The notes below the pieces were generated by a model. It was given only the letters and a program-made list of their open reading frames with translations, was not told the DNA's origin and searched no databases. Shown piece by piece: positions 1 through 47,816 of a stretch of 47,816 nt of DNA. The stretch's first letter is position 1. Each line of letters opens with the position of its first letter. Source of the DNA: a virus; the IMG/VR virus record IMGVR_UViG_3300025483_000019, positions 1 through 47,816 of that record. One strand, written 5' to 3'. The position numbers and the translations under genes were made by a program.

Positions 1-2
1 GA

Positions 3-200
3 ATTCATGGAGCACTGGAACTAATGGACAAGATTGATACACAGGGCATGAGTCTTCCTGGTGATGGTGATACTAACTCAGAACGTGAGTATCCTCCAAT
101 GCCAGTAAAGACACGCACTATATTCACACTAGAGGAGAGAATAGAACTCAAAGAGATAATTAATGAAGCACTGGATGAACGTAACGACGCCAGACGCTAA
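3..200 (+). CDS. 3' end of an unidentified gene (partial)
   Basis: An open frame enters from the left window edge and runs 65 codons to a TAA at 198-200. No start can be assigned because the gene begins upstream. The visible C-terminus is strongly charged and ends in an Glu/Arg/Asp-rich, probably helical stretch (residues about 40-65). The middle is Pro-rich (YPPMPVKTRTIF). I do not recognise a family. The other two forward frames are closed within the first 35 bases, which supports this one as coding. It lies just upstream of a promoter-like gap, so it is probably the last gene of an upstream unit. Confidence 0.6.
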   Translation: MHGALELMDKIDTQGMSLPGDGDTNSEREYPPMPVKTRTIFTLEERIELKEIINEALDERNDARR

Positions 201-210
201 CCGCGAGACC

Positions 211-225
211 CCTTGTGCCACTTAG
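211..225 (-). repeat. Dispersed repeat, inverted copy
   Basis: The 15 bases here are the exact reverse complement of 3161-3175 (CTAAGTGGCACAAGG). A related, less perfect copy in the same orientation as the 3161 copy is at 578-603. All three lie in gaps between small early genes, directly after a stop codon. The role is unknown; a regulatory or recombination site is possible. Confidence 0.6.
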
Positions 226-244
226 GCAAAGTGTCCACTATCGC

Positions 245-273
245 TTGCAATTGCCCCAATTCTCTGCCATACT
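245..273 (+). promoter_or_regulatory. Possible sigma70-type promoter
   Basis: TTGCAA (245-250), a 17-base spacer and CATACT (268-273) resemble a host sigma70 promoter with 4 of 6 matches in each box. It would start transcription near base 280, just ahead of the gene at 301. The match is weaker than those at 2887 and 3606. Confidence 0.35.
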
Positions 274-300
274 AACAGTATGGAAATCAAAGGAACCGAC

Positions 301-579
301 ATGACTGCCACCACCACAGCAAACGAGACCTACAACGGTTGGGCAAACTACGAGACTTGGAACGCTTCGCTGTGGATCGCAAACGACGAATTCCTCTACA
401 ACACTGCAAAGGCGTGTGTGATCTATCGCGAGGGTCTGGAGACTCCATGGGATAAGTTCGTGCGTTGCATGACAGATGGGCAGATCGGACGGATGCTAGG
501 CAAGACCGAGGACGGTGTGGCATGGAATGATCCTAGCATCGACGCTGATGAGATGAATGAAATGATCTGGGATCTTTGA
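301..579 (+). CDS. DUF7249-like small cyanophage protein
   Basis: Encodes 92 residues. The N-terminal segment NGWANYETWNASLWI is the signature I associate with the DUF7249 family of small phage proteins, whose function is unknown. The rest is acidic and rich in Trp and Asp/Glu (C-terminus DEMNEMIWDL). An ATG at 280 would add 7 residues, but it has no ribosome-binding site. The ATG at 301 is preceded by AAAGGA at a suitable distance, so I prefer it. The protein looks soluble, with no membrane segment. It is probably an early-expressed host-interaction gene, but that is inference from position only. Confidence 0.75.
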   Translation: MTATTTANETYNGWANYETWNASLWIANDEFLYNTAKACVIYREGLETPWDKFVRCMTDGQIGRMLGKTEDGVAWNDPSIDADEMNEMIWDL

Positions 580-603
580 AAACCAGTTGACACACTGGCA
601 CAA
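578..603 (+). repeat. Dispersed repeat, direct copy 1
   Basis: GAAAACCAGTTGAC (578-591) is identical to 3148-3161, and TGGCACAA (596-603) is identical to 3166-3173, with four differing bases between. This copy also forms an imperfect palindrome, CCAGT..ACTGG (583-598), and contains TTGACA. No good -10 box follows at 16-18 bases, so a promoter call is not secure. Confidence 0.6.
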
Positions 604-644
604 AACCCCTAGCAATTCACCCCAAAATCTGCAACAATACATAC

Positions 645-845
645 ATGACAAACAAAATGCTTCTCAACGACTCTAAATTCATCTCTGCTCTTCAAGGGTT
701 ACAATCCTTTGTGATTGAGACTGGTGCCGACTTAGATATGGCATTTGATTGGGTATGTGACCAGGCACAGATTAACTCCTTTGCAGGTGATATAGATGCC
801 TTTGATTGCTTCTATGATGTATATTCTGATGCCGCAAATGATTGA
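645..845 (+). CDS. Small hypothetical protein, 66 aa
   Basis: Encodes an acidic 66-residue protein with no family that I recognise. The central segment (AFDWVCDQAQINSF) looks amphipathic, and the C-terminus is rich in Asp, Phe and Tyr. There is no signal peptide or transmembrane segment. The start at 645 follows the first repeat copy (578-603) after about 40 bases and has no obvious Shine-Dalgarno sequence, so the exact start is uncertain. It sits in a run of similar small same-strand genes typical of accessory regions in T4-like cyanophages. Function unknown. Confidence 0.6.
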   Translation: MTNKMLLNDSKFISALQGLQSFVIETGADLDMAFDWVCDQAQINSFAGDIDAFDCFYDVYSDAAND

Positions 846-897
846 TCTGTTTAACAACTCTCTCACACAACTTTCTAATCTTTCTATTCACAAACCT

Positions 898-1077
898 ATG
901 ACTACTTCAAACCCTTATGTAAACACCCTCATCGAGATGGGTTATGATAAGCAAGACTGCGAAGTCGCTTCCACTATGTTTCAAAAACGCTCTTTCCCAT
1001 GTGTTATCCATGGTCGTCAATTTGACACTGAAGAGCAATACTTTGCTGAGTTACATGAGTATATGAATGGCATGTAA
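898..1077 (+). CDS. Small hypothetical protein, 59 aa
   Basis: Encodes 59 residues beginning MTTSNPYVN. A longer reading from 796 is possible, but its first 34 residues overlap the previous gene in another frame and are low-complexity, so I take the internal ATG at 898. The segment around residues 10-35 (GYDKQDCEVASTMFQ then KRSFPCVIHG) contains two Cys. The end is acidic and helical (EEQYFAELHEYM). I do not recognise the family. It is compact, soluble-looking and probably a small phage regulatory or host-directed protein, but nothing in the sequence fixes a role. Confidence 0.6.
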   Translation: MTTSNPYVNTLIEMGYDKQDCEVASTMFQKRSFPCVIHGRQFDTEEQYFAELHEYMNGM

Positions 1078-1078
1078 A

Positions 1079-1108
1079 TGAAGCGTTTATAACACTCTAA
1101 TCGCTTCA
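1079..1108 (+). terminator. Intergenic hairpin, possible weak terminator
   Basis: TGAAGCG (1079-1085) pairs perfectly with CGCTTCA (1102-1108) across a 16-base loop, starting just after the stop of the 59-residue gene. Only a mixed T-rich tract follows (CATTCTTTAC), so termination would be weak. An mRNA 3'-end stabiliser is an alternative. Confidence 0.35.
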
Positions 1109-1132
1109 CATTCTTTACTAAATCTTTTGATC

Positions 1133-1264
1133 ATGCGTATTGCTCTCTCTGTTATTATCATTCTCTGTGGTGTTAACTTACTCATTGAGTTATTAGATTC
1201 TTCTCTTGTTGATGTTATCCAACAACGAAACGAGACAATTCAAAAACAAATCGATGCAATGTAA
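1133..1264 (+). CDS. Tiny single-span membrane protein, 43 aa
   Basis: An ATG at 1133 opens a 43-codon frame to TAA at 1262-1264. The N-terminal 22 residues form one hydrophobic helix (IALSVIIILCGVNLLIELL) with a single Arg at position 2. The remainder is polar and charged (QQRNETIQKQIDAM), consistent with a short cytoplasmic or periplasmic helix. The topology resembles small phage membrane proteins of the lysis, superinfection-exclusion or host-membrane type, but nothing specific identifies one of these. It stands between a hairpin at 1079 and a late-promoter-like motif at 1265. Alternatives are a spurious ORF; the clean hydrophobic-then-charged pattern argues against that. Confidence 0.5.
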   Translation: MRIALSVIIILCGVNLLIELLDSSLVDVIQQRNETIQKQIDAM

Positions 1265-1272
1265 AATAAATA
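1265..1272 (+). promoter_or_regulatory. Possible T4-type late promoter
   Basis: AATAAATA fits the NATAAATA late-promoter motif of T4-like cyanophages. It lies 25 bases before the ATG at 1298, a spacing like that of the motifs at 31639 and 8066. It is within AT-rich sequence, so chance occurrence is possible. Confidence 0.4.
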
Positions 1273-1297
1273 TAACACATTACGGAGTTAACTTACT

Positions 1298-1525
1298 ATG
1301 GCAATGATCAATGGAATCGATCGCGATGATTTAGAAGATGCTTATATTGATGCTATTTTAGAGGATGCAGGAATTATCTGTTTAGATGGAGATAATCCAC
1401 CTCAAAGGTATCAACAAAAGTATGAATTATTACAGACAAAGTTTCGTAAGTATAGCGACAAAGAGATGTATAATGAGATTGAAGCAAATAAACCCGAGTT
1501 ATTAGAGAGAACTTATCCTGAGTAA
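1298..1525 (+). CDS. Small acidic hypothetical protein, 75 aa
   Basis: Encodes 75 residues, acidic at the N-terminus (RDDLEDAYIDAILEDAG) and mixed-charge helical at the C-terminus. GGAG at 1284-1287 stands 10 bases before the ATG, supporting this start. No family is recognised. Its TAA ends one base before the ATG of the dioxygenase gene, so the two are very probably co-transcribed, possibly from the late-type motif at 1265. The product may be a partner or simply a neighbour of the oxygenase; the sequence does not decide. Confidence 0.65.
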   Translation: MAMINGIDRDDLEDAYIDAILEDAGIICLDGDNPPQRYQQKYELLQTKFRKYSDKEMYNEIEANKPELLERTYPE

Positions 1526-1526
1526 T

Positions 1527-2198
1527 ATGTTAAATCTTCCTGTGAATTGCAGTGCTGCATGTTATCAATTTCGTAAAAAACCCGATCCTATTGATTGGAG
1601 AATCGTTGTTGAAGATGATTACTTAGATGTGGAGTCATGTGAGTATCTATTCAATTATTTTACGAATGGATGGATCAACGAAGATGGCGAATCTGTTGCC
1701 CATGAGTTTGATTGGTTGCCATGGACATTTTGCAATGTTGTAGGTGATCATGAAGCAGATATTATGCCTACGTTAAAATCAAATTGGCAACTTTCACATG
1801 TGTTTTATCGTAATGCGGATGATTACGATCCTGATCATGAGTCATACTATTCATATTTGATGCAATCGTTAGTTGATAAGATCTATCCCGATTACCTATA
1901 CAAAATCAAAGCAAATCTTAATCCTTATCAAGGGGAAGAAATCATTACTCATGGGTTTCATACTGATTTCGGAAAACCAGGATTTACTTCTATCATTTAT
2001 CTTAATGATTGTAATGGTAAAACTATTCTTAAGACACCAGATAACATGGTCGAGATTGAATCAAAACGTGGTAGAATGATCACGTTTGATAATCGTATCC
2101 AACACACAGGTACAACATCAACAGACACAAGAGTTCGTGCTGTTATTAATCTCAACTACTACATTCATGATGAAAGTAAAGTCTACGGTAGAGTTTAA
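1527..2198 (+). CDS. 2-oxoglutarate/Fe(II)-dependent dioxygenase
   Basis: Encodes 223 residues with the signature of the 2OG-Fe(II) oxygenase (prolyl 4-hydroxylase-like) superfamily. The iron ligands are visible as H145-x-D147 in HGFHTDFG and H193 in RIQHTGTT, and R202 or R204 (TRVRAVIN) would bind the 2OG carboxylate. Family members couple oxidative decarboxylation of 2-oxoglutarate to hydroxylation of a substrate in the cytoplasm. The segments between the ligands alternate short hydrophobic strands, as expected for a double-stranded beta-helix core (about residues 125-213). T4-like cyanophages commonly carry several such genes, but the substrate is not known and cannot be read from the sequence. 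The gene follows the 75-residue gene by one base, and its last 32 bases overlap the next gene. Confidence 0.85.
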   Translation: MLNLPVNCSAACYQFRKKPDPIDWRIVVEDDYLDVESCEYLFNYFTNGWINEDGESVAHEFDWLPWTFCNVVGDHEADIMPTLKSNWQLSHVFYRNADDYDPDHESYYSYLMQSLVDKIYPDYLYKIKANLNPYQGEEIITHGFHTDFGKPGFTSIIYLNDCNGKTILKTPDNMVEIESKRGRMITFDNRIQHTGTTSTDTRVRAVINLNYYIHDESKVYGRV

Positions 2199-2469
2199 TC
2201 TACACTCCCCACCGAAAAACTATCATTACACAGTAACACCACACAATGCTAAGTTTGATGCAGTTTGGTTAATTCATCCCCCTGATAAGTTTACTTACAC
2301 AAAAGAAATAGTATCTACAATATGGGGGTTTATTAACAAGAAAACAAATGCTATTCATTCTCCTATTAATAGCAAGAAACCAGGCACAATCATTGATCCT
2401 TCGTTAACTACCAAATGGACAGCAATGCACCCTCCCAAGGTAAACCCACTCCAACAACTTTTCAGGTAG
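2170..2469 (+). CDS. Conserved-looking small hypothetical protein, 99 aa
   Basis: Encodes 99 residues (100 if the ATG at 2167 is used), overlapping the end of the dioxygenase gene by 29 bases. The protein begins with a strand-like MKVKSTVEFNL and contains VWLIHPPDKF and TIWGFINKKTNAIHSPINS, in which a Trp-Gly turn and a short hairpin resemble a small beta-rich fold. The C-terminus TAMHPPKVNPLQQLFR is amphipathic. It resembles small proteins I have seen in cyanophage genomes, without a known function. A longer frame from 2086 exists but lies wholly inside the oxygenase gene, so I reject that start. Confidence 0.65.
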   Translation: MKVKSTVEFNLHSPPKNYHYTVTPHNAKFDAVWLIHPPDKFTYTKEIVSTIWGFINKKTNAIHSPINSKKPGTIIDPSLTTKWTAMHPPKVNPLQQLFR

Positions 2470-2651
2470 GGCAATTAGTTAAGTGGGGTAAGTATCAAGG
2501 TAACATTAGACACGTTGATATAGATTACATCACTATCTGTATTAAAACTTACCCTAATGATGACTCCTATCGTAAACGTAACCAAAGAGAAGTATGTCTA
2601 CTATGTTTCACTCACCAATGGAATGATGTCATCATACAAGACAACAACTAA
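2415..2651 (+). CDS. Small hypothetical protein with SH3-like appearance, 78 aa
   Basis: Encodes 78 residues. The first 15 overlap the previous gene in another frame. The core (VGQLVKWGKYQGNIRHVDIDYITICI) alternates strands and turns like a small SH3-type barrel, as in many short phage proteins. Only one in-frame ATG is available near the beginning, so the start is fixed at 2415 unless a non-ATG start is used. No catalytic motif is visible. Part of a chain of overlapping small genes (2170, 2415, 2557), which suggests translational coupling. Confidence 0.6.
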   Translation: MDSNAPSQGKPTPTTFQVGQLVKWGKYQGNIRHVDIDYITICIKTYPNDDSYRKRNQREVCLLCFTHQWNDVIIQDNN

Positions 2652-2757
2652 AGAGCAATTATCCTATATTGCTATTACTCTCAAAGAAACATTAAGTATA
2701 GTTTTCCACAACCTTTTCCACAGAAAGGTATCAAATTGTGGAAAACACGGAGATTAA
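2557..2757 (+). CDS. Possible overlapping small gene, 65-66 aa
   Basis: An open frame with tandem ATGs at 2557 and 2560 runs to 2757. It overlaps the previous gene by 95 bases and continues about 100 bases beyond it. The stretch KEKYVYYVSLTNGMMSSYKT followed by KEQLSYIAITLKETLS looks like a strand hairpin then a helix, and resembles small cyanophage proteins. The last 18 codons cross the inverted repeat at 2701-2746, so the C-terminus is constrained by, or read through, that element. No Shine-Dalgarno is evident. I am only moderately sure that it is translated. Confidence 0.45.
   Translation: MMTPIVNVTKEKYVYYVSLTNGMMSSYKTTTKEQLSYIAITLKETLSIVFHNLFHRKVSNCGKHGD
2701..2746. promoter_or_regulatory. 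DnaA-box-like cluster with 11-bp inverted repeat
   Basis: GTTTTCCACAA (2701-2711) and its exact reverse complement TTGTGGAAAAC (2736-2746) frame a 24-base centre. TTTTCCACA occurs at 2702-2710 and again at 2714-2722, and its complement TGTGGAAAA at 2737-2745. All three match the bacterial DnaA-box consensus TTWTNCACA. They precede a 182-base stretch with no gene and the strong promoter at 2887. Possible roles are an origin-like site, a host DnaA-responsive operator, or a phage repressor site. Confidence 0.5.
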
Positions 2758-2886
2758 TTAAATGTGTAAATAAATCTATGTTTGTGTTGTATTCCTCTTA
2801 AATGTTTCCGAGAGATGTAGTCTTAGCACGTTTCCTAACGATACACAACCCCCAACATATAAGGACTCCAAATGTGTAACAACCCC

Positions 2887-2915
2887 TTGACAATACTCAG
2901 AGATTCCTGTATAAT
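2887..2915 (+). promoter_or_regulatory. Consensus sigma70 promoter
   Basis: TTGACA (2887-2892), a 17-base spacer and TATAAT (2910-2915) match the bacterial housekeeping consensus in all 12 bases. Transcription would start near 2922, about 18 bases before the ATG at 2940. In T4-like cyanophages such promoters serve early genes through the unmodified host RNA polymerase. The gap 2758-2886 upstream holds no gene that I can support. Confidence 0.85.
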
Positions 2916-2939
2916 AACACTGTCAGGTTTGATAAAGGT

Positions 2940-3137
2940 ATGAGGTACATCATCTTTAATGAAGAGAAACAACAGGTAGGAGAGTTTACATCAATCTATG
3001 ACCTTGAATTATACCTGGATGGTGTAAGAGAGGAAAGGGGAGAAAGATATCCACAGACAGAGAGAATGTCTCCCTTTGATTATCTCAAATCTATTCATTG
3101 GTTTATGACAATAGACGATCAAATCTTAAGCGCCTAA
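2940..3137 (+). CDS. Early small hypothetical protein, 65 aa
   Basis: Encodes 65 residues. It opens with a strand pair (MRYIIFNEEKQQVGEF), followed by a helix (SIYDLELYLDGVREE) and a charged linker. The C-terminus is hydrophobic and aromatic (IHWFMTIDDQILSA). No family is recognised. It is the first gene after the perfect sigma70 promoter at 2887-2915 with an 18-base leader, so it should be among the most strongly expressed early genes of this block. A purine-rich AAAGG lies only 2 bases from the ATG, so ribosome binding is atypical. It may be a host-directed protein, but this rests on context alone. Confidence 0.7.
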   Translation: MRYIIFNEEKQQVGEFTSIYDLELYLDGVREERGERYPQTERMSPFDYLKSIHWFMTIDDQILSA

Positions 3138-3147
3138 ATGTTACTCA

Positions 3148-3175
3148 GAAAACCAGTTGACTAAGTGGCACAAGG
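3148..3175 (+). repeat. Dispersed repeat, direct copy 2
   Basis: This is the counterpart of 578-603: 14 identical bases (GAAAACCAGTTGAC), a variable tetrad, then TGGCACAA. The 3' 15 bases (3161-3175) occur in exact inverse orientation at 211-225. It follows the stop of the 65-residue gene by 10 bases. Confidence 0.6.
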
Positions 3176-3263
3176 AGACGGCACAGGGCACCGAAATGGT
3201 GTATCTTATAGGAGTGGAGGGGAAGCAACCTCAACACACCTTAAAACCTCTTCTAGGACTCTC

Positions 3264-3605
3264 ATGCGTAAAATCGAAACCCAAATGTGTGCCGCTATTC
3301 AGGCAAACCAAGATTTCAAATCTGGTAACACTCAAGTGATCACGATTGAAGGTGTTAGTTTCATCTATCTCCACGGCAACCAGATTGCAACAGTGGACGA
3401 AGATAGCATGACAATCTATGATGGAGGTTGGCAGTCTAATACAACCAAATCACGATTGAATGCACTATGTGATGAGTTCTGCATCGCTGGTGAGGGTGTA
3501 TTTCAAAAGAATTATAAGTGGTTTGTGCGTAAGTTTGTAGGACAGTTTGGCGATCAAAAGTATTTCAAGAACGAAGAGTTTGAGTCAGGTTATGTGTTTG
3601 CCTGA
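3264..3605 (+). CDS. Conserved small cyanophage protein, 113 aa
   Basis: Encodes 113 residues beginning MRKIETQM. The open frame extends back to 3165, but those 33 residues are low-complexity and cross a repeat. AGGA at 3255-3258 lies 5 bases before the ATG at 3264, so I use that start. The central part (QVITIEGVSFIYLHGNQIA then DDSMTIYDGGWQS in outline) is a beta-meander followed by TTKSRLNAL, a helix, and an aromatic C-terminal segment. I recall close counterparts in many cyanophages, all of unknown function. The protein is soluble with no transmembrane segment. A strong promoter begins at its stop codon. Confidence 0.75.
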   Translation: MRKIETQMCAAIQANQDFKSGNTQVITIEGVSFIYLHGNQIATVDEDSMTIYDGGWQSNTTKSRLNALCDEFCIAGEGVFQKNYKWFVRKFVGQFGDQKYFKNEEFESGYVFA

Positions 3606-3634
3606 TTGACAAATAGGGACAGGTTTGTTATACT
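3606..3634 (+). promoter_or_regulatory. Strong sigma70 promoter
   Basis: TTGACA (3606-3611), a 17-base spacer and TATACT (3629-3634) match the host consensus in 11 of 12 bases. The -35 box begins one base after the stop of the preceding gene. Initiation near 3641 would serve the genes from 3790 on, with a leader of about 150 bases. Confidence 0.8.
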
Positions 3635-3656
3635 GGGGGCAGTTAAATGGGCCCCC
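3635..3656 (+). terminator. GC hairpin at the promoter start
   Basis: GGGGGC (3635-3640) pairs with GCCCCC (3651-3656) over a 10-base loop, followed by an AT-rich stretch rather than a clean T run. It could end transcription of the preceding gene. It lies over the predicted start point of the promoter at 3606, so it could instead act on initiation. Confidence 0.4.
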
Positions 3657-3703
3657 TTAAATATAAAAAAGGCCACTACCCTAACCTACAAAGGTACCCA
3701 TGA
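3647..3703 (+). other. Possible 18-codon leader ORF
   Basis: An ATG at 3647, only about 6 bases after the predicted transcription start, opens an 18-codon frame (MGPLKYKKGHYPNLQRYP) ending in TGA at 3701-3703. It is Tyr/Lys/Pro-rich and basic. Such a short, nearly leaderless frame inside a 184-base gap could be a leader peptide or chance. The rest of the gap to 3789 shows no further gene. Confidence 0.3.
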
Positions 3704-3789
3704 GCGTTTGATATATTAATAGGAAGTTTCTTTACAGCCTATATAAAAAAATTCGCCCAGTAAAAATCATCCCCTTATAAGTTTTTAAT

Positions 3790-4008
3790 ATGGACTGGAA
3801 AATTCGCCAAGATCGTCAAGACGACCGTGTTTGGTGTATGGAAGTGATGCTGAGGCACGAAGGATTTTTAGATCCTCGGATATATGAGTGTGCTGACTAC
3901 TGTGCCAGTGCTGGTTTGACAAAAGATGCTAATGATGTCAGAGCAGCATGGGAGGAGTGGAAAGTAGATAATCCGTCAGATAATCCACAAGTAATTAATA
4001 GGTTATAG
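3790..4008 (+). CDS. Small hypothetical protein, 72 aa
   Basis: Encodes 72 residues, rich in Trp, Asp and Arg. It appears mostly helical, with pairs such as RIYECADYCASAG and DANDVRAAWEEWKVD. Three Cys are present (C16, C34 and C38), two of them four residues apart, but no zinc-ribbon pattern is complete. I do not recognise the family. It is the first standard-size gene downstream of the strong promoter at 3606 and is followed after 4 bases by the AbrB-like gene, so they form an operon. The function may be regulatory or host-directed, inferred from context only. Confidence 0.65.
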   Translation: MDWKIRQDRQDDRVWCMEVMLRHEGFLDPRIYECADYCASAGLTKDANDVRAAWEEWKVDNPSDNPQVINRL

Positions 4009-4012
4009 AGTT

Positions 4013-4183
4013 ATGTCCAAGAGATTCACAATCACTCTCGAAGAAAATGAGTTTGGGGAATTAATTCTACCAATTCCCGATGAAGTCTGTGAGGATCTTG
4101 GATGGACAGTTGGGGATGAATTAGAATTTGATGTCGATGATGTCACTGGGAGTTTTACTCTCAGGAAAGTTGAAGACCTCTAG
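4013..4183 (+). CDS. AbrB/SpoVT-like DNA-binding protein, 56 aa
   Basis: The frame from ATG 4013 to TAG 4181-4183 encodes 56 residues. The segment LILPIPDEVCEDLGWTVGDE followed by a strand fits the swapped-hairpin AbrB/MazE/SpoVT pattern: a Pro-containing strand, a short helix, Gly-x-x-x-Gly-Asp, then strands. Members dimerise and bind DNA as transition-state regulators or antitoxins. No toxin gene is adjacent, so a stand-alone regulator is more likely than an antitoxin. The acidic surface (many Asp/Glu) is unusual for DNA binding and leaves room for a different role. Four bases separate it from the preceding gene. Confidence 0.65.
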   Translation: MSKRFTITLEENEFGELILPIPDEVCEDLGWTVGDELEFDVDDVTGSFTLRKVEDL

Positions 4184-4227
4184 GGGCGCGTCCACAACGA
4201 AAACCACATTTCACCGCTTTTACTCTG

Positions 4228-4380
4228 ATGCTCACTCCACAGGAAAAAGAAATCAGTATTCATATCCAATTAGAAAAGATATGTGATATACTAGAAGGAA
4301 CACTAACCCATAGAAGAGTTTTAAATACTCAGGGTGAAGCAACCAAGCAATTTATAATCACCTATAAGGATAATGACTGA
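4228..4380 (+). CDS. Small hypothetical protein, 50 aa
   Basis: The frame from ATG 4228 to TGA 4378-4380 encodes 50 residues. It overlaps the next gene's ATG (4373) by 8 bases, a coupling arrangement common in phages. It reads as one helix (PQEKEISIHIQLEKICDILEG) followed by a polar segment ending in KQFIITYKDND. No family is recognised and no ribosome-binding site is clear. Without it, the gap between 4183 and 4373 would be 189 bases, long for this region, which supports the call. Confidence 0.5.
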   Translation: MLTPQEKEISIHIQLEKICDILEGTLTHRRVLNTQGEATKQFIITYKDND

Positions 4381-4648
4381 AGACGAAAATCTTATTATGC
4401 AGGAGATTGATGATAACTTCATTGCAATTTCCAATTCAATGGGAGATATTGATCGTGCTATCAATGCAATTAACCAATGTGTAGTCAACTTAAATGAAAG
4501 GATGACTGAATTAGAAGAGCATGTTGTAAAGATTCCAACACCTGATAAGATTCTATACCAACCTGTTGGGCATGATGGTTACTTAAATATTAAAGAAAAC
4601 CTTGATCATATCTATTCATTGCTAAGGAGTTTAAAGAAAGATGCCTAG
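4373..4648 (+). CDS. Coiled-coil small protein, 91 aa
   Basis: Encodes 91 acidic residues. Residues 5-50 show a heptad pattern of Ile/Leu/Met/Val (MQEIDDNFIAISNSMGDIDR, then INAINQCVVNLNERMTELEE) and probably form a coiled coil. A short linker and a second helix (IKENLDHIYSLLRSLKK) follow. AAGGA stands directly upstream of the ATG. Its stop overlaps the ATG of the 906-residue structural gene by 8 bases, so it is translationally coupled to a virion gene. It could be a chaperone or minor component for that protein. That is inference from adjacency. Confidence 0.65.
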   Translation: MTEDENLIMQEIDDNFIAISNSMGDIDRAINAINQCVVNLNERMTELEEHVVKIPTPDKILYQPVGHDGYLNIKENLDHIYSLLRSLKKDA

Positions 4649-7361
4649 TCAACATTCATATGATGGCAAACGTCAAAATGGTTGTTATACCGATGGATCA
4701 CCATGTGATGGATTTTTTGGTACGATATATGGTGGGGGACGTAATTCCAATGGTCACTGTGACACACGAGATCCAGGATCTGCAGGTCAAGCATCAGTGA
4801 TTGATGTCCAGATCTATCCACCTATTGATGCAGCAAACGGTCTCTTTCATCAACCTGCTGATAGAGTAATGTATGATTCGGTAACTGTACAACCTTATCC
4901 AGCACCTTATCAGGGTGGTGTTGATTATGCATCACCTTCTTCATCAACACAAGATGCTAGTGGGCAATGTGGAAGAATTGTCAAATCCCTATGTGGTGAT
5001 GCTGCAAACATTTTTGACTTCTTTCCGACTGGACTATCATTTCAACCGATGGATAGTGACACTTGGTTTGGATATTTGTATGATATTGGCACTAATATTG
5101 GTATCGTAGGAACTCCCTGTTATCATGTTACTACTGAAACTGAAACTAGAGCAGCTCCTACTGGTCTTGCACCAGATCCTAATAGTCCTGGTCCTGTATC
5201 GTCAAAAGCAGTTTGCACAGAATGTGCTGGTTTTACCTGCACACCTTTAAGGACAACGATATCATATACTTATAATGGACCAAATGAAACAAATGATCCA
5301 GATTGCCCATATCCACTAGTGTTTGCTATCGGCACTCCAAGTAACAAAGTAGTTATTTCTTATGATCAACTATCTACACTAGTGCCAGACGGTGTTACTG
5401 ACATCGATTTTAACGGTAGTGGTGGTACTACTCCTGCATGGAGGAAAGGATCGGGATCTCAGGAACCAACTGTAACTTCGCAAAATCCTTGGCAAGCAGG
5501 TGAGGAGTCATTTACAACGTTTGAAGTCTTTGAAGGACCACAATTTGCTTCTACAACCGCAATTGGATTGTCTGTAAAAGCGCGTATTTCTCCTGCTCTT
5601 GATACTACAACTGATCCTGCAACAATTGTTGGTACTAAATGGGAGTTTATGGAGTTAATTAGTCCAGGTCAAGGATATACAGCAGGAGACACATACACAT
5701 TATCTTACGTGCATACTCATCTTAGTGGTGATACTAGCACATTTAATATTGATATATCCATACAAGGCACTGGTCCTATCAGTCAACAGGGTGGGTCCGC
5801 GACTTTTGATACCCTATTGCCTGGTGATACCCTAAATGGACACATGGTTCTCCGCGCTTTTCATACAGATTTGGAGAATTTCAGTTATCAAATCATATAT
5901 CTAGACCAAAATGGTGCTGATTTTGTTAAAGACACGCAATATACCTCTAGTAGAAATCATGTAGTCACTGCTCATGCGGGATTTGGTATCCTTGATAGGG
6001 CATTTTATGGTGGATATTTTGAATTTTTTGATAAATCCATCCAATATACCACACATAATGTTGATTTGAGTGGTGCAGATGTGTGGAATACAGTTCGTCA
6101 ACCCGAGGTTGAATTGACTTTATCCAACGGGAGGGTAAGTAGTGCCACTATTATTGATGGTGGTCAAGGTTGGGATACGGTAAAGGATCCATATTTACAA
6201 ATTACTGACCCAAATAATCCTAGTGGTAAAGCTGCTCTTGCAAAAGGCACTTTTAGTGGCGGAGTTTTGACTGCAATTGAAATTACTAGACGTGGATCTG
6301 GATATGATATGTCCACTAGGTTAGAAACTCCTTTTATTGAGGGTCAAGAATATGGAAGTGCAGAAGAATTTGAGGCAGCAGGGGATCAAGTTTTGGTAAA
6401 TCCACCTAAAGTATGGGTTAGGGGGTATGATCCCGAAGAAACTTTCCGTGAATTTGATGGAATTCCTGAAGAAGAAGATGATTATAAAACTTTAACTAAA
6501 GGGTGGCAAGATGCAGGAGCATTTCCAGAGTTTTTTGAGAACAGAGCGGGAAATCCATTGACTCAGGAGGAATTACAAGCGTTTTATGATTTAAGTCCTA
6601 GAGATAGAAGAAAAGAGGGTGCATCTCCTTTTCAGCCAGGCAATCTTGCTCAAAGTTTGGGAATTCGTGAAGATGGTACTCGTGCTACTGACAAGACAAT
6701 TCCAGTACCAAATACAGAAGTGCAGGCAGATACGTCTATTGATAGATCTATTGATCTCCCACAAAGGTTGTATAGTAGATCTGCAGTTGAAACAGCAAGA
6801 GATCGCACAACTCCTCTAGATAGACCTTTCCCAGATAGGCTTAATAATGATATAGACCCTGGAGCATATGAAAGATGGAAAAAAGGTCAAAAAGATGCTT
6901 TTGATCAGCACAATAAAACAAGAGATATACAATATGATAATCTTATACAAGATGTTGTTCCAGATGATATCAAATATAAGGAAAGACGTGTTGAAACAAC
7001 ACAACGTAGATTTCTAGATCTACCCAAATCATCGGCAGGTACTAAGTATTATATGAAGCAATACAGGTCAGATCCAAGAAAAGATGTTTACTTTACAATC
7101 AGTCTTACTTGCACTCCTGTAGAGGATGGTTGTGCTCATATTAATTGTCTTGGTCCGCCAAAACCCGCAGATTTTACTGTTGCAACAGCAAATGTTGATT
7201 ACCAATATACATATCTTGGGGGAGCAACTCTTGGACCTCAAGGTCCTGGATGTAAACAATGGAATGCTGTTGGACAACAGCAAATTCGCCACCATATGAC
7301 AAAATCTACAAATACATTTGTAGCAGCAAACGGTGCATATGGTAACCCATTTGACATTTAA
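4641..7361 (+). CDS. Cys-rich virion structural protein, likely tail-tip, 906 aa
   Basis: Encodes 906 residues. The N-terminus (GCYTDGSPCDGFFGTIYGGG) and the C-terminal about 90 residues are rich in Cys, Gly and aromatic residues. The middle (residues about 330-560) has GxGY-type beta-repeats, for example SPGQGYTAGD near 339, DGGQGWD near 508 and RRGSGYD near 553. These are the same repeats found in the downstream gp7-like protein. Residues about 600-790 are charged and helical. Its place directly before the PAAR-like tip protein and gp25 suggests a part of the central baseplate hub or spike, though I see no lysozyme domain of the gp5 type. No transmembrane segment. The start overlaps the preceding gene by 8 bases. 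Structural role likely; exact identity open. Confidence 0.7.
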   Translation: MPSQHSYDGKRQNGCYTDGSPCDGFFGTIYGGGRNSNGHCDTRDPGSAGQASVIDVQIYPPIDAANGLFHQPADRVMYDSVTVQPYPAPYQGGVDYASPSSSTQDASGQCGRIVKSLCGDAANIFDFFPTGLSFQPMDSDTWFGYLYDIGTNIGIVGTPCYHVTTETETRAAPTGLAPDPNSPGPVSSKAVCTECAGFTCTPLRTTISYTYNGPNETNDPDCPYPLVFAIGTPSNKVVISYDQLSTLVPDGVTDIDFNGSGGTTPAWRKGSGSQEPTVTSQNPWQAGEESFTTFEVFEGPQFASTTAIGLSVKARISPALDTTTDPATIVGTKWEFMELISPGQGYTAGDTYTLSYVHTHLSGDTSTFNIDISIQGTGPISQQGGSATFDTLLPGDTLNGHMVLRAFHTDLENFSYQIIYLDQNGADFVKDTQYTSSRNHVVTAHAGFGILDRAFYGGYFEFFDKSIQYTTHNVDLSGADVWNTVRQPEVELTLSNGRVSSATIIDGGQGWDTVKDPYLQITDPNNPSGKAALAKGTFSGGVLTAIEITRRGSGYDMSTRLETPFIEGQEYGSAEEFEAAGDQVLVNPPKVWVRGYDPEETFREFDGIPEEEDDYKTLTKGWQDAGAFPEFFENRAGNPLTQEELQAFYDLSPRDRRKEGASPFQPGNLAQSLGIREDGTRATDKTIPVPNTEVQADTSIDRSIDLPQRLYSRSAVETARDRTTPLDRPFPDRLNNDIDPGAYERWKKGQKDAFDQHNKTRDIQYDNLIQDVVPDDIKYKERRVETTQRRFLDLPKSSAGTKYYMKQYRSDPRKDVYFTISLTCTPVEDGCAHINCLGPPKPADFTVATANVDYQYTYLGGATLGPQGPGCKQWNAVGQQQIRHHMTKSTNTFVAANGAYGNPFDI

Positions 7362-7379
7362 TTAGAGAGGTAGTATAAT

Positions 7380-7886
7380 ATGGCTGGTTTATCAGCAGCA
7401 ATCTATTCGGGCAATTGCAGTGGACATGGAAGATGTATTCCTGCAAATGTACACGCTGTTATTCCTTGTGGTGGAACTTGTGAAACTGCGCCCAAAAAAT
7501 CTATTGCATCAATGGATGCCACTAATTGTTGGCCACCTTTTCCACAAACACCATTTAGTGGTGTCGCAACGGTTGCTAATGTTATTATTAACACAACCAA
7601 ATTTCCAATTGTCGATCAAGATTTGTTAACAAATCATCCACCAGCATGCACCCAGATAGTCGAACCTAGCGGTTGTAGCAAACCACCAACCCCATTTCCT
7701 TGCCCAACCCAAACGTTGTGCGTAGAAGACATTGCAGGCGGTGGAGGGCACGTTAGAAGAGCAACTGCGACAACTAAGTCAGTCTTCATTAATGCGAGAC
7801 GTGCATGTAGAGTTGGTGACCCATTAGGTCCACCATGTCTATCAGTGATTGCTACTGGATCCGAAAATGTTTTTATAGGAGTTTAA
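7380..7886 (+). CDS. PAAR-like tail-spike tip protein, 168 aa
   Basis: Encodes 168 residues with a repeating Gly/Cys/Pro pattern that matches PAAR-repeat proteins, which cap the membrane-piercing spike of contractile tails (T4 gp5.4, 97 residues). The start AIYSGNCSGHGRC and the end KSVFINARRACRVGDPLGPP then ATGSENVFIGV are typical of the family: strands separated by turns, with a closing beta segment carrying Gly/Asn. About 13 Cys and several His could bind a metal ion, as PAAR tips do with His/Cys. It is longer than T4 gp5.4 by an inserted Cys/Pro-rich middle. GAGAGG precedes the ATG. It follows the 906-residue gene by 18 bases and is followed closely by a 45-residue gene. Confidence 0.8.
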   Translation: MAGLSAAIYSGNCSGHGRCIPANVHAVIPCGGTCETAPKKSIASMDATNCWPPFPQTPFSGVATVANVIINTTKFPIVDQDLLTNHPPACTQIVEPSGCSKPPTPFPCPTQTLCVEDIAGGGGHVRRATATTKSVFINARRACRVGDPLGPPCLSVIATGSENVFIGV

Positions 7887-7889
7887 ATT

Positions 7890-8027
7890 ATGGCACTTTA
7901 TGCAAAAGGTATTCAGAAAACTGATCCGCTTCCGAAAATGACTCGGCAGGGAAACAGTGCTAATACCAAATTATCCGCTACTTCTCGCAATGGTCGAAAG
8001 AAAGCATATCGAGGACAGGGTAAATAA
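7890..8027 (+). CDS. Small basic protein, 45 aa
   Basis: The frame from ATG 7890 to TAA 8025-8027 encodes 45 residues, strongly basic (KMTRQGNSANTKLSATSRNG then RKKAYRGQGK). It begins 3 bases after the PAAR-like gene's stop and ends 4 bases before an intrinsic terminator, so it is the last gene of that unit. No fold or family is recognised, and the protein may be disordered. A minor virion component or nucleic-acid-binding peptide would fit. It is short, but its tight packing between the PAAR gene and terminator supports it. Confidence 0.6.
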   Translation: MALYAKGIQKTDPLPKMTRQGNSANTKLSATSRNGRKKAYRGQGK

Positions 8028-8031
8028 TTTC

Positions 8032-8053
8032 AAGACGCTTCGGCGTCTTTTTT
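8032..8053 (+). terminator. Rho-independent terminator
   Basis: AAGACGC (8032-8038) pairs perfectly with GCGTCTT (8043-8049) across a stable TTCG tetraloop, followed by a run of T to 8053. It ends the tail-tip gene unit, 4 bases after the stop of the 45-residue gene. Confidence 0.92.
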
Positions 8054-8065
8054 ATTGGGAAGGTC

Positions 8066-8073
8066 GATAAATA
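8066..8073 (+). promoter_or_regulatory. T4-type late promoter before gp25
   Basis: GATAAATA fits the cyanophage NATAAATA late motif read by the gp55-type sigma factor. It lies 30 bases before the gp25 start and directly after the terminator at 8032. A second related motif, CTAAATA, is at 8084-8090. Together with the terminator it marks a clean operon boundary. Confidence 0.75.
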
Positions 8074-8102
8074 AAACAGTTATCTAAATAGATCTTCGCG
8101 AA

Positions 8103-8522
8103 ATGGCACTTAAACCAATCACAAGTCGTGATTTAAAAAGATCTAGAGCATTTAAGGATATTAATATGAGTATCCTTAAAAATCCTTTTACGAAAGATAT
8201 TGCTTCTGTGACAAACGAAGAATCCATTAAGCAGTCGATTAAAAATATTGTTTTAACTGCTCCAGGTGAAAAACTGTTTAATCCTAAATTTGGATCTAAT
8301 GTTTATAATATGCTCTTTGAGCCGTTAGATCCTTTCATGATCGATTCTTTACAAGTTGAAATTTTAAATACAATTAAAAACTATGAGAAGCGAGTTGAAG
8401 TCACAAATTTAAGGTGCATTCCAGATTATGATTACAATTCTGTTACCGTAAGTTTGGAATATAGAATTGTAGGATTACCAATTACTGAAACTATCCAGTT
8501 TGTATTACAGAGACCTTCCTAA
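8103..8522 (+). CDS. 25: Baseplate wedge subunit gp25
   Basis: Encodes 139 residues, close to T4 gp25 (132). It belongs to the gp25/TssE-like (lysozyme-superfamily by name) baseplate family that joins the wedge to the sheath and helps start sheath polymerisation. Visible signatures are the helical N-terminus with SVTNEESIKQSIKNIVLTAP and GEKLFNPKFGSN, followed by FEPLD, the counterpart of the conserved EPR loop, with the Arg replaced by Leu. The C-terminal strands (VTVSLEYRIVGLP) are typical. It is the first gene behind the late promoter at 8066. Its TAA overlaps the gp6 ATG by one base. Confidence 0.92.
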   Translation: MALKPITSRDLKRSRAFKDINMSILKNPFTKDIASVTNEESIKQSIKNIVLTAPGEKLFNPKFGSNVYNMLFEPLDPFMIDSLQVEILNTIKNYEKRVEVTNLRCIPDYDYNSVTVSLEYRIVGLPITETIQFVLQRPS

Positions 8523-10600
8523 TGCTACCCAATAATTTAACAGCACTAGATTTTGAAGATATTAAGTCTTCTATCAAGACATATCTAAGAACTAGAGAAG
8601 AATTTTTAGATTATGATTTTGAGGGATCAGGTTTATCCTACCTTATAGATGTATTATCGTATAATACATATTATTCTTCATTCATGGCAAATATGTCTAT
8701 GAATGAAGCATTTCTGTCGTCTTCAACGGTCAGAGATAATGTTGTCAATATTGCAAAATTACTTAGTTATACACCAACTTCAATTAAGTGCTCTAAAGCA
8801 TGTGTTTCTCTGAAAGTACAAACTCAGCAGACTGGTGAATCTTATCCAAATAATATTACCCTCCAAAAAGGACCTATTGCAACAGGTGGAAATAGGACTT
8901 GGAATGCTTTGTCTCCAGTTACTGTTGAAGTAGATCAAACTACAGGAATTGCAGAATTTCTTGCAGTTACACTTAATCAGGGATCAATAATTACTTTCTC
9001 ATATCTTGTAGATAATTTTGCAAAACAGAGATATGTTATTCCTGCCGAAAGTGCAGATATGGAAACTTTATCTGTTACAGTTAGACCAAATGAAAGTAGC
9101 ACAATTAAAGATACCTATAATTTAGTTTCCAATATTACTGAAGTAAAAAGCACAAACCGAGTTTACTTTCTTTCGGAAACTGAAGATGAAAGATATGAAG
9201 TAACATTTGGTGATGGCACTATTGGAAGAAAGTTAATTGATGGAGAAGTTATTGAATTTGAATATCTTGTCACTGAGGGTAGTATTGCCAACGATACAAG
9301 CGTATTTACATTCATTGGAAAGTTTATTGATAGTAATACTGTAAATTACGCTCCCAGTGCAGCTAAACTTACTGTAAAAGAAAAAGCACAGTTTGGATCG
9401 GAAGCAGAAACCATTGAATCTGTCAAATTTAATGCTCCTCGTTATTATGCTGCACAAAATAGAGCAGTAACTACTCAGGACTATGAAACAATTGTTAAAA
9501 GATTGTATTCAAACGCAAAAACTGTTGCTGCATATGGTGGCGATGAGTTAAATCCCCCAATTTATGGAAAAGTATATATTGCTATTAAAACGAAAACTGG
9601 ATCCTCTCTTAATGATGCAACAAAGACATCCTTAAAGACTCAACTAAGATCTTATGCAATGGCGTCTATCGAACCAGTCATTGTAGATACAAATACTTTA
9701 TACATCTATCCTAGAATTTTTGCAAGTTATGATCCATCTACTGCATCTAGAGATGTTTCAAATATAACATCCAATATCCAGGATGCTGTAAATCAATATG
9801 CACAGCAAAGTGAGATTAATAACTTTAACAATAATTTCAGTCTAAGTAAATTCCAAAAAGCGGTTACCTCATCTGATCCAAACGTTGCAGATACTTCTAC
9901 TCAGATATCTTTGGTCCAATATGTGAAAGCAACTGGAAATCAGTCAAATACCTATTGTGTTTCAACTGGATCTCCTCTTCTAGATAGTGCTCCAAATTTA
10001 ACACTTACTACGGGTAGTGGTACGACAGAAAGCGAAAATACTGAGGTTGATGTAACGATTACAACTACTATTAATGAGGCTTGTAAAAAAGAACCTGTGA
10101 TTAAATCAGGTAAATTTAGACTTGCAGATAGACCAGGTATTGATCAATACTTTGAGGATGATGGATTTGGTAATTTGGTCATATATTACATTAGTGGTAA
10201 CAGAAAAGTAATTACCAATCCAAAAGGTGGTACAGTTGACTACAACTCTGGCACAATTTGTTTTGGTCCAGTAAATATCGTTGGATCTGGTGGTGATGTC
10301 CCAGATGTAAACGTTGATGGTGAAATTGACAGTCCTGAGTTAATTGTAGGGACGGACTTTAATATTGCTATCCAATCCATTCCTTCCAATCCATCAATCA
10401 TTTATACTCCAGATCCTGGATCTATTATTGAAATTATAGTCCCAACTATATCAGTTTCTCCACTTGGCACTAACCTACCTCCCACTATCCCACTAAATAG
10501 TTTGACACCCGAGATATTTGAGATAGTGCCTCCGATTATTGAAATTCCAGACATCTCAAATAATGGTAACCTTGCAAACATTTCCTGTTTTAATAGCTAA
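8522..10600 (+). CDS. 6: Baseplate wedge subunit gp6
   Basis: Encodes 692 residues (T4 gp6 is 660). It matches gp6/baseplate J-type wedge proteins, which dimerise to form the inner ring that organises wedges and drives the sheath switch. The N-terminus (LTALDFEDIKSSIKTYLRTR, then GLSYLIDVLSYNTYY and the NEAFLSSSTVRDNVV segment) is diagnostic. The middle has GDGTIGRKL and ENRAV-like TTQDYE segments (residues about 240-325), the usual J-domain pattern. The C-terminal third has acquired a perfect EF-hand-type loop (residues 595-606, DVNVDGEIDSPE) and a Pro/Ile-rich tail (about 630-692). It overlaps both gp25 and the giant gene by one base (TAATG). Confidence 0.9.
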   Translation: MLPNNLTALDFEDIKSSIKTYLRTREEFLDYDFEGSGLSYLIDVLSYNTYYSSFMANMSMNEAFLSSSTVRDNVVNIAKLLSYTPTSIKCSKACVSLKVQTQQTGESYPNNITLQKGPIATGGNRTWNALSPVTVEVDQTTGIAEFLAVTLNQGSIITFSYLVDNFAKQRYVIPAESADMETLSVTVRPNESSTIKDTYNLVSNITEVKSTNRVYFLSETEDERYEVTFGDGTIGRKLIDGEVIEFEYLVTEGSIANDTSVFTFIGKFIDSNTVNYAPSAAKLTVKEKAQFGSEAETIESVKFNAPRYYAAQNRAVTTQDYETIVKRLYSNAKTVAAYGGDELNPPIYGKVYIAIKTKTGSSLNDATKTSLKTQLRSYAMASIEPVIVDTNTLYIYPRIFASYDPSTASRDVSNITSNIQDAVNQYAQQSEINNFNNNFSLSKFQKAVTSSDPNVADTSTQISLVQYVKATGNQSNTYCVSTGSPLLDSAPNLTLTTGSGTTESENTEVDVTITTTINEACKKEPVIKSGKFRLADRPGIDQYFEDDGFGNLVIYYISGNRKVITNPKGGTVDYNSGTICFGPVNIVGSGGDVPDVNVDGEIDSPELIVGTDFNIAIQSIPSNPSIIYTPDPGSIIEIIVPTISVSPLGTNLPPTIPLNSLTPEIFEIVPPIIEIPDISNNGNLANISCFNS

Positions 10601-13600
10601 TGAAGACGACTAATAAGGTTTCTCAAGTAGTAGGTAAACAGCTTCCTCAGTTTATCGAAGATGACAATTCTCTGTTTGGTAAATTACTTGAATATTACTA
10701 CAAATCTCAAGAAAAAACAGGTTATGGGCAAAATATCCTAAATGACTTTCTTCAATATTTAAATATTGATGAATTAAATGTTGATATTCTTGGTGGTAAG
10801 ACAGTTATCGTAGAAGATGTATCTGCAACAGATACTGAAATTATTGTTGAAAATTTAGACTCGTTTTTAGATAAAAACGGAAGTGTTTTAATAAACAATG
10901 AAGTAATTTTTTATGAAGAAGGTATTCCTTCTCCTAGCGTTGCTCTAAGTCCTGGTATTTCTTATGATCAGGTAAAAATCAAATGGAATATTCTCTCCAA
11001 TCTAATTAATGACTTTGATGGAAATGAAAGAACGTTTCCTTTGCTTTCTCAACAAAGTCCAGTAACTCCTCCTTCAGCACAGCATATTATTGTTAATCTA
11101 TATGGGAGAATCTTAGTTCCTAATGTAGATTATACTATAGAGTCTAGTAATATTGTATTTGTAGATCCTCCTAGAGTAAAAGGTGTTGCTGATGATGCTG
11201 TAGATACCTCTATTATTTTCTTAGAAGGTTTTTCCGAGAATAGCATCCTTGTATTGGATGATATCTCCGAAACTTTTGGTGATAATAGAACTACATTTAA
11301 TATTACTAGAGATAGTGCTCCTTATCAACCTGTTGTTGATGAATATATCATTGCAATTTATGACGGTAATATTTTAACGCCTAAAATTGATTATACGTTT
11401 GATCTGACAACAATTACGTTTAACTTTATTCCTTTAATTGGAAGAAGATTAGACTTATTTTCAATTGAAGCACCAATTCCATCTTTTGGTACTGGTGCAA
11501 TTGGTTTTTCGCGAGTCGATGATCTCGGACAGTTGAGTTCTATTGAAATCAACAAAACTGGATCTGACTATAGATTTGAATACCCCCCAAAAGTCAGTAT
11601 CAAATCAAAACAGGGATCTAACGCAGCTGCTATTCCCCTGATTAATGGAATTAAAAATACACGACTTATTTCTGGTGGAAAGGGATATAGTACCACAAAT
11701 CCCCCTACTGTAGATATTGAAAATCCCACAAAAACTGGTGGCACAAAAGCAAAAATTTCGGTAATAGTTGTTGATGGATATGTATCTGAGTTAACAGTTG
11801 AAGATTCTGGTAGTGGATATACTTTCGTACCAAGAGTTAATTTTATTCAACCAGGTGGCGCAACAATAGCAGCACCGACTATAGTTGCTGGATCTATTAG
11901 TGGCGATGTACAAGTTACTAACAGTGGTCAGGGTTATACAACCCCACCTGCAATCTATATCGATCAACCAACTGGTGCAAACCCCATCAATGCGTCTCTG
12001 GTGACGGTTTTAGATGATGATGGATCAATTCTTCGTATTGATACGTTAAACCCTGGACAGGGATACGAAACTGTCCCTAGAGTTGCAATTATTGATCCTG
12101 TAGGAGCACAAGTTTTAGAAACTAAAGTTGATTCTGATGGTAGAGTTATTGATATTGAATTATTGAATGGTGGCAGTGGGTATGATGATGTGCCTTCAGT
12201 TTATATTGTAGATGATAGAGTCAATGATGTAGGTGCAACTATTGGTGGCACTGGTGCTAAAGCATCTGCTGCTATCTTTAATGGTCAAATTACGGATATT
12301 AATGTTACCAGTTTTGGTACTGGATATAGTCAGACAAATCCACCTAAAATTGTAATTCAATCTCCTCCAAGTGCCAGTGCTTCTGTTGAAATTGGATTGG
12401 GTGAAGTTACTGGATTTGATGTAATTAGTAAAGGATCTGGATATAGTAAGTGTAAGTTTTCTGGTTGCGCTAGAGCAGCTAGTGCAATTACAAGTTACAC
12501 TACCGAAGGAGAAGTTGTTTTCTCTGGAGAAACTACTGCAGTAGATCACAGCAAAGACTCTGAAATTAAGTGTCTAGATGAATTGTTTGTCAAGAGATTA
12601 CTTGATAAGTATACAGAGCAATATTTGCCTGATGTTCCTGCTCTCGATTATGAGAGTATTGATGTTAGGACAGCAATTAAAAATATTAAAACTTTCTATT
12701 CAACGAAAGGTACATCATTTAGTGTTTCGTATTTATTCAAACTTCTCTATGGTGAAGATGTTAGGATCTCATATCCTAAAGATCAGATTATCAAACCATC
12801 TTCTGCAACTTGGTCTGTAAATACAATCCTAAGAGCGACCTTAGAAAGTGGTGACCCCACTAAAATTAAAGATGCTTTAGTGCAGCAGTTTGAGAGTATT
12901 ACTGATCCTAATGTAAATAATGCAAGTGCTCTAGTAGAAAATTATATTTCTATTAAAACTTCTGATGTTGAAATTTTTGAATTAGTCTTATCTGAAGAAA
13001 CTATCTCAGGTAAATTTATTGTCCCTTACAAAACTAAATTGGTTGAGGGGTTAACTGAAACTACTGATGTTATTACCGTTGACTCTACAATTGGATGGCC
13101 TGAAAGAAATGGTGAATTTGTAATTGCTGGTAGTGAAGTTATTAGATATAAGGAAAAATCTTTAAACCAGTTTATCGAATGTACTAGAGGTGTTGATACC
13201 AATGCTCAAATTTGGGATGCTGCTAGTGAAGTTAAATCCAACTTTAAAATCTATCTTAATAAAGATACCATAGATGAAGTTGTACTGAATATTGTTGGTA
13301 TCGTTGATGCTCAACAAACATCTTTGTCTGATACTGGATCGTATTATCTTCCAGGCGATAAACTAACAGTTTCTAAATTAGGTGGTACTACAGTATTACC
13401 TCAGTTGACTGGTTGGTTGTATAATGTTAAAAAATTAATCGAGATCGATGGTATCAATTATGGTGGTGTTAATAATCAATCTGCAACTGTAACCTGCAAT
13501 GTACCACATGGTCTATTAGTTGGTGATCAGGTTACAATTTTTGGTGCAAACCCAATTATTTACAATGGCACCTTCCTTGTAACTTCTAGGGATTCTGCAA

Positions 13601-16600
13601 CTGTATTCCAGTATGTTTTACCTCAACCTGCAACTGTAAATCCCCAAGGAAATATTTTAATCTCTGTTGACTTGAATAAAGGTAAGTCAACAGATGTTGC
13701 TATCGAAAACATCATTTCTTTGTATACAACGAATGTACAAAATTCATTCTTTAATGCTGAATATGTTTATGTTGCATCTACAGGTATTCCTAATTATAAT
13801 ATTGGACCCTTTGTTGGATCTGCACTTCTTCCTGGCAACCAAAGGAAGTTAAATAGATTCCCACTATCAACACAGACTATTTCTACAAAAACTGAGATTA
13901 TCCCAGGATCTGTTGGTACTTGGATTAATGGTGTGTCTGTATGGTCTTACAAATCAACTGAAAAGAAAACTTTTGGTGCAGTCACTTCTATTGACATCAA
14001 AAATGCAGGATTAAACTATGATGCTGAAAGACCTCCTGTAATTACAGTTTCTGGTGGTGGTGGCACTGATGCTCAAGCAGAAGTTGTAGTTGATGGATCT
14101 CTTACTGAAATTGAAGTTACTACTGGTGGATCTAATTACACATCATCTCCTCTAGTTTCTATTGTTGGTGGAGGTGGATCTGGAGCATCTGCTACTGCTA
14201 TTGTCACTAAGGGTGCTGTATCTAGAATTCTTGTTAACAATGGTGGCATTGGATATACTTCCAAACCATCTATCACTATCGTTGGTGGAGGTGGATCTGG
14301 AGCAGAGGGCAACGCTTCTGTTAGAGGACCAGTGAAGAGTGTTTCTATCACTGATGGTGGATCCAGTTATACATCAAAACCCGAGGTTACTTTAAGTTCT
14401 GGATCTGGTGCAGTTGCTCAAGCTATTGTGACAAACGGTAGAATCATTTCTATCGCTATTATTTCTGGTGGATCTGGATATACCACTGCTCCACAAATTG
14501 CAATTTCTGGAGATGGTTTTGGTGCAATTGCAAAAGCTACAATTGATTTGGATGGCGAAAACGCTGGTAAAGTTACTAATATTGAAATCACAAATAAGGG
14601 TATTGGATATACTCAAGGATTAACTCAAATTCTTCTTACCTCAGTTGGTGATGGTGCTGTATTTGATTCTAATGTTTTTGAATGGACATATAATGTAGAA
14701 AAAACCACAGAAAAAGATTCAGCAAAAGGATTTATCTTTGAAGGTATTAATAATCAATATGGTGGAGAATATGCACACGTCTCCAACCCTCAAAGACTGA
14801 GATACATTCTTGGTGATAATTTGATTCTGAATTCAAATGATCAGATTGTTGAGCAAGAAACTCAAATCAGTCACTCTCCTATTATTGGTTGGGCATTTGA
14901 TGGAAATCCAATTTACGGACCTTATTCATATGAAGATCCTACAGATCAGGGATCAAATGTTATTAGGATGGGATCCTCTTATTCATTGAAGACCAATTTA
15001 GTTTATAATGAAGTTACAAATCCAAATCCAAGTAGAATTAATGGACCTTTATTGACGGAGGATGCTGCTGGTGATTTTGTTGATGATTATCAGTATAATT
15101 TTGGTACTGGTGATCTAGATCAATATAATGGTAGATTCTGCAAAACTCCAGATTTTCCGAATGGAAGATACTGCTATTTTGTAACCATTGATGCAACAGA
15201 GTCTGGCAATCCAGTATTCCCTTATATTCTTGGGTCTAGTTATAATGCTATTGTCGATAGTTGGAATTTAAGCACATCATCAATTCAGCAAAATATTCCT
15301 ACTGGTGTTGTACGTTATAGAGATCCATATGAAAATGTTGATATTGACGTTGAGAGGACTCCAAATGCATCTTCAAATGCCTTAACAACTGAAGATGGAT
15401 TCATTCTGTTATTTGATGCCGAAGACGAAAATCGGGACGGTGTAATTACTCAAGATGAGATTGATGATCCTGAGCAACTCTTTGAGGAGTCTCCACTACA
15501 ACTTTATGATTACTTCCCCAAGGTTAGATTTGACTCTAAGGTGGATATTGAAGTTGAAACTATTGAAAAGTTTGAAGATGCATCTGTAAGTGGTTTTATT
15601 GTTGAAAACCCAGGTATTAACTATCAGGTTAATGATATTCTAGTATTTGATAATAGTAATACTGATGGTACAGGCATTTCTGCCAGAATCTCTAAAATTA
15701 AAGGAGAACCTGTAGAGTCATATACTTATGAAACTGTTGAAAGTGTCAGTTATGGTATTTTAACAACCACAGTTCCTCATAATATTGTAAATGGAGATAA
15801 AGTCTTTATTGACTACACTCCTATCATGGATAACACCAATAAAACTTATGTTGCACGTCAATATAAGGGTATCGAAGAAATTTCGGTCACTCAAATTGGT
15901 AGTGGATACAATGTAGATATTCCTCCTGTAATTACTATTGATGGTGATGGAGAAAATGCTATTATTGAATCTAAATTAACTAATGTGGGAAGTATTTCTG
16001 AATTTGATATTATCAATTCGGGTCACGGATTTGTAAATGATCCTAGAATTATCTCATCACATCCTCAGATCTTTAAGAAGGCAAATTACTATACAACTCT
16101 ATTATCAAATAATAATTATGTTAAAATTAATGATATTGCAGTAACTGAATCTAAGGAAGTTATTCTATGTGGTAAGACTCTGAATGCTCAGGGAGATACC
16201 GTAGGTTTTGTTAGTAAAATTTCAGCACTTGGTATTAAAGAATGGGAAAAGACACTAGAGTCGATTCTTCCTGTTGGCACTACCTATATGGAGTTTGAAA
16301 AACTTCTTTTAGACGGAAACGATGTCTATGTGCTCGGTCATAATAGACCCAATCAATCAGTACAGGATTCTTATAATCCTGATGTTGTATTTGCAAAATA
16401 CACACAATCTGCTAATGGATTGGATGCAACTCTCAGTTTCCAAAAGGCATATGCAGGTATTTCTGGATCTACCCGAGCAGATAATGTAACATCTCTAATT
16501 AAACTATCTTCCGATCGTTTTGTAATCGGTGGTTTTACAAATACAAACTCTGTAAATCCTCAGGATGGATTTGTTGCAGTTTTAGATACTGCAGGCACAT

Positions 16601-19600
16601 TTGTTAGTAAGAGAAAGTTTGCTACAAACACTGCTTCTGAAAAAGTTGTAGATTTGCTTGAAAATGATGGCGATCTTTACTTCTTGATGGAAGTTGCTGA
16701 TTCTGCAGCATCAAATGATATTTCTCTTGTTTTGGGTAGAGCATCTGTATCTACTACTCGAATTACTATAGAATCTCTTAATAAAGTAACCAACTCGGTA
16801 TATTCTTTCATTGATTCTAGTTTTACAGTTGATGAATATAATGAATTCTATATAACTTCAACACTCAGACAAAAAAGTGATAATGCAACCAGAGATAGTT
16901 TCTGGATTGGTAAATTTGATACTGCTGCAGATTTAATTTGGAATCGCAGATATGTTGCTCCATCTAGAGAAATTAATGTTGTTAATAAAACTGCGATCGA
17001 TATTTTTGGTGACTTAAACATAGCATATACTGAAGAAAATATTACAACAGGTCAATTAAGTGCATCTTCAGTTAAAGTTAACTATAAGGGTGAAATTGTA
17101 AATCATACAACAAATAAATTCAATACAGAAAATTCAACCGATAATAATATTGAAGGTATTTCAGCATATGCTATTGATGTTGATAACTCTGGCGATGTTT
17201 ATATTTTCGGACAAACATCAGTAAACCGTAATGAGTTTATATTTGATTTTAGTCAAACTGATACCGCTACAGATAAAACCAATCACTACACTGCAAATCT
17301 TCAAGGTAATGATGCTACAGATGCTCTTACATTTGTAGGTGACGGTGTAGGAAAACTATTTGGTAGAGATGTTGCTAATCCTTCCAATTGGACTAATGCA
17401 AATATCAATATTTCTGGTGCTTCTCTTAGTAATGTATTTGCCAATAATTGGACTCTTGAGTTTATGATTTATAAAGATGCAACTAATTCTGCAACTTTAT
17501 CTCAAACTCAACAGACTTTGTTTTCTGTTGGCGATGCAACCGATTCTACAGGTGGTATGTGGATGTATTATGATATGTCTTCTGGAAGACTTGAATTGGT
17601 AGTAACTAACAATGGTAATTCCATCAATAGCGGCAGTGGTGCTCTTCAGTCAACACAAACAAATATGTTTGCTGATGATACTTGGCAGTTTGTATCTGTT
17701 ACTAGAAGTGCCGATGTATTTACTGGTTATGTGAATGGAGTGCAGATATTTACTGGATCTATTCCAAGCACAGCTTTGGGATCTAAAAATTTCTATATTG
17801 GTCAAATTGCTGGTAGAGATGGCACCACAGGGACATTTAGATCTAATGAGCAAGGTCAATTCTATATTGATAATTTACGTCTAAGAAGCATTGCTGTAAC
17901 ACCAACTGTACCTAGTGATGTTACTACATTGCCTCCAGCAGCATCTTTTGCTCTCGCATACGATTGGACAGATGATGCTTGGTTTGCAGATCAAACTTCT
18001 CGTTACGATTATCTTGATAATGTTGGTTTTGGTCTAAAAGTCGATAAAGATGCTGATGCAGTAAGAATTGGGGATCTGGGAGTATTGACTTCTACAGATG
18101 TTTCATATGAAAGAGTAAATGTAACACCAGTAGTAGGAAATGTTTTAACCGTTGGTAATGTTGCCTTTGAATTGGGTGCCAGTGGATTGCAATCTCTTGA
18201 CTACAATGAGGCAACTACTAATCATACAGATGCTAATGGCACTACAGCAGTTGCTATTGATATTTGGTCTTCTAGAAATGCAACTATCCCTGCTCCAGGA
18301 TCAAAGAAAGTCCAAGCTTCTGCAGTAGTTAAGAATAGATATTTCTTCAAGCAAGCAAATACAATTAAGATTGATAATATTCAAAGACTTACTTTGAATC
18401 AGACTTTTAATTTTACTGTTGGATCTAAGTTGTTATTAAAAGATGGCGCATCTTTTGTCAATAGTGGTTATATTACATCAGTAGATGCAGAAAATAGATA
18501 TGTATTTGTTGCAGTTAATAATAATGTTTGGAGTGATGATTTAACTACAGGGCAAATAACTACTGAAAGATTTGATGAGCAAGATACTTTTGGTGTTAAA
18601 GGTCCTGTTGTGGATGATGTCAATGAAATTGCGGCATATGTATTTCCAGAAGTTGTAAATACCACTCCTGGCACTTTTGATATTGATCTAAGTAATTATG
18701 ATGCTCCAGAAAATATTGGTGGCACAAATAACTTAGACGAATTTGGCAAATTTAAAGCATACGGTCCTAGTGTTTATCGTATTAGAATCCTAGAAATTTC
18801 TGGCACTTCTGCATATATTCCTGGATCTGTTGTTGAAGTAACTGAGTCTGATATTACTTTCAACGCTGCATCGTCTACAATTCAAATTACTGGATTAACT
18901 GCAGTAACTAAAATTGATCTAATTACAGATCTGGAAAAAATTATACAAGTAACTGCAGTTGATAACAGCGATAGTGTTTATATTATCACAGGAGATTCCC
19001 ATTATCTGAGTCAAGGTGATGTAATTTATGTTGATGGTAATCCAACTACTCAAGTTGGGTCGGTAGTTTATGATGAATATAATGGATCGTTTACTGTTGA
19101 TAGTGTAATCAGTGCTAAAGAGTTTACATATAAACTAAAAACTTCTGCTGTAGGACTACCCGCAACATCATCTGGAAGTGTTTCGGTATTTGCCAAGTCT
19201 CCAATCCTCAAGATGTATTATGGACATCAATATATCTTTGATGTAAGTCATTCTACTATGCTAGGTGGAAATCTATCTTTCTCTAAAGATAGTCTCAATA
19301 AACTTGAATATTCTTTCAACTCTATTGAGAGAATTGGTACTCCTGGTCTTACTGGTGAGGGTCAATCAATTCCATCAATCAAATTTAAGGTTGATAATTC
19401 TATTGTCACTAACATCTCTTATTACTTCGATCCTTCCAGAGTTGGTGCGGATTCTCCTGTTGATCCTGATAGTTTCTTAGATATCGTCACCTCTCCATAT
19501 ATTGGTGTATTTACTGTAGAATCTACTTCTGGTGGCACTATCACGAGAGGTGATGATGCATTTAGATTCGTACTTGCATCAGAACCTGAAGGTAATGCCG

Positions 19601-22600
19601 AGCAAATTAATAGTAGTTATACCACAAGTTCTGAGAAGGCAGTTGGATCTATTGGTGATATTAGAATTATTAATTCTGGTGGATTCTATACAAAACTACC
19701 AACAATTACTGGAATTAATTCCAGTAGAAAAATTGAAAGGGTCCAAATCAATGAGCCTGGCACAGAATATTCTGTAGGCACATATAATGGCGTTCCTATT
19801 TTGGGTAACGGTGAAGGTGGATTTGTTGAGATTGAAGTTGAAAATACTACAGACTCTGAAGGAATTACAACTCCTGGTCAGATCACTAGCGTTAAAGTTA
19901 CTTCTCCTGGAAAGGGATATACGACTGCATTTATCGATATTCAGTCAATTGTAGGTATTCTTGGTTCAGGATTGTCTGGATCTGGTGCAGATCTTGAAGT
20001 TGTCATTCCTCCTTTCGGCACTGGTGCATCGGTCTTTACAAAAGGAACTAATGTCGGTAAGATTAAGAAACTCAATAATAATAACTTTGGTTATGAATAT
20101 CCCCATGATTACACGCTAAGACCTGAAATTACTTTCCCAATTAATGCTCAATTGATCAATACGAGTATTCTTGAAAGCATTACAATTACTGATCCAGGGT
20201 CAGGATATACGCAGGCACCTGTTGTTACATTAACTGGTGGTGGTGGATCTAATGCTATTGCCGAGGCGACTATTAAAAATGGTCGTCTGAATACAATTAC
20301 GGTTAAAGATCCTGGAGCAGGATATTCTACAGAACCTCAAGTTGAATTGAAATCTTCATTCAATTATGTTATTAACTTGGATTTGGGATTACTTCAGTTT
20401 GCATTCCCTCATGGTATTGCAAATGGATCTGAAATTACATTAAATGTTGTTGATACTGGAGATGGTGCAGATTACCCTGTTGCGTCTGGCGCGATTGGCA
20501 CATTAAATAACATTACAACATATTATGCAATTACTGGATCTTCCAATTCTCTGGATGATGACCAAATGAAAATTGCTATCACAGCGGAAAATGCCGTTCT
20601 GGGTGATGCAATTTCATACATTAACGTTGGCGTTGGTCGTCAGCAAGTCTTAACCTCATCTTTTGGTGGTTCTGCAACTGCTAATGTTGGAACTTCCATC
20701 TTCTTAGAAGGAGAATCGGTATATCAGGGAGATTCTTTAGAAACCGCAACAGCAACAGGATATGTTTCTTCAAATAATGGTTGGCAGATTGGATCTAGAA
20801 TTATTAAAATTGTTGATTATGCTGGAGAGTTTAGTTTAAATCAAAAGATTACTGGTACTATCTCTAAGTCTTCTGGTATTATTGGTGATCTAAAGATTGC
20901 TAAAGGTGTCTTGGAAATTGGTCCTATCACTAAAACTGCAGGACAATTCGTTGATGATGTCGGTAAACCTTCTGAAATTATTCAGAAGATTCAGGATTCT
21001 TATTACTATCAAGATTTTTCTTATGCTATTAATTCTTCAGTCTCTATTGAAGAGTGGAAGAATACTGTTATCAAGAATGTCCACCCTGCTTCCTTTAAAG
21101 TATTTGGTCAGTTGGAGATTCAAGATGTTGCAGAGATCCCCAACAAAGAAACAGCATTTCAGTTAACTAAGTCTGTTGAATTGACAAGAGATGCAGTAGT
21201 ACCCAATATTCAAAACTTTGCATTAGTAGAACCTATCTATCAAGAATTTGATAATACTGAAGTTTTGTTTAGACAAAAGAGATTGACATCTTCTGAGAAT
21301 ATTCTTACTTCTGTCGTACAAAGATTGGATAATATTTCAAATCTGTTTGATGGAGAGAGGACCGAATTCCCAATAACTGTTGAAGGTGAAACTGTCATCG
21401 CTAACTCTAATCAGTTGATGATCGTATTGAATGGCGTTGTCCAAACACCAGAAGATTCATTTGAAGTATTGAATGATTCCATTGTATTTGCAGAACCTCC
21501 ACAACCTGTTGCTCTTGTCAAGTATGTTAGTGTTAGTATCGAGCAAATTACAACTAGTCTATTCACATTAACAAATACTTCAGGTATTTTCCCACCCGTA
21601 GGAAATTATCTAGTTGGTGTTGCTACAGCTGCAAGAGCTAGAGTAGTTTCTAGTGCTGGTGAAACAATCACGGCATTTATTACTGAAGGCACATTCGCTC
21701 TAGGAGAATTGGTTACTTCTAGTGCAACAGGATTTAGCGGTAACGTTGTAACGGTTAATGACATTCCTAATATTGGTTTGTTTAGATATGCTGAAAATAT
21801 TAGAAATATTGATGGTGATACGGCAAAGGTTGAGAGAATTAACCTAGCATCGGGTCAAGAAACTCCACTTGCGGATATTAGATTTAATATTGGTCTGAAT
21901 ACAGTTTCTTTTGATGTTATTTCTATTACCGATGATGGATCTGAAACTCCTGTCGAATCTGGTGTTTTTGAAATCGGTGAAACTTATCAGATTGCATCTG
22001 AAATCATTACTGTAACTGATATTTCCCAAGGACTGCAGTCAACAACAATCACTGTTGATAGAGCTCAGTTGGGCACTTCTTCGCTGGGTCACCTTGCAGG
22101 CACTCCAATTTATGGCACTCAAATTGAAGTTACAAATACACTTCTCTTGAGTAAAACAACAGGTACGTATCAATCTACACCTGGTCTATTTGATATTCAA
22201 CTGAATGATATCATTATTGCTTCGGGATCTGGAGTTGTTGCGAAAATTACATCAACCTCTCCCTATCAGGATCCTGTAACTCAGCAATTTGTTGATACTG
22301 TAGAAATTTCTGAAGGATCTTCTTTCTCTGGTCTTCTGTTTAATAGAATTACCTCTCAGTCATATCCAAATATTATTCTGGATAATCTGTCCCAGTCTCA
22401 AGTTAATATTGTCAGTTTTGATAACTATGAATCAAACACTTTGTTTAATTCTAAATTCCCAAATAATGAGATTATTAATAACTACACTATCAAATATATT
22501 AGTGAAACTGGTGCATTTACTGAAGGTGAAATTGTAAGAAACTATAAGTTGGAGTATGGTAATAACTATGGTCAATTCTTGCAAGATGATGAAGCAAGAG

Positions 22601-25600
22601 TTAGAAAACTTTCTCTGACTAGAGAAGTTGGTGATGGATTCTTCTCTAGAGATCAGATTATTAGATCTGAAAATACTAAAGCCGAAATATTGGGTTATAA
22701 TCGTGCTACTAATATTCTCTACCTTGGTAAGATGGGTAGATCTAAAGCAAATGGTGAAGATTATCATGAAGCAACTTTTGTCCAAGGTGCTCAGATCAAT
22801 ACTTATAATGAGAAGTTTGGCACAGGTTGTTTAGCACTTTCTAAAGGCACTTCTCCACATACCTTTGTAAGTGGTGTTGCTGATGCAATCACTGCTGGCA
22901 GCGGAGCATCAGGTCAATTCACTGCTGCAACAGGCACGACATATGATCCTATTTCTGGACTCATGGTAATTGAGATTGGATCTCATTCTTTGACTACCTC
23001 CAATACGGTGACAATTGCAGATGATGGTATTACGTTTACTTGCGCTTCAGATAACAATACTAACAACTATGCATATCCTCGTGTTGGTGACCCTGCTTCT
23101 GGAAGCAATCTAGCTATTAGCGCAGTTACTTCCACTAAAATCACAGTTGATGTTGGTGCAGTTCCTGTAGATGAATATCTAACTATTCCTACTTCTACTG
23201 ATTTGGGATTTGATAGTAATGAGTTTACTGTAGAATGCTGGATTAAACCAAATAGTGTTGCTGCTGGTGGTAAGTCAATCTTTGATTTTAGACTCTCTAA
23301 TGGTGAGTATTCACCATATGTTTATCTCGATGGTGCAGTAGTCAAGTATTATGTAAATGGTGCTGATGTTATTGTAGGAGCGACAAGTTTGGTTGCTAAT
23401 ACTTGGTATCACGTTGCTATCTGTAAATCTGCTGGCGTTACAAAACTATTCCTAAATGGAGTGGAGCAAGGTGTCCAGTACACCGATACCAATGATTATG
23501 GAAGCACCAAACCACTTCGTATTGGTGCTGCTTGGAATGCATCTAATGTATTCCCTGGTTATATTGATGAGTTTAGAGTATCTACTACTGCTCGTTATAC
23601 TGCGGCATTTACTGCCCCCACAGGAATTAATCAGGGTGATACTAATACCGTCCTCTTACTCCACTTTGATGGTGTAAATGGTCAAGTATATACTGAAGAT
23701 TGGTCTGGTGAGCAAAACTGGACTAATGGACATGAATTTAATAATGATGCAATTCTTGCTACGAGTCGTGCTAATGCATCTTCTCCTGGAGGATTTGTTG
23801 GAAACAGTCATCGCTATTTGGATTCTGGAAAACTATTGCAATCCAATAAAGAATTCCTTGCAGAGGAAATCCGTTATCTGATTGAGCCTAACCTACCGAC
23901 TCAATTAACAACTACTGCTCCCAAATATGTTTTAAATGCTCCCGATTATAATGGATATGACTTATTCTCACATGGTGTTGCCCATGGAAACGGAAAATTT
24001 GTAATCAGTGCTCATCAAGATGATAATCCTCCTGCAGGCATCTATGACAGCGGATCGGTTTATGTCTACACTGAAGATGGCGTGTATGAGCGCACCATTA
24101 ATCCATCTGATCCAAACTCTTATGATAAGTTTGGTTATGCTGTAGCGATTGGAGGAAATAAAATTGGTGTAGGTGCTCCATACAATGATGATGGTGATAC
24201 TGATGCAGGATCTGCTTACATTTATGATCTTGATGGATCAAATGAGGTTAAAGTTACACCTTCAGATGTTGCTACAAAACTAGGTGCTAATTTTGGTTTT
24301 GTTGTTGCTATTGGATCTAGCAAATTTGTAGTTGGAGCACCAACCACAGATAGTGCTACTACCAATCCAGGATCGGTTTATGTCTATAACCTAGATGGCA
24401 CTGGTGAAGTAATCATTCAGTCTAGTGATGGTGCTTCTGGCGATTATTTTGGATACAGTGTAGCAATAGATGAGCAAAACAATAAGATCATTGTTGGTGC
24501 TCAATATGATGATGACAATGGGCAATCTTCAGGATCGGTTTATGTCTATAACCTAGATGGCACTGGTGAAGTTAAGATTAATCCTACAGATGGTGCAGCA
24601 TTCGATTTCTTTGGTAGATCTGTTGCTGCATATGATAACTTAATTGTTATTGGCGCTTGGGGAGATGATCCAGGTGGATCTGCTTATCTATATCAAAATG
24701 ATGGCACCTTTGTTACTAAAATCGTTCCTAGTGATAGTATTCTCGATGACTATTTTGGTAAAACAGTTGCAGTCAACTCTCAGGCAGTATTTGTTTCTGC
24801 ATCTGGTGGAGACGAAAGAGGTCTTTCTGGTACAGGAGCAATTTATAAGTTTGATCGTGATGGCACTAATGAAGTAAAACTTACAGAATCTAGCAGCGCA
24901 ACCAATAGTAATCTTGGTAATTATAGTCTGTTTGCAAATGATAGTTATATCCTAGCAAGCTCTCGCGATACTGTTGCAGGTCAAGTGGAAGCTGGTCGTG
25001 CATACATTTGGAAGTATGATTCTGTTGCTGGTAACTATGATTATGCACAGGAAGTTAGAAATACTATTGATAATTTAACTGACGATTTAAATAATGGAAG
25101 CAATAACCACTTGTGGGACTTTGCTGCAACCAATGTTAATAGAGATGCAACTCCAATCACAACTATTAGATTTGCTGGTGAGGAGAGTTTACAGTTACAG
25201 ACTTATCAATATGTTAATAGTTACGCACAAAATATCATTAACAATGTTTTAGTTGCTGTAACTGGTAGTCATGGATTGACCCAAACTACCGATGCTACTA
25301 TTACTGATTCTTCTTATACAACGTTAACAACATATACACCCTCTGATGCTACTTACACTGAATCATCGGGTCTTCTTGAGATAACGATTGGAAGTCACTC
25401 ACTTACCACTTCTGATAGAATTTCTATTGCTATTGATGGTATTACGTTTACTTGCGCTTCAGATAACGATACTCTCGAAATTTCTTATCCTCGTGCAACT
25501 GATCCTGCTGCAAATGCAGTATTACCAATCACTGCTGTCAGTGCTACCACAATCACCGTCAACGTTGGTGCATCTCCTGCAGATCAACAATATACTCACA

Positions 25601-28600
25601 GTTATGTAACTTCTGCTTCTAATGCTGTTACTGTCTTGAATTATACTTCTGCAGATTGTGCAGATGTCAAGACTACTATTGATAACTTGGTATCCATTGT
25701 AGAAGATACAATTTCCAATGCTACTGCAGGCACACCTGTTGATCACTTAGCAAGTGTCACTAAGGTTACACCTACTTATGAGTATCTTGGTGGAGTTGTT
25801 GATTCCTTCATTGAAGTGCCAATCACAGTTTCTCTAAATGATTCTGCAGGTAAATTACTATATACAAATCAGATTGACACTGATGCTAGAAATAGATTCA
25901 AGGATGCCGCAAATCTTATTCGCCTTAACAGATCAGCAATTGTAGATAAAGCATCTTACGATATGCTCACACGCTATCCAGATCTTGCTACAGATATGCC
26001 TAGAAATGTGGGTGGATCTAGTGATGGCACTTTAAGATGTCAGACTGATTTGGGATTAGTCTTAGATGCTATTGCTAAAGATCTTGAAGATGGTGGCAAT
26101 GAGAATACAGTTAGAGCAGGTAGATTCTATCTTGGTAATAATGATGTATTAATCCACATTAGACTCCAAGTCTGGCAGTCTGCATATGCACACCAGCGTC
26201 TTGCATTCTATTCAAAACAGGCAATTAATGGAGATTTAACTAGTGATAATACTGATAATGTAATTATTGGGGATTGGGGTATCACTGATGATGCGGTAGT
26301 TAACTTTACACCTACAGCAGCAACTTATGACGCTGGAAGTGGTGACATGGTTATTACTATTGGATCACATAGTCTTGCTTTAGGACGCCGTATTACAATC
26401 GCAGATAACGGATTTACATTCACTTGCACCTCTGATGGTAATGTTTCTCCTCAGACATACCCACGCTCATCTGACCCTGCATCTGGCGTAAACCTTGAGG
26501 TTATTGATGCTACAGCAACAACGATTACAGTTAACGTTGGTGCATCTCCTGCAGGTCAGCAATATGCACATACATTTGTAAGTGCTTCAACTAATGCAGT
26601 AAGCACAGCAGGCGATTGTGCAAATGTTGAAGATGCAATTGATACATTAGTCGATGATATTCTCAACTATATTATTTCTCCATCTGATAATGATTATCAG
26701 ATTGCTGCCGATAGACTGTATTTTAATAGAGACTATATTGGATTTGAAACCATCGGTCTTACCAAGGCAGCATATAGTTACAACTTAGGTGGATCTACTT
26801 TCAACTCCTATTCGTTTATTGGCGAAAATTCCGAAACGCAAGTTAGATCAGATCTTGAGTTTATCTTGATTTCTATTATTTCGGATCTTCAAACTGGCGG
26901 TAATAATAGTGCGATTGATTCTATTGCGGCATTCATTACCTCTCAATTGAGAGTAACTAGAATTGAAGATATTTTTGGTCAATTTATTGAATTACTCAAG
27001 CAATTCAAAGTCTTGGGAGTAAAAGCAATTCAGAATAATCTATTCGGATTTAGTGAATCGGTAACTCCACCCAATGAGTATCAAGCACAATTTAATACTA
27101 TCCCTGCATACAGAGATAGTGAATCTATCACAAGTATTAGTAGTGTAGTATCTAGATTTGAAAGTCTAATTGATAGTTTAATCGTTGTCTTTACTCCTTC
27201 AGGTGAGGTTGGAGTATCTTCTTCTAAGAATATTCTATTCAATGAGAATTATTACAAAAATGAAATTTCTTCAATTGTAAATTCTCAATTTGGTAGCGGA
27301 TCCTGGACCTTTGAGCAATTCATTGATGATCTGATCACTGATATTGAGCATGATATTATTATCACCGATACAGAGTCTTCAAATGTAACTCAAGCTCAAA
27401 GAGTTACCCTTCTTAGGGAAGGTGTTATCGATACTATTAACTTTACTAATGGAGCGGGTTATGACACCACTCCCACAGTTACAATTGATGCCCCAGGTGT
27501 TGGTGGTATTCAGGCATCTGCAGAAGCAGTGTTAAGTCCAACAGCAGTATTGACAAGTATTGATATTTCTTCTGCTGGTAGTGGTTACACTGCTAATGGC
27601 ACTTATACTTTCGCAGGATCTGGATTTGAAGGAACTCATGGTGGATACTTAGAGCAGACTAGTGGAGGGATTACCAATGTAACCTATGATGGTGAATTCA
27701 TTGATTTCCGCTCTTCTACTCCCTCAAGCAACTTTACTTTCGGTCCTGCAGCGGCGATCGTCAGCAGCGGCACTGGATCGGGATCGAATGGTGGATTTAA
27801 TCTTGCATATGAGCATGTTAAATTTGGTGCTGGCACAGGATCATATCCTCAAAGACAAGTGGCAATTAATAAGCAGTTTAATCCTTCTGCTGGTGGATTT
27901 GATACCCTCAGATTCTATGTTATTGCTGGTAATGGTAGCAACGGTGGTGAAGCTCCAGATCAAGACGAAGACCTGGCATTTTATCTTTCTATAAATAACG
28001 GTCCTTCTAATTTTGCAGGTCGTCTAGTATATGGTGGTAGCACATATGGTGGATCTAGCAATTATACTAATTTCACATCTTTAACTGCAATTGATGTGCC
28101 TCTCGGACAATCATATCAAGAAACTACTAATCTAACAGTTTCAATTGTGCAAATGGCACACAGTAGTAGTTCTAGCGATGATCACTATGCTATTACCCGA
28201 GTTTCTATGTTGAGCAGTGCTCAAGGTGGATTCCAAGAGATTGGTAATACAATCTCACTAAACTTCGGTGTAGCAGATACACAGAGTGGCACTCCAACTA
28301 CTCCTACTTTAGGATTCAATTCTTCCCGTTTTGTGCAGGAGATTAACATTCTAAACAGAGGATCGGGATATCTTCCATCTACACCTCCTAGTGCAACTAT
28401 TAGTGGTGGTAATCCAACAACAGCAGCAACAATTACTAATATTAATGTTGTCTTAGATTCTTCCAGATTTACTGCTGGCAATCTACTAATTACAGATGCT
28501 GGTGCTTCTGCTATTGTTTATGAGGATGTTGGTAATGCATTATATCTTGGTCCTGTAACGGGTACCGCGCTTGCTGCTGGTCAAACTCTGACTCAGGGTA

Positions 28601-31600
28601 GTGTTACTGCAGAGATTCCTACCAACGGAGTATCAACACAATTTGATTGGTATACCAATATTGGTAATCTCCAAACATTCAATTTTATTAGAAATATTAC
28701 ATCTCTAGTAGAAAGCGAAGGGTCTTCAACTAATTTGGTTACAAACCCAGAGACCTATGTAACCACTGGTCTGGGTCTTACATGGGCTGTAGTTGGTATG
28801 AATGCTCCAACAAATAACTATGCAATTTCTCCAGATGGCACTGAAACTGCAATTAGAATGGTACCCGATACTTCTAACGGATTTAAAGGAACCTTCAGAC
28901 AGTTATCTCTTACCTCATTCAATACCTTTGATGATGATGGCGTTAAATTTGATATCGACAGTCTATCATTTGATAATGGTCCAAATGATGAGGATTCTAC
29001 ACAACAATTTACAATTTCTTACTTTGTAAAATCTGATGGATATCGCAAGATCAGACATTACTTCAGACCTAACCCATCAACCTCAAATATCTTTATTCAG
29101 GTTGATCTCCTAACAGGAACTGTTGAGCAAACATTTGAAGTCGGACAACCTGGAGTCCTTACATTAGATGAAGTCGGTGCTATCCCATATGGAAATGGGT
29201 GGTATAGAATCTTTATTACAGGCACGTTTGGTTATGGATTCACTGAGTTAAGATCTGAAATCTCCATACTTGATGATAGTGGCAATATAGTTTTCGCTGG
29301 TGATAATACCAGTGGAATTCTCGTCTGGGGATCTAAAATCAATCAGGGTCCACTTGATGCATACACTGCAGTTGCTGGTGAGGTATTCTTCTCTAATATT
29401 GAATATAATATCAAGAAGTATTCTCTGGAGTTGCTTGAGGACTATATCGAGTTAGCACTTAATGGCAATTTGACAAATCCCGCTACAAATTCTGGATCTA
29501 TCCCATTCTTTAACTCTACCATTGCATCCAATTATAATTCAGATTCTATCCAAAGAATTGTTAGAGAAAATATTAAGATGGTTAAATCTCAACTCCTGGA
29601 TAGTGATCATTATCTAAGTGTTGAATTGATAGGAAATGTTACTATCCCTGGTAAGACTTTTGGTGAAAGAGTAATTCCTATTCCCCTTGGTGGTGGTATT
29701 GAAGGATCTGATTACTTATATGGATCTCGCAGTGATGCAAGTTCTGAAGTCCAGAAAGTTACCGTAAACGAAGGTGTGGTCGTTAAAGACTATAAGAGAT
29801 TTAGAATAACTGGTGATATCACTGCTGGTCCATTCACTATGAATGAAGTTGTGCAGAAGCAGGGTGATGCTACTATTAATGGTGTTGTTTATGGATTCTA
29901 TGAAGATGCAAATTATAAGTATGTTGATATTGCAGTTACAGGCGGCACCTGGAGTCTAGGAGATATTGTTTTGGGATCTACAAATTCCACCACTGCTCAA
30001 ATTGATCAGATTACAAATCGTCTGCAACTTATCGATATTCGTGGAGACTTTGAAGCAAATTCTGTCTTTAGAGGATATACATCAAACAGCACTGCTGCCA
30101 CTGAAATCTTCTACCAGAATGATGTTGCAGTTTTAGATAACACTGGTGGAAAACTGGTTGTTGACACTGAAACTACTAGAGGATCTTTTGAAACTACATC
30201 TGTTGTATATCCAGAAGAATCTAGACTATATCTTGAGGTCCAAAAATATGCTGGATTTGATATCGGTGTTGGTGATAGATTGGTAACAGCTGGTTACACA
30301 AGACTTGGTATCAGCATTCAAAATAATGAAAACCAGTTTGTAGTCGGAAACTTCCTTTTTAAGGTTACTGGAGGAGTCCAAGATTCCAATAACTATGGCA
30401 TTATCAATGAAGTAGATTTGCCTAATAATTACATCTATGTTGTCCCTGTGGTAGGTGGATTTAATAATGGCGATGTTGTCTCTCATTTTGATATTAGTAA
30501 TACACGTACAGGTCTTGCTACCGTCACCACCCGAATTAACTATGAAGGTCAAGCTGCTGGTCAAGTCCAGTTTATTGAAGATGTTGGACTTAATAAGAGA
30601 CTTTACATCAGTAACACTCTTGGCACATTTGCTGCTACAGATTCGATCAAGTCTTCAAATGGTTATAGGGCTGCTATCATTGAAAATGTTGAATTGAAGG
30701 CAAGAGTATCTAGATACTTCCGTGGATTTGATGGCACTCAAACAACGTTTGATCTCACTATTAATAATGGTGACTCATACTTCCCAGATCCTGCAGGTCA
30801 TATGATGATCTTCGTTAATGGTATCCTACAACCACCAGGGTCATCGCAAGCATTTACCGCATTCTCCAATAAAATTCAATTTACCGAACCTCCATCATTA
30901 GGATCTTCGTTTACAGGATTCTATGTTGGTAAACTAAGACAACTTGATGATATTTCATTCGAGTTTGATTCTTTACGCCAGTCTTTCAACCTAAGAAGAA
31001 ATGAGACTTTCTACTCATTGACTCTTACTGATGGTGTCCAATCATCAACAATCAGACCAGAAAATAATATCATTGTTTCTCTTAATGGCGTTGTCCAAGA
31101 ACCTGGAGTTGGTTTTGAAATTGTTGGTTCTAGAATTATCTTTAACGAAATTCCTCGCGTAGGATCAACATTTGTTGCATTCTCTTACGTTGGATCGGAA
31201 GCAGACGTTGACGCTGCAGTCGTTCTCCCTCCAATCGAAGCGGGTGATCGTATCGATATTCAGGGTGAGGTCAGTGATCGTGAAGTTGCTGTTATTGAAT
31301 CTTCTAACTCTTTGGTCACTTTCGATTATCTTGGATCTGTCTTCGGTAAGGGTGCAGCCGCTTCTACAACAATCACTTCGGGCACAATCCGAAACGTATC
31401 TGTAACATCACCTGGATCTGGATATACATCTAGACCAAATGTTAGAGTTGATTCTATCAGTGGTTTTGATGCACAGATCAAGGCATTGGTTGGAGTCGGA
31501 TCTATTGCTGTTAACACTGGGGGATCTGGTTATCTGAAACCCACTATCAATATCGAAACATCGGTACCTGATGATTGGGTTGCTCCAGATCTAAGTCAGT

Positions 31601-31635
31601 ATGGCGAAGAAGCGATTGATCCAGAAATAGTTTAA
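10600..31635 (+). CDS. 7: Giant modular gp7-type baseplate wedge protein, 7011 aa
   Basis: One 21-kb frame encodes 7,011 residues (about 750 kDa; T4 gp7 is 1,032). The N-terminus (QLPQFIEDDNSLFGKLLEYY) and residues 654-935 (DELFVKRLLDKYTEQYLPDV onward) are what I recognise as gp7-like. A second conserved segment is at 3466-3509 (YYYQDFSYAINSSVSIEEWK). Other modules by residue: GxGY beta-repeats at 294-620, 1126-1350, 3014-3247 and near the C-terminus; YHYH-like 1424-1545; EF-hand loop 1609-1620; propeller-like 1826-2207; LamG-like 2211-2434 and 4197-4360; FG-GAP propeller 4447-4807; three related about 90-residue repeats at 4097, 4907 and 5231; helical repeats 5087-5214 and 5361-5467; possible reelin-like 5681-5877; carbohydrate-binding-like 6041-6267; NG-loop modules 6701-6867. 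It lies between gp6 and gp8 as in T4. No stop, frameshift or intron is seen. Confidence 0.85.
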   Translation: MKTTNKVSQVVGKQLPQFIEDDNSLFGKLLEYYYKSQEKTGYGQNILNDFLQYLNIDELNVDILGGKTVIVEDVSATDTEIIVENLDSFLDKNGSVLINNEVIFYEEGIPSPSVALSPGISYDQVKIKWNILSNLINDFDGNERTFPLLSQQSPVTPPSAQHIIVNLYGRILVPNVDYTIESSNIVFVDPPRVKGVADDAVDTSIIFLEGFSENSILVLDDISETFGDNRTTFNITRDSAPYQPVVDEYIIAIYDGNILTPKIDYTFDLTTITFNFIPLIGRRLDLFSIEAPIPSFGTGAIGFSRVDDLGQLSSIEINKTGSDYRFEYPPKVSIKSKQGSNAAAIPLINGIKNTRLISGGKGYSTTNPPTVDIENPTKTGGTKAKISVIVVDGYVSELTVEDSGSGYTFVPRVNFIQPGGATIAAPTIVAGSISGDVQVTNSGQGYTTPPAIYIDQPTGANPINASLVTVLDDDGSILRIDTLNPGQGYETVPRVAIIDPVGAQVLETKVDSDGRVIDIELLNGGSGYDDVPSVYIVDDRVNDVGATIGGTGAKASAAIFNGQITDINVTSFGTGYSQTNPPKIVIQSPPSASASVEIGLGEVTGFDVISKGSGYSKCKFSGCARAASAITSYTTEGEVVFSGETTAVDHSKDSEIKCLDELFVKRLLDKYTEQYLPDVPALDYESIDVRTAIKNIKTFYSTKGTSFSVSYLFKLLYGEDVRISYPKDQIIKPSSATWSVNTILRATLESGDPTKIKDALVQQFESITDPNVNNASALVENYISIKTSDVEIFELVLSEETISGKFIVPYKTKLVEGLTETTDVITVDSTIGWPERNGEFVIAGSEVIRYKEKSLNQFIECTRGVDTNAQIWDAASEVKSNFKIYLNKDTIDEVVLNIVGIVDAQQTSLSDTGSYYLPGDKLTVSKLGGTTVLPQLTGWLYNVKKLIEIDGINYGGVNNQSATVTCNVPHGLLVGDQVTIFGANPIIYNGTFLVTSRDSATVFQYVLPQPATVNPQGNILISVDLNKGKSTDVAIENIISLYTTNVQNSFFNAEYVYVASTGIPNYNIGPFVGSALLPGNQRKLNRFPLSTQTISTKTEIIPGSVGTWINGVSVWSYKSTEKKTFGAVTSIDIKNAGLNYDAERPPVITVSGGGGTDAQAEVVVDGSLTEIEVTTGGSNYTSSPLVSIVGGGGSGASATAIVTKGAVSRILVNNGGIGYTSKPSITIVGGGGSGAEGNASVRGPVKSVSITDGGSSYTSKPEVTLSSGSGAVAQAIVTNGRIISIAIISGGSGYTTAPQIAISGDGFGAIAKATIDLDGENAGKVTNIEITNKGIGYTQGLTQILLTSVGDGAVFDSNVFEWTYNVEKTTEKDSAKGFIFEGINNQYGGEYAHVSNPQRLRYILGDNLILNSNDQIVEQETQISHSPIIGWAFDGNPIYGPYSYEDPTDQGSNVIRMGSSYSLKTNLVYNEVTNPNPSRINGPLLTEDAAGDFVDDYQYNFGTGDLDQYNGRFCKTPDFPNGRYCYFVTIDATESGNPVFPYILGSSYNAIVDSWNLSTSSIQQNIPTGVVRYRDPYENVDIDVERTPNASSNALTTEDGFILLFDAEDENRDGVITQDEIDDPEQLFEESPLQLYDYFPKVRFDSKVDIEVETIEKFEDASVSGFIVENPGINYQVNDILVFDNSNTDGTGISARISKIKGEPVESYTYETVESVSYGILTTTVPHNIVNGDKVFIDYTPIMDNTNKTYVARQYKGIEEISVTQIGSGYNVDIPPVITIDGDGENAIIESKLTNVGSISEFDIINSGHGFVNDPRIISSHPQIFKKANYYTTLLSNNNYVKINDIAVTESKEVILCGKTLNAQGDTVGFVSKISALGIKEWEKTLESILPVGTTYMEFEKLLLDGNDVYVLGHNRPNQSVQDSYNPDVVFAKYTQSANGLDATLSFQKAYAGISGSTRADNVTSLIKLSSDRFVIGGFTNTNSVNPQDGFVAVLDTAGTFVSKRKFATNTASEKVVDLLENDGDLYFLMEVADSAASNDISLVLGRASVSTTRITIESLNKVTNSVYSFIDSSFTVDEYNEFYITSTLRQKSDNATRDSFWIGKFDTAADLIWNRRYVAPSREINVVNKTAIDIFGDLNIAYTEENITTGQLSASSVKVNYKGEIVNHTTNKFNTENSTDNNIEGISAYAIDVDNSGDVYIFGQTSVNRNEFIFDFSQTDTATDKTNHYTANLQGNDATDALTFVGDGVGKLFGRDVANPSNWTNANINISGASLSNVFANNWTLEFMIYKDATNSATLSQTQQTLFSVGDATDSTGGMWMYYDMSSGRLELVVTNNGNSINSGSGALQSTQTNMFADDTWQFVSVTRSADVFTGYVNGVQIFTGSIPSTALGSKNFYIGQIAGRDGTTGTFRSNEQGQFYIDNLRLRSIAVTPTVPSDVTTLPPAASFALAYDWTDDAWFADQTSRYDYLDNVGFGLKVDKDADAVRIGDLGVLTSTDVSYERVNVTPVVGNVLTVGNVAFELGASGLQSLDYNEATTNHTDANGTTAVAIDIWSSRNATIPAPGSKKVQASAVVKNRYFFKQANTIKIDNIQRLTLNQTFNFTVGSKLLLKDGASFVNSGYITSVDAENRYVFVAVNNNVWSDDLTTGQITTERFDEQDTFGVKGPVVDDVNEIAAYVFPEVVNTTPGTFDIDLSNYDAPENIGGTNNLDEFGKFKAYGPSVYRIRILEISGTSAYIPGSVVEVTESDITFNAASSTIQITGLTAVTKIDLITDLEKIIQVTAVDNSDSVYIITGDSHYLSQGDVIYVDGNPTTQVGSVVYDEYNGSFTVDSVISAKEFTYKLKTSAVGLPATSSGSVSVFAKSPILKMYYGHQYIFDVSHSTMLGGNLSFSKDSLNKLEYSFNSIERIGTPGLTGEGQSIPSIKFKVDNSIVTNISYYFDPSRVGADSPVDPDSFLDIVTSPYIGVFTVESTSGGTITRGDDAFRFVLASEPEGNAEQINSSYTTSSEKAVGSIGDIRIINSGGFYTKLPTITGINSSRKIERVQINEPGTEYSVGTYNGVPILGNGEGGFVEIEVENTTDSEGITTPGQITSVKVTSPGKGYTTAFIDIQSIVGILGSGLSGSGADLEVVIPPFGTGASVFTKGTNVGKIKKLNNNNFGYEYPHDYTLRPEITFPINAQLINTSILESITITDPGSGYTQAPVVTLTGGGGSNAIAEATIKNGRLNTITVKDPGAGYSTEPQVELKSSFNYVINLDLGLLQFAFPHGIANGSEITLNVVDTGDGADYPVASGAIGTLNNITTYYAITGSSNSLDDDQMKIAITAENAVLGDAISYINVGVGRQQVLTSSFGGSATANVGTSIFLEGESVYQGDSLETATATGYVSSNNGWQIGSRIIKIVDYAGEFSLNQKITGTISKSSGIIGDLKIAKGVLEIGPITKTAGQFVDDVGKPSEIIQKIQDSYYYQDFSYAINSSVSIEEWKNTVIKNVHPASFKVFGQLEIQDVAEIPNKETAFQLTKSVELTRDAVVPNIQNFALVEPIYQEFDNTEVLFRQKRLTSSENILTSVVQRLDNISNLFDGERTEFPITVEGETVIANSNQLMIVLNGVVQTPEDSFEVLNDSIVFAEPPQPVALVKYVSVSIEQITTSLFTLTNTSGIFPPVGNYLVGVATAARARVVSSAGETITAFITEGTFALGELVTSSATGFSGNVVTVNDIPNIGLFRYAENIRNIDGDTAKVERINLASGQETPLADIRFNIGLNTVSFDVISITDDGSETPVESGVFEIGETYQIASEIITVTDISQGLQSTTITVDRAQLGTSSLGHLAGTPIYGTQIEVTNTLLLSKTTGTYQSTPGLFDIQLNDIIIASGSGVVAKITSTSPYQDPVTQQFVDTVEISEGSSFSGLLFNRITSQSYPNIILDNLSQSQVNIVSFDNYESNTLFNSKFPNNEIINNYTIKYISETGAFTEGEIVRNYKLEYGNNYGQFLQDDEARVRKLSLTREVGDGFFSRDQIIRSENTKAEILGYNRATNILYLGKMGRSKANGEDYHEATFVQGAQINTYNEKFGTGCLALSKGTSPHTFVSGVADAITAGSGASGQFTAATGTTYDPISGLMVIEIGSHSLTTSNTVTIADDGITFTCASDNNTNNYAYPRVGDPASGSNLAISAVTSTKITVDVGAVPVDEYLTIPTSTDLGFDSNEFTVECWIKPNSVAAGGKSIFDFRLSNGEYSPYVYLDGAVVKYYVNGADVIVGATSLVANTWYHVAICKSAGVTKLFLNGVEQGVQYTDTNDYGSTKPLRIGAAWNASNVFPGYIDEFRVSTTARYTAAFTAPTGINQGDTNTVLLLHFDGVNGQVYTEDWSGEQNWTNGHEFNNDAILATSRANASSPGGFVGNSHRYLDSGKLLQSNKEFLAEEIRYLIEPNLPTQLTTTAPKYVLNAPDYNGYDLFSHGVAHGNGKFVISAHQDDNPPAGIYDSGSVYVYTEDGVYERTINPSDPNSYDKFGYAVAIGGNKIGVGAPYNDDGDTDAGSAYIYDLDGSNEVKVTPSDVATKLGANFGFVVAIGSSKFVVGAPTTDSATTNPGSVYVYNLDGTGEVIIQSSDGASGDYFGYSVAIDEQNNKIIVGAQYDDDNGQSSGSVYVYNLDGTGEVKINPTDGAAFDFFGRSVAAYDNLIVIGAWGDDPGGSAYLYQNDGTFVTKIVPSDSILDDYFGKTVAVNSQAVFVSASGGDERGLSGTGAIYKFDRDGTNEVKLTESSSATNSNLGNYSLFANDSYILASSRDTVAGQVEAGRAYIWKYDSVAGNYDYAQEVRNTIDNLTDDLNNGSNNHLWDFAATNVNRDATPITTIRFAGEESLQLQTYQYVNSYAQNIINNVLVAVTGSHGLTQTTDATITDSSYTTLTTYTPSDATYTESSGLLEITIGSHSLTTSDRISIAIDGITFTCASDNDTLEISYPRATDPAANAVLPITAVSATTITVNVGASPADQQYTHSYVTSASNAVTVLNYTSADCADVKTTIDNLVSIVEDTISNATAGTPVDHLASVTKVTPTYEYLGGVVDSFIEVPITVSLNDSAGKLLYTNQIDTDARNRFKDAANLIRLNRSAIVDKASYDMLTRYPDLATDMPRNVGGSSDGTLRCQTDLGLVLDAIAKDLEDGGNENTVRAGRFYLGNNDVLIHIRLQVWQSAYAHQRLAFYSKQAINGDLTSDNTDNVIIGDWGITDDAVVNFTPTAATYDAGSGDMVITIGSHSLALGRRITIADNGFTFTCTSDGNVSPQTYPRSSDPASGVNLEVIDATATTITVNVGASPAGQQYAHTFVSASTNAVSTAGDCANVEDAIDTLVDDILNYIISPSDNDYQIAADRLYFNRDYIGFETIGLTKAAYSYNLGGSTFNSYSFIGENSETQVRSDLEFILISIISDLQTGGNNSAIDSIAAFITSQLRVTRIEDIFGQFIELLKQFKVLGVKAIQNNLFGFSESVTPPNEYQAQFNTIPAYRDSESITSISSVVSRFESLIDSLIVVFTPSGEVGVSSSKNILFNENYYKNEISSIVNSQFGSGSWTFEQFIDDLITDIEHDIIITDTESSNVTQAQRVTLLREGVIDTINFTNGAGYDTTPTVTIDAPGVGGIQASAEAVLSPTAVLTSIDISSAGSGYTANGTYTFAGSGFEGTHGGYLEQTSGGITNVTYDGEFIDFRSSTPSSNFTFGPAAAIVSSGTGSGSNGGFNLAYEHVKFGAGTGSYPQRQVAINKQFNPSAGGFDTLRFYVIAGNGSNGGEAPDQDEDLAFYLSINNGPSNFAGRLVYGGSTYGGSSNYTNFTSLTAIDVPLGQSYQETTNLTVSIVQMAHSSSSSDDHYAITRVSMLSSAQGGFQEIGNTISLNFGVADTQSGTPTTPTLGFNSSRFVQEINILNRGSGYLPSTPPSATISGGNPTTAATITNINVVLDSSRFTAGNLLITDAGASAIVYEDVGNALYLGPVTGTALAAGQTLTQGSVTAEIPTNGVSTQFDWYTNIGNLQTFNFIRNITSLVESEGSSTNLVTNPETYVTTGLGLTWAVVGMNAPTNNYAISPDGTETAIRMVPDTSNGFKGTFRQLSLTSFNTFDDDGVKFDIDSLSFDNGPNDEDSTQQFTISYFVKSDGYRKIRHYFRPNPSTSNIFIQVDLLTGTVEQTFEVGQPGVLTLDEVGAIPYGNGWYRIFITGTFGYGFTELRSEISILDDSGNIVFAGDNTSGILVWGSKINQGPLDAYTAVAGEVFFSNIEYNIKKYSLELLEDYIELALNGNLTNPATNSGSIPFFNSTIASNYNSDSIQRIVRENIKMVKSQLLDSDHYLSVELIGNVTIPGKTFGERVIPIPLGGGIEGSDYLYGSRSDASSEVQKVTVNEGVVVKDYKRFRITGDITAGPFTMNEVVQKQGDATINGVVYGFYEDANYKYVDIAVTGGTWSLGDIVLGSTNSTTAQIDQITNRLQLIDIRGDFEANSVFRGYTSNSTAATEIFYQNDVAVLDNTGGKLVVDTETTRGSFETTSVVYPEESRLYLEVQKYAGFDIGVGDRLVTAGYTRLGISIQNNENQFVVGNFLFKVTGGVQDSNNYGIINEVDLPNNYIYVVPVVGGFNNGDVVSHFDISNTRTGLATVTTRINYEGQAAGQVQFIEDVGLNKRLYISNTLGTFAATDSIKSSNGYRAAIIENVELKARVSRYFRGFDGTQTTFDLTINNGDSYFPDPAGHMMIFVNGILQPPGSSQAFTAFSNKIQFTEPPSLGSSFTGFYVGKLRQLDDISFEFDSLRQSFNLRRNETFYSLTLTDGVQSSTIRPENNIIVSLNGVVQEPGVGFEIVGSRIIFNEIPRVGSTFVAFSYVGSEADVDAAVVLPPIEAGDRIDIQGEVSDREVAVIESSNSLVTFDYLGSVFGKGAAASTTITSGTIRNVSVTSPGSGYTSRPNVRVDSISGFDAQIKALVGVGSIAVNTGGSGYLKPTINIETSVPDDWVAPDLSQYGEEAIDPEIV
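14164..14304 (+). repeat. Exact 24-bp intragenic repeat, 39-codon period
   Basis: GTTGGTGGAGGTGGATCTGG plus AGCA occurs at 14164-14187 and again at 14281-14304, 117 bases apart, so one GxGY unit here is 39 codons. It lies in the second GxGY block of the giant gene and shows recent unit duplication or gene conversion. Confidence 0.75.
22905..26590 (+). repeat. Three dispersed copies of a ~90-residue module
   Basis: Within the giant gene, segments at about 22905-23175, 25335-25615 and 26300-26590 each encode a unit with IGSHSL, TFTCxSD, a YPRxxDPA element and a TxITVxVGA end. Copies 1 and 2 share an exact 34-bp stretch (23022-23055 and 25434-25467), so part of the duplication is recent. Copies 2 and 3 also share a following helical segment with LVDxI/LVSIV. 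Confidence 0.7.
24368..24572 (+). repeat. Exact 43-bp repeats in the FG-GAP blades
   Basis: A 43-base sequence starting CAGGATCGGTTTATGTC is identical at 24368-24410 and 24530-24572, 162 bases (54 codons) apart. A shorter 17-base match is at 24052-24068. Each encodes the GSVYVYNLDGTGE strand of a propeller blade. Confidence 0.8.
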
Positions 31636-31638
31636 CCA

Positions 31639-31646
31639 CATAAATA
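31639..31646 (+). promoter_or_regulatory. T4-type late promoter
   Basis: CATAAATA lies in the 29-base gap after the giant gene, 19 bases before the ATG of the 408-residue gene. The same octamer occurs at 37072 and 46706, each time in an intergenic gap. Confidence 0.75.
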
Positions 31647-31664
31647 ACTAAAAAGTGTCCGTCA

Positions 31665-32891
31665 ATGTCTAAACAACTTATAGGAATAGGTAATAACGCA
31701 AATGACAACACGGGTGATACTCTCCGTGTTGGTGGTGATAAAGTTAATGATAACTTTAATGAATTATATACTGCGATAGGTAATGGTGTTGCTACACAAA
31801 TTAGTGTCGCTAACGCTGGAACTGGACAAGTTTTGAGATATGATGGCACGACCTTTGTGCCATCAGACTACAGTGCATTGACTTCCGCACTGGATACTTC
31901 GGGGCAGATAATTACTTCATCTTCCAACGTAGATGTTGATATTTCTCCTAATGGCACAGGTAATATTAATTTAATTGCAGGATCTGTCACTAGCACATTT
32001 TCGGGAACTGATGGATCGATTAACTTTCCTACAATAATTAAGTATAAAAATGAGTGGGGAAGTATAGGACTTGCACCAGCCGCAGCGACTTATCCTGGAT
32101 ACTTCTTTATTGTTGATGGTGATGATACTCCATATGTAAATATGAATATCACTGCTGGTGGTGTTGGAGATACTCGCGTATCACTTCTTACAGAATATTC
32201 TAGTATTGGTTTACTTGCAGATGTTGATGTAACTACAACTGCTCCACAAAATAATCAAGTATTAAAGTGGAATACTACATCATCAAAATGGTTTCCTGCA
32301 GATGATGATGCAGGTATTGGTAGTATTAACTTATTTGCGACAGTCTCTGGAGATACAGGAAGTACAACAGCAAATAGTCAATCTGATACACTAACTATTG
32401 CTGGTGGCACAGGCATTGCGACTAGTGTTGATGGGGATACATTAACAATTGACTTTAATGCAACATTAACAACAACATTTGAAGATCTCACAGATACAAA
32501 CACAACAGGTCTTGCACAAGGTAATTCGTTATTCTATAACGGCGTTAGTTGGATTCCTACTGATAGTCCAATTATATGGTGGGACTTAGGTGCTGATCAA
32601 TCTAATCATTTTACTTTTAATGGACCTGGATTTTCTTCTGTTGCAGAAGATCCAGGACTCTATCTTTATCGTGGATTTACATATGTTTTCGACAATAGTG
32701 TAAATGGTGGTAATCATCCGATCCGCATTCAATCCTCTCAGGGATTGGCAGGCACTCCATATACTGCAGGTCAGTCTGGAAGTGGCAGTAATGTATTGTA
32801 TTTTACTGTGCCTATGGATGCTCCCAATACTTTATATTATCAATGCACAATTCATGCATTGATGAATGGTGTAATTAACATTGTAACTTGA
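31665..32891 (+). CDS. Fibre-like structural protein with cupredoxin-like C-terminus, 408 aa
   Basis: Encodes 408 residues. The N-terminus (IGNNANDNTGDTLRVGGDKV, then NDNFNELYTAIG) is an attachment segment common in fibre or baseplate-associated proteins of marine T4-like phages. The middle is a Thr/Gly/Asp-rich beta region. The last 80 residues resemble a cupredoxin: a strand RGFTYVFDNS, then H351 in GNHPIRI, and C394-x2-H397-x2-M400 in YYQCTIHALMNG. These are the four ligand types of a type 1 copper site, although the Cys-His-Met spacing is shorter than in plastocyanin. Preceded by a late promoter and followed after 3 bases by the 1,389-residue gene. Probably exposed on the virion; copper binding is inference. 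Confidence 0.65.
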   Translation: MSKQLIGIGNNANDNTGDTLRVGGDKVNDNFNELYTAIGNGVATQISVANAGTGQVLRYDGTTFVPSDYSALTSALDTSGQIITSSSNVDVDISPNGTGNINLIAGSVTSTFSGTDGSINFPTIIKYKNEWGSIGLAPAAATYPGYFFIVDGDDTPYVNMNITAGGVGDTRVSLLTEYSSIGLLADVDVTTTAPQNNQVLKWNTTSSKWFPADDDAGIGSINLFATVSGDTGSTTANSQSDTLTIAGGTGIATSVDGDTLTIDFNATLTTTFEDLTDTNTTGLAQGNSLFYNGVSWIPTDSPIIWWDLGADQSNHFTFNGPGFSSVAEDPGLYLYRGFTYVFDNSVNGGNHPIRIQSSQGLAGTPYTAGQSGSGSNVLYFTVPMDAPNTLYYQCTIHALMNGVINIVT

Positions 32892-32894
32892 TAA

Positions 32895-35800
32895 ATGGCA
32901 AGAAATATACCTGGATCGGGAGCTCAAATTGAGCCAATTTTTAATACTGTCTTTGGTGTAAAGGCTGTAAAAGTAGTCGAAGGTGGTAGTGAATACACTT
33001 CTTCAGACCCACCTCGTCTGACAATTAGTGGATGTGGTACTCCAGTGCGACCCGCATTATTATATCCAATCATCGATGATGATTCTGGTAAAATTGTGCA
33101 TGTTAGAGTTTTAGATACTGGAAGTGGATATAACCCGCTTCGTGTTTCTATTACACCTTTACAAGATACCCCAACTATAAACACATCATTTGATGTCAAT
33201 AGAGTTTGGCAAGGAAATTCAAATTCAAGCACTTCAGGATCTTTTCAAATACAAAATTCTGATGTAACTGATAGATTAAGAATTGTATCCGATGGAGATC
33301 CAAAACCATCTCTAATTACAACTGATAATTTAAGAGCTCCTGGTGGATCTACTGTTATAACCGATTCGACTTTTGATCAAACTTTTATATACCGAGGTGG
33401 AAAGGATGTCCCCTTCTCAGGTGATAGATTATTCCAAAATAACAAATCCCTAGGAATTATGGCAAATGGTGTGTTATTACACACACCAGAATGGGGAGCA
33501 ATTGGTAATGCTCCTGCTGGATTTAGTATTGATACTGTAAACCACGACTACATTAAAACTCAAGATGAGTTTGACGGAGTTATTGATAATCAAAAATATT
33601 ATTATCAATCAAATAAACTAATTTCTCAGTTTGCTCAATCAAATGGTGTTTTTGAAAATGGTCTTCAGAAAGTTTTTACTTGGAATGTAAAAACTGAAAT
33701 AGATAATATTTTATTAAATACTGTTAGTATTCAAGAAAATAATGGAAATACTCCTATTGAAGTTGGTATAACTGTAAGTGTTGTTGGTGGATCTGGTACA
33801 GGTGAAATTGCAAAGGTTGTTAGAAATAGTCAAGGATTAGTAGAAAGAGTATACGTTAGAATTGCTAGAGGTGTATTTGAAGCTGGTAGTAGAGTTTTAG
33901 GATCTAATGGATTCTACTTTACTGTTTCTGGAGATCCAAGGACTTTCCTAAATGGTTTTTTCTATATTGACTTTGGACCTGAGGCACACGAGTTTGGTGA
34001 TTTTATCCCAGGTAGATATTATTTTGCACCAGAAAATATTCAGGTACAGAGAAATTATCTGATTATTTGGGATCAGAGTGATGATAGTAATCGAATACCA
34101 GTTGAACACCCAATGAGGTTTAGCACGACTCAAGATGGGTCACTGAATAGCGGTACTCTATATTACAACAGCACAGGTGCATCACAAGCACCAGCTGCTG
34201 ATTATGAGAATGAATATCAAGCAGTATTTATTATGAATGCTGATGAGACAAATCGCATCTATTATTACTGTGGTAATCATAGATATATGTCTGGGTATGA
34301 GGGTGATGAAGGATACTTAATTCTCAATCCAGAAATTGAAAATGAAGAACCCGAAAATAACTATTATATCTCAAATTTTTATCAACCTGGTGATGCTTCA
34401 ACAATAGATTATTCTAGACACGTAACTGGACACTCTAAGATTGTTGGTATGTCCTTTGATGGATATCCAATCTATGGTCCTTATGGGTATACATCTGGCA
34501 CAACTGTAGGAAGGATGACTTCTTCTTATAGATTAAAAACTGGTGCAGAAATTGATGGTAATCGAGCAACTGTAAACACTGTAGGATCTGTTACTAAAAC
34601 AGTAACTGTATCTAATGATAAATTTTTAATTGATGGTCAATCGCTTTCGGTTTTAAATCTTGATAGGGGTAAAGTATATACTTTTAATCTAGATGATTCT
34701 TCTAATGATACTAAAATCTTTCTCTTTAGTGAGACTGAAGATGGGTGGCATTCTCTAAATGACAATACTCAGATTGGTAATACTGCATATGTGTATCCCT
34801 CATCAAATATCAAATACTATATTGATGGATCTGAAGTAGATTATGCTGGATATCTTTCTGGATATACTACTGCAACTACCCGAAGTGTAGTATATGATGT
34901 AAAGGTTGATGCACCTACAGTGCTATATGTATTCTCATATAGTGGTAATAATGCTGGATATAGATCTGTCCAAAATGGTTATGTATTAGGAGACTTTACT
35001 CAAGACTATATCTATGATGATAGTCAGGGAATTCTAGATGAATTCAATGGTATTTTTACAAGCACTCCCGAATATCCAAACGGCACATATGCATACTTTA
35101 TGACTGAGAATGTCTCTGGCGTTCCAGTATATCCATATGCAATTGGTCCCAAAATGTATGGAGAACCCTTCTTTGAAGGTGATACACTTCCCGATATACA
35201 GGTACAGTTTCCATTCGGTGCTGAAGGTGAAGTATTCTTAGATGGGGATGAGGTTGGATTCATCAAAATGACTAAAAATGGAGATAGTTATTTTGGTCCC
35301 ACACAAGCTAAAATTCTTGGTGGGGAAGGAAATGGAGCGACAGTGACACCTGTTGTCCAAACAGTTACAGGTTTAACTCTGCAGGATGATGGTAGGAGTT
35401 TCTCAACTCCACCAAATCTTATTTTTGAAGGTGGTGGAGGTCAAGGTGCTACAGGAGCAGCGCAAATTGATACTACTGGTAAACTGACAAATATTACTAT
35501 TATTGATAATGGAGAATTTTATCAAGAGGCCCCATATGTTTTGATTACTGGTGGTGGTGGTCTTGGTGCAAAAGGAATTGCTAGAGTTTCTCAAGGTCAA
35601 GTTGTTGGGATCGATATTACAAATCCTGGAAGAGGATACACTTCTCCACCAAATGTCATTTTCCAAAAGTTGGTAAATCTCAAGAGAATTACTTCCAATA
35701 GACAGTCTTTAAATTCATCTACATTCTTTTTGACAGGTGTCTTGAAAGAAATGTCCTCAAGTGATAATACTGTATATGTAAAGTCTACAAATGCATTCCC

Positions 35801-37064
35801 TGGATCTGGATCTTTCATCATTGATAATGAGACAATTAACTATGCTACAAAGACTGATAAGTCTTTAGGTGGTCTAACTCGTGGTGTTAATTTTAGATAT
35901 GACCAGAGAATTATTTTAGATACCAGTCAAAATGATGGAGATGGTATTTCCACTTATCAATATAAAGTTGGCGATACTGTTATTAGGCAAATTGAAAATG
36001 CAAATAATAAGATTGCTAAAGTATATGATTGGAATCCAAATAATAGGGAATTGCTAGTTACCTTTGAAGTCGATGAATTGGCATTCATCGATGGAGGTAT
36101 TCCATCTACAGAAGATACTATTGTGCAGTTTGATGCAGGCACAGCGGGAAGTGCTAGTTCTTCATTCCAACCACATAATGTAATATTTTCAGAAAATACT
36201 ACTATTACAACATTAACGGTACCTATCGGTGCTTTAACAAATTCTGATTTTGAAGATGATGATGAGTTAAGTGGTGCTGGTGACGGAATTCCAGATCTTA
36301 TTAATACTGGCACTGCATATGTCAATCAAATTAGTTTGGATGGTGGCATCTACAGTTCTCTATATGGTGTAGAAGAAACTGTTGGTGGACAGAATACTAC
36401 ATTATTCCAAGTTGGTGAGAATATTAAAGACGGATCTACTCCATTCAAATTTGCTGGTGTTATTGAATCTGGTGCTCTGAGTGAAGGTCGTCCCCATGAA
36501 GCATTAATTGAAATTCAATTGGATGGTCCTACAGGAAATGGATTTAATTATCAAATCAATGAAACCATCGTTGGCAGCGAATCTGGAATTGTTGCTACGG
36601 TAGTTTCTTGGGATTCTCCAAATTACATACTAACCGTAAGAGGCATTATTCCATACGATACTGGGGATGTTAGTAAAGGATTAGGTGGTCTTCTTTATGA
36701 ATTCTCCGAAAATTCTTGTGTTGTTGACTTTATTATATTGGATGCTGGCACTAACTATACTGCTCCACCAACAATTGTAGTTGAGGATATTGGTGATATT
36801 CAAGCAACAGGAACGGTAAACATGACTGTTGCTGGTGACCAAATTGCTTCAGTAACTGTTACTGATGGTGGTTATGGTATCATTCCTTACATTGATAATA
36901 CATATAATTCCCGCCCCACTGTTACTGTTACTAATGCTGGTGGTGATACAACAGGAAATGGAGGAGCATTACAAATAATTTCTGGAGGAGAAAAAATTAA
37001 TGGAAACGGTGGAGCTTCTTACAGAATCAAGGGAATTAAGTATCTAACCGAAATTAGATCTTGA
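32895..37064 (+). CDS. Large baseplate-associated structural protein, 1389 aa
   Basis: Encodes 1,389 residues. It opens with GxGY beta-repeats (residues about 15-90). A cupredoxin-like domain at about 365-475 has H405 (EHPMRFST), C459, H462 and M465 (YYYCGNHRYM). A YHYH-like domain follows at 507-535 (SKIVGMSFDGYPIYGPYGY) and 715-738 (EFNGIFTSTPEYPNGTYAYF). Between these two parts sits a second cupredoxin-like segment (about 590-690) that has lost all ligands. Then come GxGY repeats (about 800-920), an attachment-type module with IDNETINY and LTRGVNF (about 950-1010), and further beta repeats to the end. The same modules occur in the giant protein, so this looks like a paralogous offshoot. 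Its place before gp8 supports a baseplate role. Start fixed by the 3-base gap. Confidence 0.7.
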   Translation: MARNIPGSGAQIEPIFNTVFGVKAVKVVEGGSEYTSSDPPRLTISGCGTPVRPALLYPIIDDDSGKIVHVRVLDTGSGYNPLRVSITPLQDTPTINTSFDVNRVWQGNSNSSTSGSFQIQNSDVTDRLRIVSDGDPKPSLITTDNLRAPGGSTVITDSTFDQTFIYRGGKDVPFSGDRLFQNNKSLGIMANGVLLHTPEWGAIGNAPAGFSIDTVNHDYIKTQDEFDGVIDNQKYYYQSNKLISQFAQSNGVFENGLQKVFTWNVKTEIDNILLNTVSIQENNGNTPIEVGITVSVVGGSGTGEIAKVVRNSQGLVERVYVRIARGVFEAGSRVLGSNGFYFTVSGDPRTFLNGFFYIDFGPEAHEFGDFIPGRYYFAPENIQVQRNYLIIWDQSDDSNRIPVEHPMRFSTTQDGSLNSGTLYYNSTGASQAPAADYENEYQAVFIMNADETNRIYYYCGNHRYMSGYEGDEGYLILNPEIENEEPENNYYISNFYQPGDASTIDYSRHVTGHSKIVGMSFDGYPIYGPYGYTSGTTVGRMTSSYRLKTGAEIDGNRATVNTVGSVTKTVTVSNDKFLIDGQSLSVLNLDRGKVYTFNLDDSSNDTKIFLFSETEDGWHSLNDNTQIGNTAYVYPSSNIKYYIDGSEVDYAGYLSGYTTATTRSVVYDVKVDAPTVLYVFSYSGNNAGYRSVQNGYVLGDFTQDYIYDDSQGILDEFNGIFTSTPEYPNGTYAYFMTENVSGVPVYPYAIGPKMYGEPFFEGDTLPDIQVQFPFGAEGEVFLDGDEVGFIKMTKNGDSYFGPTQAKILGGEGNGATVTPVVQTVTGLTLQDDGRSFSTPPNLIFEGGGGQGATGAAQIDTTGKLTNITIIDNGEFYQEAPYVLITGGGGLGAKGIARVSQGQVVGIDITNPGRGYTSPPNVIFQKLVNLKRITSNRQSLNSSTFFLTGVLKEMSSSDNTVYVKSTNAFPGSGSFIIDNETINYATKTDKSLGGLTRGVNFRYDQRIILDTSQNDGDGISTYQYKVGDTVIRQIENANNKIAKVYDWNPNNRELLVTFEVDELAFIDGGIPSTEDTIVQFDAGTAGSASSSFQPHNVIFSENTTITTLTVPIGALTNSDFEDDDELSGAGDGIPDLINTGTAYVNQISLDGGIYSSLYGVEETVGGQNTTLFQVGENIKDGSTPFKFAGVIESGALSEGRPHEALIEIQLDGPTGNGFNYQINETIVGSESGIVATVVSWDSPNYILTVRGIIPYDTGDVSKGLGGLLYEFSENSCVVDFIILDAGTNYTAPPTIVVEDIGDIQATGTVNMTVAGDQIASVTVTDGGYGIIPYIDNTYNSRPTVTVTNAGGDTTGNGGALQIISGGEKINGNGGASYRIKGIKYLTEIRS

Positions 37065-37071
37065 TAACCTT

Positions 37072-37079
37072 CATAAATA
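37072..37079 (+). promoter_or_regulatory. T4-type late promoter before gp8
   Basis: CATAAATA lies in the 51-base gap before gp8, 36 bases ahead of its ATG. It is identical to the motifs at 31639 and 46706. AGAGGA follows a few bases downstream but is too far from the ATG to be the main ribosome-binding site; AGGA at 37109-37112 is close to it. Confidence 0.75.
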
Positions 37080-37115
37080 AACAAGAGGATCACCAATTTG
37101 TATATAACCTAGGAA

Positions 37116-38648
37116 ATGGCAGCGTTACTAACTGATCAATTTAGGATTTTTTCTGCACAAAAATTCATCAAAGCACTTGAGGGTCCTAACTCGACTCAAA
37201 GTGATGCTGATGCAGGATCTTCTAGAGACCGACTCTACATCTTCATCGGTAGACCACAACCTTGGGATGATGAAAACTCACCACCCCAAGCGGTAGACTC
37301 GTTTCGAGAATTTTCGTCATCATATGATGACATGATTTCTCTGAAAAGGGTGTTGGCATCTGATGTTGTGCAGGTTGTCCGCAGAATTGACTGGGTTTCT
37401 CCAGAGCAAACCACTGGCGGTCTGGGTTTTACCTATGACATGTATCGTCATGATTATTCTCCTAGTAAAACTGCTTCCTCAGGTGCTACTAAATTATATG
37501 ATTCAGATTTCTACGTTGTAAACTCACAATATCAAGTATATAAGTGCATTTACAATGGCACGTCACCTTCAGATCCTAACGGGAAACCATCTACGGTTGA
37601 GCCAACTGGCACTTCTACTTCCATTATCACTACTGGTGATGGTTATCGTTGGAAGTATCTTTATACCATTCCTGTGGCTTCTGTTTTGAAGTTTTTCTCT
37701 AATGATTACATGCCTGTTTTCATTAATGATGCAGTAAGAACAAACGCAGTCGCTGGTGAAATTGATACTGTAGTTATTAATGCTGCTGGATCTGGTTACA
37801 ATAACGGCACTTATGATAATGCCCCTATCAATGGAGATGGTACAGGTGCAAGAGTTTCTATTGTTATTGACGGTGGTAAGGTAATTTCTGCAACTGTAAC
37901 TTCTGGTGGCACAGGATATACTTTTGGTAAAATCAGTATTGATAATATCCAAGGTATCGGCACAGGCACTAATGCTGAAGTCGATGTTATTATTCCACCT
38001 CCAAGTGGTCATGGTTATGATCCTGTCACTGAGATGGGTGCATACAGAGCAATGATCAATGCTAAACTTTCTTATGATGAAGGCGCTGGGGATTTCCCTA
38101 TTGATAACGATTATCGTCGTATTGGATTGATTGCAAATCCACTTAAGTTTGGCACCTCTGAGTTAATCTCAGATCTTACGGTTTCTGCAACTAAAGCAGT
38201 AATCTTCCCCTCAAATTTCCAAGGAAATTATATTCCTGATGAAATCATTACGCAATCTAGAATTATTGGTGGTATTACCGTTACCGCTAGGGGTAGAGTT
38301 ATTTCATGGAATTCTACTACTAAACTTTTGAAGTATTATCAAAACAACGTTGATGGTATTTTCCCAGAAGTCACTGGTACTCTAAATGAGTTTGATGGAT
38401 CAAACCCCATCAATGGAGCAACGTCTGGTGCTGCTGGTCAACCAGATGTAAACTTCCCTACGATTCCCAATACAGCATCTAGGACCATTAACAATACTGA
38501 GTATGATTTGGGTATGAAGTTTAACAATGGATATGCAAAACCAGAGATCAAATATAGCACTGGTCAAGTGGTCTATATAGATAACAGGCGCTCTATCAGT
38601 CGCGCAAATGACCAAGTAGAAGACATCAAAATCGTAATCGAATTCTAA
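37116..38648 (+). CDS. 8: Baseplate wedge subunit gp8
   Basis: Encodes 510 residues (T4 gp8 is 334). gp8 dimers join gp7 and gp10 in the wedge. The N-terminus is characteristic: TDQFRIFSAQKFIKAL, RDRLYIFIGRPQPWDDENSP, SFREFSSSYDDMISLKRV, and the DGYRWKYLYTIP segment near residue 180. The C-terminal conserved part resumes near residue 308 (MGAYRAMINAKLSYDEG then NDYRRIGLI). Between them, about residues 211-305, lies an insertion of GxGY-type beta repeats (NAAGSGYNN, TSGGTGYTF), the same module found in the giant protein. This largely explains the extra length. The stop overlaps the DUF4815 gene's ATG by one base. Confidence 0.9.
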   Translation: MAALLTDQFRIFSAQKFIKALEGPNSTQSDADAGSSRDRLYIFIGRPQPWDDENSPPQAVDSFREFSSSYDDMISLKRVLASDVVQVVRRIDWVSPEQTTGGLGFTYDMYRHDYSPSKTASSGATKLYDSDFYVVNSQYQVYKCIYNGTSPSDPNGKPSTVEPTGTSTSIITTGDGYRWKYLYTIPVASVLKFFSNDYMPVFINDAVRTNAVAGEIDTVVINAAGSGYNNGTYDNAPINGDGTGARVSIVIDGGKVISATVTSGGTGYTFGKISIDNIQGIGTGTNAEVDVIIPPPSGHGYDPVTEMGAYRAMINAKLSYDEGAGDFPIDNDYRRIGLIANPLKFGTSELISDLTVSATKAVIFPSNFQGNYIPDEIITQSRIIGGITVTARGRVISWNSTTKLLKYYQNNVDGIFPEVTGTLNEFDGSNPINGATSGAAGQPDVNFPTIPNTASRTINNTEYDLGMKFNNGYAKPEIKYSTGQVVYIDNRRSISRANDQVEDIKIVIEF

Positions 38649-41600
38649 TGGCACAAAATACCAATCTAAACGTTACACCCTATTACGACGATTTCGATAA
38701 GGATAAGAATTTTTACAGGGTGTTATTCCGTCCTGGATTCCCAATTCAGGCTCGTGAATTGTCAACCATGCAATCGATCTTGCAGAATCAGGTCGAAAAT
38801 GTTGGCACACACTTTTTTAAAGATGGTGCAATGGTCATCCCTGGTCAAGTGGGATATGACTTGAATGTAAGTTGCATTCTATTACAAGAATCATTCTTAG
38901 GTAGTGATGTTGAGACCTATAGAGACCAGTTAGATGGTTCTATTATTGAAGGTCTGACTACTGGTATTAAAGCAAAAGTTTTATATAGTATTTCCGCAGA
39001 GGATTCCGAAAGGGGATACATTACAATATATGTAAAATATATTGATTCTGGAGATACAACTTCAGCGTCTGGATTAAATACTTTCCAATTAAATGAGCAG
39101 TTAATTGCAAACAAAGAAATTACTTTTGGATCGACGCTGATTGAAATCGGCACTCCATTTGCACAACTTCTTCCTGTAAATGCCACCTCAGTTGGATCTT
39201 CGGCATATATTAGTGATGGTGTTTATTTCATCAGAGGTCACTTTGTAAATGTGCCCTCTAGTTATATTATTCTTGAGCAGTATAGTAGCAATCCTTCATA
39301 TAGAGTCGGTCTTGACGTACTTGAGTCCATTGTTACTCCAGAAGACGATGAATCTCTAAATGATAATGCTGCAGGAACTTCCAACTACTCTGCTCCTGGT
39401 GGTCATAGATTTAAGATTAGCACTCAGTTTACAAAACGTCTTATCTCCGATGAAGCAGATAAAGACTTCATCGAATTACTTAGAATTAATCAAAGCACGG
39501 TAGAGAGTTTCGTAACTCGTACGGCATATAGTGAACTTGAAAAGTCTCTTGCGCGTAGGACTTTTGAAGAGTCTGGAGATTATGTAATTGATACATTCAC
39601 TGTTACTCCTAGAGAGCATTTAAATGATGGATTTAATAATGGTGTTTATCAGCAAGGAGATACATCTCGACAGGGAAATCCAGCAGCAGAATCTAAACTT
39701 GCTATTGAGGTTTCTCCTGGTAAGGCATATATTAAAGGATATCGCACAGAGTTTATTTCTCCCCAATATGTTGATGTAGATAAACCTAGAGATTTTGATT
39801 CTGTACAGAATGGTATTATCAATTTCAACTTAGGCAATTTCATAAAAGTATATGATATCTATGGTTGGCCTGAAGTTAGTGGAGATGGTGTTGTTGATGC
39901 ATACCAAGTTATGGATTTGTATGATGACTGGTCTGCAAATGCAACTACTACACCAAAATCAGGTGCCAATCAAATTGGTAGATGTCGTGTAGTCCAAATG
40001 CAAAAAGCAACGACTTCTTCTGCAGCAACTAATCCCTTTGGCAATCAAGGAGTCACGGCTGGTGTCTATGACATGTGGTTCTATGATGCTCAAATGTGGA
40101 CAGCAATCAATATTGCTAATGCGGTGCTTCCCCTTACAGTAGGATCTAGAATTAAAGGTAAAACTTCTGGTGCCATTGGTTATATTGCAAGTACAGGTAA
40201 TAATACACATTATGTTTATCTTGAGCAAGTTTCAGGTATATTCACCAATAATGAAATTTTAGAAATTGATGGAAGACCTATAGGTACTCTTGAAGCAGCA
40301 TGGTCTTATCAAGTTTCGGATGCTAGATCTGCATTTGGTCTAAATGCTACCAACCAAATTAGATTTGGGTGTAACCTTATTCTGAATGATGCTAGACCTA
40401 TTGAAGCATCAACTATCAATATTGATAATACTCAAGGTGATGTTTTAACTGCAGATACTATTGTTGGTGGTAGTGGATATTCAGACGCTACTGGTGTCGC
40501 TACTACTGGTGGTAATGGTAGTAATTTGACTGTTGATATTACCACTTCGGCAGGTGCAGTTACAGGGGTAACTGTTAATGTTGGTGGTAGTGGTTATAGT
40601 GTTGATGAAACCATTACAATCACAGGTGGTGGTGCTGATGCAACGTTTGATGTTGCTTCAATTGCTAACTCCAATATTACTGGTTTTAGAACTAGATTTG
40701 ATAAAGATCTTCGTCCTGGTGATGTAGTAACACCAACTATTTCTAATTCTGAAGGTAATAACACGGTAAGAATCAAAAGAGTTGATCCTGCTAATATCGG
40801 TACAACTAGTGTTAATAAGAGGTCAACAGTAGCAGCAAGCGATGTTATTTTCAATTATGATGATCAAACTGCAGTAACCGATACTGTATTAACCGTAGGC
40901 ACTGTTGCAGATGGCGATTATAGTGAGTTGGTGAGATTGCGTCCTTTCATCTTCCAGAAAGATTATCAGAATGGCGAACTTTCGTTTGACCTTCCTGAAG
41001 ATGTTATGAAGTCTCTGGCAGATGAGTCTTTCTTTGTCTTTAGAAACTTCGCGTCTAAAACTGTTACTTCAGGATCAATTACATTCACTCTTCCTGAAAC
41101 TGAAGCATTTGGCGCACTATCTTCCGATAATTATATTCTGACTGTTATTAGTGATGGTGGCGATACTACATTCAGTGCTGGTGATAATTTAGATGTAGAT
41201 TCTTTAACTGATGGTGGTGTATTAGCGACAAGTTTTGGTGCTGGTAATCAGTCATTCTCTATCAGTGGACTTGGCCAAGTTGCTTCAGTTTCATTAACTG
41301 CTCTGGTTTCCAAAAACACGGTATCTAAGAAAGTTAAGTCTGCTGCTAAGATGCAAGCATTGAAGGTAATCAAAACAGATAATGATGTAGATGTCCAAAA
41401 AACTGGTCTGACATATAGTGGTCTATATGGCACTAGAGTCCAAGATGGTGAAGTCTCTTTTGGATTGAATGATGTTTATCATGTCCATGCAATTTATGAG
41501 TCATATAATTCTAATGATGCAGCACCACCATTTATCACACTGACAGAATCAATCTTCTTTGGAAGTGGCACATTAGTTACTGGTAAAACCTCTGGGGCTC

Positions 41601-44600
41601 GTGGAAGAGTAATTTCTTTCCAAAACACTACACAAAAACTATTTTTTGTAAATCTGAATGATGTCAACTTTATTAATGGTGAGAAGATTGAAGGATTTGA
41701 TGCGAATAATGATCCTATCGATGCCCTAGTTGATGACGATGAAGATTCAATCTCACTCGGTAGTAAAGTAATTACAGATCAGTTTACATTAGATCCTGGT
41801 CAAAGAACTAATTATTATGATGTTTCTAGATTAGTTAGAGAAAGTGGTTTAGTATCTCCTAATAGAAGATTGCTAGTAATCTTTGATTACTTCATTCATG
41901 AAGCATCTGGTGACTACTTCTCTGCAGAATCTTATACTGGTATTGAGTTTAAAGATATTCCTAACTATAAGTTAGATGGATCTATTAAGTTTATTCGAGA
42001 TCAAGCAGACTTCCGTCCTGGCATCAAAGAATTGAGAAATGGGTCTGGCACTATTAGCGCACCATACTTTGTAAATTGCACAACATTTGATTTCAACTCA
42101 AGAGTATTCAATACTAGTGGTGGTAGTGGTGCTTCCACAATCTTCGATATCATGCAGGTCAATTCTTCCTTTAGATCTGATTATTCTTGGTATCTAGCTA
42201 GAATCGATAAATTGTATGTCTCTCATTCTGGAGACATTAAAATTTCTAAAGGAGTATCTGGAAAATATCTAATTCCTCCTGAAGATTTCCCTAACGCAAT
42301 GCTTGTAGCAACGTTAGAATATAAACCATATGTATTTGATCCTGAAAGAGATGTTATCATCAAACAGGAATTGATTCGTCGTTATACGATGAAGGATATT
42401 GGCGACCTGGAGCAGAGACTGACTCACGTCGAATACTATACTTCGTTGTCTTTGCTTGAGTCTCAAGCAGACAATACTAAAACCTATGATGAAAATGGTT
42501 TTGATCGTTTGAAGAATGGATATGTTGTAGATGACTTTACTGATCATACAGTTGGTGCTGTCTTTAGTCCTGACTATAAGTGCTCTTTAGACTTTAGAGA
42601 AGGACAACTGAGACCTCAGCACTTTACAACCAATGTTGCACTTCAATATAATGAATCCGAATCAACTAATATTGTCAAAGCACCAGGGAATGTTTTAACC
42701 CTTCCCTATAATGATCTAGCAGTAATTACACAACCATATGCATCTAGGACTGAAAATGTTAACCCATTTAACGTCTTTACTTTCATCGGTCGTGTAGATC
42801 TACAACCTGCATCTGATGATTGGATTGATATTGATCGTATGCCTGCTCGTGTTGAGAATATTGAAGGTGATTTCTCTGCAGTATCTGAAGATATGCAGCT
42901 TGATCAAGATGGTTTTGCTCCTATTCAGTGGGGATCTTGGCAGACAAACTGGACTGGTGAAACTGTATTGTCAACAACTCAAACAACATCAACATCTGGT
43001 ACATATGGTGTTGGTCGTCAGTTAGGTCGTGCTGGTCACGGTCAGCGTAGACAGGGACTTTTCTATCTACATGATCGCACAACCTTCCGTGTTGTTAACA
43101 ACCAAGCAAGACAGGGTATTCGCACAAAAATTGTGCCTAAGATTGATCGTAAGTCTTTAGGTGACACTATTCTATCTACTTCTGCAATTCCTTGGATTAG
43201 ATCTCGTAATATTGGATTTAATGTATTCCGACTGAAACCCCGTACTAGATTCTATGCATTCTTTGATGGTGTGGTAGTTACAAACTATATGACACCTAAG
43301 GTTATTGAAATAATCAAAAATTCTTCTACAGATTCTAGGACAAATGAAACACCTTTTGTTGTTGGTGAAACTGTACGTGGAGAGACTTCTGGTTGTCAAT
43401 TGCAAGTTGTTGCTCCTAATGATGGATATACTACAAATCCATATGGAAAGGGCACTGAAACACTTCCAGAAACTTATGCTTCACAAACTCAATATTTAAA
43501 TCATAACATTACTGCAATTGCTGAAAGTGTGTCTCCCGATTATTTCGGTAACATGCAAGTTGGTGAAGTTTTACTTGGACTAACATCTGGTGCTAGAGCA
43601 GTTGTCCAAGATCGTCGTTTATTGACCGATAACGTAGGTAATATTCAAGGCACATTCTTTGTGCCTTCTCCTAAGAATGATGCAAACCCCCGTTGGGCAA
43701 CAGGTACTAGAAATGTTAGATTTACTACAAGTGAGACTAACAACTCTACTCCTGGCACTGTAGATTCTTCTGCACAGGCAACTTATTCTGCTCAAGGCAC
43801 TTTACAGACAGTCCAAGAAAATATTCTTGCTGTTAGAAATGCTGAGGTTGTCCAAGATACTGTTTCTGAAGAAAGAGTTGTTGAAAGCACCAGAACTGAA
43901 GATAGGCAGATTGGTTGGTATGACCCTCTTGCACAATCCTTTATTGTTGAAGAAGACGGCGGGATGTTCTTGACTGGAGTTGATATTTACTTCCAGACTA
44001 AAGATACTAATATCCCAATCTCAATGCAGATTAGGACCATGACAAATGGTTATCCTACAAAAACTATTCTTCCTTTCTCTGATGTTACGATCAATCCCGA
44101 TCAGGTAGAGATTTCTGAAAGTGCTGCGATCCCAACTAGATTTACATTTAGAGCACCTGTTTATATTAAGTCTTCAATTGAATATTGCTTCGTGCTTCTG
44201 TCTGACTCCAACGAATATAAAGTTTGGATCTCTAGAATGGGTGATGTTGATGTTACTGGCACTAGGACAATTTCTGAGCAACCCTATGCTGGTGTGCTCT
44301 TTAAATCTCAAAACGCATCTACCTGGACTGCTGATCAGTATGAAGATCTGAAGTTTACAGTATTCCGTGCTGACTTTACAGAAACTCAGGGCACAGTAAC
44401 TTTAAATAATACCCCTCAGGGTAGAGGAAATGGAGGAGTCCACAGACTTATTTCCAATCCCATTCAGACTATTAAACCAAAAACTACTTTAGTATTACCA
44501 GCAGGCACAACTTATGCATATTCTGTCGGAGCTAGATTAAAACAGATTACGACAAATGCAGAAGCAACTGTATTATCATTTGATCCTGACACAGATCCAG

Positions 44601-46213
44601 ATACTCTAATTGTCAATGAAGTTGATGGTAACTGGTTAGCAGGAAGCTCAAGTACATTTAATATTCTATCTTCGCAAGCGATAGCAACTCTTACACTTAC
44701 TGGCGTCACTGACACTTTTGAAGTAGGTGATGTTGTAACTGGTGGTACTTCTGCAGCAACAGGTGAAGTTGTTTCTTTCGATAGCGGCACTGGCGTTTTG
44801 GTACTCAACTATGTTTCTGCTCAATTCACAGCAACAGAAACAGTCTCAGAAGCTGGAGGAGGCACAGGTACTGCAGCATCAATTGTATATACTGGAGATA
44901 GCATCGGTAATTATTTGACATCTGCACCCACCTTTGGAGGTGATGAAAGAGAAGTCTTGGTTTACCATAGAAATCATGGTATGCATAGCAGGTCTAATAA
45001 TGTTAAAGTTGAAGGAATAGTTTCTGAAGTTTCATCAACTATTCTTAATAGTGCGTTGATTGTAGGTGCATCTTCAATTACTGTTGATGATGCTACTGCA
45101 TTCCATAAAACTATTAATGGTGCTGTAATCAGCGATTCTAATCCTGGTTACTTGAAGGTCAATGATGAGATTATCTCATATAGAGAAATTTCTGCTGATG
45201 GTAAGACTATTACTGTTGCTACTTCTGGTAGAGGACTTAATGATACTGCAGAAGTAGCACATACGGTTAACTCCGTAGTTGAATGTTATAATTTAGATGG
45301 CATACCATTGATAGAGTTGAATAAGACTCATACATCAATTTCATGTCCTTGGTTGGATACTTACATGTTACATACTACTAGTATTGCTAGTGGTGGTATC
45401 CGTAGTGGTGGTGATTTTGTTTTTGCTACTCAAAACGTGCAGTTTGAAACACTAACCCCAACAATATCTACACTAGACTTTCCTGAGACTGAGATTACTA
45501 CTAGAATTAATACTACCAGTGCAACTTCTATTGGTAACGGATCTACAATTCAGGATCAACCCTCATTTGTTAATGATGGGTCTTATGCTGATATTACCAT
45601 TAATAATCTTAATTTCTTCAGCAATCCTAGAATGGTTTGCTCTCAAATTAATGAAGATGCAAGACTAAGTGGTGCTAAATCACTAACTATGAAGATTGAT
45701 CTTTCTACAGAAAAATCCAATCTTTCTCCTCTGGTTGATTTGGACAGGTGCTCTTTGATTACGACATCAAATAGAATCAATCAGTGGCCTGGTGGTCCTG
45801 ATGCATATGGTCAGCAATCACAGATTGACACATCGCAAGATGTTTCCACACTACCTTTCGGTGATCAAAACGATGCGGTATACATCACTCGTCTTGCTAG
45901 ACTGATTAGAGAATCGAGATCTATTAGAGTCGATTTCCAAATGTCTCGTCCTCCTGAAGCAGAAATCAGAATCTACTACAGAGTATTTAACTCTGGCACT
46001 AATGATGATCTAAATTCTGTTGGTTGGACTTTAATGCCCGCACCACTACAATATGACTCTTCTCCCTCAGAAGAAATTCTTTGGAAAGATTATTACTATG
46101 AAGTAAGTGGTTTGAATTTTAATGCATTCCAACTTAAGATTGTTATGAGATCTTCAAATCAGGCAAGAGTCCCACTACTTGCTGACCTTCGAGCTATTGC
46201 ACTTGCAACATAA
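38648..46213 (+). CDS. DUF4815-type baseplate/fibre structural protein, 2521 aa
   Basis: Encodes 2,521 residues. The N-terminus (YYDDFDKDKNFYRVLFRPGF, then QARELSTMQSILQNQVE) is diagnostic of the DUF4815 family of T4-like cyanophage structural proteins. It occupies the position of T4 gp9/gp10, so a role in the baseplate periphery or fibre network is likely. Residues about 600-680 carry GxGY repeats (VGGSGYSD, VGGSGYSV). A degenerate EF-hand-type loop is at 409-420 (EVSGDGVVDAYQ). Modules of the form GKTSGAxGxV recur at several positions, for example near residues 505 and 978. The C-terminal third has the conserved DPLAQSFIVEEDGGMFLTGV beta-sandwich and the end segment with IYYRVFNSG. It overlaps gp8 by one base and is followed by two small genes. 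Confidence 0.8.
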   Translation: MAQNTNLNVTPYYDDFDKDKNFYRVLFRPGFPIQARELSTMQSILQNQVENVGTHFFKDGAMVIPGQVGYDLNVSCILLQESFLGSDVETYRDQLDGSIIEGLTTGIKAKVLYSISAEDSERGYITIYVKYIDSGDTTSASGLNTFQLNEQLIANKEITFGSTLIEIGTPFAQLLPVNATSVGSSAYISDGVYFIRGHFVNVPSSYIILEQYSSNPSYRVGLDVLESIVTPEDDESLNDNAAGTSNYSAPGGHRFKISTQFTKRLISDEADKDFIELLRINQSTVESFVTRTAYSELEKSLARRTFEESGDYVIDTFTVTPREHLNDGFNNGVYQQGDTSRQGNPAAESKLAIEVSPGKAYIKGYRTEFISPQYVDVDKPRDFDSVQNGIINFNLGNFIKVYDIYGWPEVSGDGVVDAYQVMDLYDDWSANATTTPKSGANQIGRCRVVQMQKATTSSAATNPFGNQGVTAGVYDMWFYDAQMWTAINIANAVLPLTVGSRIKGKTSGAIGYIASTGNNTHYVYLEQVSGIFTNNEILEIDGRPIGTLEAAWSYQVSDARSAFGLNATNQIRFGCNLILNDARPIEASTINIDNTQGDVLTADTIVGGSGYSDATGVATTGGNGSNLTVDITTSAGAVTGVTVNVGGSGYSVDETITITGGGADATFDVASIANSNITGFRTRFDKDLRPGDVVTPTISNSEGNNTVRIKRVDPANIGTTSVNKRSTVAASDVIFNYDDQTAVTDTVLTVGTVADGDYSELVRLRPFIFQKDYQNGELSFDLPEDVMKSLADESFFVFRNFASKTVTSGSITFTLPETEAFGALSSDNYILTVISDGGDTTFSAGDNLDVDSLTDGGVLATSFGAGNQSFSISGLGQVASVSLTALVSKNTVSKKVKSAAKMQALKVIKTDNDVDVQKTGLTYSGLYGTRVQDGEVSFGLNDVYHVHAIYESYNSNDAAPPFITLTESIFFGSGTLVTGKTSGARGRVISFQNTTQKLFFVNLNDVNFINGEKIEGFDANNDPIDALVDDDEDSISLGSKVITDQFTLDPGQRTNYYDVSRLVRESGLVSPNRRLLVIFDYFIHEASGDYFSAESYTGIEFKDIPNYKLDGSIKFIRDQADFRPGIKELRNGSGTISAPYFVNCTTFDFNSRVFNTSGGSGASTIFDIMQVNSSFRSDYSWYLARIDKLYVSHSGDIKISKGVSGKYLIPPEDFPNAMLVATLEYKPYVFDPERDVIIKQELIRRYTMKDIGDLEQRLTHVEYYTSLSLLESQADNTKTYDENGFDRLKNGYVVDDFTDHTVGAVFSPDYKCSLDFREGQLRPQHFTTNVALQYNESESTNIVKAPGNVLTLPYNDLAVITQPYASRTENVNPFNVFTFIGRVDLQPASDDWIDIDRMPARVENIEGDFSAVSEDMQLDQDGFAPIQWGSWQTNWTGETVLSTTQTTSTSGTYGVGRQLGRAGHGQRRQGLFYLHDRTTFRVVNNQARQGIRTKIVPKIDRKSLGDTILSTSAIPWIRSRNIGFNVFRLKPRTRFYAFFDGVVVTNYMTPKVIEIIKNSSTDSRTNETPFVVGETVRGETSGCQLQVVAPNDGYTTNPYGKGTETLPETYASQTQYLNHNITAIAESVSPDYFGNMQVGEVLLGLTSGARAVVQDRRLLTDNVGNIQGTFFVPSPKNDANPRWATGTRNVRFTTSETNNSTPGTVDSSAQATYSAQGTLQTVQENILAVRNAEVVQDTVSEERVVESTRTEDRQIGWYDPLAQSFIVEEDGGMFLTGVDIYFQTKDTNIPISMQIRTMTNGYPTKTILPFSDVTINPDQVEISESAAIPTRFTFRAPVYIKSSIEYCFVLLSDSNEYKVWISRMGDVDVTGTRTISEQPYAGVLFKSQNASTWTADQYEDLKFTVFRADFTETQGTVTLNNTPQGRGNGGVHRLISNPIQTIKPKTTLVLPAGTTYAYSVGARLKQITTNAEATVLSFDPDTDPDTLIVNEVDGNWLAGSSSTFNILSSQAIATLTLTGVTDTFEVGDVVTGGTSAATGEVVSFDSGTGVLVLNYVSAQFTATETVSEAGGGTGTAASIVYTGDSIGNYLTSAPTFGGDEREVLVYHRNHGMHSRSNNVKVEGIVSEVSSTILNSALIVGASSITVDDATAFHKTINGAVISDSNPGYLKVNDEIISYREISADGKTITVATSGRGLNDTAEVAHTVNSVVECYNLDGIPLIELNKTHTSISCPWLDTYMLHTTSIASGGIRSGGDFVFATQNVQFETLTPTISTLDFPETEITTRINTTSATSIGNGSTIQDQPSFVNDGSYADITINNLNFFSNPRMVCSQINEDARLSGAKSLTMKIDLSTEKSNLSPLVDLDRCSLITTSNRINQWPGGPDAYGQQSQIDTSQDVSTLPFGDQNDAVYITRLARLIRESRSIRVDFQMSRPPEAEIRIYYRVFNSGTNDDLNSVGWTLMPAPLQYDSSPSEEILWKDYYYEVSGLNFNAFQLKIVMRSSNQARVPLLADLRAIALAT

Positions 46214-46215
46214 TT

Positions 46216-46461
46216 ATGGATGAATTAATTCCTGTAGATGGTAAAGAGGGATGGTATAGAGATCCCTCTTCTAATGCTATTATAAATGGCAACGCCTCTG
46301 AGTATGATAAATATATGGCGACCTTCAATGCTCGCCAGATCAAAAAGATTCAGGAAGAGTCTTTACAAAAAGAAGTTTCTGACTTAAAATCTGAAATGGG
46401 TGATATCAAATCACTTTTACTAACGTTAGTCCAAAATCAAGATAAACATTATGACAATTGA
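46216..46461 (+). CDS. Small coiled-coil protein, 81 aa
   Basis: Encodes 81 residues, beginning 2 bases after the DUF4815 stop. The first 35 residues (GKEGWYRDPSSNAIINGNAS) resemble a short motif common in small structural-operon proteins of marine myoviruses, with an aromatic and a DPSSNAI element. Residues 38-78 are a continuous charged heptad helix (KKIQEESLQKEVSDLKSEM and on). It may be a minor virion component or assembly factor. The next gene overlaps it by 11 bases, and both end at the terminator at 46676, so they close the wedge operon. Confidence 0.7.
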   Translation: MDELIPVDGKEGWYRDPSSNAIINGNASEYDKYMATFNARQIKKIQEESLQKEVSDLKSEMGDIKSLLLTLVQNQDKHYDN

Positions 46462-46672
46462 AAAAGTTTCTCAAGAAGAAATGCTTGGTCAATTCAAAGA
46501 GCGTTTTGCTAAGCTAGTTGAAGAGAATAAGCAGTTAGCAACAAAGATTAAAGAGAATGAAACCACTGCACTTAAACTTCAAGGTGCTATCGAAACTCTA
46601 GAATATTTTAATAAAGAAACTGTATCTGAAACTTCTGATGAAGAAACAGTTGACGAAGTAGAAGCAGAATGA
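46451..46672 (+). CDS. Acidic coiled-coil protein, 73 aa
   Basis: Encodes 73 residues. Residues 5-52 form an uninterrupted charged helix with heptad spacing (QFKERFAKLVEENKQLATK and LKLQGAIETLEYFNK). The last 18 residues are almost entirely acidic (SDEETVDEVEAE). No family is identified. It overlaps the 81-residue gene by 11 bases, and its stop is 3 bases before a strong terminator, so it is the last gene of the unit. The two neighbouring small helical proteins could pair with each other, which is a testable inference. Confidence 0.7.
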   Translation: MTIEKVSQEEMLGQFKERFAKLVEENKQLATKIKENETTALKLQGAIETLEYFNKETVSETSDEETVDEVEAE

Positions 46673-46675
46673 TGA

Positions 46676-46700
46676 GGGGGGACTTGTGTCCCCCCTTTTT
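46676..46700 (+). terminator. Rho-independent terminator
   Basis: GGGGGGAC (46676-46683) pairs perfectly with GTCCCCCC (46688-46695) across a 4-base loop, followed by five T (46696-46700). It is GC-pure in an AT-rich genome and ends the wedge operon just before the late promoter at 46706. Confidence 0.95.
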
Positions 46701-46705
46701 AATGG

Positions 46706-46713
46706 CATAAATA
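46706..46713 (+). promoter_or_regulatory. T4-type late promoter before the fibre gene
   Basis: CATAAATA lies 6 bases after the terminator and 36 bases before the ATG at 46750, the same spacing as at gp8. It starts a new late unit. Confidence 0.8.
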
Positions 46714-46749
46714 ACTCAGAAGCATTAACTGTACGGGTTGTCGTAAAAA

Positions 46750-47816
46750 ATGGCAAATAGAATTCAATTAAGGAGAGGTGGGGCTCAAGAATGGGCAAAC
46801 TCAAACCCGACTCTTGCTCAAGGGGAATTGGGCATTGAGCTCGATACAGGTCGTATCAAGATCGGTGATGGTGTTACCGCGTGGAACTCTCTTAGGTATG
46901 AAAGACCTATCGAATCCACTTCAAACACTGCAAATACTCTTGTGCAAAGAGATGCAGATGGTAACTTCTCTGCAGGCACAGTAACTTCTACATTAATTGG
47001 TAATGCTTCAACAGCGTCTAGACTTGCTTCAGTTAGACAGATTTCACTCTCAGAAGACTTAACTGGTAGTGGAGTTTTTGATGGATCTCAAAACCTGGCG
47101 ATTAATGCAACCTTACAGTTATTAAGCAATCTTCCTCATTATGATGGCACCAGCACTGCATCAGCGGAATATACTAAGGTTTTAGTTGATTCTAAAGGTA
47201 GAGTTATTAATGCCTCAAACCCAACTACTCTTGCTGCATATGGTTTAGATACAAGTATAGAAGGGACTGGTGCTCAACCATACGATAATGACCTTAAGTC
47301 TTTTGCTGATCTAAACTCAACTGGTTTTACTACTAGGTCTTCTCCTGGTAATATACAAACCAGAACTATTACAGGTACAGCAACTAGAATTGCTATTGCT
47401 GATGGCGGTGGTATTAATGGTAATCCTATCATTGATATGATTGTCACTGCTGTAGTTGATGGTGATTACAATACAGAATCTCTCACATCAGTTGATGCTC
47501 TTGGATCTAACGACGAACCATTTGGCACAGAAACTGTAAACGCAACGAAATTTACAGTAGATGGATATGGTAGACTAACAAGTGCAACAAACGTACCTAT
47601 TGCTACTGCTACCGAGGGTAGTAAGTATGCGGCATATGCAGCAGGTACAACATATGTTAGATATGATATTATTGAAGATAGTAGTAGAGTATATCAAGCA
47701 ATTACAGGAATTGCTGCAGGTGGTGGTGCTCCAACCCATACTGATGCTTCAGATGCTGGTGGATGGAGATACCTCGGTGCTGCATTAGTAGAGCAGAAAG
47801 GACTTGCTTCTTTCGC
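46750..47816 (+). CDS. Tail-fibre-like protein with Mtd-type N-terminus (partial)
   Basis: An ATG at 46750 opens a frame that remains open for 355 codons to the window end; the 3' part is missing. The N-terminus (RIQLRRGGAQEWANSNPTLA, then GELGIELDTGRIKIGDG) is the Mtd N-terminal-like module found on tail-fibre and receptor-binding proteins, which mediates trimer and baseplate attachment. Downstream are fibre-shaft-like segments (NASTASRLASVRQIS, ADLNSTGFTT) with a Thr/Gly/Asn-rich beta pattern, and a late YRWDIIED-like chitinase/carbohydrate-type segment (YVRYDIIEDSSRVYQAI). No ribosome-binding site is clear upstream, so the start is chosen from the motif match. Likely a host-recognition fibre. 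Confidence 0.8.
   Translation, partial: MANRIQLRRGGAQEWANSNPTLAQGELGIELDTGRIKIGDGVTAWNSLRYERPIESTSNTANTLVQRDADGNFSAGTVTSTLIGNASTASRLASVRQISLSEDLTGSGVFDGSQNLAINATLQLLSNLPHYDGTSTASAEYTKVLVDSKGRVINASNPTTLAAYGLDTSIEGTGAQPYDNDLKSFADLNSTGFTTRSSPGNIQTRTITGTATRIAIADGGGINGNPIIDMIVTAVVDGDYNTESLTSVDALGSNDEPFGTETVNATKFTVDGYGRLTSATNVPIATATEGSKYAAYAAGTTYVRYDIIEDSSRVYQAITGIAAGGGAPTHTDASDAGGWRYLGAALVEQKGLASF

Follow-up and report, generated by a model that had tools for sequence, protein, structure and literature searches.

A 7,011-residue gp7-type wedge protein with a small conserved frame and very large insertions in a marine cyanomyovirus

The window, the whole stretch of DNA analysed here, is a linear virus fragment of 47,816 bases from IMG/VR. 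Genes for a 906-aa wedge protein (phrog_719) and a PAAR protein are followed by gp25 (8103..8522, plus strand; phrog_261) and gp6 (8522..10600, plus strand; phrog_219 and Pfam gp6 domains). Downstream of gp6, a single ATG-started frame on the plus strand (10600..31635) runs for 7,011 aa without an internal stop; its start codon overlaps the gp6 stop codon (TAATG), and the encoded protein has a computed mass of 752.8 kDa and a pI of 4.4. Next come a gp9/gp10-type connector gene (an N-terminal-domain gene; 31665..32891, plus strand; PF07880, phrog_677), a wedge-region gene for a 1,389-aa YHYH protein (32895..37064), gp8 (37116..38648, plus strand; PF09215, E 1e-19) and a gene for a 2,521-aa DUF4815 protein (from 38648). 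The first-pass annotation had placed the giant frame between gp6 and gp8. This holds on the gp6 side, but the connector and YHYH genes precede gp8, which does not adjoin the frame. The order gp25-gp6-gp7, with gp7 directly after gp6 in the wedge operon, is found in the window and in its relatives.

The motif ATAAATA, the core of T4/S-PM2-type late promoters (PMC2984593), occurs at 8067, 31640 and 37073, in the short gaps before gp25, the connector gene and gp8, a placement that fits a single late transcript for gp25-gp6-gp7. Three occurrences in 296 intergenic bases have a probability of 4e-5, with the gaps picked post hoc, and window-wide the motif is not enriched (9 found, 20.5 expected). 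Neither tandem DNA repeats nor tRNAs were found in the window, and all seven wedge proteins or pieces scanned against NCBIfam were without a match.

Some modules recur among the neighbouring genes. Residues 215-295 of gp8 form a GxGY-type module homologous to residues 3044-3138 of the giant protein (E 8e-11), and GxGY modules also occur in the 906-, 1,389- and 2,521-aa wedge-region ORFs; these sequence matches suggest that the module has spread inside one operon. The YHYH domains of the 1,389-aa protein and the giant protein are related (51% over residues 1491-1545 of the latter).

A full-length ortholog of 7,006 aa, 85% identical from end to end, is encoded in an independent metagenomic contig (IMGVR_UViG_3300020365_000050; L024+L103). 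Between the two proteins, dN/dS is 0.07-0.33 in all 350-aa bins, with dS about 0.4-0.8; purifying selection in every bin, including the last, indicates protein-level constraint along the whole 7,011 aa. Isolate phages have orthologs of 6,026-7,312 aa at the gp7 locus. Together, the metagenomic ortholog, the dN/dS values and the isolate orthologs indicate that the frame is neither a chance frame nor an assembly artefact. A still longer gp7, of 7,860 aa, occurs in IMGVR_UViG_3300035157_000888 (L027+L129). The uninterrupted frame of about 21 kb and 7,011 residues reported in the first-pass annotation is thus confirmed by the ORF call, the 85%-identical ortholog and dN/dS. The length of 1,032 residues given there for T4 gp7 agrees with the sequence, and the figure of 4.5 MDa for six copies is arithmetically right (6 x 752.8 kDa), the copy number of six per baseplate being borrowed from T4 (PMC3004832). 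The entire T4 baseplate is ~6 MDa (PMC10329688).

The giant protein is identified as gp7, a wedge subunit, and the virus as a marine cyanomyovirus (Kyanoviridae-like). BLASTP against short gp7s of other phages gives three colinear segments, about 1-104, 664-807 and 3434-3528. The N-terminal helical segment (residues 1-75; 10600..10824, plus strand) is probably the equivalent of the T4 gp7 helical domain 643-689. The direct match between the two is weak (2 bits); residues 1-75 match Melnitz gp7 10-119 (BLASTP E 1e-7), and phiM7 6-122 corresponds to T4 gp7 640-758 (E 7e-6), which links the N-terminal helices to T4.

Two signature blocks are also shared with T4: block 1 (FYSTKG..S..YLFK.LYGE.V.I.YP; residues 655-735, 12562..12804, plus strand, with the stretch colinear with T4 at 687-739) is equivalent to T4 733-758, and block 2 (DSYYYQDFSY...HPASF, with HPvGF in the general gp7 signature; residues 3458-3509, 20971..21126, plus strand) to T4 ~865-890. 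Block HMMs, built from cyanophage giants alone and searched against 1,705 six-frame ORFs, both recover the gp7s of four Straboviridae (T4, LemonAid, PSTCR6 and D6b), at E 4e-9 to 7e-10 for block 1 (T4 3.7e-9) and E 2e-5 to 5e-4 for block 2 (T4 2.4e-5). Short gp7s are recovered as well, with the blocks in the correct order (block 2 C-terminal to block 1), and no other protein among the 1,705 ORFs matches either HMM below E 0.2. No second ORF with both blocks was found in the window or the reference loci.

Profile and fold searches against known structures also return gp7. A short-gp7 profile has gp7 as its best match in the PDB, over three colinear stretches, and a cyanophage N-terminal profile places gp7 first (hmmsearch, E 7.6e-5), the next, unrelated match being at 0.23. 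For the AlphaFold model of residues 1-1000 (42 sequences; mean pLDDT 72.7, low in block 1 and the N-terminal helices), gp7 is the sole Foldseek match below 1e-3 (E 7.7e-5). Residues 736-909 (12805..13326, plus strand), with a nested beta barrel at 808-882, have the fold of domain V by Foldseek and VIA-align; in T4 gp7 this domain is PF21427, 766-861. They align with gp7 763-851 at VIA-align Z 8.6/8.1 (87 residues, rmsd 4.4), and, a Z near 8 being middling by itself, the domain V call leans on order and top rank.

Synteny, the two blocks, the domain V fold and the comparison with short gp7s thus place the protein in the gp7 family. The three segments picked out by eye as gp7-like in the first-pass annotation (1-75, 654-935 and 3466-3509) prove accurate in the light of BLASTP colinearity and of the domain V fold at 736-909, and in the search against gp7 families that it proposed, the N-terminal residues and 664-807 do match gp7s. 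Its description of a gp7-type wedge protein with many grafted modules likewise stands, on synteny, the two signature blocks, the domain V fold and the existence of insert-free short gp7s.

Pfam models are less informative for this family. PF23786 (Baseplate_wedge) is matched in two halves, at 17.1 bits (profile 176-221) and 13.5 bits (235-278), both below the 27-bit curated cut-off, and assignment to this model was dropped; T4 gp7 itself has no PF23786 match at E <= 0.01. For domain VI (PF21456), a Pfam scan of residues 3001-7011 at E <= 0.1 was negative; short gp7s also lack a match, so domain VI is not general to gp7. The weak Pfam matches MtmB, Phycobilisome, I-TevI and Pneumo_M2 were below cut-off and discarded. 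All seven pieces of the giant protein match phrog_701 (profile 3-6135 of 6136), with several stretches within 4000-5150. This gp7 family is labelled only as virion protein and filed under 'head and packaging', and the GxGY repeats match the 'head closure Hc2' family phrog_460, a name that the HTVC008M gp7 ortholog (L010 4436-7486) bears in RefSeq; a cascade of annotation errors is likely. The protein that follows gp6 in Campylobacter CP81 was rejected as a further relative, as it has no match to the window and a weak HPVGF motif only.

The gp7 frame (N-terminal helices, block 1, domain V and block 2) comprises fewer than 500 residues, and three additions at fixed points of the frame account for the size of the giant protein. 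Insertion 1 (residues 76-640, ~565 aa; 10825..12519, plus strand), placed by BLASTP colinearity, contains two beta modules and GxGY repeats; AlphaFold pLDDT is ~90 across most of it, and it is largely missing from the P-SSM2 and S-SSM7 types. Insertion 2 (residues 910-3457, ~2,550 aa; 13327..20970, plus strand) separates domain V from block 2, and the C-terminal extension (residues 3510-7011, ~3,500 aa; 21127..31632, plus strand) follows block 2.

Residue counts upstream of block 1, in the spacer that separates the motifs of blocks 1 and 2, and downstream of the second motif are 190/80/13 in LIMEstone, 733/150/148 in T4, 90/334/57 in ACP17, 195/464/236 in Melnitz, 190/1,877/977 in S-CAM3, 215/2,423/1,807 in P-HM1 and 698/2,796/3,516 in the window gp7. 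Proteins at the gp7 locus have 284 aa in Dickeya LIMEstone, 482 in Acidovorax ACP17, 503 in Mendera, 896 in Melnitz, 1,006 in phiM7, 1,016 in HTVC008M, 1,032 in T4 and 1,937-7,312 in cyanophages. A core wedge protein thus spans 284 to more than 7,000 residues, with growth at fixed joints and a conserved frame.

The additions contain several recognisable domains, all encoded on the plus strand. Insertion 2 includes a YHYH domain (residues 1364-1533; 14689..15198; PF14240, E 9e-30) and a first LamG-like domain (2269-2411; 17404..17832; PF13385, E 4e-7). The C-terminal extension has a second LamG-like domain (4191-4332; 23170..23595; PF13385, E 4e-23), located in a hypervariable part, and six FG-GAP repeats (4445-4807; 23932..25020), which were identified as internal repeats and by PF14312 (E 2e-59, 6 stretches); a PDB sequence search with the FG-GAP block found nothing at E 0.01. 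Further on, residues 6037-6259 (28708..29376) form a CBM-type jelly roll, for which VIA-align gives Z 19.0 with Pa193 (9b45_1) and 17.0 with E217 (8env_K), followed by CBM61/16/29/4 at Z 10-12; by sequence, they match only the GTA head spike fibre (E 1e-7) and Sf11 gp17 (E 1e-5). Near-invariant modules (6691-6915; 30670..31344; 72-95% identity across the group) lie close to the C-terminus. Repeated modules are dispersed along the chain: GxGY beta repeats occur at 300-640, 1125-1340, 3150-3295 and 6877-6980, a second module at 131-192, 218-274, 3573-3635, 6707-6773 and 6779-6853, and a third in three copies starting at 4111, 4918 and 5239. The model of residues 6001-7011 has a low mean confidence (61), and the conserved residues 6700-7011 are mostly below pLDDT 50; thus, no fold is claimed there.

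Conservation is uneven along the protein. Comparison with six relatives shows conservation in the gp7 frame and in residues 910-1930, 2700-4050 and 6691-7011, weaker conservation in 1931-2700 and hypervariability, with modules gained and lost, in 4050-6300. The FG-GAP block is missing from S-RIM4, Syn9 and S-WAM1 (0-1% identity), and the second LamG-like domain is only 60% identical even to that of the 85%-identical 7,006-aa relative. Among isolate records, 478 match the first 1,000 residues, 290 of them across at least 80% of these residues. In S-SSM7 (L015 4062-23156), gp7 is split between a 3,007-aa and a 3,001-aa ORF, which flank an ORF of 340 aa. Both halves bear the annotation gp7, and the 3,001-aa one has homology to the C-terminal extension. 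The existence of the C-terminal part as a gene of its own indicates that the extension acts as a separable module and that its fusion to gp7 is not required.

Orthologs of the giant gp7 are found in virions. In CsCl-purified S-SZBM1 virions, S-SZBM1_208 (6,619 aa, 724 kDa) was identified from 71 peptides at 13.5% coverage, the top coverage for any protein in that study being 43.7% (PMC9146016, Table 1 for S-SZBM1_208). Its gene lies directly after gp6, and the protein aligns with the window gp7 over 7-2293, 2712-3988 and 6351-7007 at 41-44% identity. The 1,937-aa ortholog S-CREM2 ORF122 yielded 91 unique peptides at 27.2% coverage (PMC10665884). Its gp7 blocks are at 182-236 and 1873-1922, and its ~527 covered residues exceed its gp7 frame, so insert residues are present in the virion. 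As judged by these two orthologs, the giant gp7 is a virion structural protein. The first-pass annotation had computed its mass estimate for a protein expressed whole; the 71 peptides of the ortholog strongly support this, although digest peptides do not give intact size. The finding that it named as contrary to its reading, proteomics showing a short N-terminal part only, is contradicted by the S-SZBM1_208 peptides.

The same data bear on what is made from the frame. That only a short N-terminal gp7 is produced, the remainder being untranslated or non-functional, is scarcely credible: nothing was found in its support, purifying selection reaches the last bin, and the 894 residues covered by the 71 peptides of the 6,619-aa ortholog require a product of about 2,045 residues even at 43.7% coverage, which excludes a short one. 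Cleavage after assembly is possible because the proteomics was done on digests. These data, and the two separate genes of S-SSM7, would be compatible with a polyprotein from which a protease releases a gp7 wedge part plus one or more fibre-like products with an assembly path of their own. Such a polyprotein is nevertheless unlikely, since Pfam finds no autoprocessing domain (intramolecular chaperone or peptidase) at E up to 0.1, or at E up to 0.5 in four rescanned stretches, and residues 6691-6915 rank with the best-conserved stretches, as would be expected of a structure-anchored part. The repeat-rich, beta-rich and adhesin-like content, and the annotation 'putative fiber' in Syn9 (NC_008296), would suit a long tail fibre whose gene merely chances to follow gp6. 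Such a coincidence is very improbable given that the chain has the two gp7 blocks and domain V in the expected order and that the two-block signature occurs in no other ORF of the window or reference loci.

As to their role, the additions might be mainly scaffolding, a load-bearing structural skirt that widens and stiffens the baseplate and holds fibres and the gp8/gp9 neighbours, with separate fibres recognising the host. Residues 910-1930, 2701-3457 and 3510-4050 are conserved (58-84% identity to group members other than S-WAM1), the inserted sequence is rich in beta repeats, the GxGY modules common to gp8 (215-295) and the 1,389-, 906- and 2,521-aa neighbours would fit a mutually packed baseplate, and other large fibre genes are present in cyanophages. 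This reading is possible but doubtful, because the hypervariability of 4050-6300, its module gain and loss, and its LamG, FG-GAP and CBM-type folds form a pattern typical of host-contact parts.

The giant protein is therefore best regarded as a gp7 wedge subunit whose small frame carries huge insertions that probably form a host-contacting arm or skirt. The gp7 frame would plug into the wedge beside gp6, as in T4, and the inserted and C-terminal chains would most likely lie at the baseplate rim. Such an arm may consist of conserved beta-repeat scaffolding and exchangeable heads resembling sugar- or protein-binding domains (LamG, FG-GAP and CBM-type jelly roll) in 4050-6300, and would be closed by the conserved C-terminal modules 6691-6915. 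The variable modules may touch the cyanobacterial surface and relay a signal to the wedge (gp6/gp7). In T4, gp7 is the attachment site of gp9 and gp10, and its A domain swivels ~45 degrees in the switch (PMC3004832), so that additions to gp7 are well placed for contact sensing.

T4-like cyanophages count among the ocean's most abundant viruses. Little is known of how they recognise hosts, since T4 fibre genes have no homologs in them; cyanomyoviruses are reported to lack homologs of g10, g11, g12, g34, g35 and g37 (PMC2984593). A host-sensing or adhesive role for the giant gp7 is plausible in view of its LamG, FG-GAP and CBM-like jelly roll domains, its hypervariable middle and the missing T4 fibre genes (PMC2984593), and the protein may do covalently the job of T4 gp10-gp11-gp12 and the long fibres. 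Glycan or receptor binding is putative, as deduced from folds and families alone; LamG, YHYH and FG-GAP folds can be structural instead of adhesive, and cyanophages carry other large fibre genes, such as S-CREM2 ORF85 (4,971 aa, without detectable homology to the C-terminal extension). The mapped frame and insertion points provide a concrete candidate for the cyanophage recognition device, in which residues about 4050-6300 are those that should vary with host, and they also permit clean constructs for structural work. Mutations from S-TIM4 experimental evolution, mainly in tail-fibre and baseplate genes, were not used as evidence, as gp7 is not named in the text.

More tentatively, gp7 could be a general mounting frame that takes up thousands of residues at its C-terminus and where domain V meets block 2, making receptor-binding heads covalent with the wedge. 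If so, host contact would pass straight to the contraction trigger, with neither gp10-gp11-gp12 nor long fibres as separate modules, and 4.5 MDa, some three quarters of what a whole T4 baseplate weighs, would come from one exchangeable protein.

The novelty implied by the first-pass annotation is not borne out: GenBank has contained giant gp7s for years (for example, P-SSM4 gp7, 7,312 aa), and the window protein is a newly added member of a known family. In the literature searched, no description of the insertion-point anatomy of giant gp7 was found, and one may exist elsewhere. The giant cyanophage gp7s (phrog_701), which include those of S-WAM1 (6,737 aa), Syn9 (gp101, 6,076 aa) and S-RIM4 (6,026 aa) besides P-SSM4 gp7 and S-SZBM1_208 (6,619 aa), share the locus, frame and module order of the window gp7, and those of S-RIM4, Syn9 and P-SSM4 are 62-65% identical to it over long N-terminal stretches; they differ from it in the module content of the middle (4050-6300). 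S-CREM2 (L345 1060-15975) has a separate 4,971-aa virion protein, ORF85, called a long tail fibre and identified from 286 unique peptides. The idea that the C-terminal extension is a fused long tail fibre of this 4,971-aa type was rejected, there being no BLASTP match at E 1e-3.

Among non-cyanophage T4-like phages, gp7 is highly divergent (Sullivan et al. 2010, PMC3037559). The minimal gp7s of Ackermannviridae (LIMEstone ORF162, 284 aa, PF23786) and those of ACP17 and Mendera (482/503 aa) have blocks 1 and 2 and lie after gp6 but lack nearly all of the additions, with only 15 residues between the blocks in LIMEstone. A different kind of likeness is found in E217 gp45/Pa193 gp46, a single-copy triplex subunit whose residues 186-389 fold like window gp7 6037-6259 (Z 17-19); the matched chain appears to be gp45/gp46, judging from its 500/503 modelled residues. 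This is a fibre-carrying wedge subunit (PMC10329688, PMC11042391), although in E217 and Pa193 the fibre is a separate protein. T4 gp7 (PDB 5IV5, 5HX2) and Klebsiella phage gp7 (9F4A) likewise follow gp6 and share with the window protein the succession block 1, domain V, block 2, probably preceded by an equivalent helical segment. However, T4 gp7 carries ~640 residues ahead of the frame, has block 2 almost directly after domain V and continues for ~150 residues beyond, whereas the window gp7 has ~565, ~2,550 and ~3,500 residues added within and after the frame.
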